Part shown: positions 1-64,000 of the stretch, piece by piece
How the letters are laid out: the number at the start of each line of letters is the position of its first letter
Position numbering within the stretch: position 1 is the stretch's first letter
From: an uncultured Eubacteriales bacterium
GTDB taxonomy: Bacteria; Bacillota; Clostridia; Peptostreptococcales; Anaerovoracaceae
DNA: 64,000 nucleotides
NCBI GenBank assembly: GCA_902786355.1
Contig: CADABZ010000004.1
Coordinates: forward strand, 1 to 64,000
Direction: 5' to 3'
The notes under the pieces: model-generated
Databases searched by the model: none
The model's input: only the letters and a program-made list of their open reading frames with translations
Told to the model about the DNA's origin: nothing
Made by a program: the position numbers and the translations under genes

Positions 1-20
1 AACGTGACATCAGGCATGAG

Positions 21-572
21 ATGCTCAGAAGGATCGAACAGTCTGCACGAACAGTAACTGACTTCAAGCGCCTTAATGACTGGTATGATTTTCTAGAAGA
101 GAATGAAAAATCCAGGGTCAGGAAGCATGAGATCCTTAGGAATGGCGATGATTTCCCTCTTGAGTATGGCGAAGACGAGGACAGTTCATTCACTGCAGGT
201 TGCTTGAGCAATGTTATAGCCAGGCAGATGCGTAAAGGAGACATACTGGACTTTCTGTACTGCAAGCCGGATACTATAGATCAACTTGTGACAAAAGACT
301 ATATGATACATTTCATGCGAGCTTTGGATATGGATGATAGGGAACTATTCTATTACAAAGTCCTGGAGAAATATTCAAATGCCGAGATCGCAGAGATGCG
401 GGGTCAGACAGACAGAGCGGTAAGGAAGGCGTGGGATAAACTGGAGTTTCATCTGAAGCAGCGGACTATGGGCCTCCTGATTTTTAGAAGCGATAAGGAT
501 TACTCTTTTACAGGTGATGAGCAGAGATTCTTTGATACCTGCCGGGAACAGTATGAATACAGAGGTGCATAA
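21..572 (+). CDS. Sigma-factor-like HTH protein, possibly partial at the left edge
   Basis: I do not recognise an exact family. The C-terminal half (about residues 100-150) reads like a sigma-70 region 4 or phage activator helix-turn-helix: an acidic helix (LDMDDRELFYYKVLEKYS), then NAEIAEMRGQTDRAVRKAWD. It probably binds DNA as a sigma-like or late-gene activator. The frame is open back to base 3 with no good ribosome site before the ATG at 21, so the true start may lie outside the window. It ends one base into the next gene (TAATG overlap), so the two are probably co-transcribed. Such small sigma-like proteins are common cargo of clostridial conjugative elements and prophages. Confidence 0.5.
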   Translation: MLRRIEQSARTVTDFKRLNDWYDFLEENEKSRVRKHEILRNGDDFPLEYGEDEDSSFTAGCLSNVIARQMRKGDILDFLYCKPDTIDQLVTKDYMIHFMRALDMDDRELFYYKVLEKYSNAEIAEMRGQTDRAVRKAWDKLEFHLKQRTMGLLIFRSDKDYSFTGDEQRFFDTCREQYEYRGA

Positions 573-1465
573 TGAAAAGACTCTTTAAATACGCAAATTC
601 ATTCTGGGTCAAGTATAGTGACTATGTAATTAATGAGACTGCAGATGGCAAGAAATATCTTCAGCCTGCGCCAAAAGCCATGCCTCAGCCATACGATCCA
701 ATTGATAAATTTGAAAGCATTGCTTTGGATGCGGTTAATGTTGGCCGCCTTTGTATGAATCTGGAAGCAACAGAAAGTGAGAAACATGATGCGATACGAG
801 AATTTACATTGAAGTATGGTCTGCTGGGCATTATGACAGCTCTGCCGACAACTCCAAGATTTCTCCAGTATGAGAACGCTTTTTTCCCTGTAAATCATTT
901 TATACGGGAGGAGTCTATGCCGGTGCTGCCATATATGGACGAATTTTATCCTTTCGGGAAGCTGGACATCCATAAAAGGGGCCCTGGTGAAGGCTACCGT
1001 TGGGATCTTGAGGGAGATAAGGAGACTGTGCTGCTTGGAACTCTGACTGATGGGCGACCTCTTGAAACACACATGACGTTTCAGCGCGAATATGCAGAGA
1101 GATTGGATTGGATGGAAGAGCAGTTTAAGGACTGGGCGTTCAATCTCATGGTCATATTCTTCTATTACGAAGATAAGGACGGATTTACGGAAAAACAGAA
1201 GGAATTCCATAAGCAAAGTATGGCAGCGTTTGATGGACTGACTCCGACATACCATATTGGGCTTATGGATGACAGGCCTTATCTTGTCTGGAACTTCAAT
1301 TCGTTGCTTCAAGGAATACAGCTCATTTTCAGCATGATGTTGACCGACGAGTCCAGACCAATCAGAATGTGCAAGAACTGCGGCAAAGCCTTTATAGCGA
1401 GACGTTACAGAGATAAATTCTGCAGCAAGGAATGCTCTGAAGAGTGGAAGAGAAACACCGACTAA
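572..1465 (+). CDS. Zinc-ribbon protein of mobile-element type (DUF6076-like)
   Basis: 297 residues. The only clear feature is a C-terminal treble-clef/zinc-ribbon at about residues 267-290, with four cysteines in the pattern CKNCGKAF-(x)9-KFCSKEC. This resembles the end of DUF6076 and CGNR-type proteins carried on integrative elements of gut Firmicutes. The N-terminal 250 residues are mixed alpha/beta with no recognised catalytic motif. The start codon overlaps the stop of the upstream sigma-like gene, so the two are translationally coupled. Function is unknown; nucleic-acid binding through the zinc finger is an inference. The opposite strand also has a 297-residue open frame, which I regard as a shadow. 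Confidence 0.6.
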   Translation: MKRLFKYANSFWVKYSDYVINETADGKKYLQPAPKAMPQPYDPIDKFESIALDAVNVGRLCMNLEATESEKHDAIREFTLKYGLLGIMTALPTTPRFLQYENAFFPVNHFIREESMPVLPYMDEFYPFGKLDIHKRGPGEGYRWDLEGDKETVLLGTLTDGRPLETHMTFQREYAERLDWMEEQFKDWAFNLMVIFFYYEDKDGFTEKQKEFHKQSMAAFDGLTPTYHIGLMDDRPYLVWNFNSLLQGIQLIFSMMLTDESRPIRMCKNCGKAFIARRYRDKFCSKECSEEWKRNTD

Positions 1466-1472
1466 TGAAGTA

Positions 1473-1664
1473 TTATTTCTCATTGAAAACATAATCTTCT
1501 TTTATTGTAATATTCATCGTTTCAGATGCTTCTTCTAATGTCGAGAAGATTCTTATATTCTCGAATTCTTCATCCGGGTGACTTAGATCTCCGATTTTGT
1601 GACCATCAATATATAGAGTATAGCAGTCTCCCTGATCAATTAGGAATGAATTGTCAGGATTCAT
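1473..1664 (-). CDS. Small hypothetical protein, possibly a remnant
   Basis: 63 residues, acidic and plausible in composition (for example YTLYIDGHKIGDLSHPDEEF), but with no recognisable family. There is no ribosome site before the ATG and a stop lies six codons upstream in frame. It may be the tail of a larger decayed gene. The plus strand just to the right (1665-1879) also has a protein-like stretch without a start, so this looks like a junction of broken pieces. Confidence 0.25.
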   Translation of the reverse strand: MNPDNSFLIDQGDCYTLYIDGHKIGDLSHPDEEFENIRIFSTLEEASETMNITIKEDYVFNEK

Positions 1665-2462
1665 GTTACACAGATGTTGTAATTAGAGACGTGTCTGGAG
1701 GTAATGCAGGTGACTTGAAAACTATTGCTACAAAAGCCTTAAATATGGCAGTTAAGGCATCACTAAAGCTGAAAGATGAACTTTATACAGGGTCATTCGT
1801 TGAATCAGCTTTTGATGTAATGGCGATAGAAGATATGATGAAAAGGGAAGGCCTGCTATTAGCATTTCTCATGTATTGATACCACTGTTGACTTGTTACT
1901 CAAGAAACTGTTGAAAATGTATAACATATTATGAGGGCATCATTTAAGGTGTGGGTGAAAGGCATCCGCGTCTTTTCTCTTACACGAATATTTGATAATC
2001 TTAAATGTGTAAAAGACTGCAGACTATCAGGACGAGGAAGAAACTGACAGATCAGTAGCAAGTCCGGAAACAGAAGATATTGAATAATTATACAAAGCAA
2101 TTAAATCTGGCCTGCAGGAATGTATTTTTCCCGTCTAGGTCTGCCCAGGCCCTTCTTATTTTTCCTGTCAAAAACGACACACATCGAAGCATGTTGTCTC
2201 CTGAGAAGGCGAGACGCAGTCGAAGCCTGATCAGCTAAAGACACAGTTTGCCAGAGCGGCCTCGGAGTGCGAGCGATAGCGATGCACGATCCGGGCACCG
2301 CGGGACGGCAGGTAGTCGCGAAAATACAACGCAGGTAACGCTCAAAACCCTTGAAAATCAAGGCTTTCAGGATTTGGCGGTTTTTGCAGATTTTAGCAAA
2401 AATCGCCATTTTTTAGTGCCCGGACCGAAATCAAAAAGGGCATCTGGTCAAAGGAAATACAG
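1665..2462. other. Decayed intergenic stretch, no confident gene
   Basis: About 0.9 kb with only short, unconvincing frames. Positions 1665-1879 on the plus strand translate to a protein-like piece without a start. Positions 2121-2184 resemble 25351-25412 (shared tGTATTTTTtcc, tCTGCCCgGCCC and aCGACACA blocks), which sit just before a tRNA-Ser scar. This suggests leftovers of related mobile elements. Positions 2346-2362 hold a small palindrome (CCTTGAAAATCAAGG). I see no intact recombinase. Confidence 0.4.
2376..2414 (+). terminator. Terminator-like hairpin
   Basis: GGCGgTTTTTGC pairs with GCAAAAAtCGCC around an eight-base loop and is followed by ATTTTTTAG. It is in the decayed region and ends whatever transcription comes from the left before the first metal-type operator. 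Confidence 0.5.
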
Positions 2463-2486
2463 GCTCCTCAATGGGGAGCAATTCTT

Positions 2487-2515
2487 TTGACATTTGAGTT
2501 AGTAAAGACTAACAT
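2487..2515 (+). promoter_or_regulatory. Promoter with GTTAG-N6-CTAAC operator, site 1
   Basis: TTGACA (2487-2492), 17-bp spacer, TAACAT (2510-2515). The inverted repeat GTTAGTAAAGACTAAC (2498-2513) fills the spacer and enters the -10, so a bound repressor would exclude RNA polymerase. A short hairpin GCTCC/GGAGC (2463-2479) with a T-rich tail runs into the -35. The same operator recurs at four other places in the window. Its TTAG...CTAA half-sites resemble those of DtxR/IdeR/MntR-family metalloregulators. Confidence 0.8.
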
Positions 2516-2546
2516 AATACATAACTATTATTAAGGAGACTGACTG

Positions 2547-3038
2547 ATGCTTGCGATAAAACTGATCCTGGAAGGCCTTGGCCTGGGCTTCCTGCTATAC
2601 CTCATCTGCGCCATCGGGATCCGTAACGGAGCGATTGGAATGGTACATCTGTACGACAAAAAGGTCCGGGAACGGGTCGTCCAGCTCGGTATGACGACCC
2701 ATGAAGCGATCAGAAAAAGGAGCGCGTTGTTCAAAGGGCTGTGCGTTCCCGGGTATCTCGTATATGTGATCGTCTGCGTGTATGCTATCAACGGCGCACG
2801 TGGGTTTCTGCCCGGCTTTTGGCAGATGTTTGTTATCCTGTCGATCATGAACCTGATAGATCGCTTCCTGATCGACGATTACTGGGTAGGACACACTGAT
2901 GCATGGATCATTCCCGGTACTGAAGATCTGAGACCGTATATAACTAGGAAAGATACACAGCAGAAATGGATCATGGGAACTATGGGCATGGCGGTCGTTT
3001 CAGCTGCGCTGGCAGGAATCATGGCAGTGATTCTGTAA
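2547..3038 (+). CDS. Four-helix membrane protein of the metal-type regulon
   Basis: 163 residues, function unknown. Hydrophobic segments lie near residues 5-25, 68-86, 93-108 and 140-163. The middle holds a polar motif, MNLIDRFLIDDYWVGHTDAW, then PGTEDLRPYI. The protein at 23188-23685 has the same outline (KVYDMVFIDGF, then PEVEP), so I take the two as paralogues of one unnamed clostridial family. This one is first in an operon under operator site 1, followed by two ATC-hydrolase-like genes with 0-20 bp spacing. The start follows AAGGAG (2534-2539). A permease subunit or membrane anchor is possible; nothing in the sequence decides. Confidence 0.75.
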   Translation: MLAIKLILEGLGLGFLLYLICAIGIRNGAIGMVHLYDKKVRERVVQLGMTTHEAIRKRSALFKGLCVPGYLVYVIVCVYAINGARGFLPGFWQMFVILSIMNLIDRFLIDDYWVGHTDAWIIPGTEDLRPYITRKDTQQKWIMGTMGMAVVSAALAGIMAVIL

Positions 3039-3056
3039 ATGGAAAGGGAGCATGTT

Positions 3057-4043
3057 ATGAGACTTGAGAAATCGTTGATCTATAAGAACTTTTATAAAGA
3101 CCTGACGGAAAGATACGGTGAGGAGAAAGCCGCTGCTATCTGGAAGTATGCGAATGAAGAGCTTGAAAGGTTGGCATCAGAGTATGAGGATGCCGACAAC
3201 AATAGCCTGACCTTTGTATTCCCTCCGACTGCCCTGTACCGCGCTATTGAACATTATGCGCCAGGAGAAGCACTTGAAATGACACGTGCGTATGGGACTA
3301 AGACCGGTATCAGGCTGAGGGATATTTTCCGCAAGGTGACTGCACTGCCGGGGATCCCTGTCCTTATGTGGAAGAATATGGATAAGATAGCAGCTAAGAT
3401 GAGTGACGGATATGATATTGAGAATCTCGTGCTGGAGGAGCACCTGTGCAGCCTTGATGTCAAAGGCTGCCCGCTCTACGACAAAGCAAAGGAAATCGGC
3501 ACTCCCGAAGCTGTCCAGATGATCTGCTGCATGGATAAAGAATATATGACAGGATTTCGCGGAATAGATTATAAGAGAACAAAGTCAGTTGCGGAGGGAG
3601 ATGAATGCTGTGACTACCGTCTCAGTGATTCAAGGGGTACAGATACAGACGCAACATATACAACCGATATATCTGACGCCAGATGGATGACATATGACAT
3701 CCCGGGAAATATAGGGTGGATGACATACCTTGCAATGCTGGTGAAAATGATCAGGGACAGAGAGTATGGAAGTGCGGCAGTCTCGGCTGTTCCGGCGGCT
3801 CTTATGATCACAGGCGTTGCAGAACTGATCAGTGAGAGGATAGAAGGGCTTGACCGTGAACTTCCTGCAGCTCGGCTGTACAGAGGTTTTGGTGCCCTGA
3901 CACTCGGCGGCATTACCGGTATCGCAGCATCAGCCGTAACAAAATCAGACAAAAGGACAAAGTGCGCAATGGGAGGCAGCGCGGCGCTGTGCGCAGCGTT
4001 TGCCGGACTGCTGTTAAGAGGATATAAGATCAAGGGAAAATGA
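3057..4043 (+). CDS. ATC-hydrolase-like protein with C-terminal membrane segments
   Basis: I chose the ATG at 3057 because GGAAAGGGAG (3041-3050) sits seven bases before it; the earlier in-frame ATG at 3039 abuts the previous stop and lacks its own site. This gives 328 residues. Residues 1 to about 195 match the outline of the L-2-amino-thiazoline-4-carboxylic acid hydrolase family (PF14196): a helical N-terminus, then near the end the pattern CCMDKEYM...FRGIDYKRTKSVAEGDECCDYRL. That family name derives from an enzyme opening a thiazoline ring, but most members are untested. The C-terminal 120 residues add two or three hydrophobic segments, which is unusual. The stop overlaps the next start (ATGA). 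Confidence 0.65.
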   Translation: MRLEKSLIYKNFYKDLTERYGEEKAAAIWKYANEELERLASEYEDADNNSLTFVFPPTALYRAIEHYAPGEALEMTRAYGTKTGIRLRDIFRKVTALPGIPVLMWKNMDKIAAKMSDGYDIENLVLEEHLCSLDVKGCPLYDKAKEIGTPEAVQMICCMDKEYMTGFRGIDYKRTKSVAEGDECCDYRLSDSRGTDTDATYTTDISDARWMTYDIPGNIGWMTYLAMLVKMIRDREYGSAAVSAVPAALMITGVAELISERIEGLDRELPAARLYRGFGALTLGGITGIAASAVTKSDKRTKCAMGGSAALCAAFAGLLLRGYKIKGK

Positions 4044-4657
4044 ACGATAAAGAAATAGCGAAAACCATTAGATCATATTCTAAGTATTACAGAAATGTTC
4101 TGTTAAACGAAGGATTCGAGGATGTTGATCAAAGAATGATGTCATATGAGACGAGACTCACGAAGATGTACAGATCCGAGGAGTTTGAAGCTCACAATAT
4201 ATATCCATCTACCAACGTTTCTTTCGTTTATGCCGTCATAGCCATGTGTCTTGAGCTGAAGGATGCCGGATATACAGATGACATGATCATTCCGGCGGTT
4301 GAAAAAGGTATGGCAGACCGGTGGAATGTCTTTGTTAAGATCCTGAATTTCATAGACCGCTTTCCGTTCTGCTTTTCAGCTGTAAGAATCTGGAATAAAT
4401 CTGATCACGAAGACAGGGTAAAAGATGGCAGCATTACGTATGACCATTTCAGTCTTGAAAAAGAAAAGGTCGAATACAGGATAAGCAAATGCATGTATGT
4501 TGAGATGTTTGCTTATTACGGGATCAGACCACTTTGCAAGATATTCTGCAATACTGATCGGTTAGCCTATTCCGCCCTGACCGGACATGTTGATTTCATC
4601 CGTCATTCGGACCTGTCTGATGGGGATGTATGTTTTGATGAGATAATTAAGAAATAG
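4040..4657 (+). CDS. Second ATC-hydrolase-like protein
   Basis: 205 residues. The C-terminal third (YYGIRPLCKIFCNTDRLAYSAL, ending GDVCFDEII) resembles the closing part of the PF14196 fold seen in the upstream gene, so this is probably a diverged paralogue or a subunit of the same complex. A cysteine near residue 176 and the cysteine near the end could be functional. It starts inside the upstream stop codon (ATGA), with AAGGGAAA before it, so translation is coupled. A terminator and the next operator follow directly. The substrate is unknown; a sulfur heterocycle is only suggested by the family name. Confidence 0.55.
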   Translation: MNDKEIAKTIRSYSKYYRNVLLNEGFEDVDQRMMSYETRLTKMYRSEEFEAHNIYPSTNVSFVYAVIAMCLELKDAGYTDDMIIPAVEKGMADRWNVFVKILNFIDRFPFCFSAVRIWNKSDHEDRVKDGSITYDHFSLEKEKVEYRISKCMYVEMFAYYGIRPLCKIFCNTDRLAYSALTGHVDFIRHSDLSDGDVCFDEIIKK

Positions 4658-4669
4658 TAGCAAAATGAG

Positions 4670-4692
4670 CTCTCCGAAAAAGGAGAGTTTTT
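4670..4692 (+). terminator. Rho-independent terminator
   Basis: CTCTCC-GAAAAA-GGAGAG followed by TTTTT. It closes the operon at 2547-4657 and lies two bases before the -35 of the next promoter. Confidence 0.85.
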
Positions 4693-4694
4693 CT

Positions 4695-4723
4695 TTGACA
4701 TGTGAGTTAGATATGGCTAATAT
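4695..4723 (+). promoter_or_regulatory. Promoter with GTTAG-N6-CTAAT operator, site 2
   Basis: TTGACA (4695-4700), 17-bp spacer, TAATAT (4718-4723). Operator GTTAGATATGGCTAAT (4706-4721), one base off the symmetric form. It drives the DUF6110/P-type ATPase pair. Confidence 0.8.
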
Positions 4724-4799
4724 AAGTATGATGCATCTAACTGAGCTCTGTGCAGTGTATTTGTGTCGATTTGAATGAATAATTGAAGGAGGCAATAAA

Positions 4800-5114
4800 A
4801 TGGGAATCTGGAAATGGAGTCACGCCGGTATTTTCGTTGGAGGAATGGTGTTCGCAACTAAAGGCATCGAAGCTCTGAAGAGCAAAGCTGCTCACAAGGC
4901 GTACGTTAATGCCACGGCATTTGGACTTAGATGCAGAGATGAGGTAATGGAAAGCGTCACTTCGGTAAGAGAAGGCTGCGAGGACATCTACGCCGAGGCA
5001 GTAGAACTCAACGAAGAAAGAGCAAATGCTCCTGAAGCTGAAGCCGTAGTGATCGAAGATAAGAGCAAAGCTGCCGGGCCTGCGAAGAAAACAGCGAAAA
5101 AGGGAGACAAATAA
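4800..5114 (+). CDS. DUF6110-family small membrane protein, partner of the P-type ATPase
   Basis: 104 residues: one N-terminal membrane segment (about 7-23), a conserved helix with a KAYVNATAFGLRCRDEVMESV core and an acidic CEDIYAEAVELNEER stretch, then an Ala/Glu/Lys-rich tail. Proteins of this type (DUF6110) sit beside heavy-metal P-type ATPases in Firmicutes. The layout (single membrane helix, acidic amphipathic helix, ATPase neighbour) recalls mycobacterial PacL/DUF1490 proteins, which help metal-exporting P-ATPases; that analogy is inference. AGGAGG lies upstream and the ATPase starts 15 bp after the stop. Under operator site 2. Confidence 0.75.
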   Translation: MGIWKWSHAGIFVGGMVFATKGIEALKSKAAHKAYVNATAFGLRCRDEVMESVTSVREGCEDIYAEAVELNEERANAPEAEAVVIEDKSKAAGPAKKTAKKGDK

Positions 5115-5129
5115 AGGACGGAGGCGCTT

Positions 5130-7202
5130 ATGAGATTTATAGTCCGCGCAGAGTCGCGCGGCAGGATCAGGGTACATGCTGACATTGACAGAATGCATCT
5201 GTCAGAGGCAGATACTCTGGAATACTATCTGAAAGCTCTTCCGGGAGTCGGTCATGTCAAGGTATATGACCGTACACGAGATGTTGTGATCAACTACACA
5301 TGCTGCAGAGAAGACCTGGTGGAAGCTCTGGCGGTATTCTCGTTCAATGATGAGAGAGCTAAGGCTCTTGTGCCTGAGCACACGAGCAGGGCCTCGGACA
5401 GAGAGTTTGAGGAGCGGCTTGTGAACCGTATCATCGTGAGATATGCGCGCAAACTGTTGCTGCCGCATCCTCTGAGAGTTATGTGGTGTGCGTATAAGGC
5501 AGCAGGTTTCTTCTTTGATGGAGTCAAAGCGCTCTGCAGAGGCGATGTGAATGTTGCAGTACTTGATGCAGCGGCGATCACTGTGTCTTTAGCACGGGGA
5601 GACCATGATACATCGTCATCGGTAATGTTCCTGCTGGGGATCGGCGACCTGCTGGAGGAGTGGGCGCGCAAAAAGTCCATAGAGGACCTGGCAGGCCTGA
5701 TGTCGCTCAATGTCGATAAGGCCTGGGCGGTGCGAAACGGAACTGAAGTCCTGGTACCTGTATCTGAGATCCAGGCGGGTGAGCAGGTTATAGTCAGGAT
5801 GGGAAATATGATACCGCTCGATGGCAAAGTCATATCCGGAACAGCAATGGTCAACCAGCAGACGATGACAGGAGAATCGATGCCTGTTAAGAAGGCTGCG
5901 GGCAGCTATGTGTATGGCGGCACAGTAGTCGAAGAAGGCGAGTGCCTGCTGAAAGTAGACAAGGAGGCCGGCAGCGGCAGGTATGACCGCATAGTCAGGA
6001 TGATCGAGGAGTCTGAGAAACTCAAGTCAACAAGCGAATCAAAGGCTGCAGGCCTTGCAGACCGCCTTGTGCCGTACAGTCTGGCCGGAACCGTCATAGC
6101 TTATGCGCTGACACGCAATGTTCAGACTGCAATGGCCTTCCTGATGGTCGACTATTCCTGTGCTCTCAAACTGTCAATGCCTCTGGCTGTCCTCTCTGCG
6201 ATGAGAGAAAGCGGCAGGCACAGGATCACAGTGAAGGGCGGAAAGTTCCTGGAGATCGTCTCAGAAGCTGATACCATAGTATTTGATAAGACGGGGACCC
6301 TCACGAAAGCGACCCCGTCAGTAGCAGACGTAATACCTTTTGGCGGAAACGACAGTGATGAAATGCTGAGGATAGCGGCATGCCTGGAGGAACACTATCC
6401 TCACTCCATAGCTAATGCAGTTGTGGAAGCTGCCAGGAAAAAGGGCCTTGATCATGATGAAATGCACTCTGAGGTAGAGTATGTAGTCGCGCATGGCATC
6501 ATAAGCTCGATAGAGGGCAGATGGGCATCGATCGGCAGCTATCATTTCATATTTGAAGATGAGGGCTGCAAGGTGCCAGAAGGGGAAGAGGAGAAGTTCA
6601 ACGATCTTCCTGATGAGTACTCGCTGCTCTATCTTTCAGTGGCGGACAGGCTTGCTGCGGTCATATGCATTGACGATCCTGTGCGCGAGGGCGTGAAGGC
6701 GGTCATTGAAGAACTCAGAGAGAATGGCTTCAGACGGATCGTGATGATGACAGGCGACAGCAGAAAAACCGCTGCATATGTAGCTTCACAGACAGGCGTT
6801 GATGAATACATACCGGAAGTCCTTCCGGAGGATAAGGCTGAATTTATCAGAAATGCCAGAGAAAGCGGCAATAAGGTAATCATGATAGGTGACGGGGTAA
6901 ATGATTCGCCGGCGCTGTCTGAGGCTGATGCAGGTATCGCAGTTAACACAGGAGCGGCTATTGCAAGAGAGATCGCAGATATAACGATCGAGGCAGAGGA
7001 CCTTCGGGAACTGATCGTGCTCAGAAATATCTCGGATGCATTGATGCACAGGATAGACAGAGATTACAGGGTGATCATCTCATTCAATTCTCTCCTGATA
7101 CTGTTGGGAGCTTTCGGGATCATTGCACCGGCAACTTCGGCAATGCTCCATAATTTATCAACAATAGGCATCAGCTTGTATAACATGACAGACCTGATAT
7201 AG
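5130..7202 (+). CDS. P1B-type heavy-metal-translocating ATPase
   Basis: 690 residues. The N-terminus (1-75) is an HMA-like fold without the CxxC metal motif. It has the actuator TGE (247-249), the phosphorylated Asp in DKTGT (D386), a nucleotide-domain motif HYPHSIA in place of the usual HP (His kept, Pro to Ser), and GDGVNDSPAL near 587. The membrane metal site is SCALK (343-347), not CPC or SPC. This fits the CtpC-like group, linked in other bacteria to Mn, Zn or Fe transport. The C-terminus ends soon after the last membrane pair (LHNLSTIGISLYN). Co-transcribed with the DUF6110 gene; the probable metalloregulator operator upstream supports a metal role. Direction and ion cannot be told from sequence. 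Confidence 0.9.
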   Translation: MRFIVRAESRGRIRVHADIDRMHLSEADTLEYYLKALPGVGHVKVYDRTRDVVINYTCCREDLVEALAVFSFNDERAKALVPEHTSRASDREFEERLVNRIIVRYARKLLLPHPLRVMWCAYKAAGFFFDGVKALCRGDVNVAVLDAAAITVSLARGDHDTSSSVMFLLGIGDLLEEWARKKSIEDLAGLMSLNVDKAWAVRNGTEVLVPVSEIQAGEQVIVRMGNMIPLDGKVISGTAMVNQQTMTGESMPVKKAAGSYVYGGTVVEEGECLLKVDKEAGSGRYDRIVRMIEESEKLKSTSESKAAGLADRLVPYSLAGTVIAYALTRNVQTAMAFLMVDYSCALKLSMPLAVLSAMRESGRHRITVKGGKFLEIVSEADTIVFDKTGTLTKATPSVADVIPFGGNDSDEMLRIAACLEEHYPHSIANAVVEAARKKGLDHDEMHSEVEYVVAHGIISSIEGRWASIGSYHFIFEDEGCKVPEGEEEKFNDLPDEYSLLYLSVADRLAAVICIDDPVREGVKAVIEELRENGFRRIVMMTGDSRKTAAYVASQTGVDEYIPEVLPEDKAEFIRNARESGNKVIMIGDGVNDSPALSEADAGIAVNTGAAIAREIADITIEAEDLRELIVLRNISDALMHRIDRDYRVIISFNSLLILLGAFGIIAPATSAMLHNLSTIGISLYNMTDLI

Positions 7203-7236
7203 GATGCCCGAGCGATCTGACAGCGAGTAATAATAA

Positions 7237-7264
7237 AGAGACCGGCTTTTGCAGCCGGTCTCTG
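7237..7264. terminator. Bidirectional terminator
   Basis: AGAGACCGGCT and AGCCGGTCTCT form a long stem around a short TTTGC loop, between the convergent P-type ATPase and flavodoxin genes. It can serve both strands. Confidence 0.8.
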
Positions 7265-7289
7265 TTAAATGTGAGAAAATTGCTTTTGA

Positions 7290-7712
7290 TTACGCAATCG
7301 CTGCTCCGAGAGCCTCGCATGCCGCAACTGCATCATCGTCCGGAGCTTCATTGGCAATGACAGGATCAGCGGCCAGAGATATTCCTGACATCCTGGCATC
7401 ATCTGCCCAGCTGTTCATCCATTCTCCGCCGCCCCATCCGTACGAACCGAACAGGCCGACCTTCTTGCCGCCGAGCTTGCGTTTCACATCGTCCCACATT
7501 GGCTGGAATTCATCCTCTTCGAGGACCTCGGCGCCCATTGCCGGGCAGCCGAATGCGATGCCGTCGAATCCTGCGACATCTGCAGGACCAAACTCTGCTG
7601 ATGTGAGCTTGCTTACCTCAGCGCCTGCCTTCTCAGCACCTGCTGCTACAGCGTCAGCCATTGCTTCTGTGTTTCCGGTTGCAGACCAGAATACTACTGC
7701 TACTTTACTCAT
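7290..7712 (-). CDS. Flavodoxin
   Basis: 140 residues, normal for a short-chain flavodoxin. The FMN phosphate loop SATGNTE is at residues 10-16, with the ring-contact regions CPAMGAE near 56 and SYGWGGGEW near 90. Flavodoxin is a one-electron carrier that replaces ferredoxin when iron is short. Ribosome site GAAAGGAA lies before the ATG. It is downstream of the DUF3793 gene on the same strand (80 bp gap) and so probably shares operator 8412-8429. That placement is one reason to read the regulon as iron-responsive. Confidence 0.95.
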   Translation of the reverse strand: MSKVAVVFWSATGNTEAMADAVAAGAEKAGAEVSKLTSAEFGPADVAGFDGIAFGCPAMGAEVLEEDEFQPMWDDVKRKLGGKKVGLFGSYGWGGGEWMNSWADDARMSGISLAADPVIANEAPDDDAVAACEALGAAIA

Positions 7713-7792
7713 TTCACTTGTTCCTTTCTATATGCTTATATATGGTTACAAAACCGGGTATCCCCGAGGATCGTCTCAATTATCTGCGTATG

Positions 7793-8392
7793 CTAACTTG
7801 CTACCGTGAGCTGGTAGATGCTGCGTTTTCCGCTTCTCCAGAGAGCGCTGTACACGCTGAAGCACTTCCTGTATTTTTCAAACTGCTCTATCGCTGCATC
7901 CTTATCTCCATAAACTTTCCAGATGCCTGTATACTTGGAATTCTTGCCGTTGTTATCTATGAAACCCTTCACATCCTGAAGGGGATAGCCAAGAAAGATC
8001 CCTATTTCATGAGGAAATCTCATCTCATCCGGCTCCTTACCGGACAGGCGGCTCATGAGGTGATCAAGACAGCTCCTGATACTGCACTCGGCTGAGCTGC
8101 ATCCTTCGCAGCACAAACAGCTTTCATATCCAAAGGAACTCAGAAATCCCTGCACTTCCGGGTCGGTCAGAGTGCGGGCGAGAGATGTGTAACGATATAC
8201 ATATATGAGTGCACTTGTGGCCGTTCTGCGAAGTATGCACATGCTTAGTCCGTATTCAGCGAAGCCATCATTCCATTCTGCAACGGCTTCTTCGACAGAC
8301 GAATCAGAAGGGCATTTACAGCAGAACAGGCTGCCGGATTTGAGCGATGCAAGTGTCGGCGCACAGCAGTCTATGAGATAGTTTTCGAACAT
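7793..8392 (-). CDS. DUF3793 family protein
   Basis: 199 residues. The diagnostic stretch is HEIGIFLGYPLQDVKGFID near residues 128-146, followed by YTGIWKVYGD. Several cysteines cluster at about 93-106 (CLCCEGC...CSIRSC). DUF3793 members are often found next to flavodoxin or Feo genes in Clostridia; their biochemical role is unknown. Ribosome site AGGAAAGGA lies just upstream. It is transcribed leftward from an operator-bearing promoter and followed by flavodoxin. Confidence 0.85.
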   Translation of the reverse strand: MFENYLIDCCAPTLASLKSGSLFCCKCPSDSSVEEAVAEWNDGFAEYGLSMCILRRTATSALIYVYRYTSLARTLTDPEVQGFLSSFGYESCLCCEGCSSAECSIRSCLDHLMSRLSGKEPDEMRFPHEIGIFLGYPLQDVKGFIDNNGKNSKYTGIWKVYGDKDAAIEQFEKYRKCFSVYSALWRSGKRSIYQLTVAS

Positions 8393-8411
8393 TGAAGATC
8401 CTTTCCTGTGC

Positions 8412-8429
8412 GGTTAGTTATCTCTAACC
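8412..8429 (-). promoter_or_regulatory. GTTAG-N6-CTAAC operator, site 3, for the leftward DUF3793/flavodoxin unit
   Basis: GGTTAGTTATCTCTAACC: perfect arms GGTTAG/CTAACC. On the minus strand a TTGTGA (complement of 8438-8443) lies 17 bp before TAACCG, a weak promoter in the right place, with the operator between. It is 53 bp from the divergent operator site 4. Confidence 0.7.
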
Positions 8430-8470
8430 AAGGTCACAATACATCCTTCTCAAAGGAAAGTCAATATAGT

Positions 8471-8499
8471 TTGACAAAAAAGTTAGATAAGACTAACAT
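8471..8499 (+). promoter_or_regulatory. Promoter with GTTAG-N6-CTAAC operator, site 4
   Basis: TTGACA (8471-8476), 17-bp spacer, TAACAT (8494-8499). Operator GTTAGATAAGACTAAC (8482-8497) is base-for-base the same as site 5 at 21662-21677. It drives the long hydrolase/methyltransferase/ABC operon that begins at 8559. Confidence 0.85.
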
Positions 8500-8558
8500 A
8501 TATTAAAAGAGAAAGGGACATTGGATCTCCTACAAGAGAAAGTTCAGGTAAATAAGTA

Positions 8559-9341
8559 ATGACTATACATGAATTTGGCAAAGACAATAAACAGATAGTG
8601 GTCCTGATACACCCGTCAGCTGTGATGTGGGACTACTTCGAATATGTGATCCCGCTTATGGAGGACAGGTACCATCTCATAGTGCCGGCTCTTCCGGGAT
8701 ATGACGAGGACAGCAAAGGAGATTTCACCAGTGTAGAGGAGATCGCAGCTGAACTTGCATACTGGCTGATCGACCACGGATACAAAGAGATAGCGTGCAT
8801 ATATGGATGCTCTATGGGAGGCGCTGTAGTCACCCGCTTCCTGGCGGATGACCGCGTTAAGGTAAGAAGCGCGGTGATCGACGGAGGCATCACTCCGTAT
8901 CAGCTGCCATGGATCGCGACCAGATTCATTGCCGTCCGGGATTTTCTGATGATATACATGGGCAAGCTCGGAGGCCTTAAATTGCTTGAAAAGGCATTCT
9001 CCACGGATGAGTACTCTGACGAGGACCTGAAGTACGTTGATAAAGTCCTTAAATTCATGAGTCCGAGAACTATATGGAGGACTTTCGAATCGGCCAACAA
9101 CTATAAGATGCCTGACAGGATCCATACGAGCTGCGGGCATATTGAATACTGGTATGCTGATGCTGAAGAGAAAGACAGAAAGTGGGATATAGACTATATC
9201 CGCAAGAACTTCACGCAAACAGAGTTCCGTAAGTTTGAGGATGTTGGTCATGGTGGACTTGCAGCATTGAAGCCTGAATTGCTGGCTGCTGAAATTGAGG
9301 GACTGATAAGAGGTGAAAAGAGAAAATGGATAAATACGTAA
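8559..9341 (+). CDS. Alpha/beta hydrolase
   Basis: 260 residues. Oxyanion-loop region LIHPSAVMWDYF (17-28), nucleophile elbow YGCSMGG with Ser at about 88, and a likely catalytic His in DVGHGGLA near 229. This is a typical alpha/beta-fold esterase or lyase outline; the substrate is unknown. It resembles the middle domain of the fusion at 17352-19820 and, more distantly, 20529-21305. First gene after operator site 4. The next gene starts 16 bases before its stop, so the two are translationally coupled. In the downstream fusion the same hydrolase type is covalently joined to the same methyltransferase type, which implies the two act on one substrate. Confidence 0.8.
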   Translation: MTIHEFGKDNKQIVVLIHPSAVMWDYFEYVIPLMEDRYHLIVPALPGYDEDSKGDFTSVEEIAAELAYWLIDHGYKEIACIYGCSMGGAVVTRFLADDRVKVRSAVIDGGITPYQLPWIATRFIAVRDFLMIYMGKLGGLKLLEKAFSTDEYSDEDLKYVDKVLKFMSPRTIWRTFESANNYKMPDRIHTSCGHIEYWYADAEEKDRKWDIDYIRKNFTQTEFRKFEDVGHGGLAALKPELLAAEIEGLIRGEKRKWINT

Positions 9342-10159
9342 TAGAAAAGGACTCTGTGCAGGAGACTTTGATGATTCCGCTGATAGGCCGCAAGGTATGT
9401 TCGGACCATTTTCCTGAACTGTTCTCTGACCCGGAGGCGGACAGGATACTAAGCATGCTTGATTACGATCTTGGAGGCAAGTTCCGCAAGATGGAGACTG
9501 CTCCGGGACTTTTCGGAGCGCTTGAGGTAGCTCAGAGACAATACGATCTCGGATGTGAGGTCAGGGAGTACCTGAGAGACCACCCGGAAGCGGCAGTAGT
9601 GAACATGGGCTGCGGACTTGATGATACATTCCGTAAATGTGATAACGGCACATGCAAGGGATACAACATTGACATGCCGGATGTGATCGAAGTCAGGAAT
9701 GCTCTGCTTCCTGCGGGTGAACGCGAGCAGAATATAGCGCATGATCTCAATGACTTTGCATGGATGGATATGATCGACGCAAGCAGCGGAGCCGTGTTCT
9801 ATGCATCCGGAGTGTTCTATTACTTCAGGAGAGCAGATATTCAGAAGTTGTTTGCGACTATGTCAGAGAGGTTTCCGGGCGGAGTGCTGGTATTTGACTG
9901 CTGCAACATGCGCGGTGCCAGGATGATGACCAAGACCTGGATCAGGGAGGCAGGCATCAAGGATGTCAAAGCGTTCTTCTCACTTGAGGATGCTTCAGAG
10001 ATACTGTCATGGGGTGGTCGCTTTAAGGATGTCACCTCAAGAAGTTATATGCGAGGCTACCGGGATATCTACAACGATGTCAGCCGGTTTCATAAGATCA
10101 TGATCAGATTCTGCGACAAACTGGTAAAGATGGTTATCGTAAAAATCACTTTCAAATAA
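9326..10159 (+). CDS. LCM-type (leucine carboxyl methyltransferase family) methyltransferase
   Basis: 277 residues. SAM-binding loop NMGCGLDDTF at about 91-100, then the acidic ribose contact YNIDMPDVIEVR near 113, both typical of the LCM/PPM1 family of O-methyltransferases (COG3315). The N-terminus (DSVQETLMIPLIGRK) is matched by VQETALITLAIRA at the start of the methyltransferase domain of the 17352 fusion. Family members methylate carboxylates of proteins or of secondary metabolites. The start ATG lies within the end of the hydrolase gene, after GAGGTGAAAAGAG. A 97-bp gap to the ABC genes contains a tiny frame with its own ribosome site. Confidence 0.85.
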   Translation: MDKYVIEKDSVQETLMIPLIGRKVCSDHFPELFSDPEADRILSMLDYDLGGKFRKMETAPGLFGALEVAQRQYDLGCEVREYLRDHPEAAVVNMGCGLDDTFRKCDNGTCKGYNIDMPDVIEVRNALLPAGEREQNIAHDLNDFAWMDMIDASSGAVFYASGVFYYFRRADIQKLFATMSERFPGGVLVFDCCNMRGARMMTKTWIREAGIKDVKAFFSLEDASEILSWGGRFKDVTSRSYMRGYRDIYNDVSRFHKIMIRFCDKLVKMVIVKITFK

Positions 10160-10183
10160 TGACGATTTGAAAAGAGGGAGCAC

Positions 10184-10210
10184 ATGGCAGAGGAAGACGG
10201 TTATCGATAA
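10184..10210 (+). other. Possible eight-codon leader ORF
   Basis: ATG after AGAGGGAGCAC, encoding MAEEDGYR and then TAA, in the gap before the first ABC gene. The ribosome site is good but the peptide is very short. It may be a translational spacer, a leader, or chance. Confidence 0.25.
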
Positions 10211-10255
10211 ACCAGGTCTGACGGTCAACTAGGCGACAGAAGGAAGGGTGATTAT

Positions 10256-12085
10256 ATGAAAGAAAAGAAAAAAAGTGATCTGAGCATACTGCTTGGATAT
10301 ACAGGCAGCTATAAAGGTCTGACATTTCTGGGTCTTGGACTGTCTGCGATCGCTATGATATTAGGCATGCTGCCATACATCTGCATCTGGCTGGTGGCAC
10401 GTGACCTGATTACGGTAGCACCAAACTGGACAGAAGCGTCAGGGATCGCCGGATACGGGTGGCTGGCTTTTGGCTTTGCCGTTGCCGGGATCGTTGTATA
10501 TTTTGCGGCTTTGATGTGTACGCATCTGGCTGCTTTCCGCACAGCTTCCAATATCCGTAAAGCCGGGATGGAGCATCTGATGAAGACGCCGCTTGGATTC
10601 TTTGATTCCAATGCTTCGGGTCTGCTGCGCAACCGTCTTGACGGAGCAGCGTCAGAGACTGAAACTCTGCTGGCGCACAATCTGGCGGATATAGTGGGTA
10701 CTGTGGCTATGTTTATAACAATGCTGGTACTGATGTTCGTCTTTGACTGGCGTATGGGAGCGGCCTGCCTGCTGGCAGCTGTGATATCAGTTGCTGCCAT
10801 GGCTGCAATGATGACCGGAAAGAATGCCGGTCTTATGGCAGAATACCAGGCCGCGCAGGATGTCATGAGCAAAGCCGGAACTGAATATGTACGCGGCATA
10901 CCTGTTGTCAAGGTGTTCCAGCAAACTGTGTATTCTTTCAGAGCTTTCAAGCAAGCCATAGAAGATTACAGCGCCAAGGCCGAACACTATCAGGCGGACG
11001 TCTGCAGAATACCCCAGGCAATCAACCTTACCTTTACGGAAGGAGCATTTATATTCCTTGTTCCGGTGGCGCTCCTGCTGGCGCCTGAAGCACTGGCTTC
11101 CGGAAACTTTGCAGGTTTTGTTGCTGATTTTGCCTTCTATGCAGTGTTCTCTGCCATCATATCAACAGCTCTGGCAAAGATCATGTTTGCAGCCAGCGGC
11201 ATGATGCTGGCAAGCACGGCGATGGGAAGGATCAATGAGGTCATGAGCGCGCCTGTGCTGCAGGTCACTGATCATCCGCAGGTGCCGAAAGATAACAGTG
11301 TGGAATTCAAAGATGTGAGCTTCACTTATGAAGGCGCTGATTTTCCGGCGCTTGATCATGTGTCGTTCAAAGTGGAGCCCGGTCAGACTGCAGCATTGGT
11401 CGGTCCTTCCGGTGGAGGAAAAACGACAGCAGCCAGCCTGATCCCGCGTTTCTGGGATGTCAGTTCAGGTAGTGTCGAAGTCGGAGGGGTCGATGTAAGA
11501 GATACCGATCCTCATATGCTTATGGACCATATAGCATTTGTTTTCCAGAATAACCGTCTGTTCAAGGCCAGTATTCTGGAAAATGTCAGATCCGCACGAC
11601 CTGAAGCGACACGTGAAGAAGTTAAGGCAGCGCTCTCAGCGGCGCAGTGTGACGATATTCTGGATAAGCTGCCTGACGGTATGGATACAGTCATCGGAAC
11701 GGAAGGAACTTACCTTTCGGGTGGTGAGCAGCAGCGCGTAGCGCTTGCGAGAGCGATCCTGAAGAACGCACCGATCGTTGTACTGGACGAGGCCACGGCA
11801 TTTGCAGACCCTGAAAATGAAGCTTTGATCCAGAAGGCATTTGCGGCGCTGACTAAGGACCGCAGCGTGATCATGATCGCGCACCGTCTGTCTACAGTTA
11901 CAGGCGCGGATAAGATAATAGTACTGGACAATGGAAAAGTATCAGAAGAAGGGACACATGAGCAGCTTCTTCAGAAAAACGGACTGTACGCCGGAATGTG
12001 GGCTGAATACAATCAGTCAGTCAAATGGCGTATCACGCAGGGAGAAAAAGCGGGGCCCGGATCAGCGGAAAAGGAGGTGCGGTAA
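10256..12085 (+). CDS. ABC transporter, fused permease-ATPase (siderophore-importer-like half)
   Basis: 609 residues: a six-helix exporter-fold membrane domain (about 15-330) and an ATPase domain with Walker A GPSGGGKTT (near 383), signature LSGGEQQR, and Walker B/D-loop VVLDEATAFADPENE. The FADPENE D-loop and the MWAEYNQSVKW tail are, as I recall, characteristic of the IrtAB/YbtPQ-like branch, whose members have exporter architecture but import siderophores; that assignment is inference. Ribosome site GAAGGAAGG. It overlaps the next ABC gene by one base (TAATG), as expected for a heterodimer. The lack of a binding protein gene nearby fits either an exporter or an Irt/Ybt-type importer. Confidence 0.8.
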   Translation: MKEKKKSDLSILLGYTGSYKGLTFLGLGLSAIAMILGMLPYICIWLVARDLITVAPNWTEASGIAGYGWLAFGFAVAGIVVYFAALMCTHLAAFRTASNIRKAGMEHLMKTPLGFFDSNASGLLRNRLDGAASETETLLAHNLADIVGTVAMFITMLVLMFVFDWRMGAACLLAAVISVAAMAAMMTGKNAGLMAEYQAAQDVMSKAGTEYVRGIPVVKVFQQTVYSFRAFKQAIEDYSAKAEHYQADVCRIPQAINLTFTEGAFIFLVPVALLLAPEALASGNFAGFVADFAFYAVFSAIISTALAKIMFAASGMMLASTAMGRINEVMSAPVLQVTDHPQVPKDNSVEFKDVSFTYEGADFPALDHVSFKVEPGQTAALVGPSGGGKTTAASLIPRFWDVSSGSVEVGGVDVRDTDPHMLMDHIAFVFQNNRLFKASILENVRSARPEATREEVKAALSAAQCDDILDKLPDGMDTVIGTEGTYLSGGEQQRVALARAILKNAPIVVLDEATAFADPENEALIQKAFAALTKDRSVIMIAHRLSTVTGADKIIVLDNGKVSEEGTHEQLLQKNGLYAGMWAEYNQSVKWRITQGEKAGPGSAEKEVR

Positions 12086-13827
12086 TGTTCGGAAAAGAAT
12101 TCCAGCGTAAATACGCGCTTACAGATCAGGGAATAAAGAACACCAAAAAAGGAACATTCTGGACGGTCGTTGTGAACCTGGTCGTTATGGGCGGCATGGG
12201 TATCCTATATTTCATGATGATGAAATTCATGGATACACTGACATCTGACGCGCCGCTTCCTAAAGCATTTGTCTTTATAATACTTGTGCTCGCTTTTATA
12301 GCACTTTCCCTGATAACACATCTCCAGCAATACCGAGCCACCTACGGCCTGGTCTATGGAGAAGTAAAAGCAGTCCGCCTGAGCATTGCGGAAAGATTAA
12401 GAAAGCTGCCTCTTGGATACTTCGGAAAGCGCGATCTAGCGGATCTGACAGAGACCATTATGGGCGACGTGAACCGCCTTGAGCATGTCTGGTCTCATTG
12501 TCTGGGGTATTTATATGGCTCATATATCTCGACGGCGATCATTGCCATCATGCTTCTCTGCTATAACTGGAAGCTTGCACTCGCGTGCCTGTGGGGAGTT
12601 CCGGTGGCTTTCGCTCTTCTCTTTGGAAGCAGAAAGCTGGCTAAGAAGAACTCAGAGGTCACAAAGGAAGCAGGTCTCAGGGTGTCTGATGGCATACAGG
12701 AGATGCTCGAAAACATTCGTGAGATAAGGGCCACGAACCAGGAGGGCCGCTTCCTGGATGACCTTAACGGTAAGATCGATCATCATGAGAAGACCATGAT
12801 CAAAGGTGAATTGTCTACCGGAATCTTTGTCAATGCAGCCAGTGTCATCATGCGTCTTGGTGTAGCGACAACTATACTGACAGGCACAAGTCTTATACTT
12901 TCCGGAAAGATAGATTTCATGATGCTGTTTATGTTCCTTCTGGTGATAACACGCATATACGCGCCGTTCGACCAGGCTCTGGCACTGATCGCTGAGATGT
13001 TCATGTCGCAGATCGCTGCCAGCCGTCTGATGGAAATCTATGACGCGAAGACTGCTGAGGGTGAAGACAGCTTTGCTCCGGACGGGCACGATATAGTCTT
13101 TGAAAATGTCGGATTTGCCTACGATAATGAACAGGTGCTGAGAGGGGTGAGCTTTACCGCAAAAGAAGGTGAAGTGACAGCGCTAGTCGGACCATCCGGT
13201 TCGGGTAAGAGTACATGCGCGAGACTTGCAGCGCGCTTGTGGGATATAGATGAGGGCGAGATACGTGTCGGTGGAGTGGACATATCTTCAGTCGATCCCG
13301 AAGTATTGCTCACCGATTATTCAATGGTTTTCCAGGACGTGGTTCTGTTTGACGATACGGTAATGGAGAATATCCGTCTGGGCAAACACGGGGCATCAGA
13401 TGAAGAAGTGCTTGCGGCTGCGAAAGCGGCGAATTGCGATGAATTTGTCAGCAAACTGCCGGATGGATACTCAACACCTATAGGAGAAAACGGAGCGAAA
13501 CTTTCCGGCGGTGAACGCCAGCGGATCTCAATCGCCAGGGCTCTTCTGAAGAATGCTCCGATAGTACTTCTTGATGAAGCCACTGCATCGCTTGATGTAG
13601 AGAATGAGACTAAGGTGCAGAGAGCTCTTTCACGTTTGCTTTCAGGCAGGACTGTGCTGGTAATAGCTCACAGGATGCGCACAGTAGAGGCAGCAGATCA
13701 CATAGTTGTACTCGCAGACGGGAAGGTCGCAGAGGAAGGCAGGCCTGAAGAACTCCTGCAGAAGGACGGAAGCATATTCAGACACATGACTGAACTGCAG
13801 ACAGCCAGCGCGGGCTGGAGCATCTGA
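12085..13827 (+). CDS. ABC transporter, fused permease-ATPase (second half)
   Basis: Start set at the ATG 12085, inside the previous TAA, because AAAGGAGGTG (12070-12079) sits just before it; an in-frame start 20 codons upstream lies within the first ABC gene. 580 residues: membrane domain about 20-325, Walker A GPSGSGKST (near 369), signature LSGGERQR, Walker B IVLLDEATASLD. This site looks canonical, while its partner has the altered ATAFADPE D-loop. It probably forms a heterodimer with the 10256 product. The cargo is unknown; operon partners suggest a small molecule handled by methyltransferases and hydrolases. Confidence 0.85.
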   Translation: MFGKEFQRKYALTDQGIKNTKKGTFWTVVVNLVVMGGMGILYFMMMKFMDTLTSDAPLPKAFVFIILVLAFIALSLITHLQQYRATYGLVYGEVKAVRLSIAERLRKLPLGYFGKRDLADLTETIMGDVNRLEHVWSHCLGYLYGSYISTAIIAIMLLCYNWKLALACLWGVPVAFALLFGSRKLAKKNSEVTKEAGLRVSDGIQEMLENIREIRATNQEGRFLDDLNGKIDHHEKTMIKGELSTGIFVNAASVIMRLGVATTILTGTSLILSGKIDFMMLFMFLLVITRIYAPFDQALALIAEMFMSQIAASRLMEIYDAKTAEGEDSFAPDGHDIVFENVGFAYDNEQVLRGVSFTAKEGEVTALVGPSGSGKSTCARLAARLWDIDEGEIRVGGVDISSVDPEVLLTDYSMVFQDVVLFDDTVMENIRLGKHGASDEEVLAAAKAANCDEFVSKLPDGYSTPIGENGAKLSGGERQRISIARALLKNAPIVLLDEATASLDVENETKVQRALSRLLSGRTVLVIAHRMRTVEAADHIVVLADGKVAEEGRPEELLQKDGSIFRHMTELQTASAGWSI

Positions 13828-13846
13828 TCTGACGAGGAGGGAAACT

Positions 13847-15688
13847 ATGTCAAAGAAAGCATCACAGTTTCAAAAAAGGGTAATGAGCCTGGGATACCGC
13901 GGCAAGGAGATCTTCAAGCCGCTTAATACCGGGTGGATAGACGAGCATACGGCATGTATCCGTGAATGGATCGCCAATATATTCTTTTACACCAAAAACG
14001 GGACAACGATCATGATCGATGCCGGATACAACTATGACAGACTTGCGGAAAAGATGCGGTGGCTGGATATCGATCCATCGTCCATTCAGGATATCCTTAT
14101 TACGCATCAGGATACAGACCATGTAGGAGCGGTAGAACGCGACTCAGACGGACTCTTCAGGCATGCAACACTTTATCTGAGTGAAGTCGAGAACAGATAT
14201 ATGACAGGAGAAGTCCGCCGGAAAGTCATATTCGGCACATACAAGCTCCCTATGGTGGAGACAGATAATAAGAAGGTTCTTCTGAAGGATGGAGAGGTCT
14301 TTCAGATAGGAGACATCCGCGTTGAGGCGATCATGGTACCTGGTCACACCTGGGGACATATGGTCTATCTGATCGATGAAGCTTATCTGTTTACCGGCGA
14401 CACGATATGGTTTGGCCCTGATGGGGGATACAGTTTCATCAATTCTCTTGCGGAGGACAATGATCTGGCGAAGCAGTCACTGGAGAAACTGGAAAAGATC
14501 CTGAGAGAACGCGGCCTGTCACCTAAGATCATCACGGGACATACAGGGTGGTCGCAGGATCTGGACTTTGCTTTTGCTCATCGCGATCAGGTCTGCAATA
14601 GCCTAAAGCGGCAGAAGCCGCATGATCCGTCAGCGCCGTACGACGGATATGATGAGAGCGATGATACGGAAGAAGGCGCAAGAAACGTTCCACTGGTTTC
14701 TGTAAATGATGTAGAAAAGCACAAGGTTCTGCTGTTTGGGGCAGGAGTGATCGGAGCATATCTGGCGCATGTTCTGATTCAGGCGGGAAATGAGGTTACG
14801 ATCCTGGCAAGGGAAGAAAGAGCGAAATCTCTCCGGAAAAACGGACTTGTCATAAAGCATCATCTGCAGAGAACGACAACAAAAGATCCTGTAGAGGCTG
14901 TCACGGATGTAGGGGGCCGTTCATTTGATGCAGCTTTTGTGGTGATGCCATACCATAAGATCCGGCAGGCTCTTCCGCAGATCAGGCAGCTTAATACAAA
15001 ACTGCTTGTGCTGGTAGGAAACGATCTTGCACCGGCAGAGGTGGAGGAGGACCTGAGAAAAGCTCCCGGAATCGAAAAGATCCTGTTCGGATTCCAGGTA
15101 TCGGGAGGCAAAAAAGAAGCAGATCATTATGTATGCGAACGCTTCGGCGGAAGCTTCATGGACATTGGCAGGCTCCACGGCAGGACAGACACGGAACTGA
15201 GGAAGTGGACGGAGAAGCTGTTTGAAGGCACTTCATATAAGCTGAACTGGCAGGACGATATGGAAGCGTACCTGATATGCCATCCGGCTGCCATACTGCC
15301 GATAGGATACCTGTCATACATCTGTGATGGCAACCTGCGCAGCTCCACAAAAGAGCAGCGAAGAATGATGGTGGATGCTTCTCATGAAGCATACGAAGCG
15401 CTGAAAGCAATAGGGATCCCAATCTACCCCGAAGGGGAGGATAAGTTCTACGAAAACGGGGCCAGAGGGAAGCTGATGCAGACGCTTTATCTCATCATGT
15501 CCAAGTCCAGGATAGGTGACCTTATTGCTTGTGAGCACTGCCGGAATGCAGTCTCTGAGATGGAGCAGATAGATGCATTTTATGAGGAGCTTCTGAAGGA
15601 TTATCCTGAGGAAAAGCTTGAGACGTGGAACAGATTGCGGGGCATGATGCCGTCATGGGACGAACTGCATAGAAAATACGGGAACTAG
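13847..15688 (+). CDS. Fusion: metallo-beta-lactamase-fold hydrolase plus ketopantoate-reductase-like domain
   Basis: 613 residues, two enzymes in one chain. Residues 20-260 are an MBL fold: THQDTDHVG (in place of THxHxDHxG, second His replaced by Asp), PGHTWGH near 165, FTGDT near 183 and ITGHTGW near 227. Residues about 290-600 are an ApbA/PanE-like dehydrogenase: VLLFGAGVIGAYLAHVLIQ (Rossmann loop) followed by TILAREERA. A charged linker (about 262-285) joins them. A hydrolase able to open an ester or thioester, coupled to an NAD(P)H reductase, could work in sequence on one compound; this is inference. An N-terminal stretch (VMS then GKEIFKPLN, 12-27) recurs inside the next gene. Good ribosome site GACGAGGAGGG. 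Confidence 0.8.
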   Translation: MSKKASQFQKRVMSLGYRGKEIFKPLNTGWIDEHTACIREWIANIFFYTKNGTTIMIDAGYNYDRLAEKMRWLDIDPSSIQDILITHQDTDHVGAVERDSDGLFRHATLYLSEVENRYMTGEVRRKVIFGTYKLPMVETDNKKVLLKDGEVFQIGDIRVEAIMVPGHTWGHMVYLIDEAYLFTGDTIWFGPDGGYSFINSLAEDNDLAKQSLEKLEKILRERGLSPKIITGHTGWSQDLDFAFAHRDQVCNSLKRQKPHDPSAPYDGYDESDDTEEGARNVPLVSVNDVEKHKVLLFGAGVIGAYLAHVLIQAGNEVTILAREERAKSLRKNGLVIKHHLQRTTTKDPVEAVTDVGGRSFDAAFVVMPYHKIRQALPQIRQLNTKLLVLVGNDLAPAEVEEDLRKAPGIEKILFGFQVSGGKKEADHYVCERFGGSFMDIGRLHGRTDTELRKWTEKLFEGTSYKLNWQDDMEAYLICHPAAILPIGYLSYICDGNLRSSTKEQRRMMVDASHEAYEALKAIGIPIYPEGEDKFYENGARGKLMQTLYLIMSKSRIGDLIACEHCRNAVSEMEQIDAFYEELLKDYPEEKLETWNRLRGMMPSWDELHRKYGN

Positions 15689-15730
15689 ATGCTGTTCAGT
15701 AGATATAAGACAATCTATGGAGAAAAAGCA

Positions 15731-17299
15731 ATGTACAGAGTGACAAATCTTACAGATACAGAGATAAGAAAGATAGGCGATGCGTATGCTGACTACACAT
15801 ACTCTGAAGGTGAAGTCGGAATGACGCTGGTCTATAAGGACAGGCAGGCCGTAAGCGATTATATCTGCGGCTTTGTCCGCGCGATGATCAAAAATGGCTC
15901 TCTATATACGACAGGCCCTGAGCACGAAGGGTATATAGCGTATTATCCGTCATGGAAAATGATGAGACCGGCTGCGGTCACGGAACTGCTCAGAACTTTC
16001 GGGAACACTATGGGAATCAAGGGCGTGCGCGATTTAATAAGCAAGTTGTCAGCCGCCGGAGAATCTTTTGAAGACAGCCTGAAAAAGGCAAAGAAAAAGT
16101 ATATATTTGTTGCTCTCGTGGCAGTCCCTGAAGAGCACCAGGGCAAGGGGCATATGCGTAAACTTCTGGAGTTCGCCTTTGAGAAGGGGCGGGAAAACAA
16201 TTGCCCTGTTATTCTTGACACCGATGATTCTCTTAAAAAGACCAAGTACGAACACCTCGGAATGAAAACTGTAAGGACCAGAAAGATCGCAGATGATTCA
16301 TTCATGTATGATCTGGTCTGGGAACCGGATGAGAGCAAAGTAATGAGCTCGAAAGACAGTGGAAAGGAGATATTCAAACCGTTGAATAAGCAGATCGCTA
16401 TTCCGGAAACCGAAGGATTCTATGGCGCATATTACCCGAATAGTAAGTCTTCAGATAAGGCGATGATACTTATGCTGGGAGACAGTTCTGACGACAGGCT
16501 TGCTGCCAGCGGCGCAAAGTGGGTCCATGAACTTGGCTGCCATGCTCTTGCCATGTCCCCGGACAAAAAAGACTACGGCCATCATAATTACCCGATCGAA
16601 AGATTTGGATCAGCGATAGCATTTCTGAAGGCCCGCGGCATCAAAAAAATCGGTATTGCAGGTGCATCTACTACCGGCATGCTGGCTCTGGTGGCTGCAT
16701 CTTACTATCCTGATATAACTCTGACCATAGCGATGTCGCCAAGCGATTTTATCATGGAAGGGTTCTACCAGGATGGAAAAGACGGTATGAGAGAACGTCC
16801 GGGAGACAATGAATCAACAGTAACGTGGAAAGGTGAGCCGCTGCCTTATCTGCCGTATGCATACAGACACCCTGAATACTGGCAGAAAATACAGGAAGAA
16901 ACCAAAGAAGGCAGGGATATGGTGGCTTCGAGGAAGATGTTTGATGAGTCAGAGCGAAGACACCCGGTTCAGGAAGATGAAAAAATCAAAGTCGAGAATA
17001 TCAAAGGGCAGATAGTATTTGTAGGAGCCGAAGATGATGTCCTGTGGGATACATGCAAGTATATCCGGAGAATGGAAGAACGTCTGTCTGAGAAGAAGCA
17101 TGACTGCACGTACCTCTCGCTTATATACGAGCATGGAACGCATTTTGTTTTCCCAGAGTCGCTTCTCAGAAAGATGCTCCCGGTAGGAGCGGACCTGATG
17201 ACACTTCTCTTCAAAGCAGGAAGAGAACATCCCGCAGAATGCAAAGCCGTCAGAGAAGATATAGATATCAAACTGAGAGAAGTAATATCTGAGTGGTAG
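15731..17299 (+). CDS. Fusion: GNAT acetyltransferase plus BAAT-like alpha/beta hydrolase
   Basis: Start chosen at ATG 15731 (GGAG eight bases upstream, and the GNAT fold begins at once); an ATG at 15689 would add 14 residues. About 522 residues. The N-terminal GNAT domain (1-195) has acetyl-CoA motif VPEEHQGKGHMRKLLEFAF near 130. After a short linker containing VMS and GKEIFKPLN, the C-terminal half resembles BAAT/acyl-CoA thioester hydrolases: elbow GIAGASTTG near 316-324 and EHGTHFVFP near 475. The stand-alone hydrolase at 24324 is a relative. Likely role: acyl or acetyl transfer to, and cleavage of, the same substrate. It abuts the MBL fusion gene. Confidence 0.75.
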   Translation: MYRVTNLTDTEIRKIGDAYADYTYSEGEVGMTLVYKDRQAVSDYICGFVRAMIKNGSLYTTGPEHEGYIAYYPSWKMMRPAAVTELLRTFGNTMGIKGVRDLISKLSAAGESFEDSLKKAKKKYIFVALVAVPEEHQGKGHMRKLLEFAFEKGRENNCPVILDTDDSLKKTKYEHLGMKTVRTRKIADDSFMYDLVWEPDESKVMSSKDSGKEIFKPLNKQIAIPETEGFYGAYYPNSKSSDKAMILMLGDSSDDRLAASGAKWVHELGCHALAMSPDKKDYGHHNYPIERFGSAIAFLKARGIKKIGIAGASTTGMLALVAASYYPDITLTIAMSPSDFIMEGFYQDGKDGMRERPGDNESTVTWKGEPLPYLPYAYRHPEYWQKIQEETKEGRDMVASRKMFDESERRHPVQEDEKIKVENIKGQIVFVGAEDDVLWDTCKYIRRMEERLSEKKHDCTYLSLIYEHGTHFVFPESLLRKMLPVGADLMTLLFKAGREHPAECKAVREDIDIKLREVISEW

Positions 17300-17351
17300 A
17301 AAACTTTGAGATGAGTGTTACAGATTCATTTAGTAAAAAAATGGAGAACAT

Positions 17352-19820
17352 ATGAACAAAGCAACAAGTCTTAGATACAGAGCTTTGAGCGGCATGTTCA
17401 GAGCAATCAAAGTGAATAAAATGCTGGATAAGCAGGGCAGTGAATTTGATGCATTACTTCAGGAGTACAGGGAAAAACAGAAGAAGCCGCTGAAGATCCC
17501 ATACAAAAGGATGCGCGATAAGTTCGAAATCGACACAAAGAGCATAGACGGGGTCACCTGCTATGTCGTCAGACAGAAGGACTCTGCACCGGACAAAGCA
17601 GTCCTGTATCTATTCGGAGGCGGATATATCCTGCCGCCTGATCCGGGCGATATCATCCTGTGCGGACAGATAGCTGAGAACTGTAACGCTGAAGTGTGGT
17701 TCCCTCTGTATCCTATGGCACCGGACAACGACCTGTTTCAAACACTTCAGGGAACGCTCGGCGTATACAGGGACATACTGGACCATTATGATGCTGACAG
17801 GATCAGATTCTTCGGTACATCATCCGGCGGCGGGCAGGCGTTGTCGCTTTGCATGTACATTCGCCACGAGGGCCTGGATGTGCCTCTCCCGGGACGGCTT
17901 GTGCTGCAGTCTCCGGGACTTCAGGTGCCGCCGAGCGACAAGCAGAGAGCTGAAATGGACAGGCTCAGCCATCTTGATGTGATGATTCCGCCGGGATTCT
18001 TCGACAACATCGCTCCTGTACTTGCAACAGGAGATGATGCATATCTCCTCAGCCCGATACTTTTCGATCTCACCGGATTCCCTCCGATAGATATATTCTA
18101 CGGGACCAATGAGGTGATGATCGCTTATCTTGATGACTTCAGAGCAAAGTGCAGCGAGTGTGGAGTGGAACTTAATGTACATATCGGAGAAGGCATGATG
18201 CATTGCTGGGGAGCTATGGATTTCGTGCCCGAAGCAAAAGCTGTCAGGCAGGAGTATTTCAAAGCTATCGGCAATGAGACAAGAGAGCTCTGCGTGCATG
18301 AGTACGGAGATCCGGCAGACCCTTTAATCGTACTGCTGGCCCCGATGCTTCTTTCCGGTGAGGACATGTACAACATAGTTTCACCGCACCTGGAAGGAAA
18401 GTATTTCATAGTAGCGCCTGATCAGGGCGGGCACGGCGATGCCGGAAGATATGTAAGCGCTGAAAGCGAGTACCGAGAGCTGAAGGAATACCTCGTTTCA
18501 AAAGGCTATACGGATATAAAGCTGCTGTATGGAGCATCACTGGGTGTCGCGATCGCGTACAGGTTGTTTGAGGACAAGGACTTCAACATAGAGAAGGCGT
18601 GGTTCGATGGTGTTGCTCTCAACAGGAATGCTGCTTTTGCCGAATCATTCATGAAGAACCTGTTCAGAAGAAGGAAAAAGATGCTGGCGAAGACTCACGC
18701 TGAAGCATCACCGAACCTGGTGGAGATGTACGGATACGAATTCGCTAAGAGAATGACTGCTAATTTTGCCCGCATAACGCTGTACGACATCGACAATATA
18801 TGCTATGCCTGCTGCCACTATGATCTGAAAACTTTCACGACAGATCAGCAGAAACGGCTGCACCTTGAGTACGGCAGCAAGGATTTTGACCTGAAACTGT
18901 CTAAGAAGGCGATCCGCAAATATCTGCCTGAAGCCGTAACCGTCATAAGAGACGGCTATCCGCATTGCGGATACATGGCAGCTCATACAGCTGAATATGT
19001 CAAGGAAATGGAGCGATGGATCGGAACAAGGAGGAATAACATGGACCTTAAATTCGGCGACGTCCAGGAGACTGCACTTATCACGCTGGCCATACGTGCA
19101 AGTGAAACAGCAAGGGCTGATGCCAGAATCAGTGATCCTGCAGCGAAGGAGATAATAGATACGCTCGGAGTTGATGTAAGCAAATATGATCCGTTCCTGT
19201 CCCACGAAGGCGTGGTCGCCAGGACTATCATGTACCGGGATGCGCTGAAAAGTCTTATAGCGCAATATCCGGATGCTGTGTGCATCAACCTCGGGTGCGG
19301 ATTCGACGATAAGTTCCCGCAGGTAGATAACGGGAAGATCAGATGGTATGACGTCGATCTCGCTGATCAGATTGCGGTCCGGAGAAAAGTATTCGAGGAC
19401 AGAGAACGCTGCAAAATGATGGACGGCGACGCACTCAACGGTGCATGGACCAAGAGTATACCTGAATCAGACATGTATATCATAGTCATGGAAGGCGTTC
19501 TGGAATACTTCTCAAAGGAGCAGGTGAAGACCTGCCTGAACATGCTCTGCGATTCATTTAATCATGGCTACCTGCTTGCCGAGCTGCATGCGCCTTTCGT
19601 TGCAAAGAACTCAAAACATCATGATGCGGTCAAGCATACGAATGCAACATTCGGATGGGGCACAAAATCCGGGGAAGAATATCTTGAACTTGAGCCGCGA
19701 ATGAGCCTGATCTCAGAAACAAGCTATAATGAGGAAATGAAAAAGCATACAATCCGCGGCAAACTGTTTGCGATCATAGGCAAGAACCTCAATAACAGGC
19801 TCGCGATCTATAAGTGGTGA
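17352..19820 (+). CDS. Triple fusion: two alpha/beta hydrolases plus LCM-type methyltransferase
   Basis: 822 residues. Domain 1 (about 50-300) is a hormone-sensitive-lipase-like hydrolase with GGGYILPP (oxyanion) and elbow GTSSGGG (S157). Domain 2 (about 312-560) is a second alpha/beta hydrolase with elbow YGASLGV (S396), related to the 8559 product. Domain 3 (564-822) is an LCM-type methyltransferase with NLGCGFDDKF near 645 and YDVDLADQ near 665. The separate 8559/9326 pair has the same domain 2 and 3 types, so this looks like a fused duplicate plus an added lipase. An internal ATG at 19041 has a strong ribosome site, so the methyltransferase may also be made alone. The start at 17352 follows GGAGA. 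Confidence 0.85.
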   Translation: MNKATSLRYRALSGMFRAIKVNKMLDKQGSEFDALLQEYREKQKKPLKIPYKRMRDKFEIDTKSIDGVTCYVVRQKDSAPDKAVLYLFGGGYILPPDPGDIILCGQIAENCNAEVWFPLYPMAPDNDLFQTLQGTLGVYRDILDHYDADRIRFFGTSSGGGQALSLCMYIRHEGLDVPLPGRLVLQSPGLQVPPSDKQRAEMDRLSHLDVMIPPGFFDNIAPVLATGDDAYLLSPILFDLTGFPPIDIFYGTNEVMIAYLDDFRAKCSECGVELNVHIGEGMMHCWGAMDFVPEAKAVRQEYFKAIGNETRELCVHEYGDPADPLIVLLAPMLLSGEDMYNIVSPHLEGKYFIVAPDQGGHGDAGRYVSAESEYRELKEYLVSKGYTDIKLLYGASLGVAIAYRLFEDKDFNIEKAWFDGVALNRNAAFAESFMKNLFRRRKKMLAKTHAEASPNLVEMYGYEFAKRMTANFARITLYDIDNICYACCHYDLKTFTTDQQKRLHLEYGSKDFDLKLSKKAIRKYLPEAVTVIRDGYPHCGYMAAHTAEYVKEMERWIGTRRNNMDLKFGDVQETALITLAIRASETARADARISDPAAKEIIDTLGVDVSKYDPFLSHEGVVARTIMYRDALKSLIAQYPDAVCINLGCGFDDKFPQVDNGKIRWYDVDLADQIAVRRKVFEDRERCKMMDGDALNGAWTKSIPESDMYIIVMEGVLEYFSKEQVKTCLNMLCDSFNHGYLLAELHAPFVAKNSKHHDAVKHTNATFGWGTKSGEEYLELEPRMSLISETSYNEEMKKHTIRGKLFAIIGKNLNNRLAIYKW
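19028..19043 (+). promoter_or_regulatory. Internal ribosome site at the methyltransferase domain of the triple fusion
   Basis: AAGGAGG followed seven bases later by an in-frame ATG (19041), exactly where the methyltransferase domain begins (MDLKFGDVQET). Translation from here would give a 259-residue free methyltransferase ending at 19820. It may be a relic of a former separate gene. Confidence 0.5.
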
Positions 19821-19874
19821 AAGAAGCAACCAAATGAGTCTGCTGCATATATAGCTGTTACAAAGGAGGCTGAC

Positions 19875-20390
19875 TTGGGAATATTTGCAAGAAGGAAACG
19901 TGAAAAGCATTATACTACGATGAGCATTGAAGAGCTCCGGATGCTGAATAACGATGAACTGCGTGACGCTGTATCTGCACGCATGATGAAGGAAGCAGGA
20001 AGACGTGAAGTGGCACAATGCCTGAATTTGTTCACAGGTGCCAGAAGAGTTTTTTATATCGTATCACTGTACGAGGCTGAAGTTAGTACTGACGGACTGT
20101 GCAGATTTCTGGTTGGACCGGGACGGTCAGCAACAGGATACATAATGGATACACTCAGAGAAATCCATGCAACCAGACATGCGGAGCTGCTCAGGATGTT
20201 TACATCGGATAACGGCATCGATCTGGACAATCTTGGAGATTTAAGAATCGAGAATTCATGGGAGTATGAGGACGTGAAAGGCAGATACCCTTTTGACATA
20301 TTTAATGAGAAATTCCAGAAACTGTATGACAAAGAATCTATAGATTCCAGATTGATGCAATATGTTAGAAATCATATAGAAGAGTTCTAA
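19875..20390 (+). CDS. DMP19/DUF4375-like protein
   Basis: 171 residues, starting at TTG because AAAGGAGG (19862-19869) sits at the right distance and no ATG does. The middle (YEAEVSTDGLCRFLVGPGRSATGYIMDTLREI) follows the outline of the DMP19/DUF4375 family, which includes a DNA-mimic protein of Neisseria but is otherwise uncharacterised. The usual NGG motif is changed to STDGL here. It sits between fusion enzymes in the same transcription unit. Its role in the pathway is unknown. Confidence 0.5.
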   Translation: MGIFARRKREKHYTTMSIEELRMLNNDELRDAVSARMMKEAGRREVAQCLNLFTGARRVFYIVSLYEAEVSTDGLCRFLVGPGRSATGYIMDTLREIHATRHAELLRMFTSDNGIDLDNLGDLRIENSWEYEDVKGRYPFDIFNEKFQKLYDKESIDSRLMQYVRNHIEEF

Positions 20391-20528
20391 AGAGGAAATC
20401 ACCAGAACGAATGCGGTATTCTTGATGCTCCTGCTGTTATCGCAGATTCTGAGAATATGAATAATGGAGGGTAAACGCCTCTGAACATGTGTGCAGGGTT
20501 GAAAGGGATTTTTCGGAGGACAAATATA

Positions 20529-21305
20529 ATGCAATTTGATGAAATGGGAAGTAAATATGGCAAAACGCTGATGCTGCTGCCGGGAACGGCCTGTGACTAC
20601 CAGACAAATTTCGGCTCTGTGATAGACAGGCTTACTGAGAAATATCACCTGATATGCGTTAACTATGACGGATTTGACGGAAGCAGTCTGGTGTTTCCGG
20701 ACATCATTACTGTGACAGAGAAGATCGAGCGTTACATCAAGGTAAACCATGATGGCAGTATAGACGGAGCCATTGGCTCTTCACTTGGCAGTACATTCGT
20801 CGGTCAGCTGATACAACGGCAGAATATACATATGGATCATGGTATATTCGGCAGTCCGGATCTCGACCAAAGCGGCAGATTCAGCGCGTGGCTCCAGTCA
20901 AAGCTGGTAGTTCCGCTTTTAACAAGTTTTACCCGCGGTGAAAAGCAGAAAGCGAAAACAAAAGAAAAACTCAAGAACTTTTTTGAGATGAGTGATGAGA
21001 CGGCAGATAAGTTCATGGCTTGTTTTGAGAAATTCAAGCCCGAATCTATCAGAAATGAATACTACACAGATCTTCTGACCTGGCTTGAGGACGATATCCA
21101 TGTGGAGAACACAAGGGTACACTTCATATATGCAAATAAGATGGGAGAGAAGTATCTCAAACGCTATAAGAAATACTTCAGAGATCCGGAAATCAGGGAG
21201 TTTGATATGCAGCATGAACAGTGGCTTTTCGGGGGAGAGGAATATGCTGTTCCTGTACTGAATGCGATCGATGAATTTATGGGGATCGAAGGAGTCAGGC
21301 GCTGA
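20529..21305 (+). CDS. Alpha/beta hydrolase (diverged)
   Basis: 258 residues from ATG 20529, chosen because GGAGGA (20515-20520) precedes it; a more upstream ATG at 20487 has poor spacing. Oxyanion region LLPGTACDYQTN (17-28), elbow IGSSLGSTF with Ser near 85, and a His in the final segment (MQHEQWLFGG near 229) that may complete the triad. It resembles the hydrolases at 8559 and in the 17352 fusion but is more diverged. Last intact gene of the long operon; a broken paralogue fragment follows at once. Confidence 0.7.
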   Translation: MQFDEMGSKYGKTLMLLPGTACDYQTNFGSVIDRLTEKYHLICVNYDGFDGSSLVFPDIITVTEKIERYIKVNHDGSIDGAIGSSLGSTFVGQLIQRQNIHMDHGIFGSPDLDQSGRFSAWLQSKLVVPLLTSFTRGEKQKAKTKEKLKNFFEMSDETADKFMACFEKFKPESIRNEYYTDLLTWLEDDIHVENTRVHFIYANKMGEKYLKRYKKYFRDPEIREFDMQHEQWLFGGEEYAVPVLNAIDEFMGIEGVRR

Positions 21306-21593
21306 GACTGCTTGTACAATACCCTGCGGTTTATGCGCTTATTGCATGGATCTGCACTCAGTTCTGACAGCAAAGATGGTTTGACCGTGATTGCGTAAGA
21401 AGCAGAGAGAGTAATGAGCACGTTCCCGTCTGGAACCATAAGATATATCTGAAGGACTGTGGAAACGGGACAGAATACACAGATGAAGTAGACATAGAAG
21501 CAGGTTGGAAGACAGCTTTTATATGGCTGTGGGCTAATGCGTTCTACGCGCACCGGCAAAAGAAGTGGCTCAGGCTGCTGAAGGAGAAATAAT
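21306..21593 (+). pseudogene. Gene remnants: tail of a 23188-type membrane protein, plus an orphan reading frame
   Basis: Positions 21309-21368 translate to LLVQYPAVYALIAWICTQF and a stop, nearly the same as the last 19 residues of the intact membrane protein at 23188-23685 (LLVIYPAVSALIAWACTQF). The rest of that copy is missing. In the same frame after the TGA, 78 sense codons run to a TAA at 21591-21593 (for example WKTAFIWLWANAFYAHRQ) with no start codon. I see this as the scar of a duplication or recombination at the operon end. Nothing else is visible up to the promoter at 21651. Confidence 0.6.
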
Positions 21594-21650
21594 ATCAAAT
21601 GAACATATAGATAATTATAGGATCGCTCCCCAAAAACGGGAACAATTCTT

Positions 21651-21679
21651 TTGACACTCGAGTTAGATAAGACTAACAT
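21651..21679 (+). promoter_or_regulatory. Promoter with GTTAG-N6-CTAAC operator, site 5
   Basis: TTGACA (21651-21656), 17-bp spacer, TAACAT (21674-21679). Operator GTTAGATAAGACTAAC (21662-21677). The 19 bases ending at the -35 (GGGAACAATTCTTTTGACA) match site 1 at 18 of 19 positions, so the whole promoter module looks duplicated. Confidence 0.85.
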
Positions 21680-21737
21680 ATATAGAAAGAGGGATGAGCA
21701 TCACAGATCCAATGAAATGAGTATAATGGAGGATCAT

Positions 21738-23183
21738 ATGGGAATCATAAAGAAATACATGAACCAGACAAGAAAGCCTGAGGGTGTCCTCGGCAATCTT
21801 ATGATAACCGGTATGAATACCGGACATGCAGCAATGGCGAGATGGGGATCAGACTACCTGAGAGTCAGCGATCCTGCCAATGTCATCGACCTGGGCTGCG
21901 GCGGAGGAAGCAATGTAAAGGCTCTCGCCGAAAGATATGCAGGAGCCAAGGTGACAGGCCTTGATTATTCTGACCTCTCGGTAGAGCGAGCCAAGGCGTT
22001 CAACAGCAACCTGATCGGCAGCGGCAGATGCAAGATAGTGCAGGGGGATGTCTCTGCAATAGACCTTCCTGATGGCAGCTATGATCTTGCTACAGCATTT
22101 GAAACTATCTACTTCTGGCCGGGACTTGAAAAGTGCTTCAGTGAGGTCGCGAGAATACTCGGACCCGACGGCACCTTCATGATCGTCAACGAGTCAGATG
22201 GCGCGGATGATCCTTCGAAGCAATATGAGAAGATCATTGAGGGCATGAAGATCTACACACCTGACGAGATCGAGAGTGCCCTTAAGACAGCAGGCTTTGA
22301 CCGTGTAACGACATATCACCATGACAGCAAGCCATGGATCACAGTGATAGCTGAAAAAGGAGAAGCGACTAAGACAGAGACAGCTAATGTTCTGAAACCT
22401 GACTACAAGAACTGGGTCCCGCAGGGAATGATCATAGGAATGTGCGCAGCCACAGCAGTGCTCGCTGCGGCAAATGTCGGCGCGGCAGTACTGCTCAGAT
22501 ATGAGAGCGGCAAAGTGAAGACAGGGATACAGGCTGCGCTCGGCCTTGGCCTTATCGGATGCGCCAAAATGACAGAATGGTGCATAATGGCTAACCGTAA
22601 TTTCTCATATGACGGGAAGCGCAAACTGTCAAAAGTGATAGTTGAAGGTACTGCAGAATACATCACCATTCCTGATGGCGGAGTCGGACTCGATGTCGGA
22701 TGCGGCAGCGGAGCACTTACGATCGCCTGTGCCAAGAGAAATCCTCAGGCTACCATGGTTGGCATGGACCGCTGGGGTGCAGAATATGCGTCATTCAGCA
22801 AAGCTCTGTGTGAGCGCAATGCCGAGGCAGAAGGTGTTTCAAACGTTTCTTTCGAAAAAGGAGACGCAGTGCATCTCGATTATCCGGATGAGACATTTGA
22901 TGCAGTTACGAGCAATTACGTATATCACAACATAACCGGAGTGGATAAGCAGCAGCTCCTCAGGGAGACACTCAGGGTCCTTAAAAAAGGCGGCACTTTC
23001 GCGATACATGACTTGATGTCGAAAATGAGATATGGAGACATGGAACGCTTTGCGCAGGAGCTTCGTGACGAGGGATATCAGGAAGTTGAACTGATCCATA
23101 CAGATGATGGGATGTTCATGTCAAAGATGGAAGCGACTAAACTGATGCTCAGAGGTTCAACAATATTGAAAGGAATCAAGTGA
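21738..23183 (+). CDS. Tandem SAM-methyltransferase protein with central membrane hairpin
   Basis: Start at ATG 21738 after GGAGGA; the longer frame reaches back into the promoter. 481 residues. Methyltransferase 1 (about 40-225) has VIDLGCGGGSN and VTGLDYSDLSV. Two hydrophobic segments follow (about 236-257 and 268-286). Methyltransferase 2 (about 305-470) has GLDVGCGSGALTIA and an AVHLDYPDETFDAVTSNYV motif. Both look intact at the SAM loop. A membrane hairpin between two class I methyltransferases is an unusual layout and puts the active sites at the inner membrane face, perhaps working on a lipid-linked or transported substrate (inference). First gene of the fifth operator-controlled unit. 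Confidence 0.8.
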   Translation: MGIIKKYMNQTRKPEGVLGNLMITGMNTGHAAMARWGSDYLRVSDPANVIDLGCGGGSNVKALAERYAGAKVTGLDYSDLSVERAKAFNSNLIGSGRCKIVQGDVSAIDLPDGSYDLATAFETIYFWPGLEKCFSEVARILGPDGTFMIVNESDGADDPSKQYEKIIEGMKIYTPDEIESALKTAGFDRVTTYHHDSKPWITVIAEKGEATKTETANVLKPDYKNWVPQGMIIGMCAATAVLAAANVGAAVLLRYESGKVKTGIQAALGLGLIGCAKMTEWCIMANRNFSYDGKRKLSKVIVEGTAEYITIPDGGVGLDVGCGSGALTIACAKRNPQATMVGMDRWGAEYASFSKALCERNAEAEGVSNVSFEKGDAVHLDYPDETFDAVTSNYVYHNITGVDKQQLLRETLRVLKKGGTFAIHDLMSKMRYGDMERFAQELRDEGYQEVELIHTDDGMFMSKMEATKLMLRGSTILKGIK

Positions 23184-23187
23184 GATA

Positions 23188-23685
23188 ATGTTATTAACGA
23201 TTTTTCTTGCAATTATCATATGTGCAGCGGTGACGCTCATGCTGATAGCAGGTGTTGCGTTTGTTCAGAATGTAAGGATGTTCTCATCAGCACCTAAAGA
23301 AGCACGTGAGGTCCTGCAGCCAAGAAATGAAGAATTGTTCTATGGCGCAAGGACAATTGGATGGGTGATGATGATAATAAGTGCATTGGTAATACTTGGT
23401 GCAGTAGTGACAGCGATATGGGACGGCATCAGAAGCGGATATTCATTTGCACAGTTCTTCGTGCGTTTCTTATCTATCTTTACTGCATTCAAAGTATATG
23501 ACATGGTGTTCATTGATGGGTTCCTTCTCTGCAAGTCCCACTTCTTTCAGTATTACTACCCTGAAGTGGAGCCTGTATTTAACGGAAGAAAGTATGGGTT
23601 CAATATTAAGAGCCAGCTTCTTAGACTGCTTGTCATATACCCTGCAGTATCTGCTCTTATTGCATGGGCCTGCACTCAGTTTTGA
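23188..23685 (+). CDS. Four-helix membrane protein, paralogue of the 2547 product
   Basis: 165 residues; hydrophobic segments near 4-26, 58-78, 88-104 and 144-162. The polar core KVYDMVFIDGF and the later KYGFNIKSQ recall the NLIDRFLIDDYW stretch of the protein at 2547-3038. No named family comes to mind. The start is ATG 23188, five bases after the previous stop, with a weak AAGTGAGA site, so translation is probably coupled. A fragment of a third copy lies at 21309-21368. Two operator-controlled units thus each carry one copy, suggesting a shared membrane component. Confidence 0.7.
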   Translation: MLLTIFLAIIICAAVTLMLIAGVAFVQNVRMFSSAPKEAREVLQPRNEELFYGARTIGWVMMIISALVILGAVVTAIWDGIRSGYSFAQFFVRFLSIFTAFKVYDMVFIDGFLLCKSHFFQYYYPEVEPVFNGRKYGFNIKSQLLRLLVIYPAVSALIAWACTQF

Positions 23686-23709
23686 CAGGATAAAGAGGGA
23701 AAATAAGAA

Positions 23710-24321
23710 ATGAACAGAAAACTATGGGATTTATACGCGCCGATATATAAACGTGCGATGAAAGCGGACCAGCATATCTACGAATTCATGTACAGGAGGA
23801 TCCCTGATGTGATCAGGGGCAGTGAAGTTCTGGAATTGGCTACAGGACCGGGACTGCTGGCTAAGCATATAGCGCCCGCGGCAAAGAAGATCATTGCAAC
23901 AGACTACTCCGAAGGAATGATCAAAGAGGCTAAGAAAGGATATAATCCGCCTAATCTCACATTTGAGACAGCGGATGCCATGGCACTTCCTTACGGGGAT
24001 AACTCGTTTGATGTGGTGATAATTGCGAATGCTCTTCATATAGTTCCGGATCCTGAGAAGGTCCTCCGCGAGATAGGCCGTGTACTCAGACCGGACGGCA
24101 TACTTATAGCGCCTAATTTTGTGGAACACAAGGGCACAGCTCTCAGCCGTCTCTGGTCAGGAATACTTCAAATCGCCGGAGTCAGATTCGAGCATCAGTG
24201 GGCAGCACCGGAGTATATTGAATTCCTGGAGCAGAGCGGGTGGAATATCACTTTCAGTAAGGAGATGTCGGCGCGCATCGCAATGGTATATGCGGAGTGC
24301 ACCAGAGGTAAAAAAGACTGA
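23710..24321 (+). CDS. Class I SAM-dependent methyltransferase (UbiE/Methyltransf_11-like)
   Basis: 203 residues. SAM loop VLELATGPGLLAKHI (38-52; the usual GCGxG is ATGPG), IATDYSEGMI near 62, DAMALPYGDNSFDVVI near 88 and the LREIGRVLRPDGIL motif near 118. A typical small-molecule methyltransferase. Ribosome site AAAGAGGGAAA. It lies between the membrane protein and the BAAT-like hydrolase in the fifth unit. The substrate is unknown. Confidence 0.85.
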   Translation: MNRKLWDLYAPIYKRAMKADQHIYEFMYRRIPDVIRGSEVLELATGPGLLAKHIAPAAKKIIATDYSEGMIKEAKKGYNPPNLTFETADAMALPYGDNSFDVVIIANALHIVPDPEKVLREIGRVLRPDGILIAPNFVEHKGTALSRLWSGILQIAGVRFEHQWAAPEYIEFLEQSGWNITFSKEMSARIAMVYAECTRGKKD

Positions 24322-24323
24322 AA

Positions 24324-25196
24324 ATGAAGAAGTTCTATAATGTACAGGATGATGGATTCCAGGCCTATTGGTTTGAGGGAACAACAAACAAGGACAAGGT
24401 AATCATCTGGATGCATGGCTCGAGTATGAATGAGAAGCATTGCATCGCTGATTCGGAATATCTCAGACATAAGGGGTATTCAACACTGGTTCTGGGTTTC
24501 TATTGTTGGAAAGGTATGTCTAAGAAACTGCGGGCGGTCCCGGTAGATTATGTCGAAAAGGCAGTTGAGGAGCTTAAAAGAAACGGATTCAGTAAAATAG
24601 GCATTCATGGCATATCTTCGGGCGCGGCTTATGCACTTCTCTGTGCTTCCCTGATTCCTGACATCAGTCTTGTGATCAGCATATGCCCATTCGACTATGT
24701 TATGGAAGAACCAAAGATATTCAGAAAACTTACAGGAAGAGCCTGGTTCAGTTATCACGGCAAGGACTGTCCGTGCTCGCTCTACACAGGCCAGAGGGAA
24801 AACGGCTTCTTCGGATCACTGCTAGCTTACAGAAAGCAGGACACAGAGCATCAAAATGAATTCCTGAGATCGCTATATGAGAACGCTACACTGACAGAAG
24901 AATCGCGTATCAAAGTGGAGAATATGAAAGCACATGTCCTGATGGTTGCGCCGGAAAGAGATAATGAATGGCCTTCACCAACGGCCGTGAGAAGGATGGA
25001 GAAAAAGCTTTCAGATGCAGGCTATCCTTACCGGGTAAAGGCGATCGTATACCCTTATGCCAGCCACTTGCTTGGTACATATCCGCCGGAATCATGGAAG
25101 AAAGCCTTTCCTGCAGAAAAGAAATGGCCAAGAGAATGCGATGAAGCCAGAAAAGACTGCTTTGAGCAGGAGTTTCAGTTCCTGCAGGAATGGTGA
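24324..25196 (+). CDS. BAAT-like alpha/beta hydrolase
   Basis: 290 residues. Oxyanion region IWMHGSSMNEKH (29-40), elbow HGISSGAAY near 96-100, and likely catalytic His in YPYASHLLG near 247. It is the stand-alone counterpart of the C-terminal half of the GNAT fusion at 15731: both have SRIKVENMKA or EKIKVENIKG before the acidic strand. That family cleaves acyl-thioesters or transfers acyl groups to amines, and some bacterial relatives are plain esterases. It starts two bases after the methyltransferase stop. Last gene of the fifth unit. Confidence 0.75.
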   Translation: MKKFYNVQDDGFQAYWFEGTTNKDKVIIWMHGSSMNEKHCIADSEYLRHKGYSTLVLGFYCWKGMSKKLRAVPVDYVEKAVEELKRNGFSKIGIHGISSGAAYALLCASLIPDISLVISICPFDYVMEEPKIFRKLTGRAWFSYHGKDCPCSLYTGQRENGFFGSLLAYRKQDTEHQNEFLRSLYENATLTEESRIKVENMKAHVLMVAPERDNEWPSPTAVRRMEKKLSDAGYPYRVKAIVYPYASHLLGTYPPESWKKAFPAEKKWPRECDEARKDCFEQEFQFLQEW

Positions 25197-25447
25197 TCAC
25201 GATAGAAACGTCATGATAGAAACAGACGAGAAGCTTAAGTTCGTTTTTTGACTACATTAGGAGTTGTGGAGATTGGAAAAACAGCTAAATTTCATCCCAA
25301 TCCATAATTATTCGCCAATATACATTGACGTAAAAATATGCATTAAAACGTGTATTTTTTCCATATACCTCTGCCCGGCCCAAAAAGTTTTTTCTATCTA
25401 GGACGACACATAGAGAAACAACTAATGAAAACACAATGAGTGGTCTG
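25197..25447. other. Intergenic stretch, possible mobile-element leftover
   Basis: No gene seen. Positions 25351-25412 resemble 2121-2184 (shared GTATTTTTtcc, CTGCCCgGCCC and CGACACA blocks). It leads into the tRNA-Ser scar at 25448. Confidence 0.35.
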
Positions 25448-25577
25448 ATTTGGATACGCTCCTGGATACACTAGGCGAGGGACGTCACTCCTTCCTTGAT
25501 TTTTCAACGTTTCCAGACTTGCTGAAATCTTCAAATCCCTCTCTCTCCGCCATATATGCGGCATACGAGCCGTTTCG
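25448..25577 (+). repeat. 130-bp direct repeat, copy A, ending in a tRNA-Ser 3' end
   Basis: About 92% identical to 32877-33006 (10 differences by eye, no gaps). It starts with two GGATAC-type short repeats, as found in integrase arm regions, runs through a unique stretch and ends with 23 bases that match a tRNA-Ser 3' end (25530-25552, TTCAAATCCCTC, then CCGCCA). The rest of the tRNA is absent, so this is an attachment-site-like scar, not a working tRNA. Confidence 0.65.
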
Positions 25578-25608
25578 AGAGTCGTTCTATGAACGGCTCT
25601 CTTTTTTT
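25577..25608 (+). terminator. Terminator after tRNA-Ser scar A
   Basis: GAGAGTCGTT-CTATG-AACGGCTCTC followed by seven T. It is a strong hairpin of the type found after tRNA genes. It also shields the maltodextrin operon from read-through. Confidence 0.85.
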
Positions 25609-25667
25609 GTGTCCAGGATTATCATTGGCAGACTGCCGGACGGATATTAGATGAAACAACACTGTGT

Positions 25668-25680
25668 AATCGTTTCCAAA
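25668..25680. promoter_or_regulatory. LacI-type operator, upstream copy
   Basis: AATCGTTTCCAAA, the exact reverse complement of 25813-25825. Probable site for the LacI-family regulator encoded at 29007-30011; centres are 145 bp apart on either side of the promoter. Confidence 0.6.
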
Positions 25681-25759
25681 TAAGCAATGGCTTACATTCT
25701 CAAAATACCGATCGTCCCTGGATTAGGACAATAAATCCAAAAGAAATCGCAAAAAACGC

Positions 25760-25825
25760 TTGCATTTCCGGACTGTTTTTATTATATTAAAACACAGAAG
25801 GGATAACCTTAATTTGGAAACGATT
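25760..25825 (+). promoter_or_regulatory. Maltodextrin operon promoter with downstream LacI-type operator
   Basis: TTGCAT (25760-25765), 17-bp spacer, TATATT (25783-25788). The element TTTGGAAACGATT (25813-25825) lies where it would block early elongation. It resembles GAAACG-core operators of the LacI/GalR family, and also loosely a CcpA cre site, so catabolite control cannot be excluded. Confidence 0.6.
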
Positions 25826-25877
25826 CAATTATCCCGCAGATTTATTACTTGTTGGATTTATCCTAGGAGGAATAATC

Positions 25878-27179
25878 ATGAAGAAAAAGTTATTTGTTTT
25901 AGCACTCATTGCTGCAATGACATGCATGATGTTCGCTTCCTGCGGTGGCGGAGGAGAGGGTGCTTCAGATGAGACCGGTAAGGTTTATTACCTGAACTTC
26001 AAGCCTGAGCAGGATGAGCAGTGGCAGACTCTTGCTGCAGAGTATACGGAAGAGACGGGCGTTCCTGTAACTGTAGTTACAGCAGCATCCGGAGAGTATG
26101 AGACAACACTCATGTCCGAGATGGGCAAGGATGAAGCCCCTACACTGTTCCAGGTCAACGGACCTGTTGGTCTTGCAAACTGGAAAGACAGTTGCTATGA
26201 CCTCGCCGGAACAGATGTATACGGACAGCTGACAAGCGATGCATATGCGCTCAAGGACGGTGACAAGGTTGACGGAATTGCATATGTAATCGAGTCATAC
26301 GGAATTATCACAAACAAGGCTCTTCTTGAGAAGGCAGGCTACACTGTAGATGATATCAAGTCTTTCGACGACCTCAAGAAAGTTGCAGAGGACATCACAG
26401 CAAGAAGCGATGAACTCGGATTCTCCGCATTCACATCAGCAGGCATGGATGGATCTTCAGACTGGAGATTCAAGACCCACCTTGCTAACCTCCCGATCTA
26501 CTTCGAGTATCAGGATGACGGAATTGAGTCCACGGATGCAATCAAAGGAACATATCTTGATAACTACAAAGCAATCTGGGACCTCTACATCAACAACAGC
26601 ACATGCGACCCGAAGGAACTCGCTAACAAGACAGGCGATGATGCCAGAAATGAATTCACTTCCGGAGAAGCTGTATTCTATCAGAATGGTTCCTGGGAGT
26701 GGGGCGGAGTTGTAGGCGACGGACTCCTTGCTGAGGACGACGTTACAATGATCCCTATCTACATCGGAGCCGGAGATGAGGCAAGTCAGGGACTCTGCAC
26801 AGGTACAGAGAACTACTGGTGTGTAAACTCCAACGCAAGTGAAGCAGACATCCAGGCTACACTTGATTTCATGAACTGGTGTGTAACTTCCAAGGAAGGA
26901 ACAGAAGCTATGGCTAACGATATGGGCTTCACTATTCCTTTCAAGGCTGCTGTTGAGTCCAACAATGGATTCGTTAAGCAGGATATTGCTAATACAGATG
27001 CCGGCCTGACACCGGTATCCTGGAACTTCACAACAATGCCTTCAGAAGAGTGGAAGAACGGCGTCGGTGAAGCACTGACAGCATATGCAGCAGATCAGAC
27101 AGATGCTAACTGGGATGCTGTCAAGGCTGCATTTGTAGACGGATGGGCTACAGAGTATGCACTTGCTAACGAGGGATAA
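25878..27179 (+). CDS. Maltodextrin-type ABC transporter substrate-binding lipoprotein
   Basis: 433 residues. Signal peptide with lipobox FASC (Cys near 22), so it is anchored outside the membrane. The mature part is an extracellular solute-binding protein of family 1 (VYYLNFKPEQDEQWQ near the start, VNGPVGLANW, and the C-terminal TMPSEEWKNGV region). Ribosome site AGGAGG. It binds an oligosaccharide and passes it to the two permeases downstream; malto-oligosaccharides are inferred from the MalQ gene in the same cluster. A hairpin after the stop probably lets this subunit be made in excess. Confidence 0.9.
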   Translation: MKKKLFVLALIAAMTCMMFASCGGGGEGASDETGKVYYLNFKPEQDEQWQTLAAEYTEETGVPVTVVTAASGEYETTLMSEMGKDEAPTLFQVNGPVGLANWKDSCYDLAGTDVYGQLTSDAYALKDGDKVDGIAYVIESYGIITNKALLEKAGYTVDDIKSFDDLKKVAEDITARSDELGFSAFTSAGMDGSSDWRFKTHLANLPIYFEYQDDGIESTDAIKGTYLDNYKAIWDLYINNSTCDPKELANKTGDDARNEFTSGEAVFYQNGSWEWGGVVGDGLLAEDDVTMIPIYIGAGDEASQGLCTGTENYWCVNSNASEADIQATLDFMNWCVTSKEGTEAMANDMGFTIPFKAAVESNNGFVKQDIANTDAGLTPVSWNFTTMPSEEWKNGVGEALTAYAADQTDANWDAVKAAFVDGWATEYALANEG

Positions 27180-27235
27180 TCTTCTTCATAAGAATAGCAT
27201 ATACAACTAATTCTCCTAAATAAACCTATGTATCA

Positions 27236-27268
27236 GAAGAGGCAGGCAGTAAATCTGCCTGTCTCTTC
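27236..27268 (+). other. Stable hairpin between binding-protein and permease genes
   Basis: A 14-bp stem (one G-T pair) around TAAAT, not followed by a T-run. It is the sort of structure that stabilises the upstream messenger and lowers downstream expression, common after binding-protein genes of sugar ABC operons. Confidence 0.6.
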
Positions 27269-27290
27269 ACATAACAGGATGAGGTGAACA

Positions 27291-28142
27291 ATGGACAAAG
27301 CACTTAAAAAGTATGCTCCGATATTCGTCATCCCGACAACAGCGGCCTTCATAATAGGTTTTGTGATCCCGTTCATTGAAGGACTGTACCTGTCATTCTG
27401 CAGGTTCACAACAGTCAGCAACGCCAAATGGGTGGGCTTTGACAACTTCAAATACGCACTTACAGATGCAGACTTCAGACAGTCATTCGTATTTACTGTA
27501 AGCTTTGCAGTTGTCTCGATCATTCTTATTAATGTAGGCGGCCTTGGGTTGGCTCTTCTGCTGACACGCAAACTAAGGGGAACGAATATTTTCCGTACGA
27601 TATTCTTCATGCCGAATCTGATCGGCGGTATCGTACTCGGCTATATCTGGCAGATACTTATCAACTGCATTCTGTCAAATGCAGGCAAGCCTCTGCTGGC
27701 TCTCAACTCGACTGCAGGCTACTGGGGACTGATCATCCTCATGTGCTGGCAGCAGATAGGCTACATGATGATCATATATATTGCGGGACTTCAGAATGTC
27801 CCTGACGATATTCTGGAAGCTGCAGCGATTGACGGTGCTTCACCGGTCAAGACCTTCTTCAGGGTCAAGCTGCCGATGATCATGCCTTCGATCACGATCT
27901 GCGTATTCCTTACACTGACGAATTCATTCAAGCTGTTCGACCAGAACTTAGCCCTGACAGCAGGAGCACCAAAGCATTCGACAGAAATGCTGGCTCTCAA
28001 TATCTACAACACCTTCTATGCCCGCGCAGGCATGCAGTGGAAGGGTTATGGACAGAGCAAGGCGGTGATCTTCTGTATTCTGGTAATAGTAATATCGATG
28101 ATACAGCTTAGAGCTACACGTTCGAGGGAGGTGCAGGCATAA
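27291..28142 (+). CDS. Sugar ABC permease, MalF type
   Basis: 283 residues with six membrane segments. The cytoplasmic EAA loop reads EAAAIDGASPVKTFFRVKLPMIMPS near residues 181-205, which docks with the ATPase. The first part lacks the long MalF periplasmic domain, as is normal in Firmicutes. Ribosome site AGGATGAGGTG. It overlaps the next permease by one base. Confidence 0.93.
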   Translation: MDKALKKYAPIFVIPTTAAFIIGFVIPFIEGLYLSFCRFTTVSNAKWVGFDNFKYALTDADFRQSFVFTVSFAVVSIILINVGGLGLALLLTRKLRGTNIFRTIFFMPNLIGGIVLGYIWQILINCILSNAGKPLLALNSTAGYWGLIILMCWQQIGYMMIIYIAGLQNVPDDILEAAAIDGASPVKTFFRVKLPMIMPSITICVFLTLTNSFKLFDQNLALTAGAPKHSTEMLALNIYNTFYARAGMQWKGYGQSKAVIFCILVIVISMIQLRATRSREVQA

Positions 28143-28984
28143 TGAAAAAGAAAACCAGATTCACAGACCATATATGGGTCGTTCTGCTCTCTATTCTTGC
28201 TGTAGCGTATCTGTATCCGATATTCATGATCCTGATCAACTCTCTCAAGAAAGAGCGCGCCATCGGTACATCGAATATATTCAGCCTCCCGACGTCAGAG
28301 ACCTTTGCCGGATTTACCAACTATATAAATGCACTCGGTGCACAGGGCTTTGCTAAGAGCCTCGGATACAGCGTACTTATCACGATAACAGCAGTAGCGG
28401 CTATTCTGGTTTGTTGCTCAATGTGCGCATGGTATATTACAAGAGTCAGGAACAAGTTCACGAGTGCACTCTACTATCTGTTCGTATTCTCGATGGTAGT
28501 ACCGTTCCAGATGGTAATGTTCACACTTTCCCAGACTGCTGACAGCCTGGACCTCAATAAGCCATGGAACATCTGGGTCATATATCTGGGCTTTGGGGCA
28601 GGACTTGCGGTATTCATGTTCGCGGGCTTCATGAAGTCTATTCCGCTGGAAATAGAAGAAGCCTCAATGATCGATGGCTGTAATCCTATCCAGACATTCT
28701 TCCTTGTGGTATTCCCGATCCTCAAGCCGACACTGGTATCGGTAGGCATTCTCGAAGCAATGTGGGTATGGAATGACTACCTCTTGCCTGTACTCGTTCT
28801 TGACATTAAGAAATATAAGACAATTCCTATGCTGATACAGTATTTCAGAGGCAGCTATGGTAAAGTTGAGATGGGACCAATGATGGCGAGCATCATGATG
28901 ACAATAATTCCTATTATCATAGTATATTTGCTCGGGCAGAAGCAGATCATCAAGGGAGTTGCGGCCGGAGCTGTCAAGGGATAA
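28142..28984 (+). CDS. Sugar ABC permease, MalG type
   Basis: 280 residues, six membrane segments, EAA loop EEASMIDGCNPIQTFFLV near 172-190. It pairs with the MalF-type subunit upstream; the start lies in the previous stop (TAATG) after GGGAGG. The regulator gene starts 22 bp after its stop. Confidence 0.93.
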   Translation: MKKKTRFTDHIWVVLLSILAVAYLYPIFMILINSLKKERAIGTSNIFSLPTSETFAGFTNYINALGAQGFAKSLGYSVLITITAVAAILVCCSMCAWYITRVRNKFTSALYYLFVFSMVVPFQMVMFTLSQTADSLDLNKPWNIWVIYLGFGAGLAVFMFAGFMKSIPLEIEEASMIDGCNPIQTFFLVVFPILKPTLVSVGILEAMWVWNDYLLPVLVLDIKKYKTIPMLIQYFRGSYGKVEMGPMMASIMMTIIPIIIVYLLGQKQIIKGVAAGAVKG

Positions 28985-29006
28985 GACTGTAGGGGCAGGT
29001 AGAGAG

Positions 29007-30011
29007 ATGATTACTATCAAGGATATAGCTAGAGAATCCGGATACTCGGTCGGTACAGTATCGAGGGTGCTGAACGGACACAAGAATGTATCTGACAAAG
29101 CAAGAACGCAGATCATGGCCGTGGTTGATAAATACAATTTCCAGCTGAACGGCAATGCGAAGCTGCTCAAGCAGCGTGGGACAAGAGGCATAGCGGTTCT
29201 ACTCAAAGGAACTCAGCATATGCTGTTCAACGCTTTGACAGAACTCTTCCAGAGAAAACTGGATGAGTTCGAATACGAATGCGATGTATTCTATCTCAAT
29301 GAGGACGATAATGAGGTGGAGTTTGCGCAGCGTATCTGCAGGGAGAAGAAACCTGAGGGAATCCTCTTCCTTGGCGCGAATTTGAAGTTCTTCAGGAACG
29401 GCTTCACGGGAATCAGTGTTCCATGCGTACTTGTCACTATAGACGGATCTGAGCTTGGTTTTGATAATCTTGCTAGTGTCACGACTGATGACCGGCTCGC
29501 TGCGGAACACATCATCGACATGCTTGTTGAACACGGACATACAAAGATCGGCGTTATCGGTGGTGATCCGGAGACATCGACAGCATCCAAAGAGCGGTTG
29601 ACTGGCTGTAAAAGGGCATTCGCCAGAAACGGCATTGAATTCGATGAGTTCAGACAGTATGAGAAGAGCCACTTCAGTCTTGAAGGAGGGTATAGCGCTG
29701 CAGGCAAGCTGTTCCGCAAGATGCCGGATGTTACAGCAATATATGGTATGAGTGATGTAACAGCCATAGGTGCCATAAGAGCGGCGGCCGACAGAGGGAT
29801 CCGTGTCCCTGATGATCTGTCGATAGTAGGATTTGACGGGATAGATCCTGCAGATTACATAATTCCGAGACTGACAACGGTCAGACAGAACAGAGAGGCA
29901 ATTGCTGCCAGAAGTATCGAGATACTGATCGATATGATAAGCGGAGGAAGCGCTGTACACGAGGTGATCCCGTTCATACTGATCCCGGGGAACAGCATCA
30001 GGCAGATCTGA
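29007..30011 (+). CDS. LacI-family transcriptional regulator of the maltodextrin operon
   Basis: Start at ATG 29007 (MITIKDIAR), because LacI proteins begin at this helix; the open frame runs 16 codons further back into the permease gene. 334 residues: DNA-binding helix-turn-helix with hinge (IARESGYSVGTVSRVLNG, 7-24), then a periplasmic-binding-like sensor domain (TRGIAVLL near 56; SIVGFDGIDPADY near 272). It probably binds the paired operators at 25668 and 25813 and is released by a maltose-type sugar. Encoded inside the operon it controls. Confidence 0.9.
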   Translation: MITIKDIARESGYSVGTVSRVLNGHKNVSDKARTQIMAVVDKYNFQLNGNAKLLKQRGTRGIAVLLKGTQHMLFNALTELFQRKLDEFEYECDVFYLNEDDNEVEFAQRICREKKPEGILFLGANLKFFRNGFTGISVPCVLVTIDGSELGFDNLASVTTDDRLAAEHIIDMLVEHGHTKIGVIGGDPETSTASKERLTGCKRAFARNGIEFDEFRQYEKSHFSLEGGYSAAGKLFRKMPDVTAIYGMSDVTAIGAIRAAADRGIRVPDDLSIVGFDGIDPADYIIPRLTTVRQNREAIAARSIEILIDMISGGSAVHEVIPFILIPGNSIRQI

Positions 30012-30070
30012 GATATCCATGATGGTAATAGAACAGCTAGTCATGAAATAGACGGAAGGAGATAATCGAT

Positions 30071-31162
30071 ATGGCCGGAATAAGCTTCAGGCATGTCGTT
30101 AAGACATATGATAACGGGGTTACGGTTGTTCCGGATCTCAACCTTGAGATCAAAGACAAGGAATTCGTAGTACTTGTCGGACCGTCAGGCTGCGGTAAAT
30201 CAACGACGCTTCGTATGATCGCAGGCCTTGAATCAATATCGGATGGTGAGCTGTACATCGGTGACAAGCTGATGAACAAAGTCCCGCCTAAATCAAGAAA
30301 TATTGCAATGGTATTCCAGAGTTATGCGCTCTATCCGCATATGAGTGTATACAAGAATATGGCTTTTGCTCTGGAACTTGCCAAGACACCTAAGGATGAG
30401 ATCGACCGCAAGGTCAGAGAGGCAGCATCGATCCTCGGACTGGAGCCTTATCTTGACAGAAAACCTAAGGCTCTTTCCGGAGGACAGCGTCAGAGAGTCG
30501 CGCTCGGAAGAGCTATGGTAAGAAACCCTGAGGTGTTCCTCCTCGACGAGCCTCTCTCAAACCTCGATGCCAAGCTCAGAACAGAGATGAGGAGCCAGAT
30601 CAGCAAACTGCACAAGCAGCTGGGAACTACATTTGTATATGTAACTCATGACCAGACTGAAGCCATGACAATGGGAGACAGGATATGTGTCATGAAGGAC
30701 GGTATTATACAGCAGTATGACACACCGCAGAATCTGTATGATTATCCTGACAATCTCTTCGTGGCAGGATTTATCGGATCGCCTCAGATGAACTTCATCG
30801 ATGCAACAGTCGAGAAGGCAGGAGATGGCTTCTCACTCTGCTTCGGCGAAGCAAGGATCCACTCAGACAAGAAGGAACTTGAGCCATATGTCGGCAAAAC
30901 AGTCGTAGTTGGTATCAGACCTGAAGACTTCCATGCTGAGAAACAGTTCTTCTCTGAGGGCAATGTTATTGATGCATATATTGACCTTGATGAGATGATG
31001 GGATCAGAATCATATCTGTACATCAACTATGCCGGTCAGAAGATGATAACAAGAGTACCTGCAAGATATGCCAGAAAAGCGGATGAGAACATCAGCCTGG
31101 CAATAGATCTGGACAAGGTACATGTCTTCGATAAGGATACGGAGAAGGCTGTCTGCCACTAA
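30071..31162 (+). CDS. Sugar ABC transporter ATPase, MalK/UgpC/MsmX type
   Basis: 363 residues. Walker A GPSGCGKST (near 37), Q-loop VFQSYALYPHM, signature LSGGQRQRVALGRAMV, Walker B VFLLDEPLSNLDAKLR, H-loop THDQTEA, then a C-terminal TOBE regulatory domain (about 240-360). It powers the two permeases just upstream. Encoding a dedicated ATPase within the operon makes the module self-sufficient. Confidence 0.95.
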   Translation: MAGISFRHVVKTYDNGVTVVPDLNLEIKDKEFVVLVGPSGCGKSTTLRMIAGLESISDGELYIGDKLMNKVPPKSRNIAMVFQSYALYPHMSVYKNMAFALELAKTPKDEIDRKVREAASILGLEPYLDRKPKALSGGQRQRVALGRAMVRNPEVFLLDEPLSNLDAKLRTEMRSQISKLHKQLGTTFVYVTHDQTEAMTMGDRICVMKDGIIQQYDTPQNLYDYPDNLFVAGFIGSPQMNFIDATVEKAGDGFSLCFGEARIHSDKKELEPYVGKTVVVGIRPEDFHAEKQFFSEGNVIDAYIDLDEMMGSESYLYINYAGQKMITRVPARYARKADENISLAIDLDKVHVFDKDTEKAVCH

Positions 31163-31186
31163 TATAACTGAAAGAAGGAAAGTGAT

Positions 31187-32671
31187 TTGAGAAAGAGCGG
31201 AGTTCTATTACATATATCATCACTTGCATCTCCGCATGGCATAGGGACGCTTGGAAAAGAAGCCGGAGAGTTTATAGACTTTCTTGCTGCTGCCGGCCAG
31301 AGCTACTGGCAGATACTTCCTGTTTGCCCTACGGGATACGGAGACTCGCCGTATCAGTCCTTCTCATCATTTGCCGGTAACCCGTATTTTATCGACCTTG
31401 ATGAGCTGGCAGAAGAGGGACTGCTGGAACATGAGGAATATGCGAACCTCGACTGGGGAAGTGACCCAGCAAAAGTTGATTTCGGAAAGCTGAATGAGCA
31501 CAGAATTAGTATTCTGCAGCTTGCGGCAGAGAGGCTGCTGGCCGATGAGCCTGAGTCTTTTCGCAGATTCTGTTCAGAGAATGCCTTCTGGCTTGATGAG
31601 TACGCTCTGTTCATGTCAGTCAAACAGAGTTTTGGAGGCATCTCGTGGACCGACTGGGATGATCCTTACAGAAACCATGACGAAGAGCTGCTTGCCCGGT
31701 TTTCACTTGAACACGGTTCTGCAATCAGCGAATGGAAGGCCATACAGTACATGTTCTTCAGACAGTGGAAGACTCTGAGAACTTATGCTGAGCAGAAGGG
31801 TATAAGAATTATAGGTGACATGCCTATTTATGTATCCATGGACAGCGCTGATGTCTGGGCGCACCCTGAGATGTTCCAACTGGACGGAGAGCGGAGGCCT
31901 GTCGAGGTCTCAGGCTGCCCGCCGGATGGTTTCTCGGATAAAGGCCAGATGTGGGGCAATCCTCTCTTTGACTGGGAAGGCATGAAAAAAGACGGCTATT
32001 CCTGGTGGAACCGGAGAATAGAATATCTGACCGGGATCTATCATGTACTGAGGATAGATCACTTCAGAGGGTTTGAATCCTATTATGCGATCCCATATGG
32101 TGCAGATGATGCGAGCAAGGGGTGCTGGCGCAAAGGGCCCGGGATAGATTTCTTCAGGACGGTAGAGTCTGCGATCGGTAAAAAAGATATCATTGCCGAG
32201 GACCTTGGTTTTGTCACGCCTGATGTAGCTGAGCTGCTGAAGGAAACAGGATATCCCGGCATGAAGGTACTCGAGATGGCCTTCGACAAGAGAGACCCTC
32301 AGGGCAGTCTGTATTTGCCGGAAAACTATTATGAGAACTGTGTTGCATATCTCGGAACCCATGATAATGAACCTGCAATCGGCTGGATAATGACTGCAGA
32401 TCGTGAGGATACCGCTGAAGCCATCAGATACCTTGGGCTTAATGATCCTGATAACTACAACTGGGATATGATGAGGTCCATATGGAAGTCTGATGCCGGG
32501 CTTACAGTCGTGCAGGCGCAGGATATTCTGGGACTTGGAACAGAGTCAAGAATGAATACGCCATCGGTGCCTGCAGGTAACTGGCAATGGAGATCACTGC
32601 CGGGAAGCTTCAATGAAGAGCTGGCGTCTAAGCTGGCAGACGAGATGAAAGCCTGCAGAAGGTGCAAATAG
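31187..32671 (+). CDS. malQ: 4-alpha-glucanotransferase (amylomaltase)
   Basis: 494 residues, GH77. TTG start after AAGAAGGAAAG; the protein begins MRKSGVLLHISSLASPHGIGTLG-like, typical of MalQ. Motifs: FRIDHFRG-type nucleophile region (VLRIDHFRGFESYY near 286), the acid/base in IAEDLGFVTPDV near 335, and YLGTHDNEP near 385. It transfers glucan segments between maltodextrins, releasing glucose in the cytoplasm. Last gene of the maltodextrin operon. Confidence 0.95.
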   Translation: MRKSGVLLHISSLASPHGIGTLGKEAGEFIDFLAAAGQSYWQILPVCPTGYGDSPYQSFSSFAGNPYFIDLDELAEEGLLEHEEYANLDWGSDPAKVDFGKLNEHRISILQLAAERLLADEPESFRRFCSENAFWLDEYALFMSVKQSFGGISWTDWDDPYRNHDEELLARFSLEHGSAISEWKAIQYMFFRQWKTLRTYAEQKGIRIIGDMPIYVSMDSADVWAHPEMFQLDGERRPVEVSGCPPDGFSDKGQMWGNPLFDWEGMKKDGYSWWNRRIEYLTGIYHVLRIDHFRGFESYYAIPYGADDASKGCWRKGPGIDFFRTVESAIGKKDIIAEDLGFVTPDVAELLKETGYPGMKVLEMAFDKRDPQGSLYLPENYYENCVAYLGTHDNEPAIGWIMTADREDTAEAIRYLGLNDPDNYNWDMMRSIWKSDAGLTVVQAQDILGLGTESRMNTPSVPAGNWQWRSLPGSFNEELASKLADEMKACRRCK

Positions 32672-32680
32672 TAAAGAATA

Positions 32681-32720
32681 AGAGGCTGCCGCATTTAACC
32701 AAAATGTGACAACCTCTTTT
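32681..32720 (+). terminator. Terminator of the maltodextrin operon
   Basis: GAGGcTGcCgCATTT and AAATGtGaCAaCCTC form an imperfect 15-bp stem around AACCAA, followed by TTTT. Confidence 0.8.
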
Positions 32721-32876
32721 CAGGTGAATTTGCAAGCCCTGATATTAAAAACCAGGCCTGGATTTGCTTGTTATTCGTCTGCAGGCCTGTATAAATGCAT
32801 TTAGAGGCTGAATTGATGATCGACAGCTGCCTGTGGACTTGTTTTATTTGGTATCTATTTGCCACCGCCGGGTATC

Positions 32877-33006
32877 ATTTGGATACACTTCTGGATACAC
32901 TGGAAGAGGGACGTCACTCCTTCCTTGATTTTTCAACGTTTCCAGACTTGCTGAAATCTTCAAATCCCCCTCTCTCCGCCATTCATACGGCACACGAGCC
33001 GTTTCG
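32877..33006 (+). repeat. 130-bp direct repeat, copy B, ending in a tRNA-Ser 3' end
   Basis: Partner of 25448-25577, same orientation and length. It contains two GGATACACT repeats (32881-32889 and 32893-32901) and a tRNA-Ser 3' end (32959-32981). The two copies bracket 7.4 kb holding exactly the maltodextrin operon. The stretch 32721-32876 upstream shows no gene. Confidence 0.65.
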
Positions 33007-33029
33007 CCCCGCTTAAGCGGGGCTGTTTT
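33006..33029 (+). terminator. Terminator after tRNA-Ser scar B
   Basis: GCCCCGC-TTAA-GCGGGGC followed by TGTTTT. The sequence differs from the terminator at copy A, so the repeat ends within this element. Confidence 0.8.
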
Positions 33030-33082
33030 AGTTGAGAAATGAATTTTCCATATTTCAATTCGCTTAACTGCTGGGGTACAAT

Positions 33083-33882
33083 ATGAGTCAGAACAAAAGG
33101 AAGAGTCAGAAGTTTGCAAGGAGGGCAGGACGCATGAGCAGGCTCAATAATTTAATAGCAGAATACAAAGCCCTTGGGATCAGCGAACAGATCAACTATG
33201 ACAAGATCTATCTGTACTCTATTATAACGTACTCGACTGCAATTGAAGGTTCAACAGTAACAGAGATTGAGAATCAACTCCTCTTTGATGAGGGAATCAG
33301 CCCGAACAAGTCAATGGGAGAGCAATTAATGAATCTGTTTATTATCTAAGCTTTGAAGCTCATTATAGATTGGCACACATACACCCATGGGCAGACGGTA
33401 ACGGAAGAATGGCTCGTCTTGTCATGAATATGATCCAGTACGAAGCCGGAGTAGTTCCATCTATAGTTAAAAAAGAGGTCAGAGCAGAATACATACAGAG
33501 CCTGAGCGATACAAGAGACTCCAGGGATATTGGAATATTCACCGGATTCATGATGCGGCATCATATCGATAATATCTCTGAACAGATTGCAGATTACAAA
33601 GCCTCGATTGACGAAGATACTTTAAATGATACTTTAAATGATACTTTAAATTCAGAAAATCCGGTGCCTCACTTGACAAGTTCTCAGCAAGCCGTATATG
33701 ACAGCATAAAAGCAGACCCTTACATTACTATAAACTCAATCGTTCTGGAGACAGGACTCAGCAGACCAACAGTCACAAGAGCGCTGAAATATCTGCAGGA
33801 AAAAGAAATGATCCACAGAATCGGATCAAAGAAAACCGGGCGCTGGCAATGTTTGGTATGGAAGCGGTCCCTGGGAAGATAG
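33083..33882 (+). pseudogene. Fic-family protein, broken by an internal deletion and frame change
   Basis: The N-terminal 85 codons (33083-33340) match Fic proteins: YSTAIEGSTVTEIENQLLFDEGI, then MGEQLMNL. The frame then hits TAA at 33347. The next frame resumes with EAHYRLAHIHPWADGNGRMARL, the Fic catalytic motif (H then DGNGR), and continues to a winged helix (SRPTVTRALKYLQEKEMIHRIG) ending at 33882. About 80-110 residues between MNL and the motif are missing compared with normal relatives, so the join at about 33340-33360 is a deletion. Fic enzymes transfer AMP to proteins; this one cannot be made whole. A 12-bp unit (GATACTTTAAAT) is repeated three times at 33618-33653. Confidence 0.8.
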
Positions 33883-33891
33883 GTGATACAG

Positions 33892-34305
33892 ATGAGTGAT
33901 GCCTATAGGAGAGCAGCGGTATATGTGCAAAATGAATATGCCGGTTTGATCAAGGAAACAGAAGATGGCTATTCATTCAAGTATGATGCCGCATATCTGA
34001 GCAACCCGAATGCAGTGCCTGCGAGCATTACTCTGCCGCTTACAGATTCAGAATATGAATCAACTGTTCTTTTCCCGTTCTTTGACGGGCTTATTCCGGA
34101 AGGCTGGCTTCTTGATGTTGCCAGCAGAAACTGGAAACTCGACAAAAATGACAGGTTTGGTTTGATGATGGTGTGCTGCCGCGATTGTATTGGAGACGTT
34201 TCTGTTCGAGAGGTGACAGATTGTGATAAAAATAAAAAAACGAAACGCATAACAAGGGGAACGGATCTCAGAGATGAATATAGACGATACAGTATATATA
34301 GCTGA
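33892..34305 (+). CDS. Orphan HipA N-terminal-domain protein (HipS-like)
   Basis: 137 residues from ATG 33892 (AGGTGAT before it). The body matches the HipA N1 subdomain: AAVYVQNEYAGLIKETEDGYSFKYD, then TLPLTDSEYES, FPFFDGLIPEGWLL and DRFGLMMVCCRDCIGDVSV. In split HipBST-type systems this domain is a separate antitoxin-like protein beside a HipT kinase. Here no HipA/HipT kinase follows: the next gene begins inside its last 32 bases, and the tail (after residue 105) looks unrelated to the family, so the partner was probably lost. It sits directly after the broken fic gene. Confidence 0.7.
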   Translation: MSDAYRRAAVYVQNEYAGLIKETEDGYSFKYDAAYLSNPNAVPASITLPLTDSEYESTVLFPFFDGLIPEGWLLDVASRNWKLDKNDRFGLMMVCCRDCIGDVSVREVTDCDKNKKTKRITRGTDLRDEYRRYSIYS

Positions 34306-34747
34306 CGGCGCCAAGCTCATAGGCCGCAACATTACAATAGGCAAAAGTAGCAGCGTCTGGTTCAATACAGTGATCAGATGTGACAAAGATGAAAGTGTGA
34401 CCATAGGAGAGAGCACCAATATACAGGATCTCTGCATGATCCATACTGGACACGGTTTTTCGGTGAATATCGGAGATTATGTTACTGCGGGGCATATGTG
34501 CATCATCCATGGCTGCACTATAGGAAGCAACAGCCTGATCGGAATGGGATCGGTCATAATGGATGGCGCGGTCATCGGCAGCAACTGTGTTATAGGTGCC
34601 GGTTCGCTAGTAACAGGCGGAACGGTTATTCCTGACGGACATATGGCATTCGGCAGACCTGCCAGAGTGGTCAGAGAACTCACACCGGAGCAGATCGGCA
34701 AAATCAGATACTCTGCAGAACTGTATGTTGAAGAAAGCATGTTATAA
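34274..34747 (+). CDS. Gamma-carbonic-anhydrase-family protein (left-handed beta helix)
   Basis: 157 residues of hexapeptide repeats (VYIADGAKLIGRNITIG...). Candidate metal-binding histidines are in IHTGHGF and VTAGHMCIIHGCTIG, as in the gamma-CA/YrdA/PaaY group. Members are trimers that bind Zn or Fe; many have weak or no carbonic anhydrase activity. The start overlaps the preceding HipA-N-like frame. The ribosome site GGGAACGGATCTCAGAG is fair. Confidence 0.85.
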   Translation: MNIDDTVYIADGAKLIGRNITIGKSSSVWFNTVIRCDKDESVTIGESTNIQDLCMIHTGHGFSVNIGDYVTAGHMCIIHGCTIGSNSLIGMGSVIMDGAVIGSNCVIGAGSLVTGGTVIPDGHMAFGRPARVVRELTPEQIGKIRYSAELYVEESML

Positions 34748-34777
34748 TAGAACAGTAAAGACTGACTGTGATAAAGC

Positions 34778-34806
34778 CGCCCTGATCCGGGGCAGGGCGC
34801 ATTTTT
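34778..34806 (+). terminator. Rho-independent terminator
   Basis: CGCCCTG-ATCCGGGG-CAGGGCG followed by CATTTTT. It ends the gamma-CA transcript. Confidence 0.85.
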
Positions 34807-34832
34807 ATTAACGGTTCTGGAGGAAATATAAG

Positions 34833-35642
34833 TTGAAGCTCGGAAGGTATATAAGAAAACTCAAAAGAAGTTATCGTGAAAACAAAAAAACATTCGCACT
34901 CTACATTATCCTGCGTATCATGGTGGTGCTGACCCTGATCAGATCCCTGGTCACGCATAACTATGAAAGTGTGGCGACATGCGTTCTGGTACTTATACTC
35001 TTCCTTCTGCCGGCCTTTATCGAAGACCTTATGGATCTGACGATCCCTCCGGTCTTTGAAGCGATAATATTCGCATTTATATTCGCTGCGGAGATACTGG
35101 GTGAAGTTGATCATTATTATGTGAAGATACCTGGCTGGGACACTATGCTTCATACAATAAATGGCTTCCTCTTCGCAGCAGTCGGATTCTCTCTGATATA
35201 TCTGCTCAACAGAGGAAGCAAGGATTTCAATCTGTCACCTCTGTATATCACGCTTGTAGCGTTCTGCTTCTCTATGACGATCGGAGTGCTATGGGAGTTT
35301 TTTGAGTGCGCGATGGATCTTTTCTTCAATATGGATATGCAGAAGGATTTCATCGTTCAGACTATCAATTCTGTCACACTTGATCCGCAGAACTCGGGCA
35401 CGGTCATACATGTGCCGGATATAATCAGTACGCAGATACAGACGGGAGCAGGCAAGACTTACACGATCGAGGGCGGATATCTGGATATAGGTATACTGGA
35501 TACGATGAAAGACCTGCTGGTCAATCTCATCGGTGCAGTAGTATTCTCGATCATTGGCTATACGACACTTAAAACATCCAAAACCAGTATAGTTGCTGAC
35601 AGTCTTATGATCAGACCTAATGATCACAGTGAGATCAGCTGA
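34833..35642 (+). CDS. Integral membrane protein, DUF2238/YjdF-like in part
   Basis: 269 residues, TTG start nine bases after GGAGG. Six hydrophobic segments. The motif PGWDTMLHTINGFLFAAVGFSL near 110 and GVLWEFFECAMD near 150 recall the DUF2238 group of unknown function. A polar loop of about 60 residues follows, then a last membrane helix. Its stop lies 22 bases before the cardiolipin synthase start, so the two are likely co-transcribed and may both concern the envelope. Confidence 0.65.
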   Translation: MKLGRYIRKLKRSYRENKKTFALYIILRIMVVLTLIRSLVTHNYESVATCVLVLILFLLPAFIEDLMDLTIPPVFEAIIFAFIFAAEILGEVDHYYVKIPGWDTMLHTINGFLFAAVGFSLIYLLNRGSKDFNLSPLYITLVAFCFSMTIGVLWEFFECAMDLFFNMDMQKDFIVQTINSVTLDPQNSGTVIHVPDIISTQIQTGAGKTYTIEGGYLDIGILDTMKDLLVNLIGAVVFSIIGYTTLKTSKTSIVADSLMIRPNDHSEIS

Positions 35643-35664
35643 AATAATTCAAGGGGGCTGTAAC

Positions 35665-37236
35665 ATGGAAAATGAAGATTCAATCGTCAGTCTGGCAAAG
35701 CCGGTAAAAAAGGGCATAATGCGGCTTATATTCAGCAGATTCTTCCTTATTGCAATACTGCTGGTGCTGCAGGTCGGTTTGTCTGTATTCACTTTCCTGT
35801 ATTTCCAGGAAAAAGTGCCGGTACTTATTTATGCCCAGTGGGTGTTTGCCTTCATTATGATAATCTATCTCTTCAACAGCAGTATGGATTCATCCGCAAA
35901 ACTCACGTGGATGCTGGTAATGGCCATGCTTCCGATTCCGGGTGCCGCGATGCTGTGGTGGACACAGGCTAATATCGGGCATCGCATGGAAACCAAAATG
36001 GTTAAGAAGCAGATCGACGATACACGGCATATGCTCGCACAGCCGCAGAATGTGGTCAGTGAGATCGAGCGCGACGGATCTGGCACAGATGATTTAAGCA
36101 AGTATCTGAATCTGACCGGATGCTTTCCTGTCTATGATAAAACAGAGGTCACATACTTTGATATCGGGGAGAAAAAGCTTGATGCAATGCTTGAGGAGCT
36201 TGAGAAGGCCGAAAAGTATATCTTCCTTGAATACTTCATCATTGAAGAAGGTTATATGTGGGGACGGATCCTCGATGTGCTGCTCCGCAAGGCACAGGCC
36301 GGCGTTGAAGTCCGCGTGATGTACGATGGAATGTGCGAGATGTCGACACTGCCGGTGAACTACTGGAAGCTTCTCGAGGCTAAGGGAATACATGCGAAAG
36401 CATTTTCTCCTATTAAGCCGATAATATCCTCACACTACAATTACCGTGACCACCGCAAGATCCTTGTGATAGACGGCAAGGTAGCCTTCAACGGCGGGGT
36501 CAACCTGGCAGATGAATATATCAACCGGATAGTAAGATTCGGTCACTGGAAAGACGTTGCTCTTATGCTCAAAGGACCTGCTGCAAAGAGCTTTGCTCTG
36601 ATGTTCCTCCAGATGTGGAATCTGGGTGAGGACGCAGCCGATTATGATAAATGGTTATCTCTTCCGGGTTGTGAAGCGGAAAACGCGACCGGTTATGTAA
36701 TGCCGTACTGCGACAGTCCGCTGGATAAGTATAAGACCGGTGAAGCCGTCTATATGGATGTGCTCTACCGGGCAACGGATTATGTCCACATTATGTCGCC
36801 TTATCTGATCCTCGATGATGAACTTGAGGCAGCTCTGTGCTTTGCAGCCCAGCGCGGAGTCGATGTCAAGCTCATACTTCCGGGAATTCCTGACAAAAAA
36901 GTTCCTTTTGCTCTCGCCAAGACACATTACAGGGATCTTCACGATGCAGGGGTAAAGATATATGAATACACTCCGGGATTCATACATGCGAAAGTATTCG
37001 TAAGCGATGATATCAAGGCAATCGTAGGAACGATCAACCTCGATTACAGGAGTCTGTATCATCATTTCGAGTGCGCGACATATCTTTACAGAACTGACTG
37101 CATAGCAGATATCGAGAAGGATTTCCAGAATACTCTCGCAAAATGCAGAGAGGTCACGGATGAAGGCATCAAAAACGAGAAAACCTCATATAAAGTGACA
37201 GGCAGACTTGCCAAAATGATATCTCCGCTGATGTAG
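35665..37236 (+). CDS. cls: Cardiolipin synthase
   Basis: 523 residues from ATG 35665 (AAGGGGG before it); an in-frame upstream ATG lies inside the previous gene. Two N-terminal membrane helices (about 15-65), then two phospholipase D motifs: HRKILVIDGKVAFNGG near 262 and HAKVFVSDDIKAIVGTINLD near 435. It joins two phosphatidylglycerols to cardiolipin at the membrane. The family length is about 480-520, so it is complete. Confidence 0.95.
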   Translation: MENEDSIVSLAKPVKKGIMRLIFSRFFLIAILLVLQVGLSVFTFLYFQEKVPVLIYAQWVFAFIMIIYLFNSSMDSSAKLTWMLVMAMLPIPGAAMLWWTQANIGHRMETKMVKKQIDDTRHMLAQPQNVVSEIERDGSGTDDLSKYLNLTGCFPVYDKTEVTYFDIGEKKLDAMLEELEKAEKYIFLEYFIIEEGYMWGRILDVLLRKAQAGVEVRVMYDGMCEMSTLPVNYWKLLEAKGIHAKAFSPIKPIISSHYNYRDHRKILVIDGKVAFNGGVNLADEYINRIVRFGHWKDVALMLKGPAAKSFALMFLQMWNLGEDAADYDKWLSLPGCEAENATGYVMPYCDSPLDKYKTGEAVYMDVLYRATDYVHIMSPYLILDDELEAALCFAAQRGVDVKLILPGIPDKKVPFALAKTHYRDLHDAGVKIYEYTPGFIHAKVFVSDDIKAIVGTINLDYRSLYHHFECATYLYRTDCIADIEKDFQNTLAKCREVTDEGIKNEKTSYKVTGRLAKMISPLM

Positions 37237-37251
37237 GGCAGAGACACGCAT

Positions 37252-37854
37252 ATGAGAACACCATATTACGAGACAACAATACATAAGCAGATAAGGGAAA
37301 AGCGTGAGGACCGCAAAGAGCGTATAAGGACGGATATTGAACGTTACGGAGATGAAGTCCTGAACTCAGATGAGATGAAAGAAGCGTTCAGCCAGACGCA
37401 TCATCAGTGGTCGACTGTCGGGGAGCACACGCTCAGAGTGGCATTTGCAAGCCTCATGCTTTCCTATGCGCTGAAAAAGCTGGATATCAAGGTCAACATC
37501 CCTGCGGTTGTTGTCGGCGCTCTGTGCCACGATCTCGGGATCCTCGGAAGGAAAGAAAAATTCATTTCAGCTAAGGAAATGAGCAGAGAACATCCGAAGG
37601 AGTCAGTGACAGTTGCCAGAGAGCTTGTAAGTGAGATGCCGGAAAAGACCGAGGATATCATCGAAAGGCACATGTGGCCGGCAGGTCAGAGCAAAGCTCC
37701 GAACTCAATAGAAGGTGCGATCGTGTCGGTGGCAGATAAATACAGCGCTGTCAAAGATATCGTGAAGGGCAGCGATGTCAAGAAAACCGGCCTGAAATAC
37801 CTTGCCCGCGACGAAAAAGACAGAATCAGAAAATTTCTCAAGGGAAAAATGTGA
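37252..37854 (+). CDS. HD-domain phosphohydrolase-like protein
   Basis: 200 residues. HD-fold ligands are visible: H in GEHTLRVAF, HD in ALCHDLGILG and a later H in IERHMWP, with D in VADKYSAV. A single-domain metal-dependent phosphohydrolase of unknown substrate. It starts 15 bp after cardiolipin synthase and so probably shares its transcript. Confidence 0.8.
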   Translation: MRTPYYETTIHKQIREKREDRKERIRTDIERYGDEVLNSDEMKEAFSQTHHQWSTVGEHTLRVAFASLMLSYALKKLDIKVNIPAVVVGALCHDLGILGRKEKFISAKEMSREHPKESVTVARELVSEMPEKTEDIIERHMWPAGQSKAPNSIEGAIVSVADKYSAVKDIVKGSDVKKTGLKYLARDEKDRIRKFLKGKM

Positions 37855-37882
37855 CTGATCCCTGATACAGGCAGCAGATTCA

Positions 37883-38758
37883 TCAGTTCGCGCTGCGGCG
37901 GATTTGTGCAAGGAACTTCTCTGCAAGCGGAGTGAAGGTCTGGAACCTGCTCCATATAAGGAAGAGGTGAGTTTCCTGCATCGGCTCAAGCGGACGGAAC
38001 ACAAGACCGCTGCCGGGATAGCAGCTGACAAGGTTTCTGAAGGTCAGCAGCAGACCGAGACCTTCGCGGGCGAATAATGATCCGTTATATGAGAGGCGGA
38101 ATGAACCTTCAAGGTGCAGATCCTGTTTTCTGTCACCGGCCCATTCAGCTATCTCGTAGTTCCAGCTCTGCTCAGAGCAGAAGAGGGACTGCCCGGCAAG
38201 GTCATCGACGGTTACTGATTCCCTGGCCGCGAGGGGATGATCCTCCGGCATGACAGCGCCCCAGATATCTGTTTCCGGAAATTCAATATAGTCGTATTTA
38301 TGCTCGTCAGGAGGCTCGCATATGACTGCAAAGTCAAGCAGCCCCTTGTCGAGCTTTTCTGTTACCTGCTCAGTATCTCCGCTGGTGATGTGATAATTCA
38401 TAGACGGATATACCGCCTTGAGCCTGCCAAGCTCTCTTGCCAGATATCTGATCTGATAAGATTCTGCAAGTCCGAGATACAGATCGCCGCCGGTTATGTC
38501 GTCAAGAGACAGGAACTCCTGCTCGATCTTGTCTGCCATTTCTACAAGGTCTTCTGCCCGGTCTCTCAGCAGCATACCTTCCTCTGTCAGCTCTATGCTG
38601 AAGCTGCGGCGTGTGAACAGCTTCTTTCCAAGCTCATCTTCGAGGATCTTCAGAGTCTTGGACAGCGTCGGCTGTGATACGTGCAGTATCTCAGCTGCTC
38701 TTGTCATGTTTTCTTCTCTTGCCACTGCAAGGAAGTATCTCAGATGTCTTATCTCCAT
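37883..38758 (-). CDS. LysR-family transcriptional regulator
   Basis: 291 residues from the ATG at 38758 (MEIRHLRYFLAVAREEN), preceded by GAAAGGA; the open frame reaches 65 codons further into the promoter. Winged helix 1-60 (TRAAEILHVSQPTLSKTLKILEDELG), then the periplasmic-binding-like effector domain. Divergent from the small protein/hydrolase/flavoprotein/lipoprotein cluster at 38853-41274, which it most likely controls through the palindrome at 38829-38844. Confidence 0.93.
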   Translation of the reverse strand: MEIRHLRYFLAVAREENMTRAAEILHVSQPTLSKTLKILEDELGKKLFTRRSFSIELTEEGMLLRDRAEDLVEMADKIEQEFLSLDDITGGDLYLGLAESYQIRYLARELGRLKAVYPSMNYHITSGDTEQVTEKLDKGLLDFAVICEPPDEHKYDYIEFPETDIWGAVMPEDHPLAARESVTVDDLAGQSLFCSEQSWNYEIAEWAGDRKQDLHLEGSFRLSYNGSLFAREGLGLLLTFRNLVSCYPGSGLVFRPLEPMQETHLFLIWSRFQTFTPLAEKFLAQIRRSAN

Positions 38759-38828
38759 ACTGATCCGGTCCTTTCGTGAAATTCCATATGAGAATATCAT
38801 GTATTCATTATATTCATTAGCGAATATC

Positions 38829-38844
38829 ATTACAACATTGTAAT
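38829..38844. promoter_or_regulatory. Candidate LysR operator
   Basis: ATTACAA-CA-TTGTAAT, perfect seven-base arms, in the divergent region. It fits the T-N11-A pattern of LysR sites. TAATAT at 38841-38846 may be the rightward -10. Confidence 0.6.
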
Positions 38845-38852
38845 ATGTGGTC

Positions 38853-39077
38853 ATGAAAGAAACAGATGTTGAAAGACTCATCGCAAATATGATCGCTGCA
38901 GGGTGCAGCACGTCAGACACAGAGCGTGTCAGAAAGATGCATGAAGCGGGCATGGACCGGGAGATCCTGACCTGCCTTCGCAGATGCAGATGCGACCTTA
39001 TGGACGAGCTACATGAAACGCAGAGAAAAGTCGACCGGATGGATCAGATCATCCGCAGTACGCAGAGCAGCATATAG
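38853..39077 (+). CDS. Small coiled-coil protein
   Basis: 74 residues: a helical N-terminus (DVERLIANMIAAGCSTSDTERVRKMHEAG) and a C-terminal coil (CLRRCRCDLMDELHETQRKVDRMDQII) with a paired CRC. It resembles small proteins that in other Clostridia stand between LysR and an alpha/beta hydrolase, and also the tail helix of MerR-like regulators. There is no ribosome site at this ATG, so it may be leaderless. Function unknown. Confidence 0.6.
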   Translation: MKETDVERLIANMIAAGCSTSDTERVRKMHEAGMDREILTCLRRCRCDLMDELHETQRKVDRMDQIIRSTQSSI

Positions 39078-39129
39078 CTGCTCATTAAAAAGGCAGAAAA
39101 CTCAGAACAGAAAAAAGGAGATAACGGAC

Positions 39130-40128
39130 ATGATCAGAAAAGAAGAACTCAGCCTGGTACAGGAATGGGACAAGACTTTCCCGAAGAGCGAAAAGGTAAA
39201 TCACAGCAAGGTGACTTTTGTTAACAGATACGGCATCACACTTGCAGCTGATATGTATGTGCCTGCAGATGCAGAAGGCAAGCTTCCAGCCATCGCAGTA
39301 TGCGGTCCTTTCGGCGCTGTCAAGGAGCAGTGCTCCGGCCTCTATGCGCAGACTATGGCAGAGAGAGGATTCCTGACTGTCGCATTTGACCCTTCATTCA
39401 CAGGAGAGAGCGGCGGATTCCCAAGATATATGGCTTCCCCTGATATCAACACTGAGGACTTCATGGCAGCAGTAGACTTCCTGTCCCTCAATGACAGGGT
39501 AGATGCTGACCGCATCGGTATAATCGGTATCTGCGGATGGGGCGGAATGGCTGTCAATGCAGCTGCTCTCGACACAAGAATCAAGGCAACTGCATCAATG
39601 ACGATGTATGATATGACAAGAGTCAACGCCAACGGATATTTCGACTCCGAGAACAGCGAAGAGCAGCGCTATGAGAGGAAAAAGGCGCTTTGTGCTCAGA
39701 GACTTGCAGATCTCAAGGCAGGTGAGTACACACTCGGAGGCGGAGTAGTAGATCCGCTGCCTGAGGATGCACCTTTCTTCGTAGCGGACTATTATGACTA
39801 TTACAAGACAGACAGAGGCTATCATGCAAGATCTCTGAATTCCAACGGAGGATGGAATGTCATCGGATGCGAGTCATTCATGAATCAGCCGATCCTGAAG
39901 TACTCCAATGAGATCAGAAATGCTGTCCTCATCGTCCACGGAACAAAGGCCCACTCCTTCTATTTCGGCAAGGATGCTTATGAGAACATGATCAGCGGCA
40001 GCAAGTACGCTGACAACAAGGAGTTCATGCCGATCGAGGGCGCTGTACACACAGACCTCTATGACGGCGGTGCAGATAAGGTGATCCCATGGGACAAGCT
40101 GGAATCATTCTTCGGGGAAAATATGTGA
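39130..40128 (+). CDS. Dienelactone-hydrolase-like alpha/beta hydrolase with Cys nucleophile
   Basis: 332 residues from ATG 39130 (GGAG before it); the longer frame overlaps the previous gene out of frame. The elbow is GICGWGG (about 138-144), so the nucleophile is Cys as in dienelactone hydrolases; His in EGAVHTDLYDGG near 301 is the likely partner. A stand-alone cytoplasmic hydrolase, often paired in Firmicutes with the flavoprotein and cyclophilin-like lipoprotein that follow here. Substrate unknown. Confidence 0.8.
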   Translation: MIRKEELSLVQEWDKTFPKSEKVNHSKVTFVNRYGITLAADMYVPADAEGKLPAIAVCGPFGAVKEQCSGLYAQTMAERGFLTVAFDPSFTGESGGFPRYMASPDINTEDFMAAVDFLSLNDRVDADRIGIIGICGWGGMAVNAAALDTRIKATASMTMYDMTRVNANGYFDSENSEEQRYERKKALCAQRLADLKAGEYTLGGGVVDPLPEDAPFFVADYYDYYKTDRGYHARSLNSNGGWNVIGCESFMNQPILKYSNEIRNAVLIVHGTKAHSFYFGKDAYENMISGSKYADNKEFMPIEGAVHTDLYDGGADKVIPWDKLESFFGENM

Positions 40129-40147
40129 TCAGGAGTAAGAGACTATA

Positions 40148-40669
40148 ATGAAAATCCTTGTGCTTAACGGCAGTCCGCGCCCTCAGGGGTGCACAGCTCA
40201 GATGACTGCCGCTTTCAGAGAAGAAGCAGAGAAGGCAGGCCACACTGTCACAGAATTCAATGTATGCAGAATGGATATCCGCGGATGTCTGGCATGTGAA
40301 TACTGCCATGGCAAAGGAGAAGGCAAGTGCATTCAGAATGATGACATGCAGAAGATATATGCAGAGCTTCCGGACACTGAAATGATCGTTCTCGCTGCAC
40401 CGATCTACTATCACGGTATCAGCGGACAGCTTAAGTGCACGATCGACAGATTCTATTCGGCATTGTACCCGAAGGCACCTGAATGTCTCAGATACGTCAG
40501 CATGTTCCTGGCATCAGGAGATACAGACCAGTATGACGGAGCAAGGTTCTCATTCGACGGAGACTTCCTCGGATACCTCGGCCTTGAGGACAAAGGCTTC
40601 TTCACCTGCTCAGGCGGAAATGCTGAGCAGGCTGCAGAAGAGATAAGAAAGATGGCTGCGAGCCTGTAG
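40148..40669 (+). CDS. NAD(P)H-dependent FMN reductase-like flavoprotein
   Basis: 173 residues. FMN phosphate loop NGSPRPQGCTAQM near 7-19, cysteines in CLACEYCHGKGEGKC (48-62), and PIYYHGISGQLKCTIDR near 85. The cysteine cluster resembles iron-sulfur flavoproteins but is also common in single-domain flavodoxin-like reductases. It starts 19 bp after the hydrolase. Confidence 0.85.
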   Translation: MKILVLNGSPRPQGCTAQMTAAFREEAEKAGHTVTEFNVCRMDIRGCLACEYCHGKGEGKCIQNDDMQKIYAELPDTEMIVLAAPIYYHGISGQLKCTIDRFYSALYPKAPECLRYVSMFLASGDTDQYDGARFSFDGDFLGYLGLEDKGFFTCSGGNAEQAAEEIRKMAASL

Positions 40670-40707
40670 CCAGACTGATGGACCGTAACATTGAACAGGA
40701 GGAGACC

Positions 40708-41274
40708 TTGAACAGAAACAGGAAGATATTCATAGCCGGCATTGTTCTTGTGCTGCTTCTCCTGGTCATGACTGCCTGCTCCGGCGGCAGCAGTGAAAAA
40801 TCGCCGGAAAGCAGTGACAGTAATGCGGTAGCCGGGGCGCAGGCTGAGACAGATGATACGGAAAACGGTGATGCTGAAGCAGGAACCGTTAACGATGAGG
40901 CGGCCGGTGATGAAGAGGAGATAACTATGAAGATGACTATAAATGATACTGAAGTGAATGTTGCCTGGGAAAACAATGCATCCGTAAGAGCGCTTGCTGA
41001 TCTTGCGAAGGACGGACCGGTCACTATACAGATGGATCCTTACGGTGGATTCGAACAGGTAGGCTCGATCGGAGCGACACTTCCGAGCAATGACACTAAT
41101 ATCAAAACGAAGGCAGGAGACATCATGCTCTATACTTCGGATCACATGGTCATATTCCACGGCTCCAACTCATGGGCATATACAAGGCTCGGAAGGATCA
41201 CAGGCAAGTCAGGATCTGAACTCCGGGACCTTCTCGGCGGCAGCGGTGTGACCGTAACGGTTACCGCAGACTGA
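40708..41274 (+). CDS. Cyclophilin-like-fold lipoprotein
   Basis: 188 residues from TTG 40708, chosen because AGGAGGAG (40697-40704) precedes it and the signal peptide then begins MNRNRKIFIAG; an ATG at 40678 would add ten residues without a site. Lipobox MTAC. A long acidic Ser/Glu linker (about 25-85) leads to a cyclophilin-like domain (MKMTINDTEVNVAW, ending DIMLYTSDHMVIFHG and LGRITG). These domains lack known isomerase residues and their role is unknown. Exported partner of the upstream hydrolase and flavoprotein. Confidence 0.8.
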   Translation: MNRNRKIFIAGIVLVLLLLVMTACSGGSSEKSPESSDSNAVAGAQAETDDTENGDAEAGTVNDEAAGDEEEITMKMTINDTEVNVAWENNASVRALADLAKDGPVTIQMDPYGGFEQVGSIGATLPSNDTNIKTKAGDIMLYTSDHMVIFHGSNSWAYTRLGRITGKSGSELRDLLGGSGVTVTVTAD

Positions 41275-41315
41275 CAGCATGACCCTGATGGGATATTAAT
41301 AAGAAGACGATCATA

Positions 41316-41348
41316 AGCCACTCTCACAACGGGAGTGGCTTTGTTCTG
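41316..41348 (+). terminator. Rho-independent terminator
   Basis: AGCCACTC-TCACAACGG-GAGTGGCT followed by TTGTTCTGTT. Confidence 0.8.
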
Positions 41349-41402
41349 TTAAGAAGAAAAACCGCTGACTAATTAAGGAATTGCAGGTATAATTAAACAG
41401 CT

Positions 41403-42485
41403 ATGGACTTCAGATTTGATCTTCAGGAGACACAATCGAATATTCTGGAAAAGTGTCCTGAATGGACAGAGACTATGAATGCTGTCGAGTTCAGAAACGT
41501 TCCTGAGGCTTCTCCCGTCGGCTTCAGCGGAAGGGTCGTATATTACAACAGCCGCAGGATGAGAGAGTATCCCGCAGGGGTGCAGGCGTTTCTGATTGCA
41601 CAGCAGCTTTTGCATATCCAGCTTTATCATATGCAGAGGCGTCAGGGCAGGGATCCGAGGCTCTGGAAAGCAGCCTGCGATGCAGTCACTGATGAGCTTC
41701 TGATAGCCGATGGCTTTGAGCCTCCGTATAACTTAAGGCGCTATACAGAAGCCAGGGGGATAAGTGCAGAAGATATGTACGAGATCCTTCTTGAGCAGGC
41801 AGAAGATGACATGGATGATTCTGAAGACGACAGAGCAGAAGAGCAGGCAGAAGAGATCGATGTATGGTCACCTGCACGAAGCGATGACCAGAAAAAACAG
41901 AGCGGAGACCTGCAGGGAGCTCAGGACCGCGAGATCGAAGATCCCGGACTTGCTCATGCCGTAGAGGGCCTTTCAGACCTGCTCGAGCCGAGCCTTCAGG
42001 TCGACTATGACTGGTTCCCTGCAGACAGGATAAGAGACGGTATCCTCAAAGAGCAGTTCAAAGCTTATCCTGTTCCACATGCAGAGATCCTTCTGGATAC
42101 AAGCGCATCGATCGACGAGGACCTGCTGCGTGCCTTTGTCAGAGGAGTCAAGGGCCTTCTGAGGGAGGACGCGGTCGTCAGGGTCGGATGCTTTGATACA
42201 GAGTTCTACGGATTTCAGGAGATACATTCAGAGAAGGATATATCAGACCTGGAGATAGTCGGGGCGGGCGGTACGGATTTTGAGACTGCCGTTACTGCTT
42301 TTACAGGTGATGCAGAGACTAAGATAATATTCACGGATGGCTACGCCGATATGCCGGAAACCAGATGTGATGCTATATGGCTCGTATACAGTGACACCCC
42401 GGTAAACCCGCCGGGAGGAAGAGTTTTATACGTAAAGAAACCAGAGGAGACAAGAGAACATGAAATCGATTTTCTTATCACATAA
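41403..42485 (+). CDS. VWA-like/DUF2201 metallopeptidase-type protein
   Basis: 360 residues. N-terminal part (1-125) has the helical outline of the DUF2201 peptidase-like domain, with HIQLYH near 74 where a zinc HExxH-like site would be. An acidic stretch (130-165) follows. The C-terminal domain is VWA-like: AEILLDTSASIDEDLL near 226 (MIDAS DxSxS), GGTDFETAV near 290 and FTDGYADMP. It overlaps the MoxR-type ATPase start by 26 bases; such VWA/MoxR pairs assemble or insert cofactors into protein complexes. The target is not indicated here. Confidence 0.75.
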   Translation: MDFRFDLQETQSNILEKCPEWTETMNAVEFRNVPEASPVGFSGRVVYYNSRRMREYPAGVQAFLIAQQLLHIQLYHMQRRQGRDPRLWKAACDAVTDELLIADGFEPPYNLRRYTEARGISAEDMYEILLEQAEDDMDDSEDDRAEEQAEEIDVWSPARSDDQKKQSGDLQGAQDREIEDPGLAHAVEGLSDLLEPSLQVDYDWFPADRIRDGILKEQFKAYPVPHAEILLDTSASIDEDLLRAFVRGVKGLLREDAVVRVGCFDTEFYGFQEIHSEKDISDLEIVGAGGTDFETAVTAFTGDAETKIIFTDGYADMPETRCDAIWLVYSDTPVNPPGGRVLYVKKPEETREHEIDFLIT

Positions 42486-44097
42486 GCAGGTTTTTACCAA
42501 TCCGTTTCCTGCCTTTCGTTCTGTCGGAGCGGCAGCTAAGGCGAGCGATCTCGTGCTGGCGACGATACCGGATGATGGTTTCACTGTCAGCGACAGCTAT
42601 GTCAACTATTATCTTTCCGGAGAAGACTGCGCGGACAGATTCGGTCGGGACAACATATGCAGCATATGCGCTGTAAGACCGGCGCTCCTCCTTGAACCTG
42701 GCGACGAGAAGCTCCTGAGTCATGCCCGTGAAGTGAACAATATCCTGACCGTGGAGCTTGGATCATATCCTTCGGTCATCCTTGAGACCTCGATGCGTGA
42801 TATGGCAGAGAAACAGCTTCGTGACGGGACCCTGAGGAAGACGAATCTCAGCTATACGATATGCGGAGAGAAGAGGCCGGTATACAGACTCGGCGCCAAG
42901 GAGATCGTCAGGGTGCCTGTCAGTGAGGAGACGGTCTATGGATATGTACAGCTGTCTGACGGAACTGCAGTGAATGCATCTGAAGAGATCTTCCTCGAAG
43001 TGAAGCCTGTGCGTTGGTACTATGATGAGGCCAACAGGCTTCTTGTAAGCGGAAGGGCAATGTTTGCAGGCCTCGGACGAGAGGAGGCTGCCGACTATCT
43101 TGCAGAGGATTTCATCAGAGAACTCCTTGCTGAAGACGACAGTGAAGTGGCCGCAGCCGGAGAGGGAGCACCTTTCCGTGTTGAAGAACATGATGAGCTC
43201 GAGATGATAAGAGCTTATATCAAAGCGGATATACCTGTATTCATCCACGGTCTGACCGGTGACGGTAAGAGTGACCGTGTCAGAGAGATCGATCCGCAGG
43301 CTCTTGATATAGAGCTTGTCAATGAGACCCCTGAAACTATCAACGGCCGTGCTGTCTATAATGAGAGCAGCGATGAAATCATAGACATCAAGCCGGTATG
43401 GCTGGTCAAGCTTGAGCGTCTCTGCGAGGATGGAGAGCTTCACATTCTCTTCTTCGATGAACTTACTAATGCCACCAAGCAGACACAGGCTGTTATCTTT
43501 AAGATCGTACTCGAGAGGTTTGTCAACAACCGCTGGCCGCTTCCGGAAAACGCCCGCATAGTCGCTGCCGGAAATGACCGCGCTGAATCCAGTGTTGCCC
43601 ATGATTTGGCCGAGCCTCTGTTCGGAAGGTTCGCTCATATATATATCCGCACGACTGTGGAGAACTGGATGCCTTGGGCTGTCAGGAAGAGGATCAATCC
43701 GTATGTCATGGAATTCCTGGCTAATAATGATCTGTATCTCAGGACAGCCTACACAGGGACAGAGGGCTATGCTGATCCGCGCCGCTGGGAGATGGCATCG
43801 AAGATACTCGACAGCTCAGGCAATGATTTTTCGCTTATCGAGCCTATCGTCGGACGCGAAACAGCAGAAGCATTCATAAGATTCTTCCGGGCTCAGGAAG
43901 AAATGGCTGATCTCGCTAAGTATACGGACGAAGAAATATCACGGATGACGGTCGCCAGAAAATACCAGATCGCTCAGCAGTGTCTGTATGCTGCGTCGGC
44001 AAAGCCGGCAGAAGCCGAAGAGCTGGCAGAGAGACTGGGTGCAGAATTCGCTGCATGGTTCAGGTATGTTCTGGAGAGAAAACACACAAAAATATAA
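42460..44097 (+). CDS. MoxR-type AAA ATPase partner of the VWA protein
   Basis: 545 residues. AAA core at about 245-450: Walker A GLTGDGKSD, Walker B HILFFDELTNATKQTQ, sensor 1 VAAGNDRAE, and an arginine-finger region EPLFGRFAH. The 240-residue N-terminal extension (a mixed domain with VSEETVYGYVQLSDGT) is not typical of short MoxR proteins and may bind a substrate. Translation is coupled to the VWA gene (26-base overlap). The pair would act as an ATP-driven chaperone; in the window no obvious metalloenzyme client is adjacent. Confidence 0.75.
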   Translation: MKSIFLSHKQVFTNPFPAFRSVGAAAKASDLVLATIPDDGFTVSDSYVNYYLSGEDCADRFGRDNICSICAVRPALLLEPGDEKLLSHAREVNNILTVELGSYPSVILETSMRDMAEKQLRDGTLRKTNLSYTICGEKRPVYRLGAKEIVRVPVSEETVYGYVQLSDGTAVNASEEIFLEVKPVRWYYDEANRLLVSGRAMFAGLGREEAADYLAEDFIRELLAEDDSEVAAAGEGAPFRVEEHDELEMIRAYIKADIPVFIHGLTGDGKSDRVREIDPQALDIELVNETPETINGRAVYNESSDEIIDIKPVWLVKLERLCEDGELHILFFDELTNATKQTQAVIFKIVLERFVNNRWPLPENARIVAAGNDRAESSVAHDLAEPLFGRFAHIYIRTTVENWMPWAVRKRINPYVMEFLANNDLYLRTAYTGTEGYADPRRWEMASKILDSSGNDFSLIEPIVGRETAEAFIRFFRAQEEMADLAKYTDEEISRMTVARKYQIAQQCLYAASAKPAEAEELAERLGAEFAAWFRYVLERKHTKI

Positions 44098-44213
44098 AAA
44101 AAAATTCCGCAAACGTCAGTTTCATGACATAATAGTAACGACTTTTTCCCGGATATGCATTTGCTGTCCGTGTCGTTATATGGAATTTTTGTATTGAGAA
44201 AGGGGGTATTTTG

Positions 44214-45632
44214 ATGTCTTCTCAGGATACTGATATCAGAAAAGGATTGAATGTAATGACATCAGAGTATGAACTTGAGGGTCGCATCCCTACCGGAAAA
44301 GCGATCATTCTCGGTATGCAGCACGTTCTGGCGATGTTCGTCGGAAACCTGACACCGATACTTGTCATCGGCGGCGCATGCGGCCTTGGCGACGCAGGCC
44401 TTATGGTAGCTGTTATCCAGAATGCTATGCTTGTTGCCGGTATCGTAACACTCGTTCAGCTCTGGACTATAGGACCTATCGGCGCCAGACTGCCGTGCGT
44501 AATGGGCACAAGCTCCGGGTTCATCGGAGTGTGCACAGGAGTAGCAGGTTCTATGGGCGGCGGAGTAGTCGCCTACGGAGCTATACTCGGTGCGAGCGTA
44601 CTTGGCGGACTGTTCGAGATGGTTCTCGGATTCATGCTCAAGCCGCTCAGAAGATTCTTCCCGAGCGTAGTAACAGGTACAGTAGTAACAGCGATCGGAC
44701 TTTCACTGATCAGCGTAGGTATCAATTCATTCGGCGGAGGAAACAATAACAAAGACTTCGGTTCGCCGACCAACCTGCTGATCGGACTGATCGTTCTCAT
44801 CGCGATCATACTCCTCAAGCATTTTACCAAAGGAATTCTGTCAGCAGCATCGATCCTGTTCGGTATAATCATCGGATACATCGTCTGTGCTATACTGCCT
44901 CTGTTTCTTGAGACGACATACGTTGTTGATGGAGAGACTTTCATTCATTCATGGGTTCTCCAGTGGGACAAGGTAGCCGCAGCCGCATGGTTCTCGATCC
45001 CTAAGATCATGCCTGTAAAATTAGTATTCGATGTGCGTGCGATCATTCCTATCATGATCATGTTCATCGTAACAGCTGTTGAGACAGTAGGCGATCTCTC
45101 CGGAATCGCAGAGGGCGGTCTCGGACGTGAAGCAACAGACAAGGAGCTTTCGGGCGGAGTAGCCTGCGATGGTATCGGATCATCTTTTGCAGCATTATTC
45201 GGAGTGCTTCCTAACACTTCATTCAGCCAGAACGTAGGACTTGTAGGAATGACCAAGATCGTCAATCTGTATGCGATCTCAATGGGCGCTATATTCCTGA
45301 TCCTGTGCGGTTTCTGCCCTAAGCTTGCTGCGATCGTTCAGCTGATGCCTCAGTCCGTACTCGGCGGTGCAGCAGTAATGATGTTCGCATCTATCGTAGT
45401 CAGCGGTATCCAGCTGATCACTAAGGAAGGAATCGGCAACAGAGAAGTCACTATCGTTGCTGTTTCACTCGGCCTTGGTTATGGACTCGGCTCAACAGCC
45501 AACGTTCTCGCAATGATGCCTGCATGGGTCGGATACATCTTCGGCGGATCCGGAATCGTACCGGCAGCTATCTGCGCGATCATACTCAACATCGCACTCA
45601 AAAAAGATAAAGCAGAACCTGCTGCAGAATAA
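44214..45632 (+). CDS. Nucleobase:cation symporter-2 family permease (xanthine/uracil type)
   Basis: 472 residues from ATG 44214 (AAAGGGGG before it; a TTG one codon earlier is possible). About 12-14 membrane helices. NCS2 motifs: QHVLAMFVGNLTPI (helix 1), GTSSGFIGV, AVETVGDLSGIAEGG (helix 8) and GVLPNTSFSQNVGLVGMTKI (helix 10). The NTSFSQNVG form fits purine (xanthine or uric acid) members better than uracil members. The 5' leader (44098-44213) contains TAACGAC/GTCGTTA arms that could fold, but I cannot match a known riboswitch. Confidence 0.9.
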   Translation: MSSQDTDIRKGLNVMTSEYELEGRIPTGKAIILGMQHVLAMFVGNLTPILVIGGACGLGDAGLMVAVIQNAMLVAGIVTLVQLWTIGPIGARLPCVMGTSSGFIGVCTGVAGSMGGGVVAYGAILGASVLGGLFEMVLGFMLKPLRRFFPSVVTGTVVTAIGLSLISVGINSFGGGNNNKDFGSPTNLLIGLIVLIAIILLKHFTKGILSAASILFGIIIGYIVCAILPLFLETTYVVDGETFIHSWVLQWDKVAAAAWFSIPKIMPVKLVFDVRAIIPIMIMFIVTAVETVGDLSGIAEGGLGREATDKELSGGVACDGIGSSFAALFGVLPNTSFSQNVGLVGMTKIVNLYAISMGAIFLILCGFCPKLAAIVQLMPQSVLGGAAVMMFASIVVSGIQLITKEGIGNREVTIVAVSLGLGYGLGSTANVLAMMPAWVGYIFGGSGIVPAAICAIILNIALKKDKAEPAAE

Positions 45633-45700
45633 CAGACGCCGGGAGCTCGCTCCTGGTGAACACCGGCCGCAGCCTGTACAGCAGTAATAACTATGAACAG

Positions 45701-45748
45701 ACATCCCGCTCTGATACACAGACAGCATCAGTACAGCGGGATGTTTTC
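45701..45748 (+). terminator. Rho-independent terminator
   Basis: ACATCCCGCT and AGCGGGATGT form a 10-bp stem around a 23-base loop that itself has CTGAT/ATCAG arms, followed by TTTTCATT. It ends the permease transcript. Confidence 0.8.
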
Positions 45749-45816
45749 ATTGTATGCCGTCCCGCGCTGGCGTATAATTGAGGACAGCAGGCAATGCGCA
45801 AGGGAGGACTGAGACT

Positions 45817-46386
45817 ATGCTTACACTTGAAAGAGCAAGAGAACTGAATGATTCGATGGTCACAGAGGACCATCTCAGGATCCATGCTATGAATGTAATG
45901 GCATCAATGGGGGCGATGGCAGAACACTTCGGTGAAGACAGAGAGCACTGGATGGCGATCGGATATCTGCATGATTACGATTACGAGAAGTATCCTGAGG
46001 AACACCTCCAGCATACTGAAAAGCCGCTGCTCGAAGCCGGTCTTGAGCCGGAAGAAGTCAGAGCGATACTTTCGCACGGATACGGGATCGTCAATGATGT
46101 CGAGCCGGTGACCGATATGGAGAAGTCTCTATATACTGTTGATGAGCTTACCGGCATTATCCAGGCATGCGCAAGGATGAGACCTAAGGGGATCACTGAT
46201 CTGACGGTCAAGAGCTTCATGAAGAAATTCAAGGATAAACGTTTTGCCGCAAAATGCAACCGTGAGGTGATACTCGACGGCTGCGGAAGACTTGGCATGG
46301 AACTGCGGGATGTCGCAGAGATATGCATCGAAGGCATGAAGCCGTTTGCAGCAGAGATAGGTCTGCTCGGGACGGATTCAGAATAA
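45817..46386 (+). CDS. HD-domain protein
   Basis: 189 residues from ATG 45817 (GGGAGG before it). HD ligands: HLRIHAMNV near 18-23, YLHDYDYEKYPEEH near 50, and LSHGYG near 89. A single-domain HDIG-type hydrolase, substrate unknown. It lies 18 bp before the PduL gene, so the two are probably co-transcribed. Confidence 0.8.
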   Translation: MLTLERARELNDSMVTEDHLRIHAMNVMASMGAMAEHFGEDREHWMAIGYLHDYDYEKYPEEHLQHTEKPLLEAGLEPEEVRAILSHGYGIVNDVEPVTDMEKSLYTVDELTGIIQACARMRPKGITDLTVKSFMKKFKDKRFAAKCNREVILDGCGRLGMELRDVAEICIEGMKPFAAEIGLLGTDSE

Positions 46387-46404
46387 AGTTAAGGAGTAGA
46401 TACT

Positions 46405-46989
46405 ATGGAGAAGAAGGAAGTATTCGTAGATGTTTCAGCAAGACACGTGCATCTGAGCAGAGAAGATCAGGACGTGCTGTTCGGAAAAGGTTATGAGCTG
46501 CAGGTCCACAAAGAGCTGGCCGGAGGCGGCGGCTTCGCAAGCGTAGAGCAGATCGCGATCGAAGGCCCTAGAAGCACATTCCCTAAGGTAAGGATACTGG
46601 GTCCGTGCAGAAAGCAGTCTCAGGTAGAGCTGTCCAAGACAGATGCAAGAGCACTTGGAGTTGATGCTCCTGTAAGACTCTCAGGAGACCTTGAAGGCAC
46701 ACCGGGAATCAGGCTCATAGGTCCTGCAGGCGAACTCGTACTCGAGAAGGGCGTGATCATAGCCAAGAGACATGTGCATATAGGACTTAAGCAGCAGAAA
46801 GAGTGGGGCCTCAATACAGGCGACACAGTAGCTGTCAGACTGGATACCGAAGACCGCTCCCTTATATTCGGAGATACAGAGATCAGAGTACAGGCTGATC
46901 AGGAAGATCTCGCACTTATGCATATAGATACAGATGAGGCTAATGCCGCAGGCATGAAGCCGATGAATGGATATATCGTTGAATTCTGA
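46405..46989 (+). CDS. pduL: PduL-type phosphate acyltransferase (phosphotransacylase)
   Basis: 194 residues. Both PduL zinc-site signatures are present: SARHVHLS (near 10-17) and AKRHVHIG (near 120-127), with GPCRKQSQVELSKTDA between. It converts acyl-CoA and phosphate to acyl-phosphate; substrates in the family are acetyl- or propionyl-CoA. There is no shell-protein gene nearby and no encapsulation tail, so it is probably a general cytosolic enzyme. Ribosome site AAGGAG. Confidence 0.93.
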   Translation: MEKKEVFVDVSARHVHLSREDQDVLFGKGYELQVHKELAGGGGFASVEQIAIEGPRSTFPKVRILGPCRKQSQVELSKTDARALGVDAPVRLSGDLEGTPGIRLIGPAGELVLEKGVIIAKRHVHIGLKQQKEWGLNTGDTVAVRLDTEDRSLIFGDTEIRVQADQEDLALMHIDTDEANAAGMKPMNGYIVEF

Positions 46990-47013
46990 TACACAACAGG
47001 TGAGAAACTGCCT

Positions 47014-49974
47014 ATGACAATTGAGACTGCAAGAACCCGGGCGATCATGCCTGAGGATATGATAAAAGAAAAGTTCGCAGCTGCCTCAGACAGCTGCACA
47101 GACGCACTTTTTACCAACGCAGCTATGACGAGGGTGCTCGGGATATCCGGGCTCCCTTTTCATATGCCTGTATGCAGCGAGCTTCTCAATGACCCGGCTT
47201 TCCTCAGATGGCTCGACAGAGAAGAAGGAGACATCCTGATAGAATGGAAGCCTGACGGCTGCAGAGCTGTCTCGGCTGACGGTTCTGAGTCAGAAATGAG
47301 CGAAGATGCTGCAGAAGCTGTCATGAGAGCCGTGAAGCGTCTTAAAGACAGCCCGGGATATCTGAACAGCAGGGGCGAGCATGTCATTGATCTCAGATCA
47401 CAGACTGTCGGCCTGCACTATCCTGTCAACCTCCTTCTCGGAGACAGGAGCAGATCTGAATTCCCGCTTGTGACTACTCCTAAGAGTTCTGTAGATGCCT
47501 TCGGAAGAGGGTCCTTCAGAGCAGCCGGCGGAGATCAGGTCCTGGCGACAAGATACACACTGCATCCCGAAGAGAACGGCGAGCCTGCCAACAGACAGTT
47601 TTATCTGTATGAGAACGGACGCCAGATATTCTGGTCCGCAGATATAAGCAGCAATGTAGAGAGCGGCATGTGCGTGCATTCCCAGAACCGGACAGTGATC
47701 ACATACCGCACTGAAGACGGGCTTGAAATAGTACGCACCATATTCATCCTGCCGCAGGAGGAAGGCCTTCCGGAAGCATGCGAGGTGCAGAGGATAACCA
47801 TACGCGATCTTGCAGGCAGAGACAGAGATATAAGGATATGCGCGACCGGCGTCTTCGGCATGATGGGTCCGGATAAGTTCTCTTCAGATGTCATGTATGT
47901 CAATCTGGTCGCTGAGGGCGCCCTCCTCATGGACGGTGACCGCCCTGTTGCGACTATGCTGAGCTCCAAGCCTGCGGATGACAGACTCAGGAGACGCTTT
48001 GCCATGATCCTCTCAGAGGGAGAGACTATGGATGAGTTCTGCCAGAGCCTGTCTGAATTCATCGGATCAGGGAGCCTTGCGCATCCTGAGCACGGGCTCA
48101 GACTTTCATCGACACTGAGCCGCAAGACAGCATCTTTCTTCGCGATGGGAAAGGACCTCAGGATCCCTGCCGGAGGCTGCACAGTATGTGATGTCTTCGC
48201 AGGACTCAGTTATGCCGGCGGTCCGGTAAGGGCAGCTGAGCTTGCCTACACAGGTGAAGCGTACAGGGTCGACCCGGCAGAAGCAGAAGCTGCAGAGCTG
48301 GAAGCCGATTCGAGGATCATGGAACTCTACAGGAGATTCAGAGATCCTGAGGCACTGAGCAGGGTGATGGATCAGATGGAAGAAGGCTGGAGCAGATACT
48401 GCAGATATCTGATACCTGAAACAGGAGATGAACTCTTCGACTCATATATACACAGCGACCTGCCTTTCCAGGTGCTGTATCAGACATATGTATCAAGAGC
48501 CTTTGCCTGGACACAGAAGGCATATCGTGAGACAGGCTTCCGCGAGATCCAGGATATCTATGCATCCATGTACTACATGAGCGCTGCCGGACAGAACGAT
48601 CTGGTACGCGAACTGATCGGTAGCTGGGTGCGCCATGTGTGGAAGATGGGCTATGCCAACCACAACTTCACGTTCAGAGGCAAAGAGCCTGGCATGTGCT
48701 CTGATGATCAGCTGTGGCTTATACAGGCCGTGTACAGATATGTACATCTTACAGGAGATACAGACTTCCTCAATAAGGAGTTCAGTATCGAGGGAACAGA
48801 TGAGAAAAGGACGCTGTGGGAGACCATCCGCGCGATACTGACATACAGCGGATGCATCTCGGTAGGCAGCCACGGACTTCCGCTGCTCGATACAGCAGAC
48901 TGGAACGATACTCTGAGACTCGATCACGGAGTGCTTAATGGTCCGGCCAAGGAAGAGGCATACAGAAAACAGCTCGAGATAAAAGGGCAGGAGTACGGTT
49001 CTCCGCTTGAGAATGATCTCAGCGAGAGCGTAATGAATGCATTCCTTCTCAGGATAGCCGCACAGGAGACTGCAGGACTTGCTGAGATGACAGGCGATGA
49101 GAATATGAAGGAGTTCGCTCTCGGCATATCGGAGCGCGTGCTTGAAAGCTGCAGAAAAAATGCATGGAAGGGAGATTTCTATGCAAGATGTCTCATGAAT
49201 GACGGCAGACCTTATACATATATCGGAGCCGGAGGAGACGGACTTTCTGCGGATCCTGATGTTCCGGGAAGCTATTTTCTCAATTCATACAGCTGGGCTG
49301 TACTCTCTGACTCAGCGACAGAAGAGCAGATAGAGATAATGCTCAGGCAGGTCAACAGATACCTGAGGACCGATGCGGGGCTGAAGCTCTGCACGCTGAT
49401 AGCATACGAGAGACTTGGAGTCAATACAGGGACAGCACTCTACTTCCCGGGTGACAGGGAGAACTGCGGAGTCTTCAAGCATGCTGCTATGATGGCAGCC
49501 GTCGCATCGATGAAGGCCGCCAAGAAAGTGACCGATTCGGGTCTGGCAGATGAACTGAGAGAGCTTGCATTCTTCATGCTGGACAAGACTCTGCCGTACA
49601 GGACAATGGAAGATCCTTTCGTATACAAAGGCAACCCGAGATTCTGTACACAGTACAACAACAGCGAGACGGGCGAGAATATCGGACCTATGCTCTCGGG
49701 AACAGCATCGTGGCTGACTCTCGGGATATATGAGCATTTCGGAATAGATGTAAGAAAAGACGAAATAGCCTTTGATCCGCTTCTGAGACCGGGATCAGAC
49801 AGACTGGATTATACTGCCGACCTTGGCGATGCAGTCCTTCACGTCAGCATCCGCGGGAGAGAGGGGCGTTTCAGAGCCGGAGAGAATACTGTTTTCACAG
49901 CTGACGGAAAAGCTTTTCCTGGCGTGATGAGAAGGCCGCATTCAGGAGAGACAGAGGTGCTGATCGAACTGTGA
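47014..49974 (+). CDS. GH94-family glycoside phosphorylase-like protein
   Basis: 986 residues. The C-terminal (alpha/alpha)6 part has GH94 hallmarks: CSDDQLWLIQAVYRYVHLTGDTDFL near 562-586, GSHGLPLLDTADWNDTLR near 616-633 (catalytic Asp of the DWND motif), and YFPGDRENCGVFKHAA near 810. GH94 enzymes cleave a beta-glucoside with phosphate to give a sugar 1-phosphate. The first 110 residues (HMPVCSELLNDPAFLRWL) are unfamiliar and the usual N-terminal beta-sandwich begins after them. The acceptor (cellobiose, sophorose-type or other) cannot be read off. There is no signal peptide, so the enzyme is intracellular. Confidence 0.8.
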   Translation: MTIETARTRAIMPEDMIKEKFAAASDSCTDALFTNAAMTRVLGISGLPFHMPVCSELLNDPAFLRWLDREEGDILIEWKPDGCRAVSADGSESEMSEDAAEAVMRAVKRLKDSPGYLNSRGEHVIDLRSQTVGLHYPVNLLLGDRSRSEFPLVTTPKSSVDAFGRGSFRAAGGDQVLATRYTLHPEENGEPANRQFYLYENGRQIFWSADISSNVESGMCVHSQNRTVITYRTEDGLEIVRTIFILPQEEGLPEACEVQRITIRDLAGRDRDIRICATGVFGMMGPDKFSSDVMYVNLVAEGALLMDGDRPVATMLSSKPADDRLRRRFAMILSEGETMDEFCQSLSEFIGSGSLAHPEHGLRLSSTLSRKTASFFAMGKDLRIPAGGCTVCDVFAGLSYAGGPVRAAELAYTGEAYRVDPAEAEAAELEADSRIMELYRRFRDPEALSRVMDQMEEGWSRYCRYLIPETGDELFDSYIHSDLPFQVLYQTYVSRAFAWTQKAYRETGFREIQDIYASMYYMSAAGQNDLVRELIGSWVRHVWKMGYANHNFTFRGKEPGMCSDDQLWLIQAVYRYVHLTGDTDFLNKEFSIEGTDEKRTLWETIRAILTYSGCISVGSHGLPLLDTADWNDTLRLDHGVLNGPAKEEAYRKQLEIKGQEYGSPLENDLSESVMNAFLLRIAAQETAGLAEMTGDENMKEFALGISERVLESCRKNAWKGDFYARCLMNDGRPYTYIGAGGDGLSADPDVPGSYFLNSYSWAVLSDSATEEQIEIMLRQVNRYLRTDAGLKLCTLIAYERLGVNTGTALYFPGDRENCGVFKHAAMMAAVASMKAAKKVTDSGLADELRELAFFMLDKTLPYRTMEDPFVYKGNPRFCTQYNNSETGENIGPMLSGTASWLTLGIYEHFGIDVRKDEIAFDPLLRPGSDRLDYTADLGDAVLHVSIRGREGRFRAGENTVFTADGKAFPGVMRRPHSGETEVLIEL

Positions 49975-50041
49975 CCCCCAAGCTCTGTACATCAGAGCGC
50001 AGAAGCAGGATGATGAAGCAGCTCATACGGAGATGATACAT

Positions 50042-51319
50042 ATGATCAGAAATATAATTTTCGATATAGGAAGAGTGCTTATCGACTTCGAGTGGCAGGA
50101 ATATATGAAGTCATTATTCGATGCAGAGACTGCCAGAACAGTCACCGCAGCTATGTGGGGCAAGGGGTACTGGAGCGAGCTCGACATCGCTCTGCTTTCG
50201 GATGATGAGATCCTTGAGCTCTTCTACAGCGAGGCTCCGGAGTATAAGAAGGAGATAAGAGAAGCTTTCGACCGCGTAGGCGAATGCGTGAAGAGGAGGG
50301 ACTGGGCTATACCTCTGATCGACAGCCTTAAGGAAAAGGGCTACAGAGTGCTGTATCTGTCCAATTTCTCTGAGCATGTTATGGGATCCAACCCTGAGGC
50401 CCTTGATTTTCTCAGCCACATGGACGGAGGAGTGTTCTCATGTGATGTCAACATCATCAAGCCATCATCCGGGATATATGCTGAGCTGATCAGAAAATAT
50501 GACCTGATTCCGGAGGAATGCCTGTTCATCGATGACCACGGAAACAATATTGCGGCTGCCAGAAAATTCGGCATCAAGGGGATCCGCTTCGACAGCAGAG
50601 AGCAGCTTGAGGCAGATCTTACCAAGGCCCTCGACAAAGACCGCGGGCACGAGAGGATCACAGTGCTCTGCTACGGTGACTCCAATACATACGGATATGA
50701 CCCTCAGACTCTGGGAAGATATCCTTATGAGAAGCGCTGGACGACTATACTGGCCGGGATGCTGGGAGACAGATATGAAGTCATTGCCGAAGGACTCAAC
50801 GGCAGGACGACTGCATTTGACAGAAAGGACGCACCGTGGAAGAACGGACTTGCCAGCATAATTCCCTGCCTTGGAACTCACAAGCCTGTAGACATCCTTG
50901 TTATCATGCTGGGGACCAATGACTGCAATACAGAGCTCGGAGTTAGGGCTGAAGATATCGCAGAAGGCATGGCGAAGCTGACAGAGCTCGCCGAAAAAGC
51001 ATCTCCGGGGCTTCAGGGATATATTCCTGAGATCATTATCACTGCACCGGTGGCTATACCGGAGGATTTCAGCATGTCGCCTTTCGTGGATCAGCTGGAC
51101 AGCGGATCTGCTCAGAAGTCCCGGGATATAGCACCGCTGTATGCCCGGATCGCTGCAGCTCATCATCTGAAGTTCGTCAATGCGAGCGAAGATGCAGAAG
51201 TTTCTGACGACTGCGAACACCTGACAGCCAGGGGGCATGAGCAGCTTGCGAAGCTCATATATGATGAGATCACCAGAGACCCTGCATCCTACGATATGTC
51301 AGAGAAGCTTGTTCCGTAA
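50042..51319 (+). CDS. Fusion: HAD phosphatase plus SGNH/GDSL hydrolase
   Basis: 425 residues from ATG 50042 (GGAG nine bases upstream; an ATG three codons earlier is also possible). HAD domain (1-195): NIIFDIGRVLIDF (DxG variant as in YihX), LYLSNFSEH (motif II), KPSSGIY and LFIDDHGNN (motif IV). SGNH domain (about 205-415): CYGDSNTYGYDP (Ser block), GLNGRTT, MLGTNDCN (Asn block) and DCEHLTARGH (Asp/His block). A sugar-phosphate phosphatase joined to an esterase is an unusual pairing. It may act on an acylated sugar phosphate, perhaps from the GH94 product encoded upstream (inference). Confidence 0.85.
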   Translation: MIRNIIFDIGRVLIDFEWQEYMKSLFDAETARTVTAAMWGKGYWSELDIALLSDDEILELFYSEAPEYKKEIREAFDRVGECVKRRDWAIPLIDSLKEKGYRVLYLSNFSEHVMGSNPEALDFLSHMDGGVFSCDVNIIKPSSGIYAELIRKYDLIPEECLFIDDHGNNIAAARKFGIKGIRFDSREQLEADLTKALDKDRGHERITVLCYGDSNTYGYDPQTLGRYPYEKRWTTILAGMLGDRYEVIAEGLNGRTTAFDRKDAPWKNGLASIIPCLGTHKPVDILVIMLGTNDCNTELGVRAEDIAEGMAKLTELAEKASPGLQGYIPEIIITAPVAIPEDFSMSPFVDQLDSGSAQKSRDIAPLYARIAAAHHLKFVNASEDAEVSDDCEHLTARGHEQLAKLIYDEITRDPASYDMSEKLVP

Positions 51320-51330
51320 TACTTGAAAAC

Positions 51331-51364
51331 AAAAAGGCCTGCGCATCAGACTGCGCAGGCCTTT
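51331..51364. terminator. Bidirectional terminator
   Basis: AAAGGCCTGCGCA-TCAGAC-TGCGCAGGCCTTT between convergent genes, with A and T flanks for both strands. Confidence 0.9.
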
Positions 51365-51377
51365 GCTGATCATGTGA

Positions 51378-52187
51378 TCAGAGTTTGCATTTTGCTACGT
51401 ATGTAACATCAGCCGGAAGACCGAGGTCACGATCTGTAACCGGATCGAAGCTCCACTTTGGAGGATTCGATCTTACTGCGTCCATAACAGCATAGAAGTT
51501 GAACATTACTATACCGTAGTTGAGGCGTCTGTCGTTTTCGTTGGTCTCATCGTCAGGAAGACCTATCAGAGAGATCTGATCGTGATCAACGATGATCCTG
51601 TAAGGCTGCTTGTTGGCAAAAGACTGTGCGTGAGCGATAGCTCTCAGTCCGTCTTCAAGATCACGATAGAAGAGATCAGTGTCGATATCCTCTCCGTATC
51701 TGAAGCCATCTGTCATCTCGTCGAGGGACTTCTTGTCTGCCTTCTTAGCTGTATCGGAAGGGTCGCGATAGCCGAATGCGACTACGCATGCTGCTACCAT
51801 GTCAGTTTCTTCTCCGAGTGCAGCTTTGACACCATATGCGTCATTGATCGTCAGCCAGCATGCTGCAAGACCGAGCTCTGTCATCTTGAGGGTGAGACCC
51901 TGAGCGATGTATCCTGCATTCTCGCGATAATGATCGGTGACTTCAGAGAAAATGACCATGTATGCAGGTGCTTTGATGCACTTCCCGTTATAGCCTACGC
52001 ACTTCTTCAGCTCGTCCCATACGGTGCCGACATAGAATCTGAGCTCTGTGGCGATGCCGTCGATAAGAACAGATTCTTCATCTTCATAATATGTCAGAAG
52101 TTCATTGAGAACATCGTCACTGACTTTTGTGTCTGTAAACTGTCTGCATGAATTTCTGTTTTTAACTATGTGCTCATAATATTCCAT
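51378..52187 (-). CDS. Nitroreductase-family protein
   Basis: 269 residues. N-terminal FMN contact NRNSCRQF near 10-17 (the usual RRSxRxF), then GYIAQGLTLKMTELGLAACWL near 92 and VVAFGYRDPSD near 135. The C-terminal 100 residues are typical of TM1586-like nitroreductases. FMN-dependent NAD(P)H oxidoreductase, physiological substrate unknown. Ribosome site AGGGGTAAGG before the ATG. Confidence 0.88.
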   Translation of the reverse strand: MEYYEHIVKNRNSCRQFTDTKVSDDVLNELLTYYEDEESVLIDGIATELRFYVGTVWDELKKCVGYNGKCIKAPAYMVIFSEVTDHYRENAGYIAQGLTLKMTELGLAACWLTINDAYGVKAALGEETDMVAACVVAFGYRDPSDTAKKADKKSLDEMTDGFRYGEDIDTDLFYRDLEDGLRAIAHAQSFANKQPYRIIVDHDQISLIGLPDDETNENDRRLNYGIVMFNFYAVMDAVRSNPPKWSFDPVTDRDLGLPADVTYVAKCKL

Positions 52188-52391
52188 TTTGCTTACCTTA
52201 CCCCTTTTGTAATATCCGATACTTTTTTATCCGCAAAAAATTTTACCATGAGCGATATGCATTTTTCAACGTAAATGCGATTGACTTTCATTTTGCACGG
52301 GTATTATTATTATCACGTTATTATTATCACGAAGAAGCAGTGCTGAAAAGGCCATGCTCTGATAAAAACCACTGAAAGGAAACTCCTACAG

Positions 52392-53384
52392 ATGTCTAAG
52401 AAAGATAGCTCGCAGGAAGCCGTGCCGGCTGAGGCTGCTCTGGCAGATGCAGAGCAGCAGCGCACAGATGCGGCCGGAGAGAAGAAGACTATCCGAACAA
52501 TAGGAAAGAGCAAACCGGGAAAACTGCTCAGGAGCATTCTGATCGTGCTGCTTTCTGCATTCTTCGGTTCATCAGTCCAGATATTCGTCATGATCCCGTG
52601 CGGGATGACCTCAGGCGGAATGCCTGGTATATGCAGACTGATAACTCATTTTATGCCGTCGATAAGCTATTCAGTCGTATACTATACTCTTTCAATGCTT
52701 ATACTCATTCTGGTTTTCTTCACGATGGGAAAGGCGGAAGTAGGCAGGATCGTAGCGCTGGCATTTGCTTATCCGGTAATGCTGTTTATCTTCGAGAAGA
52801 TGGATTTCGAGCTGCTCGATACTCCCGACCCGCTTCTTGCTTCACTTCTCATAGGGGTATGCTACGGACTTGCAACAGGCATAGGCTATATCGGCGGATT
52901 CTCATCAGGAGGCACTGATTCTCTTGCCAGAGTCATCAAGTTCAAGCTCCTCAACTATGTCAAGGTCGGAGATATCCAGATGGCTATGGATGTGACTATC
53001 ATCCTGATCTCGGCATTTGTCTTCAACACGAATGTAGCCTTTTATGCAGTGATCAATGCCGTTGTTGCTGCCAAGGTGATATCCATGGTAATGATTGGTG
53101 TCGGCGGCAGATATGTGCAGTTTGATATCATCTCTTCAAAGCCGGAAGAGATCACGGAATACATACTCAAGACTGTGGACAGGGCTGTTACATCTCATGT
53201 CTCAAGAGGAGAGTACACCGGAAACGAGCGCAGGACCCTTACTGTCATCTGCACTCCTAATGAGAGTATCAAGATCAAGAAATTCGTAGCTGAGATCGAT
53301 CCGGATGCCTTTGCTACAGTGATGCCTATCACTACAGTCTGGGGCAAGCGCTTCTCAGATATCCGTGAAGTCGATAACGTATAG
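52392..53384 (+). CDS. YitT-family membrane protein with DUF2179 domain
   Basis: 330 residues. A charged N-terminal tail (1-45) precedes five membrane segments (about 50-245, including GTDSLARVIKFK), then the cytoplasmic DUF2179 domain (MPITTVWGKRF at the end). Transporter-like family of unknown substrate. Upstream, TTATTATTATCACG is repeated twice in tandem (about 52304-52331), a short slippage-type repeat; nothing else is seen in that gap. Confidence 0.88.
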   Translation: MSKKDSSQEAVPAEAALADAEQQRTDAAGEKKTIRTIGKSKPGKLLRSILIVLLSAFFGSSVQIFVMIPCGMTSGGMPGICRLITHFMPSISYSVVYYTLSMLILILVFFTMGKAEVGRIVALAFAYPVMLFIFEKMDFELLDTPDPLLASLLIGVCYGLATGIGYIGGFSSGGTDSLARVIKFKLLNYVKVGDIQMAMDVTIILISAFVFNTNVAFYAVINAVVAAKVISMVMIGVGGRYVQFDIISSKPEEITEYILKTVDRAVTSHVSRGEYTGNERRTLTVICTPNESIKIKKFVAEIDPDAFATVMPITTVWGKRFSDIREVDNV

Positions 53385-53429
53385 ACAGCATGGACCCGGC
53401 TGGCATGCATCAGCATCAGTGATATAATC

Positions 53430-53463
53430 AAAAAAGCTATCCCGCGGAAAGGGATAGCTTTTT
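53430..53463. terminator. Bidirectional terminator
   Basis: AAAAAGCTATCCC-GCGGAAA-GGGATAGCTTTTT between the YitT and TetR genes. Confidence 0.9.
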
Positions 53464-53484
53464 CATTTGAATTATCTCCTGAGA

Positions 53485-54048
53485 TCAGATTATGCTCGCA
53501 GTGTTGGAATCAAGCTCGGTGATGATCTGAATGATAAGCTTTTCCGGCTGCCGGAAACCCTCAGCGACCCATTTGCTGAGTACGGAAAGGCAGCCCTGAG
53601 CCCGGTAACAGGTCATAAATGTCAGTCTGTCATCCCTGAGATCCGTATCGATCTCTTCCGAAGTCATCTGCTTGAACAGTCCCTCAAGAGCTCTGTACAG
53701 CTTTACGCGAAGCTCAACAGGGGAGTTAGGGGAGAAGACCATCCTGAAGACGTCTCTGTTATCAGATATATAAGATACAAGTCCCCTGAAGAAATCCGAA
53801 GACTCGAGCTCTACGAGATCCAGTATCAAAGTGCTCCAGTCGATCAGGATCTCCTGTTCGACCTTGTCATACAGATCATAGACATCAAGGTAATGCTTGT
53901 AGAATGTCGCGCGATTGACATCGGCACTGTCAGCTATCTCTCTGACAGTGATCTTGCTCAGCTCGTTCTCAGCAAGGAGAGAGAGGAAAGCGCTTTTGAT
54001 TGCTTTCTGGGTTCTGGCGGTCCTGCGGTCTGCTTTCTTATCTTCCAT
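53485..54048 (-). CDS. TetR-family regulator
   Basis: 187 residues. N-terminal helix-turn-helix: TVREIADSADVNRATFYKHYLDVYDLYD (about 34-61), preceded by RRTARTQKAIKSAFLSLL. The C-terminal ligand domain is of the TetR_C_7/DhaS-like type with many acidic residues. It is alone on its strand, so its target is not evident; the GntR/ABC unit is divergent from it across about 200 bp. Confidence 0.9.
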   Translation of the reverse strand: MEDKKADRRTARTQKAIKSAFLSLLAENELSKITVREIADSADVNRATFYKHYLDVYDLYDKVEQEILIDWSTLILDLVELESSDFFRGLVSYISDNRDVFRMVFSPNSPVELRVKLYRALEGLFKQMTSEEIDTDLRDDRLTFMTCYRAQGCLSVLSKWVAEGFRQPEKLIIQIITELDSNTASII

Positions 54049-54158
54049 CGTGTTTCCCCCGGATACTGCATATTACTGGAATCTATTATAACACATATCC
54101 GGGTTATATATTGGCTATCTCCGGCATATCTTACATAACCCCTAAATCATGAAAGAGC

Positions 54159-54212
54159 TTGACAGAAGATCAATTCTGTATTATTGTACTAAGTAGGTAA
54201 TACAATAATACA
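54159..54212 (+). promoter_or_regulatory. Promoter with perfect 12-bp inverted repeat for the GntR/ABC operon
   Basis: TTGACA (54159-54164), 17-bp spacer, TATTGT (54182-54187). TGTATTATTGTA (54177-54188) and TACAATAATACA (54201-54212) form a perfect inverted repeat with a 12-base spacer covering the -10. Likely autoregulatory site of the YtrA-like repressor encoded next. Confidence 0.75.
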
Positions 54213-54251
54213 AACCGGAGCATATCACTCCGATACACGAAAGGAATGGAC

Positions 54252-54620
54252 ATGGATTGGAAATTCAGAAACGGGATACCGATCTATCTGCAGATCATAG
54301 ATGAAATGACGATGCGCATCGCCAGCGGGGCTTACAAGCCTGGGGAAAAACTCCCGTCTGTCAGAGATCTGTCTATGGAAGCGGGGGTCAATCCAAACAC
54401 CATGCAGAAAGCAATGGCTGAACTCGAAAGGAAAAAACTTGTTTTTTCTGAACGGACCAGCGGGCGGTTCGTTACAGAGGACGAATCGGTGCTTAAAGAA
54501 CTGCATGAGGAGCTGGCGAAGAAGTATTTTGCAGAGCTGTCAGAAAAGCTTACCAAGATAGGTATGACTGGCGAAGAGATAGCTGAAGCGATCAGGAGCT
54601 GGCTTGAAGAATTACGATAG
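54252..54620 (+). CDS. GntR-family (YtrA-type) regulator
   Basis: 122 residues from ATG 54252 (AAAGGA seven bases before it; the ATG at 54246 abuts the site). Winged helix: IYLQIIDEMTMRIASGAYKPGEKLPSVRDLSMEAGVNP, then TMQKAMAELERKKLV, ending with a short dimer helix. It has no large ligand domain, as in YtrA. It is the first gene of an ABC operon, the usual place for these autorepressors that respond to envelope stress or antibiotics. Confidence 0.92.
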   Translation: MDWKFRNGIPIYLQIIDEMTMRIASGAYKPGEKLPSVRDLSMEAGVNPNTMQKAMAELERKKLVFSERTSGRFVTEDESVLKELHEELAKKYFAELSEKLTKIGMTGEEIAEAIRSWLEELR

Positions 54621-54631
54621 GAGAGTGTGAA

Positions 54632-55327
54632 ATGGCAAGAATAGAAATCAACGGTCTGACGAAAGAGTTCACGGGACTCACTGCCCTTGACTCTGTAGAC
54701 CTGAGCCTTGAGAAAGGGCAGATAGTGGGTCTTCTCGGTCCTAACGGAAGCGGCAAGACGACACTTATCAAGATCCTCAACGGACTTCTGAAACCGACTG
54801 CAGGTACAGTGCTCATCAATAATATGACGCCGGGGATCGGGACAAAAAAAGCGGTTGCCTTCCTTCCGGACAGGAACGCCCTCCCGGAATACATGACAAC
54901 AGATCAGCTGCTTGAACTGTATCAGGACTTCTTCGAAGACTTCAACAGAGAGAAGGCGGAAGCTATGATAGCCGACCTTGGCATCAGCACATCACAGCAG
55001 ATGAAGAAGATGTCGAAGGGCACAAAGGAGAAGCTTCAGCTCTGCCTGGTAATGGCCAGAGAGGCTGACGTATATCTGCTCGATGAACCGATTGGCGGTG
55101 TGGATCCGGCAACGAGAGATTATATACTCAGGACGATAATCTCAAACTATAACGAAGACGCACTTGTCATAATCGCGACGCATCTTATCTCAGATGTAGA
55201 GTCGGTACTGGATGATGTCGTGTTCATCAAAGAGGGAAGAGTAGTACTGCACAAACCGGCTGAGACTATAAGAGAAGAAACAGGAGAGAGCGTAGATCAG
55301 CTCTTCAGGGAGGTATTCAGATGCTAG
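54632..55327 (+). CDS. ABC transporter ATPase (YtrB-like)
   Basis: 231 residues. Walker A GPNGSGKTT (near 36), Q-loop LPDRNALPEYM, signature MSKGTKEKLQLCLVMA (degenerate LSGGQ, as in YtrB/NatA-like proteins), Walker B VYLLDEPIGGVDPATRD, H-loop ATHLISDVES. It starts 11 bp after the regulator and overlaps the permease by seven bases. Confidence 0.93.
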   Translation: MARIEINGLTKEFTGLTALDSVDLSLEKGQIVGLLGPNGSGKTTLIKILNGLLKPTAGTVLINNMTPGIGTKKAVAFLPDRNALPEYMTTDQLLELYQDFFEDFNREKAEAMIADLGISTSQQMKKMSKGTKEKLQLCLVMAREADVYLLDEPIGGVDPATRDYILRTIISNYNEDALVIIATHLISDVESVLDDVVFIKEGRVVLHKPAETIREETGESVDQLFREVFRC

Positions 55328-56085
55328 GTAAACTGTTAAAATATGAGATCCCTGCACTGGGACGCAGCCTCATGCCGCTGTATATCGGCTGGACTGCAAC
55401 AGCGGTCCTTCTGGGACTTGCTGTCGGACCGCTTTCGTCCACATCCGACTTTATGGTCATCGTTACAGGCATGATGTATTCGGCAGTGGCTACAGCTGTT
55501 GTTGTAATGGCAGTAGTCATGATCATCCAGAGATATAAGAACAGCCTTCTGGGAGATCAGGCATACTTCTATCAGGTGCTGCCGGTATCAGCTGCTGAGC
55601 ATATCGCCAGCAAAAGCATCTCTGCCCTTGTCTGGATCCTTCTGTCCGGAGTAGCTATGCTGCTGACAGGACTGGTCATCGCTCTGTTCAGCGGAGAACT
55701 TCTGAAGATATCTCTTCCGGAGCTGTTCAGAGCTCTTGCAGAGCTGAAGTTATCCGGATGGCTGACCGTGTTACTGTCCATAATAGCCCTGGCTTTCAGT
55801 ATCACCAAGAGCATTCTGGGTATATACGCAGCTATAACGATCGGACATCAGGTCCAGAAGCATACTGTTCTGGCGTCGATAGGAGCATATATCGGAGTGC
55901 TTACTTTTGAGACATGCGCAGGAAGGATACTCTTCGCTCCGATCTCGAGACTCTGGTACAGACTTGATGATCTTGCCAGCTTTAACCTGATAATGGTGGT
56001 CGCCATCCTCGTTTCTGCTGCTCTGGGAGCTGTATATTTCTTCATATGCAGATATCTGATGGAGAATAAGCTGAACATCAGCTGA
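55321..56085 (+). CDS. ABC transporter permease, six-helix type
   Basis: 254 residues with six membrane segments, starting KLLKYEIPALGRSLMPLY, typical of ABC-2-like permeases linked to YtrA regulators. Partner of the ATPase upstream. The substrate is unknown; related systems serve peptide-antibiotic resistance or bacitracin-type stress. Confidence 0.85.
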   Translation: MLGKLLKYEIPALGRSLMPLYIGWTATAVLLGLAVGPLSSTSDFMVIVTGMMYSAVATAVVVMAVVMIIQRYKNSLLGDQAYFYQVLPVSAAEHIASKSISALVWILLSGVAMLLTGLVIALFSGELLKISLPELFRALAELKLSGWLTVLLSIIALAFSITKSILGIYAAITIGHQVQKHTVLASIGAYIGVLTFETCAGRILFAPISRLWYRLDDLASFNLIMVVAILVSAALGAVYFFICRYLMENKLNIS

Positions 56086-56120
56086 GGTGACACGAAGCCA
56101 GTATACATTGCATATGCATA

Positions 56121-56147
56121 CCCCGCACCCTGCGGGGTTTATTTTTT
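56121..56147 (+). terminator. Rho-independent terminator
   Basis: CCCCGC-ACCCT-GCGGGG followed by TTTATTTTTT. Confidence 0.9.
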
Positions 56148-56168
56148 GGGTGTAAATTGGCTAATTGG

Positions 56169-56197
56169 GTGACTTTTTATGCATTAAAGCGTATAAT
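56169..56197 (+). promoter_or_regulatory. Probable promoter of the NhaC gene
   Basis: TATAAT (56192-56197) with GTGACT (56169-56174) 17 bp upstream. The -35 is weak; the -10 is perfect. Confidence 0.5.
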
Positions 56198-56287
56198 AAT
56201 CGAATAATGGCGCAATGATATGCAGTGCGAAGCAGTCTGCTCTGCATTGGATGATAGAAATAATTGCAAATAACGGGAGAATAATTA

Positions 56288-57730
56288 ATGGGTAATATTT
56301 TTACAGCAGAAAGAGAACATAAAACACCGACGGTCTGGCAGGCGCTCATATCTCTGCTCGGCCTCATAGCTGTAATGTCTGTCGGGATCATCATATTCCA
56401 TGTCGATCCTCACATTCCTATGTTTATCGGAGTCATCATTTCCGCAGTTATGGCGATGGCACTCGGGTACAGCTGGAGAGAGATCGAGAAGTTCATGATC
56501 GAAGGGATCGGCAAGGCGATGCAGTCTATCCTGATACTGTGCATCGTAGGCATGATGATCGGTGCCTGGCTTATATCCGGGACGATCCCGACGATGATAT
56601 ATTACGGACTGAAGCTGCTGTCGCCTAAGTTCTTCCTGGCTGCAGCCATGCTGATATGTTCGATCACATCACTCGCTACAGGAACATCCTGGGGAACCAT
56701 GGGCACTATGGGCCTTGCGCTTATAGGAATAGGCGCAGGTCTCGGTATGCCTATCGGACCGACAGCGGGAGCTGTTATTTCGGGTGCGTATTTTGGCGAC
56801 AAGATGTCCCCGCTGTCTGATACTACGAATCTGGCACCGGCCATGGCAGGAACTGATGTCTTCACTCATGTAAAATACATGCTCAAATCCACGATCGCGG
56901 CATACCTGCTGGCGCTTGCATTTTTCTTAGTGTACGGCTTCATGCATGTATCGGCGAATCAGGCTGATACCTCGCAGGCGGTCATACTCATGGAAGGCCT
57001 TCGCAGCACATTCAATATCAACATTGCTCTGCTGATCCCTCCGCTGGTCGTCATACTGTCGATCGCATGCAAGGTTCCGGCTATACCTGGGATCACGCTC
57101 GGCTTCCTTGCAGCAACACTGATGGCACCTTTCATTCAGGACGGAGTTACATTCGGAAACATCCTCGATGTATCGATGAATGGTTTTGTCTGCGAATCAG
57201 AGATCGAGTCTCTCAACGATCTGCTCTCTACCGGCGGACTTCTCAATATGTCCTCGTCCATACTCATGACTATGATCGCTATGATGTTCGGAGGCATCAT
57301 GGAGGGTACGGGACAGCTTGAAGTCATAATCAATTCCATAATAAAGAGAGTACGCGGCGATGCCGGCCTTATCGGAGCTACAGAGATAACCTGCATACTG
57401 TCTAATATTGTTATTCCGGAGCAGTATGTGTCCATCCTGCTTCCTGGAAGGATGTATGCAGATACTTACAGAAAGAAAGGCCTGCATCCGAAGAGCCTGT
57501 CCAATGCACTTGAGTCGGCCGGTACAGTTACTTCATGCCTCGTGCCTTGGAATACATGCGGTGTGTTCATCACTACGACTCTCGGCGTAGGCACCGCTGT
57601 CTATGCACCTTGGGCGGTATTCAACTATCTGATGCCGGTAATGTGCTTTGTGCTTGCTCTCATGGGAGTAACAGTCACTCATATGACACCGGAAGAGCAG
57701 GAGCGTGCAGACGCAGGCGAGCTGGTATAG
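56288..57730 (+). CDS. nhaC: NhaC-family Na+/H+ antiporter
   Basis: 480 residues, about 11-12 membrane helices. NhaC hallmarks: SLATGTSWGTMGTMGLAL near 122, GAVISGAYFGDKMSPLSDTTNLAPAM near 158-184, and PWNTCGVFITTTLGV near 417. It exchanges sodium (or amino-acid-type ions in some members) for protons. Ribosome site GGGAG eight bases before the ATG. It stands alone between two terminators. Confidence 0.92.
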   Translation: MGNIFTAEREHKTPTVWQALISLLGLIAVMSVGIIIFHVDPHIPMFIGVIISAVMAMALGYSWREIEKFMIEGIGKAMQSILILCIVGMMIGAWLISGTIPTMIYYGLKLLSPKFFLAAAMLICSITSLATGTSWGTMGTMGLALIGIGAGLGMPIGPTAGAVISGAYFGDKMSPLSDTTNLAPAMAGTDVFTHVKYMLKSTIAAYLLALAFFLVYGFMHVSANQADTSQAVILMEGLRSTFNINIALLIPPLVVILSIACKVPAIPGITLGFLAATLMAPFIQDGVTFGNILDVSMNGFVCESEIESLNDLLSTGGLLNMSSSILMTMIAMMFGGIMEGTGQLEVIINSIIKRVRGDAGLIGATEITCILSNIVIPEQYVSILLPGRMYADTYRKKGLHPKSLSNALESAGTVTSCLVPWNTCGVFITTTLGVGTAVYAPWAVFNYLMPVMCFVLALMGVTVTHMTPEEQERADAGELV

Positions 57731-57795
57731 ACCATTGATCATTCTGCCCGGATGTTTCCTGAAAGCAGTTATACAATTACAGATACAATACAGAA

Positions 57796-57828
57796 ACACC
57801 TTTTGCCCGGAGACAAAAGGTGTTTTTG
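57796..57828. terminator. Terminator
   Basis: ACACCTTTTG-CCCGGAGA-CAAAAGGTGT followed by TTTTG, between the convergent nhaC and DUF1015 genes. Confidence 0.88.
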
Positions 57829-57879
57829 TTACTTGTGCTTATTGCCCGGGATGCCGGGTTTCAGTAAGTCTGAAGCTTT

Positions 57880-59190
57880 CTATTTTGCAATGTATCTTGC
57901 TTCGATGTAATATCTCTTCTCGTTAGCTTCGCCCATGGAGAATGTCTTGCGAGGAAGAGCTCCGTCTGCAGCTACTGCAGGGAAGAGCATGAACTTATCC
58001 ATTGCAGGAAGCATGAATCCGGCATTGCCGTCTCTTGCAGAAAGCTTCTTGACTGCATCTGTTCCATGGATGTAGTCGATGTCGCATTCCTTGTTCTCCT
58101 TGACCATGATGTCAAGAACATGCTGGAGACAACCTACCTCGAGCTTGTTGGAAGGCTCCTCTACGATGATCTTGCCTTCGCCTGCGCCTGTGAAGTAAGG
58201 GATCTGGAATGCGCCTTCAGGTACTGCTGCATCAGCGTCAGCGAGGTATGCCTTGCCGTTAGCCTCATTAAGAAGTGCAACAGTCTTCTCTACGAGCTCC
58301 ATACCGGTCTGTCCTTCCTTAGCGAAGATAACTCTGTGGATAGGCTCGAATACGATACCTTCATCGTGGATGTTCTCGATCTCGCAGAGTGCATATCTTG
58401 CAGGATGTCCTTCGATCTCTTCAGGAGAAAGAGTCTTCTTGATGTTCTCCCATGCAGTCTTTGCTGTGGCCAGTGAGTGGTTTCCATCGCCCATAGCCTG
58501 GAAGATAACGTGTCCTGCACCGTACTTTGCTTCAGCCTTGTCGTAGAGAGCTGAAAGAGCTTCCTTTGCGCCTGCAAGATTCTCTTCCTTGATGAAGCAT
58601 CCTGTGATGTGTCCGCCGTCCATCATGAGGTCGGTGTCATAGATAACTTCCTTCGGCTGATCTGCAAGAGGCTCGATGACTGTCTTGTCAGGATCGTCGA
58701 TCAGAATGAGAATGTGAGGCATCTCGATAGGGGCGTCGCCTCTGATCCTCAGACGAGGAGGGATACGTTCTACAACTGTTCCTTCTGTAGCTCTTGTGAG
58801 TGACTGTGAACCCTTGTTGAAGTCATATGCTTCGAGGTCTGTAGCGATAACGAGACCCATACGTGTACGTCCCTCAGCAGTTCTCTTGATGAGCATGCAT
58901 CCAGGTTCCATCTTGCGGAGTGTTCCGTCAGAAAGGTATTTGTCCATTGCTGCACGTACAGCTTTGATCCTGTCAGCTTCATCCGGTCCGTCGAGATACA
59001 GTTCAGGAAGCATGAGTCTGAGTGTGGAAGGAGCATCTCCTACGATCTCCTCGACCTTTTCCCAGTATTCAGGCTCTGAAGTGAACTGGTCGCATGCAAC
59101 GACTGCCCACTTGTAATAATCTGTACCCTCTGCAGGGAGCAGGATTTCAGGGATGTGAAGACCAAATTTGCTCCAATCATAAGTAGCCAT
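57880..59190 (-). CDS. DUF1015 family protein
   Basis: 436 residues from the ATG at 59190 (GGAGG before it on the minus strand). Begins YDWSKFGLHIPEILLP; holds FQAMGDGNHSLATAK near 240, matching the GDGHHR/GDGNHS motif that defines DUF1015, plus IHRVIFA near 288. The family is a SpoOJ/ParB-related fold by annotation, but its function is not established. In many Clostridia it stands near serine or amino-acid metabolism genes; here an aminotransferase is divergent. Confidence 0.9.
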   Translation of the reverse strand: MATYDWSKFGLHIPEILLPAEGTDYYKWAVVACDQFTSEPEYWEKVEEIVGDAPSTLRLMLPELYLDGPDEADRIKAVRAAMDKYLSDGTLRKMEPGCMLIKRTAEGRTRMGLVIATDLEAYDFNKGSQSLTRATEGTVVERIPPRLRIRGDAPIEMPHILILIDDPDKTVIEPLADQPKEVIYDTDLMMDGGHITGCFIKEENLAGAKEALSALYDKAEAKYGAGHVIFQAMGDGNHSLATAKTAWENIKKTLSPEEIEGHPARYALCEIENIHDEGIVFEPIHRVIFAKEGQTGMELVEKTVALLNEANGKAYLADADAAVPEGAFQIPYFTGAGEGKIIVEEPSNKLEVGCLQHVLDIMVKENKECDIDYIHGTDAVKKLSARDGNAGFMLPAMDKFMLFPAVAADGALPRKTFSMGEANEKRYYIEARYIAK

Positions 59191-59439
59191 ATTGTTTCCT
59201 CCGGTCATAAAATAGTGTTAAAGCAAAAAGATTAGTTGATAAACCCAATCATCTAATTATCGAATAAATCAGGGAATAATGCAAGCAGATGCCGGAAGGA
59301 AAACCAAGAGAATACTTATGCATCCGTGATAAGCCGGGCAAAATATGGCCCATGGATATTTTCTATTACAAAGAGGAAGGATTGTGTTACAATTAATACA
59401 ATATAAAGATCGTAAGGATCATACGGAGGTAGTGTAATT

Positions 59440-60642
59440 ATGATTTCTAATGCAATGAAACCTTTCCTCGAAGGAAGCTCGCAGATAAGAGCGATGTTTG
59501 AAGAAGGTAAGAAAATGGCCAAGATCTACGGAGCAGAGAATGTCTATGATTTCAGTATAGGAAATCCGGGACTCAATCCTCCTCAGGAAGTATTCGATGC
59601 TATCGATGAGATCAACCACAAACTTGATCCGCATTATGTTCACAGCTATCCTTCCAATGCCGGATTTGAGTCAACAAGAAAAGCTGTTGCTGATGACCTC
59701 AATGAAAGGGCAGGCGGGGACTTTTTCGATGTAGATCATATCATAATGTCATGCGGAGCAGCTTACTCCATTAATATGATAAACAAGTGCATCTTCGATC
59801 CTGGCGACAAGCTTGTCGTATTCGCTCCGTATTTCGTTGAATACGGCAACTGGGCACGCAACTGGGGCGCAGAAACACTTGTAGTTCCGGCTAATGAAAA
59901 ACTGGACTTCGATCCTGATGCAGAGGCTCTCAGAGAGATCCTTGTACCTGAAGTCAAGGCAGTAATGCTCAACAACCCTAACAACCCTACGGGCAAGATC
60001 TATTCAAGAGAAGCACTCGATGCGGTGGCAGATGTTCTCAGAGAAGCAGAGAAGAAATTCGGCCACACCATCTATCTGATCTGTGATGAGCCTTACAGAG
60101 AGCTCGTATATACAGACCAGGATGTACCATTCCCTGGAGACTATTATGCTGATTCTCTGATCGCTTATTCATGGTCAAAATCACTCTCGATGCCGGGAGA
60201 TAGAATCGGATATGTAGCTGTTCCGAAGTGTGCTGAAGGTCATGAAGAGCTTGCATCTGCACTGGTAGTTGCCTGCAGAGTGCTCGGCGGCACCAACGCT
60301 CCGACTATCCAGGAGCTGATCGTTGAGAGATGTCTCAAGTGCAGATCTGATCTTGACTATTACAAGAGAAATGCCAGAGATCTCTATAAGATCGTCCATG
60401 AAGAGGCAGGCCTTGACTGCATATATCCGCAGGGCGCATTCTACATGTGGATAAAATCCCCTGTTGAAAACGAGATGGAATTCGTGAATGCTGCCAAGGA
60501 AGAGCGCATACTCATTACACCGGGAAGCGCATTCCACGGCCCGGGCTGGGTAAGAGCATCCTTCTGCGGAGCCAATGAGACTATCCAGAGATCACGCGAT
60601 TCCTGGCTAAAACTCGGAGAGAAATTCGGCACCAGAAAGTAA
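59440..60642 (+). CDS. PLP-dependent class I/II aminotransferase
   Basis: 400 residues. NNPNNPTGKIYS near 172, the pyridine-contacting Asp in LICDEPYRELVY near 212, the Schiff-base Lys in YSWSKSLSMPGDRIGY (Lys near 249) and the substrate-carboxylate Arg in GWVRASFCG near 373. It belongs to the aspartate-aminotransferase-like fold I; the amino donor cannot be told. Ribosome site GGAGG. Confidence 0.92.
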   Translation: MISNAMKPFLEGSSQIRAMFEEGKKMAKIYGAENVYDFSIGNPGLNPPQEVFDAIDEINHKLDPHYVHSYPSNAGFESTRKAVADDLNERAGGDFFDVDHIIMSCGAAYSINMINKCIFDPGDKLVVFAPYFVEYGNWARNWGAETLVVPANEKLDFDPDAEALREILVPEVKAVMLNNPNNPTGKIYSREALDAVADVLREAEKKFGHTIYLICDEPYRELVYTDQDVPFPGDYYADSLIAYSWSKSLSMPGDRIGYVAVPKCAEGHEELASALVVACRVLGGTNAPTIQELIVERCLKCRSDLDYYKRNARDLYKIVHEEAGLDCIYPQGAFYMWIKSPVENEMEFVNAAKEERILITPGSAFHGPGWVRASFCGANETIQRSRDSWLKLGEKFGTRK

Positions 60643-60698
60643 CGATAACGATCCGCCGGAAGATCACCGGATGCCGGGATCAGCAGAACAACGCAAAA

Positions 60699-60728
60699 GG
60701 GACTTCGGATTTCCGAAGTCCCTGTTTT
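60699..60728. terminator. Terminator
   Basis: GGGACTTCGGA-TT-TCCGAAGTCCC followed by TGTTTT, between convergent genes. Confidence 0.9.
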
Positions 60729-60757
60729 CATGTGCGATATGTCCGGCTGCCGGGGAA

Positions 60758-61903
60758 TTATCTCTGAGGCACTGTGCCTGGTTTTACTCCCGGTACGATG
60801 CTTATGCGGTCCTCAGCTGTACGTGCGATCTCGCCGAAGTCCTGAAGGACTTCCTCTCCTCTGAGAACTCTGAGAGCTCCTGCAGCGAGAGCTTCCATCT
60901 CATACTCGCCTGCCATGACCTCAACAGGGCAGATGAATGACACATGCTCTGTGATGTAGTCTGAAACATATTTTGAGTATGCGATGCCTCCGGTGAGGAT
61001 GATGCGGTCGACCTTGCCGCATACTGTAGCTGCCAGCTTGGAGATGTCCTTGGCAACGGTAAGGCACATTGCTTCGTATACGATCTTAGCATATTCATCA
61101 CCGTCTGCGATCATCTTCTCTACATCGCGTGCATCAGCTGTTCCGAGATGCGCAATGAGTCCGCCCTTGCCGTGGAAGAGCTTCATGGCTTCCTTATATG
61201 TATACTTGCCGCTGTAGCAGAGGTCCACAAGACGCTTTGCGCTGACACCGCCGCCTCTCTCAGGTGTGAAGTTGCCTTCGTCATCGTTGACAGAATCGAT
61301 ATTGACGCCGTCCTTGTAAAGTCTGATCGAGCTTCCGCCGCCGAGGTGAGCTACGATGAATGTGCACTCATCGAACTTCTTTCCGAGCTTCTCCTCAGCA
61401 CATCTGATAGCCATAGCTCTTGTGTTGAGTGTATGACCTACTGTGAAGTGAGGCAGCTCCGGAACTCCGCTGACTCTTGCGACAGGCATCTTCTCATCTG
61501 TTCCGATAGCATCATATATGCATACAGGAATGCCGTATTCTTTGTTCAGGTCAAAAGCGATCATGCTGCCGATAAGAGATGGATGCTTGGCCAGATCCTC
61601 AGGTCTTGTGAGGAAATCGATCATAGCCTGATCGATGTTGATAGCTCCGTGAGGACATGGAAGGATGTTTCCGCCTCTTGAAACTGCGGCTGTCAGTGAA
61701 TCGATGCTGACGCCATTCTTCTCCATTGACTCTTTGATCTTGTCATATCTGAATTGATACTGCTCAGTGACATCGCCGAATGGTGCAAGCTCTTCAGTGG
61801 AGTGACGGATAGTATCGTTGAATACTTCCCTGTCATCATCATACACAGCGATCTTGCTGGAAGTTGAACCGAGATTCATGACCAATATTCTCTCTTTTGA
61901 CAT
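60758..61903 (-). CDS. buk: Butyrate kinase (or branched-chain fatty acid kinase)
   Basis: 381 residues, slightly longer than the usual 355 because of a C-terminal extension. ASKHA motifs: VMNLGSTSSKIAVYDD (phosphate 1, near 8), VAHLGGGSSI near 188, GNFTPERGGGVSA near 214, and ILTGGIAYSKY near 297. It makes ATP from acyl-phosphate, the last step of butyrate formation in clostridia. No phosphotransbutyrylase gene (ptb) is adjacent; PduL at 46405 is the only phosphotransacylase in the window. Ribosome site AAGGAGAG. Confidence 0.93.
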   Translation of the reverse strand: MSKERILVMNLGSTSSKIAVYDDDREVFNDTIRHSTEELAPFGDVTEQYQFRYDKIKESMEKNGVSIDSLTAAVSRGGNILPCPHGAINIDQAMIDFLTRPEDLAKHPSLIGSMIAFDLNKEYGIPVCIYDAIGTDEKMPVARVSGVPELPHFTVGHTLNTRAMAIRCAEEKLGKKFDECTFIVAHLGGGSSIRLYKDGVNIDSVNDDEGNFTPERGGGVSAKRLVDLCYSGKYTYKEAMKLFHGKGGLIAHLGTADARDVEKMIADGDEYAKIVYEAMCLTVAKDISKLAATVCGKVDRIILTGGIAYSKYVSDYITEHVSFICPVEVMAGEYEMEALAAGALRVLRGEEVLQDFGEIARTAEDRISIVPGVKPGTVPQR

Positions 61904-61971
61904 AGTGTTCTCTCCTTGTGTTGTTAATCTGTAATAAAAGATTCCGCTAAGATTATACAGAAAATGATCCT

Positions 61972-62011
61972 AAAAAAAGTGAGCGTTCTGAGAAAAATCT
62001 CTCCGCTCACT
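61972..62011 (-). terminator. Terminator of the uracil permease gene
   Basis: Read on the minus strand, AGTGAGCG pairs with CGCTCACT and is followed by a run of seven T (plus-strand A at 61972-61978). Confidence 0.85.
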
Positions 62012-62100
62012 ATATTCCATATTGGTTTCTTCTGCCTGCAGATATCATATATCTGAGGTCAGTGGTTTGTCAATCGGCTTATTTACAGATCTGATGCTTC

Positions 62101-63402
62101 TTACTCTGCATCCTCTTCGTCTTCGTACTCGTTGGTCAGGTGGAATTTGTCGAGCAGATACATGCAGAGCCCGAGGAGCATACCTGTTACTGCTGCAAGG
62201 CTCATTCCTGAGAGCTGAGCGCTTCCGAGCCTGATTGCTATGCCGGAGAGTCCGACGACGAATACTACAGAAGTCATCGCGAGGTTGCGAGGCTTGGAGT
62301 AATCGATGTGGGCATCTACCATGAGGCGGATACCGGAAGCTCCGATCATTCCGTAGAGCAGGAAGCTGACGCCGCCCATTACAGGCCCCGGGATAGTCTG
62401 GATCAGAGCTGAAGCCTTGCCGATGAATGAAAGTACGATCGAGAAAGCAGCGGCTCCGCCGATGACCCATACACTGTATACCTTGGTGATAGCCATGACA
62501 CCGATGTTCTCGCCGTATGTTGTTGTCGGGCATGAACCGCAGAATCCGGAAAGAGCTGTCGATAAACCGTCAGCGAACATGGATCTGTGAAGGCCAGGAT
62601 CCTTGAGGAGATCCTTTCCTACGACCTCTGAGGTAACGACCTGGTGTCCGATATGCTCGGATACAACTACAAGTGTCGCAGGTATTATGATCAGTATAGC
62701 CTGGATGTTCCACTGCGGAGTCTGGAAAGCAGGGAGTTCGAATACAGCAGCCTGTCCGACAGGCGAGAAGTCTACAAGCCCGAGCAGAAGTGCTGCGACA
62801 TAACCAACTATGATGGCGATCAGGATAGCTATAGCGCTCGCAAAACCTCTGTAGAGAACTCCTCCGAATACTGCGAGGATGAGTGTGATCAGAAATACTG
62901 CGAGTACTCTCGGGTCAAGATTCTCTACCATTGAACCGTCAGCATTGAGGATGCCGCCGTTCTGAGCAGCGTTTCCTGCAAGCTCAAGTCCGATAAGTGC
63001 TACTACAGGACCCATTGCCGCAGGAGGCAGTATCGCATCGATCCACTTCGTGCCGACGAATTTTATTAGTATGGCTATTGCGCACATGAGCAGACCTGTC
63101 ACAACGAAGCCGCCGAGAGCATATCTGTAGCCGAGGCCTTCGGTTCCGATGACCAGGAGAGCCGGCGAAATGAATGCGAATGATGATCCGAGATATGCAG
63201 GAGCTCCGCCTTTTGTGCATATGATGAAGATGAATGTTCCGATACCATTCATGAGAAGTGCGATCGAAGGATTTATCCCGAGAATGTACGGTACCAGTAC
63301 AGACGCGCTGAACATAGCGAATGTGTGCTGGATGGAAAGCGGGATACCTTTGCTGAGAGGCACTCTTTCCTGGATGCCGATGATCTTTCTTTGCTTAGCC
63401 AT
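62101..63402 (-). CDS. uraA: Uracil permease-like NCS2 transporter
   Basis: 433 residues from the ATG at 63402 (AGAGGAA before it); the frame continues 14 codons into the promoter, so the shorter start is right. NCS2 motifs: QHTFAMFSASVLVP (helix 1), LGSSFAFISPAL (helix 3), VVVSEHIGHQVVTSEVVGKDLLKDPGLHRSMFADG (helix 8 region, Glu near 271) and CPTTTYGENIGVMAITKVYS (helix 10), which matches UraA rather than xanthine members. Acidic C-terminal tail. Second NCS2 transporter of the window. Confidence 0.92.
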   Translation of the reverse strand: MAKQRKIIGIQERVPLSKGIPLSIQHTFAMFSASVLVPYILGINPSIALLMNGIGTFIFIICTKGGAPAYLGSSFAFISPALLVIGTEGLGYRYALGGFVVTGLLMCAIAILIKFVGTKWIDAILPPAAMGPVVALIGLELAGNAAQNGGILNADGSMVENLDPRVLAVFLITLILAVFGGVLYRGFASAIAILIAIIVGYVAALLLGLVDFSPVGQAAVFELPAFQTPQWNIQAILIIIPATLVVVSEHIGHQVVTSEVVGKDLLKDPGLHRSMFADGLSTALSGFCGSCPTTTYGENIGVMAITKVYSVWVIGGAAAFSIVLSFIGKASALIQTIPGPVMGGVSFLLYGMIGASGIRLMVDAHIDYSKPRNLAMTSVVFVVGLSGIAIRLGSAQLSGMSLAAVTGMLLGLCMYLLDKFHLTNEYEDEEDAE

Positions 63403-63442
63403 TATTGTTCCTCTTTTCTTTTGATAAAAATCAGCCACGAAC

Positions 63443-63471
63443 ATTATACTGACACAGGCAGACAGTCACAA
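63443..63471 (-). promoter_or_regulatory. Promoter of the uracil permease gene
   Basis: On the minus strand, TTGTGA (complement of 63466-63471), 17-bp spacer, TATAAT (complement of 63443-63448). This placement rules out translation starts upstream of 63402. Confidence 0.75.
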
Positions 63472-63576
63472 CTTCTTTTCATTCGGTTTTTTGTTCTAAA
63501 ATCGGAACCCTTGATTATAGGCAATACGCTTCTGTTGTGTTAAAATCATCCATGTAAATTTATCAAATGATACAAA

Positions 63577-64000
63577 ATGAATAAAAATATGAGCAATAAA
63601 ATAGATGAAGAAAAACTGAAAAGCGCTAAGGAGAAGCTTGCATGTCATATCGAGCCTCCTAAGAAGTCAGCGCCGGATGCTTCACAGAACGGATCTGTAA
63701 GGCTGACTGAAATGACAACGGCAGGCGGATGAGGCGCCAAAATAGGACCGGGAGTCCTGTCAAATATTCTCTCCGGGCTGCCTAAGATAAGCGATCCGAG
63801 GATCCTGGTAGGCTTTGAGAGCAGCGATGATGCATGTGTGTATAAGGTGTCGGACGATGTAGCCCTCATCAATACAGTGGACTTCTTCCCGCCTATAGTT
63901 GATGATCCGTATATGTTCGGGCAGATAGCGGCGGCCAATTCGCTCAGCGATGTGTATGCAATGGGCGGCGAGCCGAAGCTGGCGATGAACCTGCTGACTT
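63577..64000 (+). CDS. selD: Selenophosphate synthetase with in-frame UGA (selenocysteine), partial at the right edge
   Basis: The frame runs from ATG 63577 (or ATG 63589) through a TGA at 63730-63732 to the window end. Residues around the UGA read [16 protein letters not shown], the SelD active site in which the residue is Cys or Sec, followed by an Asp/Lys-containing GAKI. Downstream, [12 protein letters not shown] and [33 protein letters not shown] match SelD ATP and Mg sites ([15 protein letters not shown]). The enzyme makes selenophosphate from selenide and ATP for Sec-tRNA. A candidate SECIS hairpin lies just after the UGA. No clear ribosome site is seen at either ATG. Confidence 0.93.
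63730..63760 (+). promoter_or_regulatory. Selenocysteine codon and candidate bacterial SECIS hairpin
   Basis: TGA at 63730-63732. Beginning about 11 bases after it, ATAGGAC (63742-63748) pairs with GTCCTGT (63754-63760), one T-G pair, around the loop CGGGA. Distance and size fit bacterial SECIS elements, which recruit SelB. The pairing is seen; function is inferred. Confidence 0.7.

What the first reader, a model, noticed from the sequence alone, without database searches (positions are those of the whole stretch)
2487..21679. Five copies of one 16-bp operator define an undescribed regulon
GTTAG-N6-CTAAC occurs at 2498-2513, 4706-4721 (last base changed), 8413-8428, 8482-8497 and 21662-21677, each at the head of a transcription unit. 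At four of them it lies inside a 17-bp spacer between TTGACA and a TAACAT/TAATAT -10, at the same phase. I saw no copy elsewhere in the window. The TTAG/CTAA half-sites resemble those of DtxR/IdeR/MntR regulators; flavodoxin and a metal ATPase among the targets fit iron or manganese. The regulator gene itself is not in the window.
Basis: partly seen in the sequence, partly recalled or inferred. Interest (0 to 1): 0.75.

Follow-up and report, generated by a model that had tools for sequence, protein, structure and literature searches.

The report
Iron-repressor operator regulon in gut Clostridia
A short palindrome repeated at five promoters in this rumen bacterium is most likely the docking site of a DtxR-type iron repressor found across gut Clostridia, and in this genus it also sits at the promoter of a candidate small RNA not seen before.

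Summary
The five sites are real (5 found, 0.88 expected, 0 of 100 shuffles reach 5). Four share one promoter layout. Genome-wide the exact motif occurs 7 times, reversed control 1. In the best 80 DUF3793 loci the exact motif occurs 155 times, control 0; 10 of 14 dtxR homologues there have it upstream, other ORFs 52 of 750. Targets include feoAB, DUF3793-flavodoxin, a P-type ATPase and a hydrolase/methyltransferase/ABC island. New: in this genus the operator precedes a conserved short unit (candidate small RNA; 32 of 32 copies read) whose core can pair with the predicted 5' end of the window transcript at 21687-21697; the other four window leaders pair poorly. Protein binding, metal response and RNA expression are inferred, not shown.

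The parts
2487..2515 (+). Promoter with operator 1: TTGACA 2487-2492, operator GTTAGTAAAGACTAAC 2498-2513, -10 TAACAT 2510-2515
2547..4657 (+). Transcription unit 1: membrane-type protein without Pfam match, then two ATC_hydrolase-like proteins
   Evidence: Pfam; continuity of the unit inferred
4695..4723 (+). Promoter with operator 2: TTGACA 4695-4700, GTTAGATATGGCTAAT 4706-4721, -10 TAATAT 4718-4723
4800..7202 (+). Transcription unit 2: DUF6110 protein and P1B-type (heavy-metal) ATPase
7290..8392 (-). Transcription unit 3: DUF3793 protein (7793-8392) and short-chain flavodoxin (7290-7712)
8413..8464 (-). Operator 3 GTTAGTTATCTCTAAC 8413-8428, downstream of the minus-strand promoter TTGACT (8464-8459)-17-TATTGT (8441-8436)
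8471..8499 (+). Promoter with operator 4: TTGACA 8471-8476, GTTAGATAAGACTAAC 8482-8497, -10 TAACAT 8494-8499
8559..21305 (+). Transcription unit 4 (extent inferred): alpha/beta hydrolases, LCM-type methyltransferases, two ABC_membrane/ABC_tran half-transporters, metallo-beta-lactamase/ApbA fusion, GNAT/BAAT_C fusion, DMP19-like protein
21651..21679 (+). Promoter with operator 5: TTGACA 21651-21656, GTTAGATAAGACTAAC 21662-21677, -10 TAACAT 21674-21679
21687..21697 (+). AAGAGGGATGA at the predicted 5' end of the transcript, complementary to the core of the candidate small RNA at C20 (outside the window)
21717..25196 (+). Transcription unit 5: double methyltransferase (its start may be 21738, after GGAGG), small protein without Pfam match, methyltransferase, BAAT_C hydrolase

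Best explanation
GTTAG-N6-CTAAC is the operator of an SH3-less DtxR-family, metal-activated repressor, here the 132-aa protein at C5:34829-35227. When Fe2+ is plentiful a metal-loaded dimer sits over the -10 hexamer or just downstream of it and blocks RNA polymerase; when iron falls it leaves, and the cell makes Feo ferrous-iron transporters, flavodoxin in place of ferredoxin, DUF3793, the DUF6110/P-type ATPase, and the ABC/hydrolase/methyltransferase island. The same repressor controls a small RNA of roughly 100-150 nt in this genus. Shown here: the sites, their placement, their conservation, their association with dtxR and feo, and the small-RNA anatomy. Inferred: binding by this protein, iron as the signal, repression as the mode, and the existence of the RNA.
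For: One PF02742 match and no FUR match in the genome. DtxR matches in 16 of 18 same-genus genomes including this one (G005 at only 45% identity); the two without a match are 86% and 71% complete. Exact sites: 47 in 17 same-genus relatives against 11 control. GTTAR-N6-YTAAC twice before the fused feoA-feoB gene at C5:312 and 322, and exact sites before feoA in G004, G006, G012, G014 and G016 and before feoA and feoB in G005. In the best 80 of 586 DUF3793 loci (L175 is from this genus) 155 exact sites against 0 control, 59 of 80 loci with one within 400 bp upstream of DUF3793; TTAG-Nx-CTAA gives 180 for N6 and 3, 6, 4, 7 for N4, N5, N7, N8. DtxR homologues: 14 ORFs in 12 of the 80 loci, 10 of 14 (one in each of 10 loci) with the site within 350 bp upstream; other ORFs 52 of 750. 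In 5 loci dtxR is divergent from feoA-feoA-feoB with a site between (L180, L229, L234, L236, L240). In G025 two of three dtxR homologues and their feoB neighbours have sites upstream. Spacing equals the IdeR half site TTAGGNNNNCCTAA bound by one dimer (PMC8464063, passages). EqbA, SH3-less with Cys104, binds a palindrome centred on GTTAGATGTATCTAAC, helped by Fe2+ and Zn2+ (PMC3672683, passages); our protein also lacks an SH3 domain and has Cys where MntR has Glu (alignment).
Against: No binding, expression or metal data. The closest solved relatives and NCBIfam models are MntR, the models all below cut-off, so Mn2+ is possible. A review states that SH3-less family members reported so far do not respond to Fe2+ in vivo (PMC7762939, passage). 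In 15 same-genus dtxR loci none has an exact GTTAR-N6-YTAAC within 250 bp upstream; 3 of 15 (G001, G015, G017) have a one-mismatch site 108 bp upstream. At one mismatch the motif is not enriched genome-wide. The 80 loci were picked by DUF3793, and in three (L217, L232, L235) dtxR shares its sites with the divergent DUF3793 gene. 4 of 14 dtxR homologues there lack a site. An exporter-like P-type ATPase derepressed by iron shortage is unexpected. 6 of the 47 same-genus exact sites lie in terminator-like hairpins, and several others have no evident metal gene.
Confidence: 0.83

Rival explanations
1. The operator belongs to the TetR-family protein at C9, divergent from the paralogous DUF3793-flavodoxin unit and next to DUF6110-ATPase, which represses the window units.
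For: At C9 two sites flank the TetR/DUF3793 divergent promoters; in G012 a site precedes the TetR orthologue and the ABC pair; in G189 a small-RNA copy lies directly before a TetR-like gene (likeness by eye); 16-bp palindromes are usual for TetR operators (recalled).
Against: TetR orthologues over 65% identity were found in 3 of 18 same-genus genomes (G000, G012, G015), while sites before feoA occur in genomes without one (G004, G005, G006, G014, G016). In the 80 DUF3793 loci TetR homologues (26-36% identity) occur in 7 and none has a site upstream. It looks like a target, not the regulator.
Confidence: 0.06
2. The regulator is DtxR-type but senses Mn2+ (MntR-like), and iron genes respond secondarily. 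(A variant of the best explanation, not exclusive of its operator part.)
For: Closest solved structures and NCBIfam models are MntR; two-domain architecture without SH3; Asp conserved at the MntR Asp8 position in the alignment (residue number recalled); ZIP transporter genes behind sites in G011 and G013.
Against: Feo and flavodoxin recur among the targets; Cys instead of MntR Glu at the primary site; EqbA with the same operator core responds to Fe2+ and Zn2+ and less to Mn2+ in vitro.
Confidence: 0.13
3. The repeats are a mobile or duplicated promoter cassette whose palindrome is not a regulatory site.
For: Upstream stretch, promoter or leader are similar among several copies in this genus; a further copy at C38 precedes what looks by eye like a remnant of island genes.
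Against: The motif recurs with unrelated flanks before feoA, guaB-like, ZIP, ABC_C9, dtxR and DUF3793 genes across Clostridia, where little beyond the palindrome is shared.
Confidence: 0.03

Closest known systems
EqbA and the eqbB operator of Streptococcus equi ICESe2 (PMC3672683; abstract and passages seen)
   Same: Identical operator core GTTAG-N6-CTAAC; DtxR-like regulator without SH3 domain, Cys at the metal site; controls iron acquisition including ABC transporters
   Different: The EqbA operator is a 36-bp palindrome at one mobile siderophore operon; here a bare 16-18 bp site at many chromosomal units (feo, flavodoxin, DUF3793, candidate small RNA), in the window mostly overlapping the -10. 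Direct sequence comparison with EqbA not made
DtxR/IdeR of Actinobacteria (PMC8464063 and PMC7762939; passages seen)
   Same: TTAG/CTAA half sites at the same N6 spacing as the single-dimer half site TTAGGNNNNCCTAA; Fe_dep_repress and Fe_dep_repr_C domains
   Different: No 19-bp two-dimer box, no SH3 domain, G outside the half site and mostly C or T inside it instead of G
MntR
   Same: Two-domain architecture; best solved-structure matches
   Different: Operator and targets differ (B. subtilis MntR site recalled); Cys in place of Glu
Iron-sparing small RNAs FsrA (B. subtilis), IsrR (S. aureus), RyhB (search listing only; rest recalled)
   Same: Iron-repressor-type site at the promoter, short terminated transcript, C/U-rich segment
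   Different: Site of DtxR type rather than Fur type; no Rfam match; found in one genus only; the only pairing examined is with a leader of the same regulon, not an iron-enzyme mRNA
Fur regulons with feoAB and flavodoxin in Desulfovibrio (PMC545781, passages seen)
   Different: Different regulator family and operator

Membership tests
DtxR/IdeR-family iron regulon | A Fe_dep_repress/Fe_dep_repr_C protein in the genome | tested here: met
   one match to PF02742 genome-wide; both Pfam domains over cut-off
DtxR/IdeR-family iron regulon | TTAG and CTAA half sites at one-dimer spacing (N6) | tested here: met
   PMC8464063 passages
DtxR/IdeR-family iron regulon | Full 19-bp two-dimer box TTAGGTTAGSCTAACCTAA | tested here: not met
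   flanks beyond one base carry little information in 155 sites; window sites lack the outer repeats
DtxR/IdeR-family iron regulon | C-terminal SH3-like domain of the regulator | tested here: not met
   132 aa, no third domain; the G025 homologue carries a FeoA domain (SH3-like, recalled)
DtxR/IdeR-family iron regulon | Sites at iron-uptake genes | tested here: met
   feoAB in own genome and 6 relatives
DtxR/IdeR-family iron regulon | Site at the regulator gene | tested here: inconclusive
   10 of 14 dtxR homologues in the DUF3793 loci and 2 of 3 in G025; in this genus no exact site in 15 loci, one-mismatch sites in 3 of 15
DtxR/IdeR-family iron regulon | Metal-dependent binding and repression | not testable with these tools
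   needs EMSA and expression data
EqbA subclass | SH3-less, Cys at metal site, GTTAG-N6-CTAAC operator core | tested here: met
   operator
EqbA subclass | 36-bp extended palindrome | tested here: not met
   flanks of window sites are not palindromic
EqbA subclass | Sequence clustering of the regulator with EqbA | not tested
   EqbA sequence not fetched
MntR regulon | Match to an MntR model over its curated cut-off | tested here: not met
   99.0 against 153, 82 against 138 and 44.3 against 350 bits
TetR operator | Site upstream of, and co-occurring with, a TetR gene | tested here: not met
   (met locally at C9 and in G012)
Iron-starvation small RNA | Iron-repressor-type site at the promoter and intrinsic terminator | tested here: met
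   operator 32 of 32 loci read; terminator-like hairpin with T-rich 3' arm or tail in 30 of 32; in G182 and G006 an insertion lengthens the unit, in G182 a terminator is seen further on
Iron-starvation small RNA | Expression under iron limitation and pairing with mRNAs of iron-using proteins | not testable with these tools
   no transcript data; only the 64-kb window was scanned for pairing

The most novel reading that the evidence does not exclude
In this rumen genus a DtxR-type iron repressor controls an otherwise unknown small RNA whose conserved core pairs with the very 5' end of a transcript from the same regulon (AAGAGGGATGA, predicted nt 1-11), so that the two are made together in iron starvation and the small RNA protects or tunes its partner mRNA from the 5' end: a coherent feed-forward loop built from one operator.
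Probability: 0.4. Interest if true: 0.75.

Novelty: new variant of a known kind. Interest (0 to 1): 0.62.

Why it matters
Iron control in gut and rumen Clostridia is, to my knowledge, little described compared with Fur in Bacillus or DtxR in Actinobacteria. A simple operator (GTTAG-N6-CTAAC) that can be read in an assembled genome gives a direct way to list candidate iron-starvation genes in these bacteria, gives the unknown protein DUF3793 an iron context, and marks the hydrolase/methyltransferase/ABC island as possible iron acquisition. A DtxR-controlled small RNA in this group would be a new kind of output for such a regulator here and is testable by one northern blot.

Tried and rejected
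TetR as regulator: rejected on co-occurrence and site placement, kept as a rival. Fur: no PF01475 match in the genome. Motif at one mismatch: not enriched genome-wide, so weak sites were used only where a second line supported them. Terminator hairpins: 5 of 10 G016 sites and 1 of 2 G009 sites lie in terminator-like hairpins; they remain in the counts. Rfam: no match for the five small-RNA loci given (L019, L083, L090, L095, L099). Near-complete targets of the small-RNA core: allowing 3 mismatches over 21 nt across 47 genus genomes gave mainly the small RNA itself, with odd hits in G003, G012, G179, G191, G193, G194 and G202; the G193 extra is a nearby inverted copy, the G012 extra lies in the TetR leader in sense orientation, the others were not looked at. 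Covariation of the small RNA: weak, 2 of 16 pairs with a kept double change, covariation term slightly unfavourable (12 sequences). The other four window leaders pair poorly with the small-RNA core (-5.2 to -12.0 kcal/mol). Literature: ten searches; only the last turned up the EqbA paper; DUF3793 gave 1 paper, on a fungus. Fetched but not analysed: L025, L035, L036.
Full report
What was checked. The five sites are present at the stated coordinates and nowhere else in the window at up to one mismatch (5 found, mean 0.88 in 100 shuffles, none reaching 5). The spacing is specific: of GTTAG-Nx-CTAAC with x from 2 to 11 only x = 6 occurs, 4 times. In the 2.50-Mb genome (63 contigs, 95% complete) the exact motif occurs 7 times, 4 of them in the window, against 1 for the reversed control. 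At up to one mismatch the genome shows no excess (20 against 26; widened pattern 45 against 107). Widened to GTTAR-N6-YTAAC there are 12 exact sites, including two overlapping ones 10 bp apart before a fused feoA-feoB gene.

Promoter layout. Four window sites and C38:3418 share TTGACA-N5-GTTAG-N6-CTAA(C/T)-AT. The operator covers the 3' part of the 17-bp spacer and the first four bases of the -10. The 8413 site lies 7 nt past the -10 of the divergent DUF3793 promoter; the C9 paralogous DUF3793 promoter has the same arrangement. In the 80 loci from other genomes the commonest offset of a promoter-like -35 is 36 bp before the site (22 cases), i.e. operator just after the -10; the 11-bp offset seen in the window is rare there (3 cases; loose matching). 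So the window phase is a local variant, probably spread by duplication of a promoter cassette: 2498 and 21662 share their upstream stretch, and 21662 shares its leader with copies in relatives.

Gene content. Pfam and NCBIfam give ATC_hydrolase-like proteins, DUF6110 and a heavy-metal P-type ATPase, flavodoxin and DUF3793, alpha/beta hydrolases, LCM and other methyltransferases, two ABC half-transporters, a metallo-beta-lactamase/ApbA fusion and a GNAT/BAAT_C fusion. The DUF6110 protein has a weak hit below cut-off to DUF1490.

Which regulator. The genome has one PF02742 match, a 132-aa protein at C5 with both DtxR domains, next to rubrerythrin, and no FUR match. A TetR gene at C9 lies beside two sites, which made TetR a serious rival. 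Relatives decide. DtxR is in 16 of 18 same-genus genomes; TetR orthologues over 65% identity in 3 of 18. In 17 same-genus relatives there are 47 exact sites against 11 control. All 47 were fetched and read, with genes labelled by BLAST to window or own proteins or by eye: feoA or feoB in G004, G005, G006, G012, G014 and G016; DUF3793 in G001 and G015; the ABC_C9 transporter in G010, G012, G014 and G016; ZIP transporter genes in G011 and G013 (Pfam); a guaB-like gene in G011, G012 and G013 (own copy confirmed by Pfam; the others by eye); island-type hydrolase/methyltransferase genes; TetR in G012; the small RNA in G001, G007, G009, G010 and G015; 6 in terminator-like hairpins; several without an evident link. 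The dtxR genes of this genus are not preceded by an exact site in 15 loci; in G001, G015 and G017 a one-mismatch site lies 108 bp upstream.

Wider conservation. In their 860,021 bp the exact motif occurs 155 times in 73 loci, the reversed control 0 times, and TTAG-Nx-CTAA 3, 6, 4 and 7 times for N4, N5, N7 and N8 against 180 for N6. It lies within 400 bp upstream of DUF3793 in 59 of 80. DtxR homologues are 14 ORFs in 12 of the 80 loci; 10 of 14 have the site within 350 bp upstream. TetR_C9 homologues occur in 7 loci, none with a site. Other ORFs of 100 aa or more: 52 of 750. In L180 (Cuneatibacter sp.), L229 (Clostridium minihomine), L234, L236 and L240 (Faecalispora jeddahensis) dtxR is divergent from feoA-feoA-feoB with a site between; in L194, L209, L217, L232 and L235 it adjoins DUF3793, and in the last three it shares its sites with the divergent DUF3793 gene. 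In G025, from another family of the order, a dtxR-FeoA fusion and the next feoB, and a second dtxR and its divergent feoB, have sites upstream within about 300 bp; a third, weaker homologue has none. One match, 100% identical in DUF3793, is rumen isolate RUG099 (L175), whose contig length equals that of G015:C25; this places the genus among rumen Clostridiales.

What is known. IdeR can bind a half site TTAGGNNNNCCTAA with one dimer (PMC8464063, passages); TTAG-N6-CTAA has this spacing. The nearest precedent is EqbA of Streptococcus equi (PMC3672683, abstract and passages): an SH3-less DtxR-like protein with Cys104 whose binding, enhanced by Fe2+ and Zn2+ and less by Mn2+, needs a palindrome centred on GTTAGATGTATCTAAC. 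The authors called it a likely new subclass. Our regulator shares the missing SH3 domain, the Cys at the MntR Glu position (alignment; the correspondence to DtxR Cys102 is recalled) and the operator core. Against an iron reading, MntR models score best though below cut-off, and a review says SH3-less members do not respond to Fe2+ in vivo (PMC7762939, passage). My ten searches found no report of this chromosomal regulon; most subscription papers and the regulon databases were not searched.

The small RNA. At C20:224 the operator sits at the start of a short unit: TTGACA-17-TATTAT, operator, variable hairpin, the core CACCATAATACTTTCATCCCTCTTAC and a terminator. The 26-nt core, allowing 3 mismatches, is in 34 of 47 genus genomes, reversed control 0, and in 2 of 148 sampled from the family, both among the 3 of this genus in that sample. 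I read 32 of the 35 hits: all 32 have a perfect GTTAR-N6-YTAAC upstream, 3 to 66 nt before CCATAATAC, and a TTGACA-17 promoter. A terminator-like hairpin was found in 30 of 32; in G182 and G006 an insertion lengthens the unit. The invariance of the first 18 core bases is by construction, since that string was the anchor, where 3 mismatches were free, mismatches fell almost only at the ends. The own core has no start codon. The own RNA folds better than all 200 shuffles (z -5.39), mainly by its hairpins; covariation is weak. No Rfam match in the five loci given.

Its possible partner. AAGAGGGATGA, complementary to the core, occurs twice in the genome: in the small-RNA gene and at window 21687-21697, 9 nt after operator 5. 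About one chance hit is expected genome-wide (my arithmetic), so its position, not the count, is the point. By the -10 position this is the predicted 5' end of the transcript. The leader is conserved at operator promoters of G007, G012, G014 and G015, though these are copies of one cassette. Predicted pairing is -26.1 kcal/mol, first of 8526 overlapping 60-nt windows on both strands of the window (next -25.7), and lower than all 500 shuffled cores (their best -25.8); the other four window leaders give -5.2 to -12.0. The ribosome site (GGAGG 21728-21732) is about 30 nt downstream of the match, so blocking of translation is not the obvious effect; protection of the 5' end is my inference.

Verdict. 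The system is a DtxR-type iron regulon with a short single-dimer-type operator, known in kind and partly in detail (EqbA), new as far as my searches went in its breadth across gut Clostridia, its target set and the candidate small RNA.

Noticed in passing
L019:84-246 (G000:C20), L255-L286, L083, L099: Candidate operator-controlled small RNA confined to this genus; its -35 region is also strongly conserved in the 8 sequences aligned, with an inverted repeat TTCCTA-N9-TAGGAA around TTGACA in several, perhaps a second regulator site.
   Followed up: partly
L271:1480-1600: In G189 a copy of the small RNA ends just before a TetR_C9-like gene (likeness by eye); in G012 a core-like stretch lies in the TetR leader.
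   Followed up: partly
L020, L078, L088, L093: guaB-like (IMP dehydrogenase) genes have the site upstream in G011, G012 and G013, and weaker sites in the own genome (C6:71747, 71833); no link to iron is obvious.
   Followed up: no
L017:6560-6720 (G000:C9): Between TetR and DUF6110 at C9 there are GTTAAC inverted repeats (GTTAACGGCGTTAAC and others) rather than the window operator.
   Followed up: no
L018:3418-3640 (G000:C38): An operator promoter precedes what looks by eye like a fused remnant of two island genes, about 1.6 kb from a recombinase-like gene, suggesting decay and movement of island pieces.
   Followed up: no
L067, L068, L071, L073, L100: In G016 and G009 the motif forms the inner part of terminator-like hairpins, many with GGGGACAGTCCCC-type arms, a source of false positives for motif scans.
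   Followed up: partly
window 10256-13827; L193:5552-10741: The ABC half-transporter pair is 76% identical in a rumen Eubacterium MAG, where it lies in a row flavodoxin-DUF3793-ABC-ABC-DtxR with operators upstream.
   Followed up: partly
window 4800-5114: DUF6110 protein before the ATPase has a weak hit below cut-off to DUF1490, recalled as the family of mycobacterial P-ATPase partner proteins.
   Followed up: no
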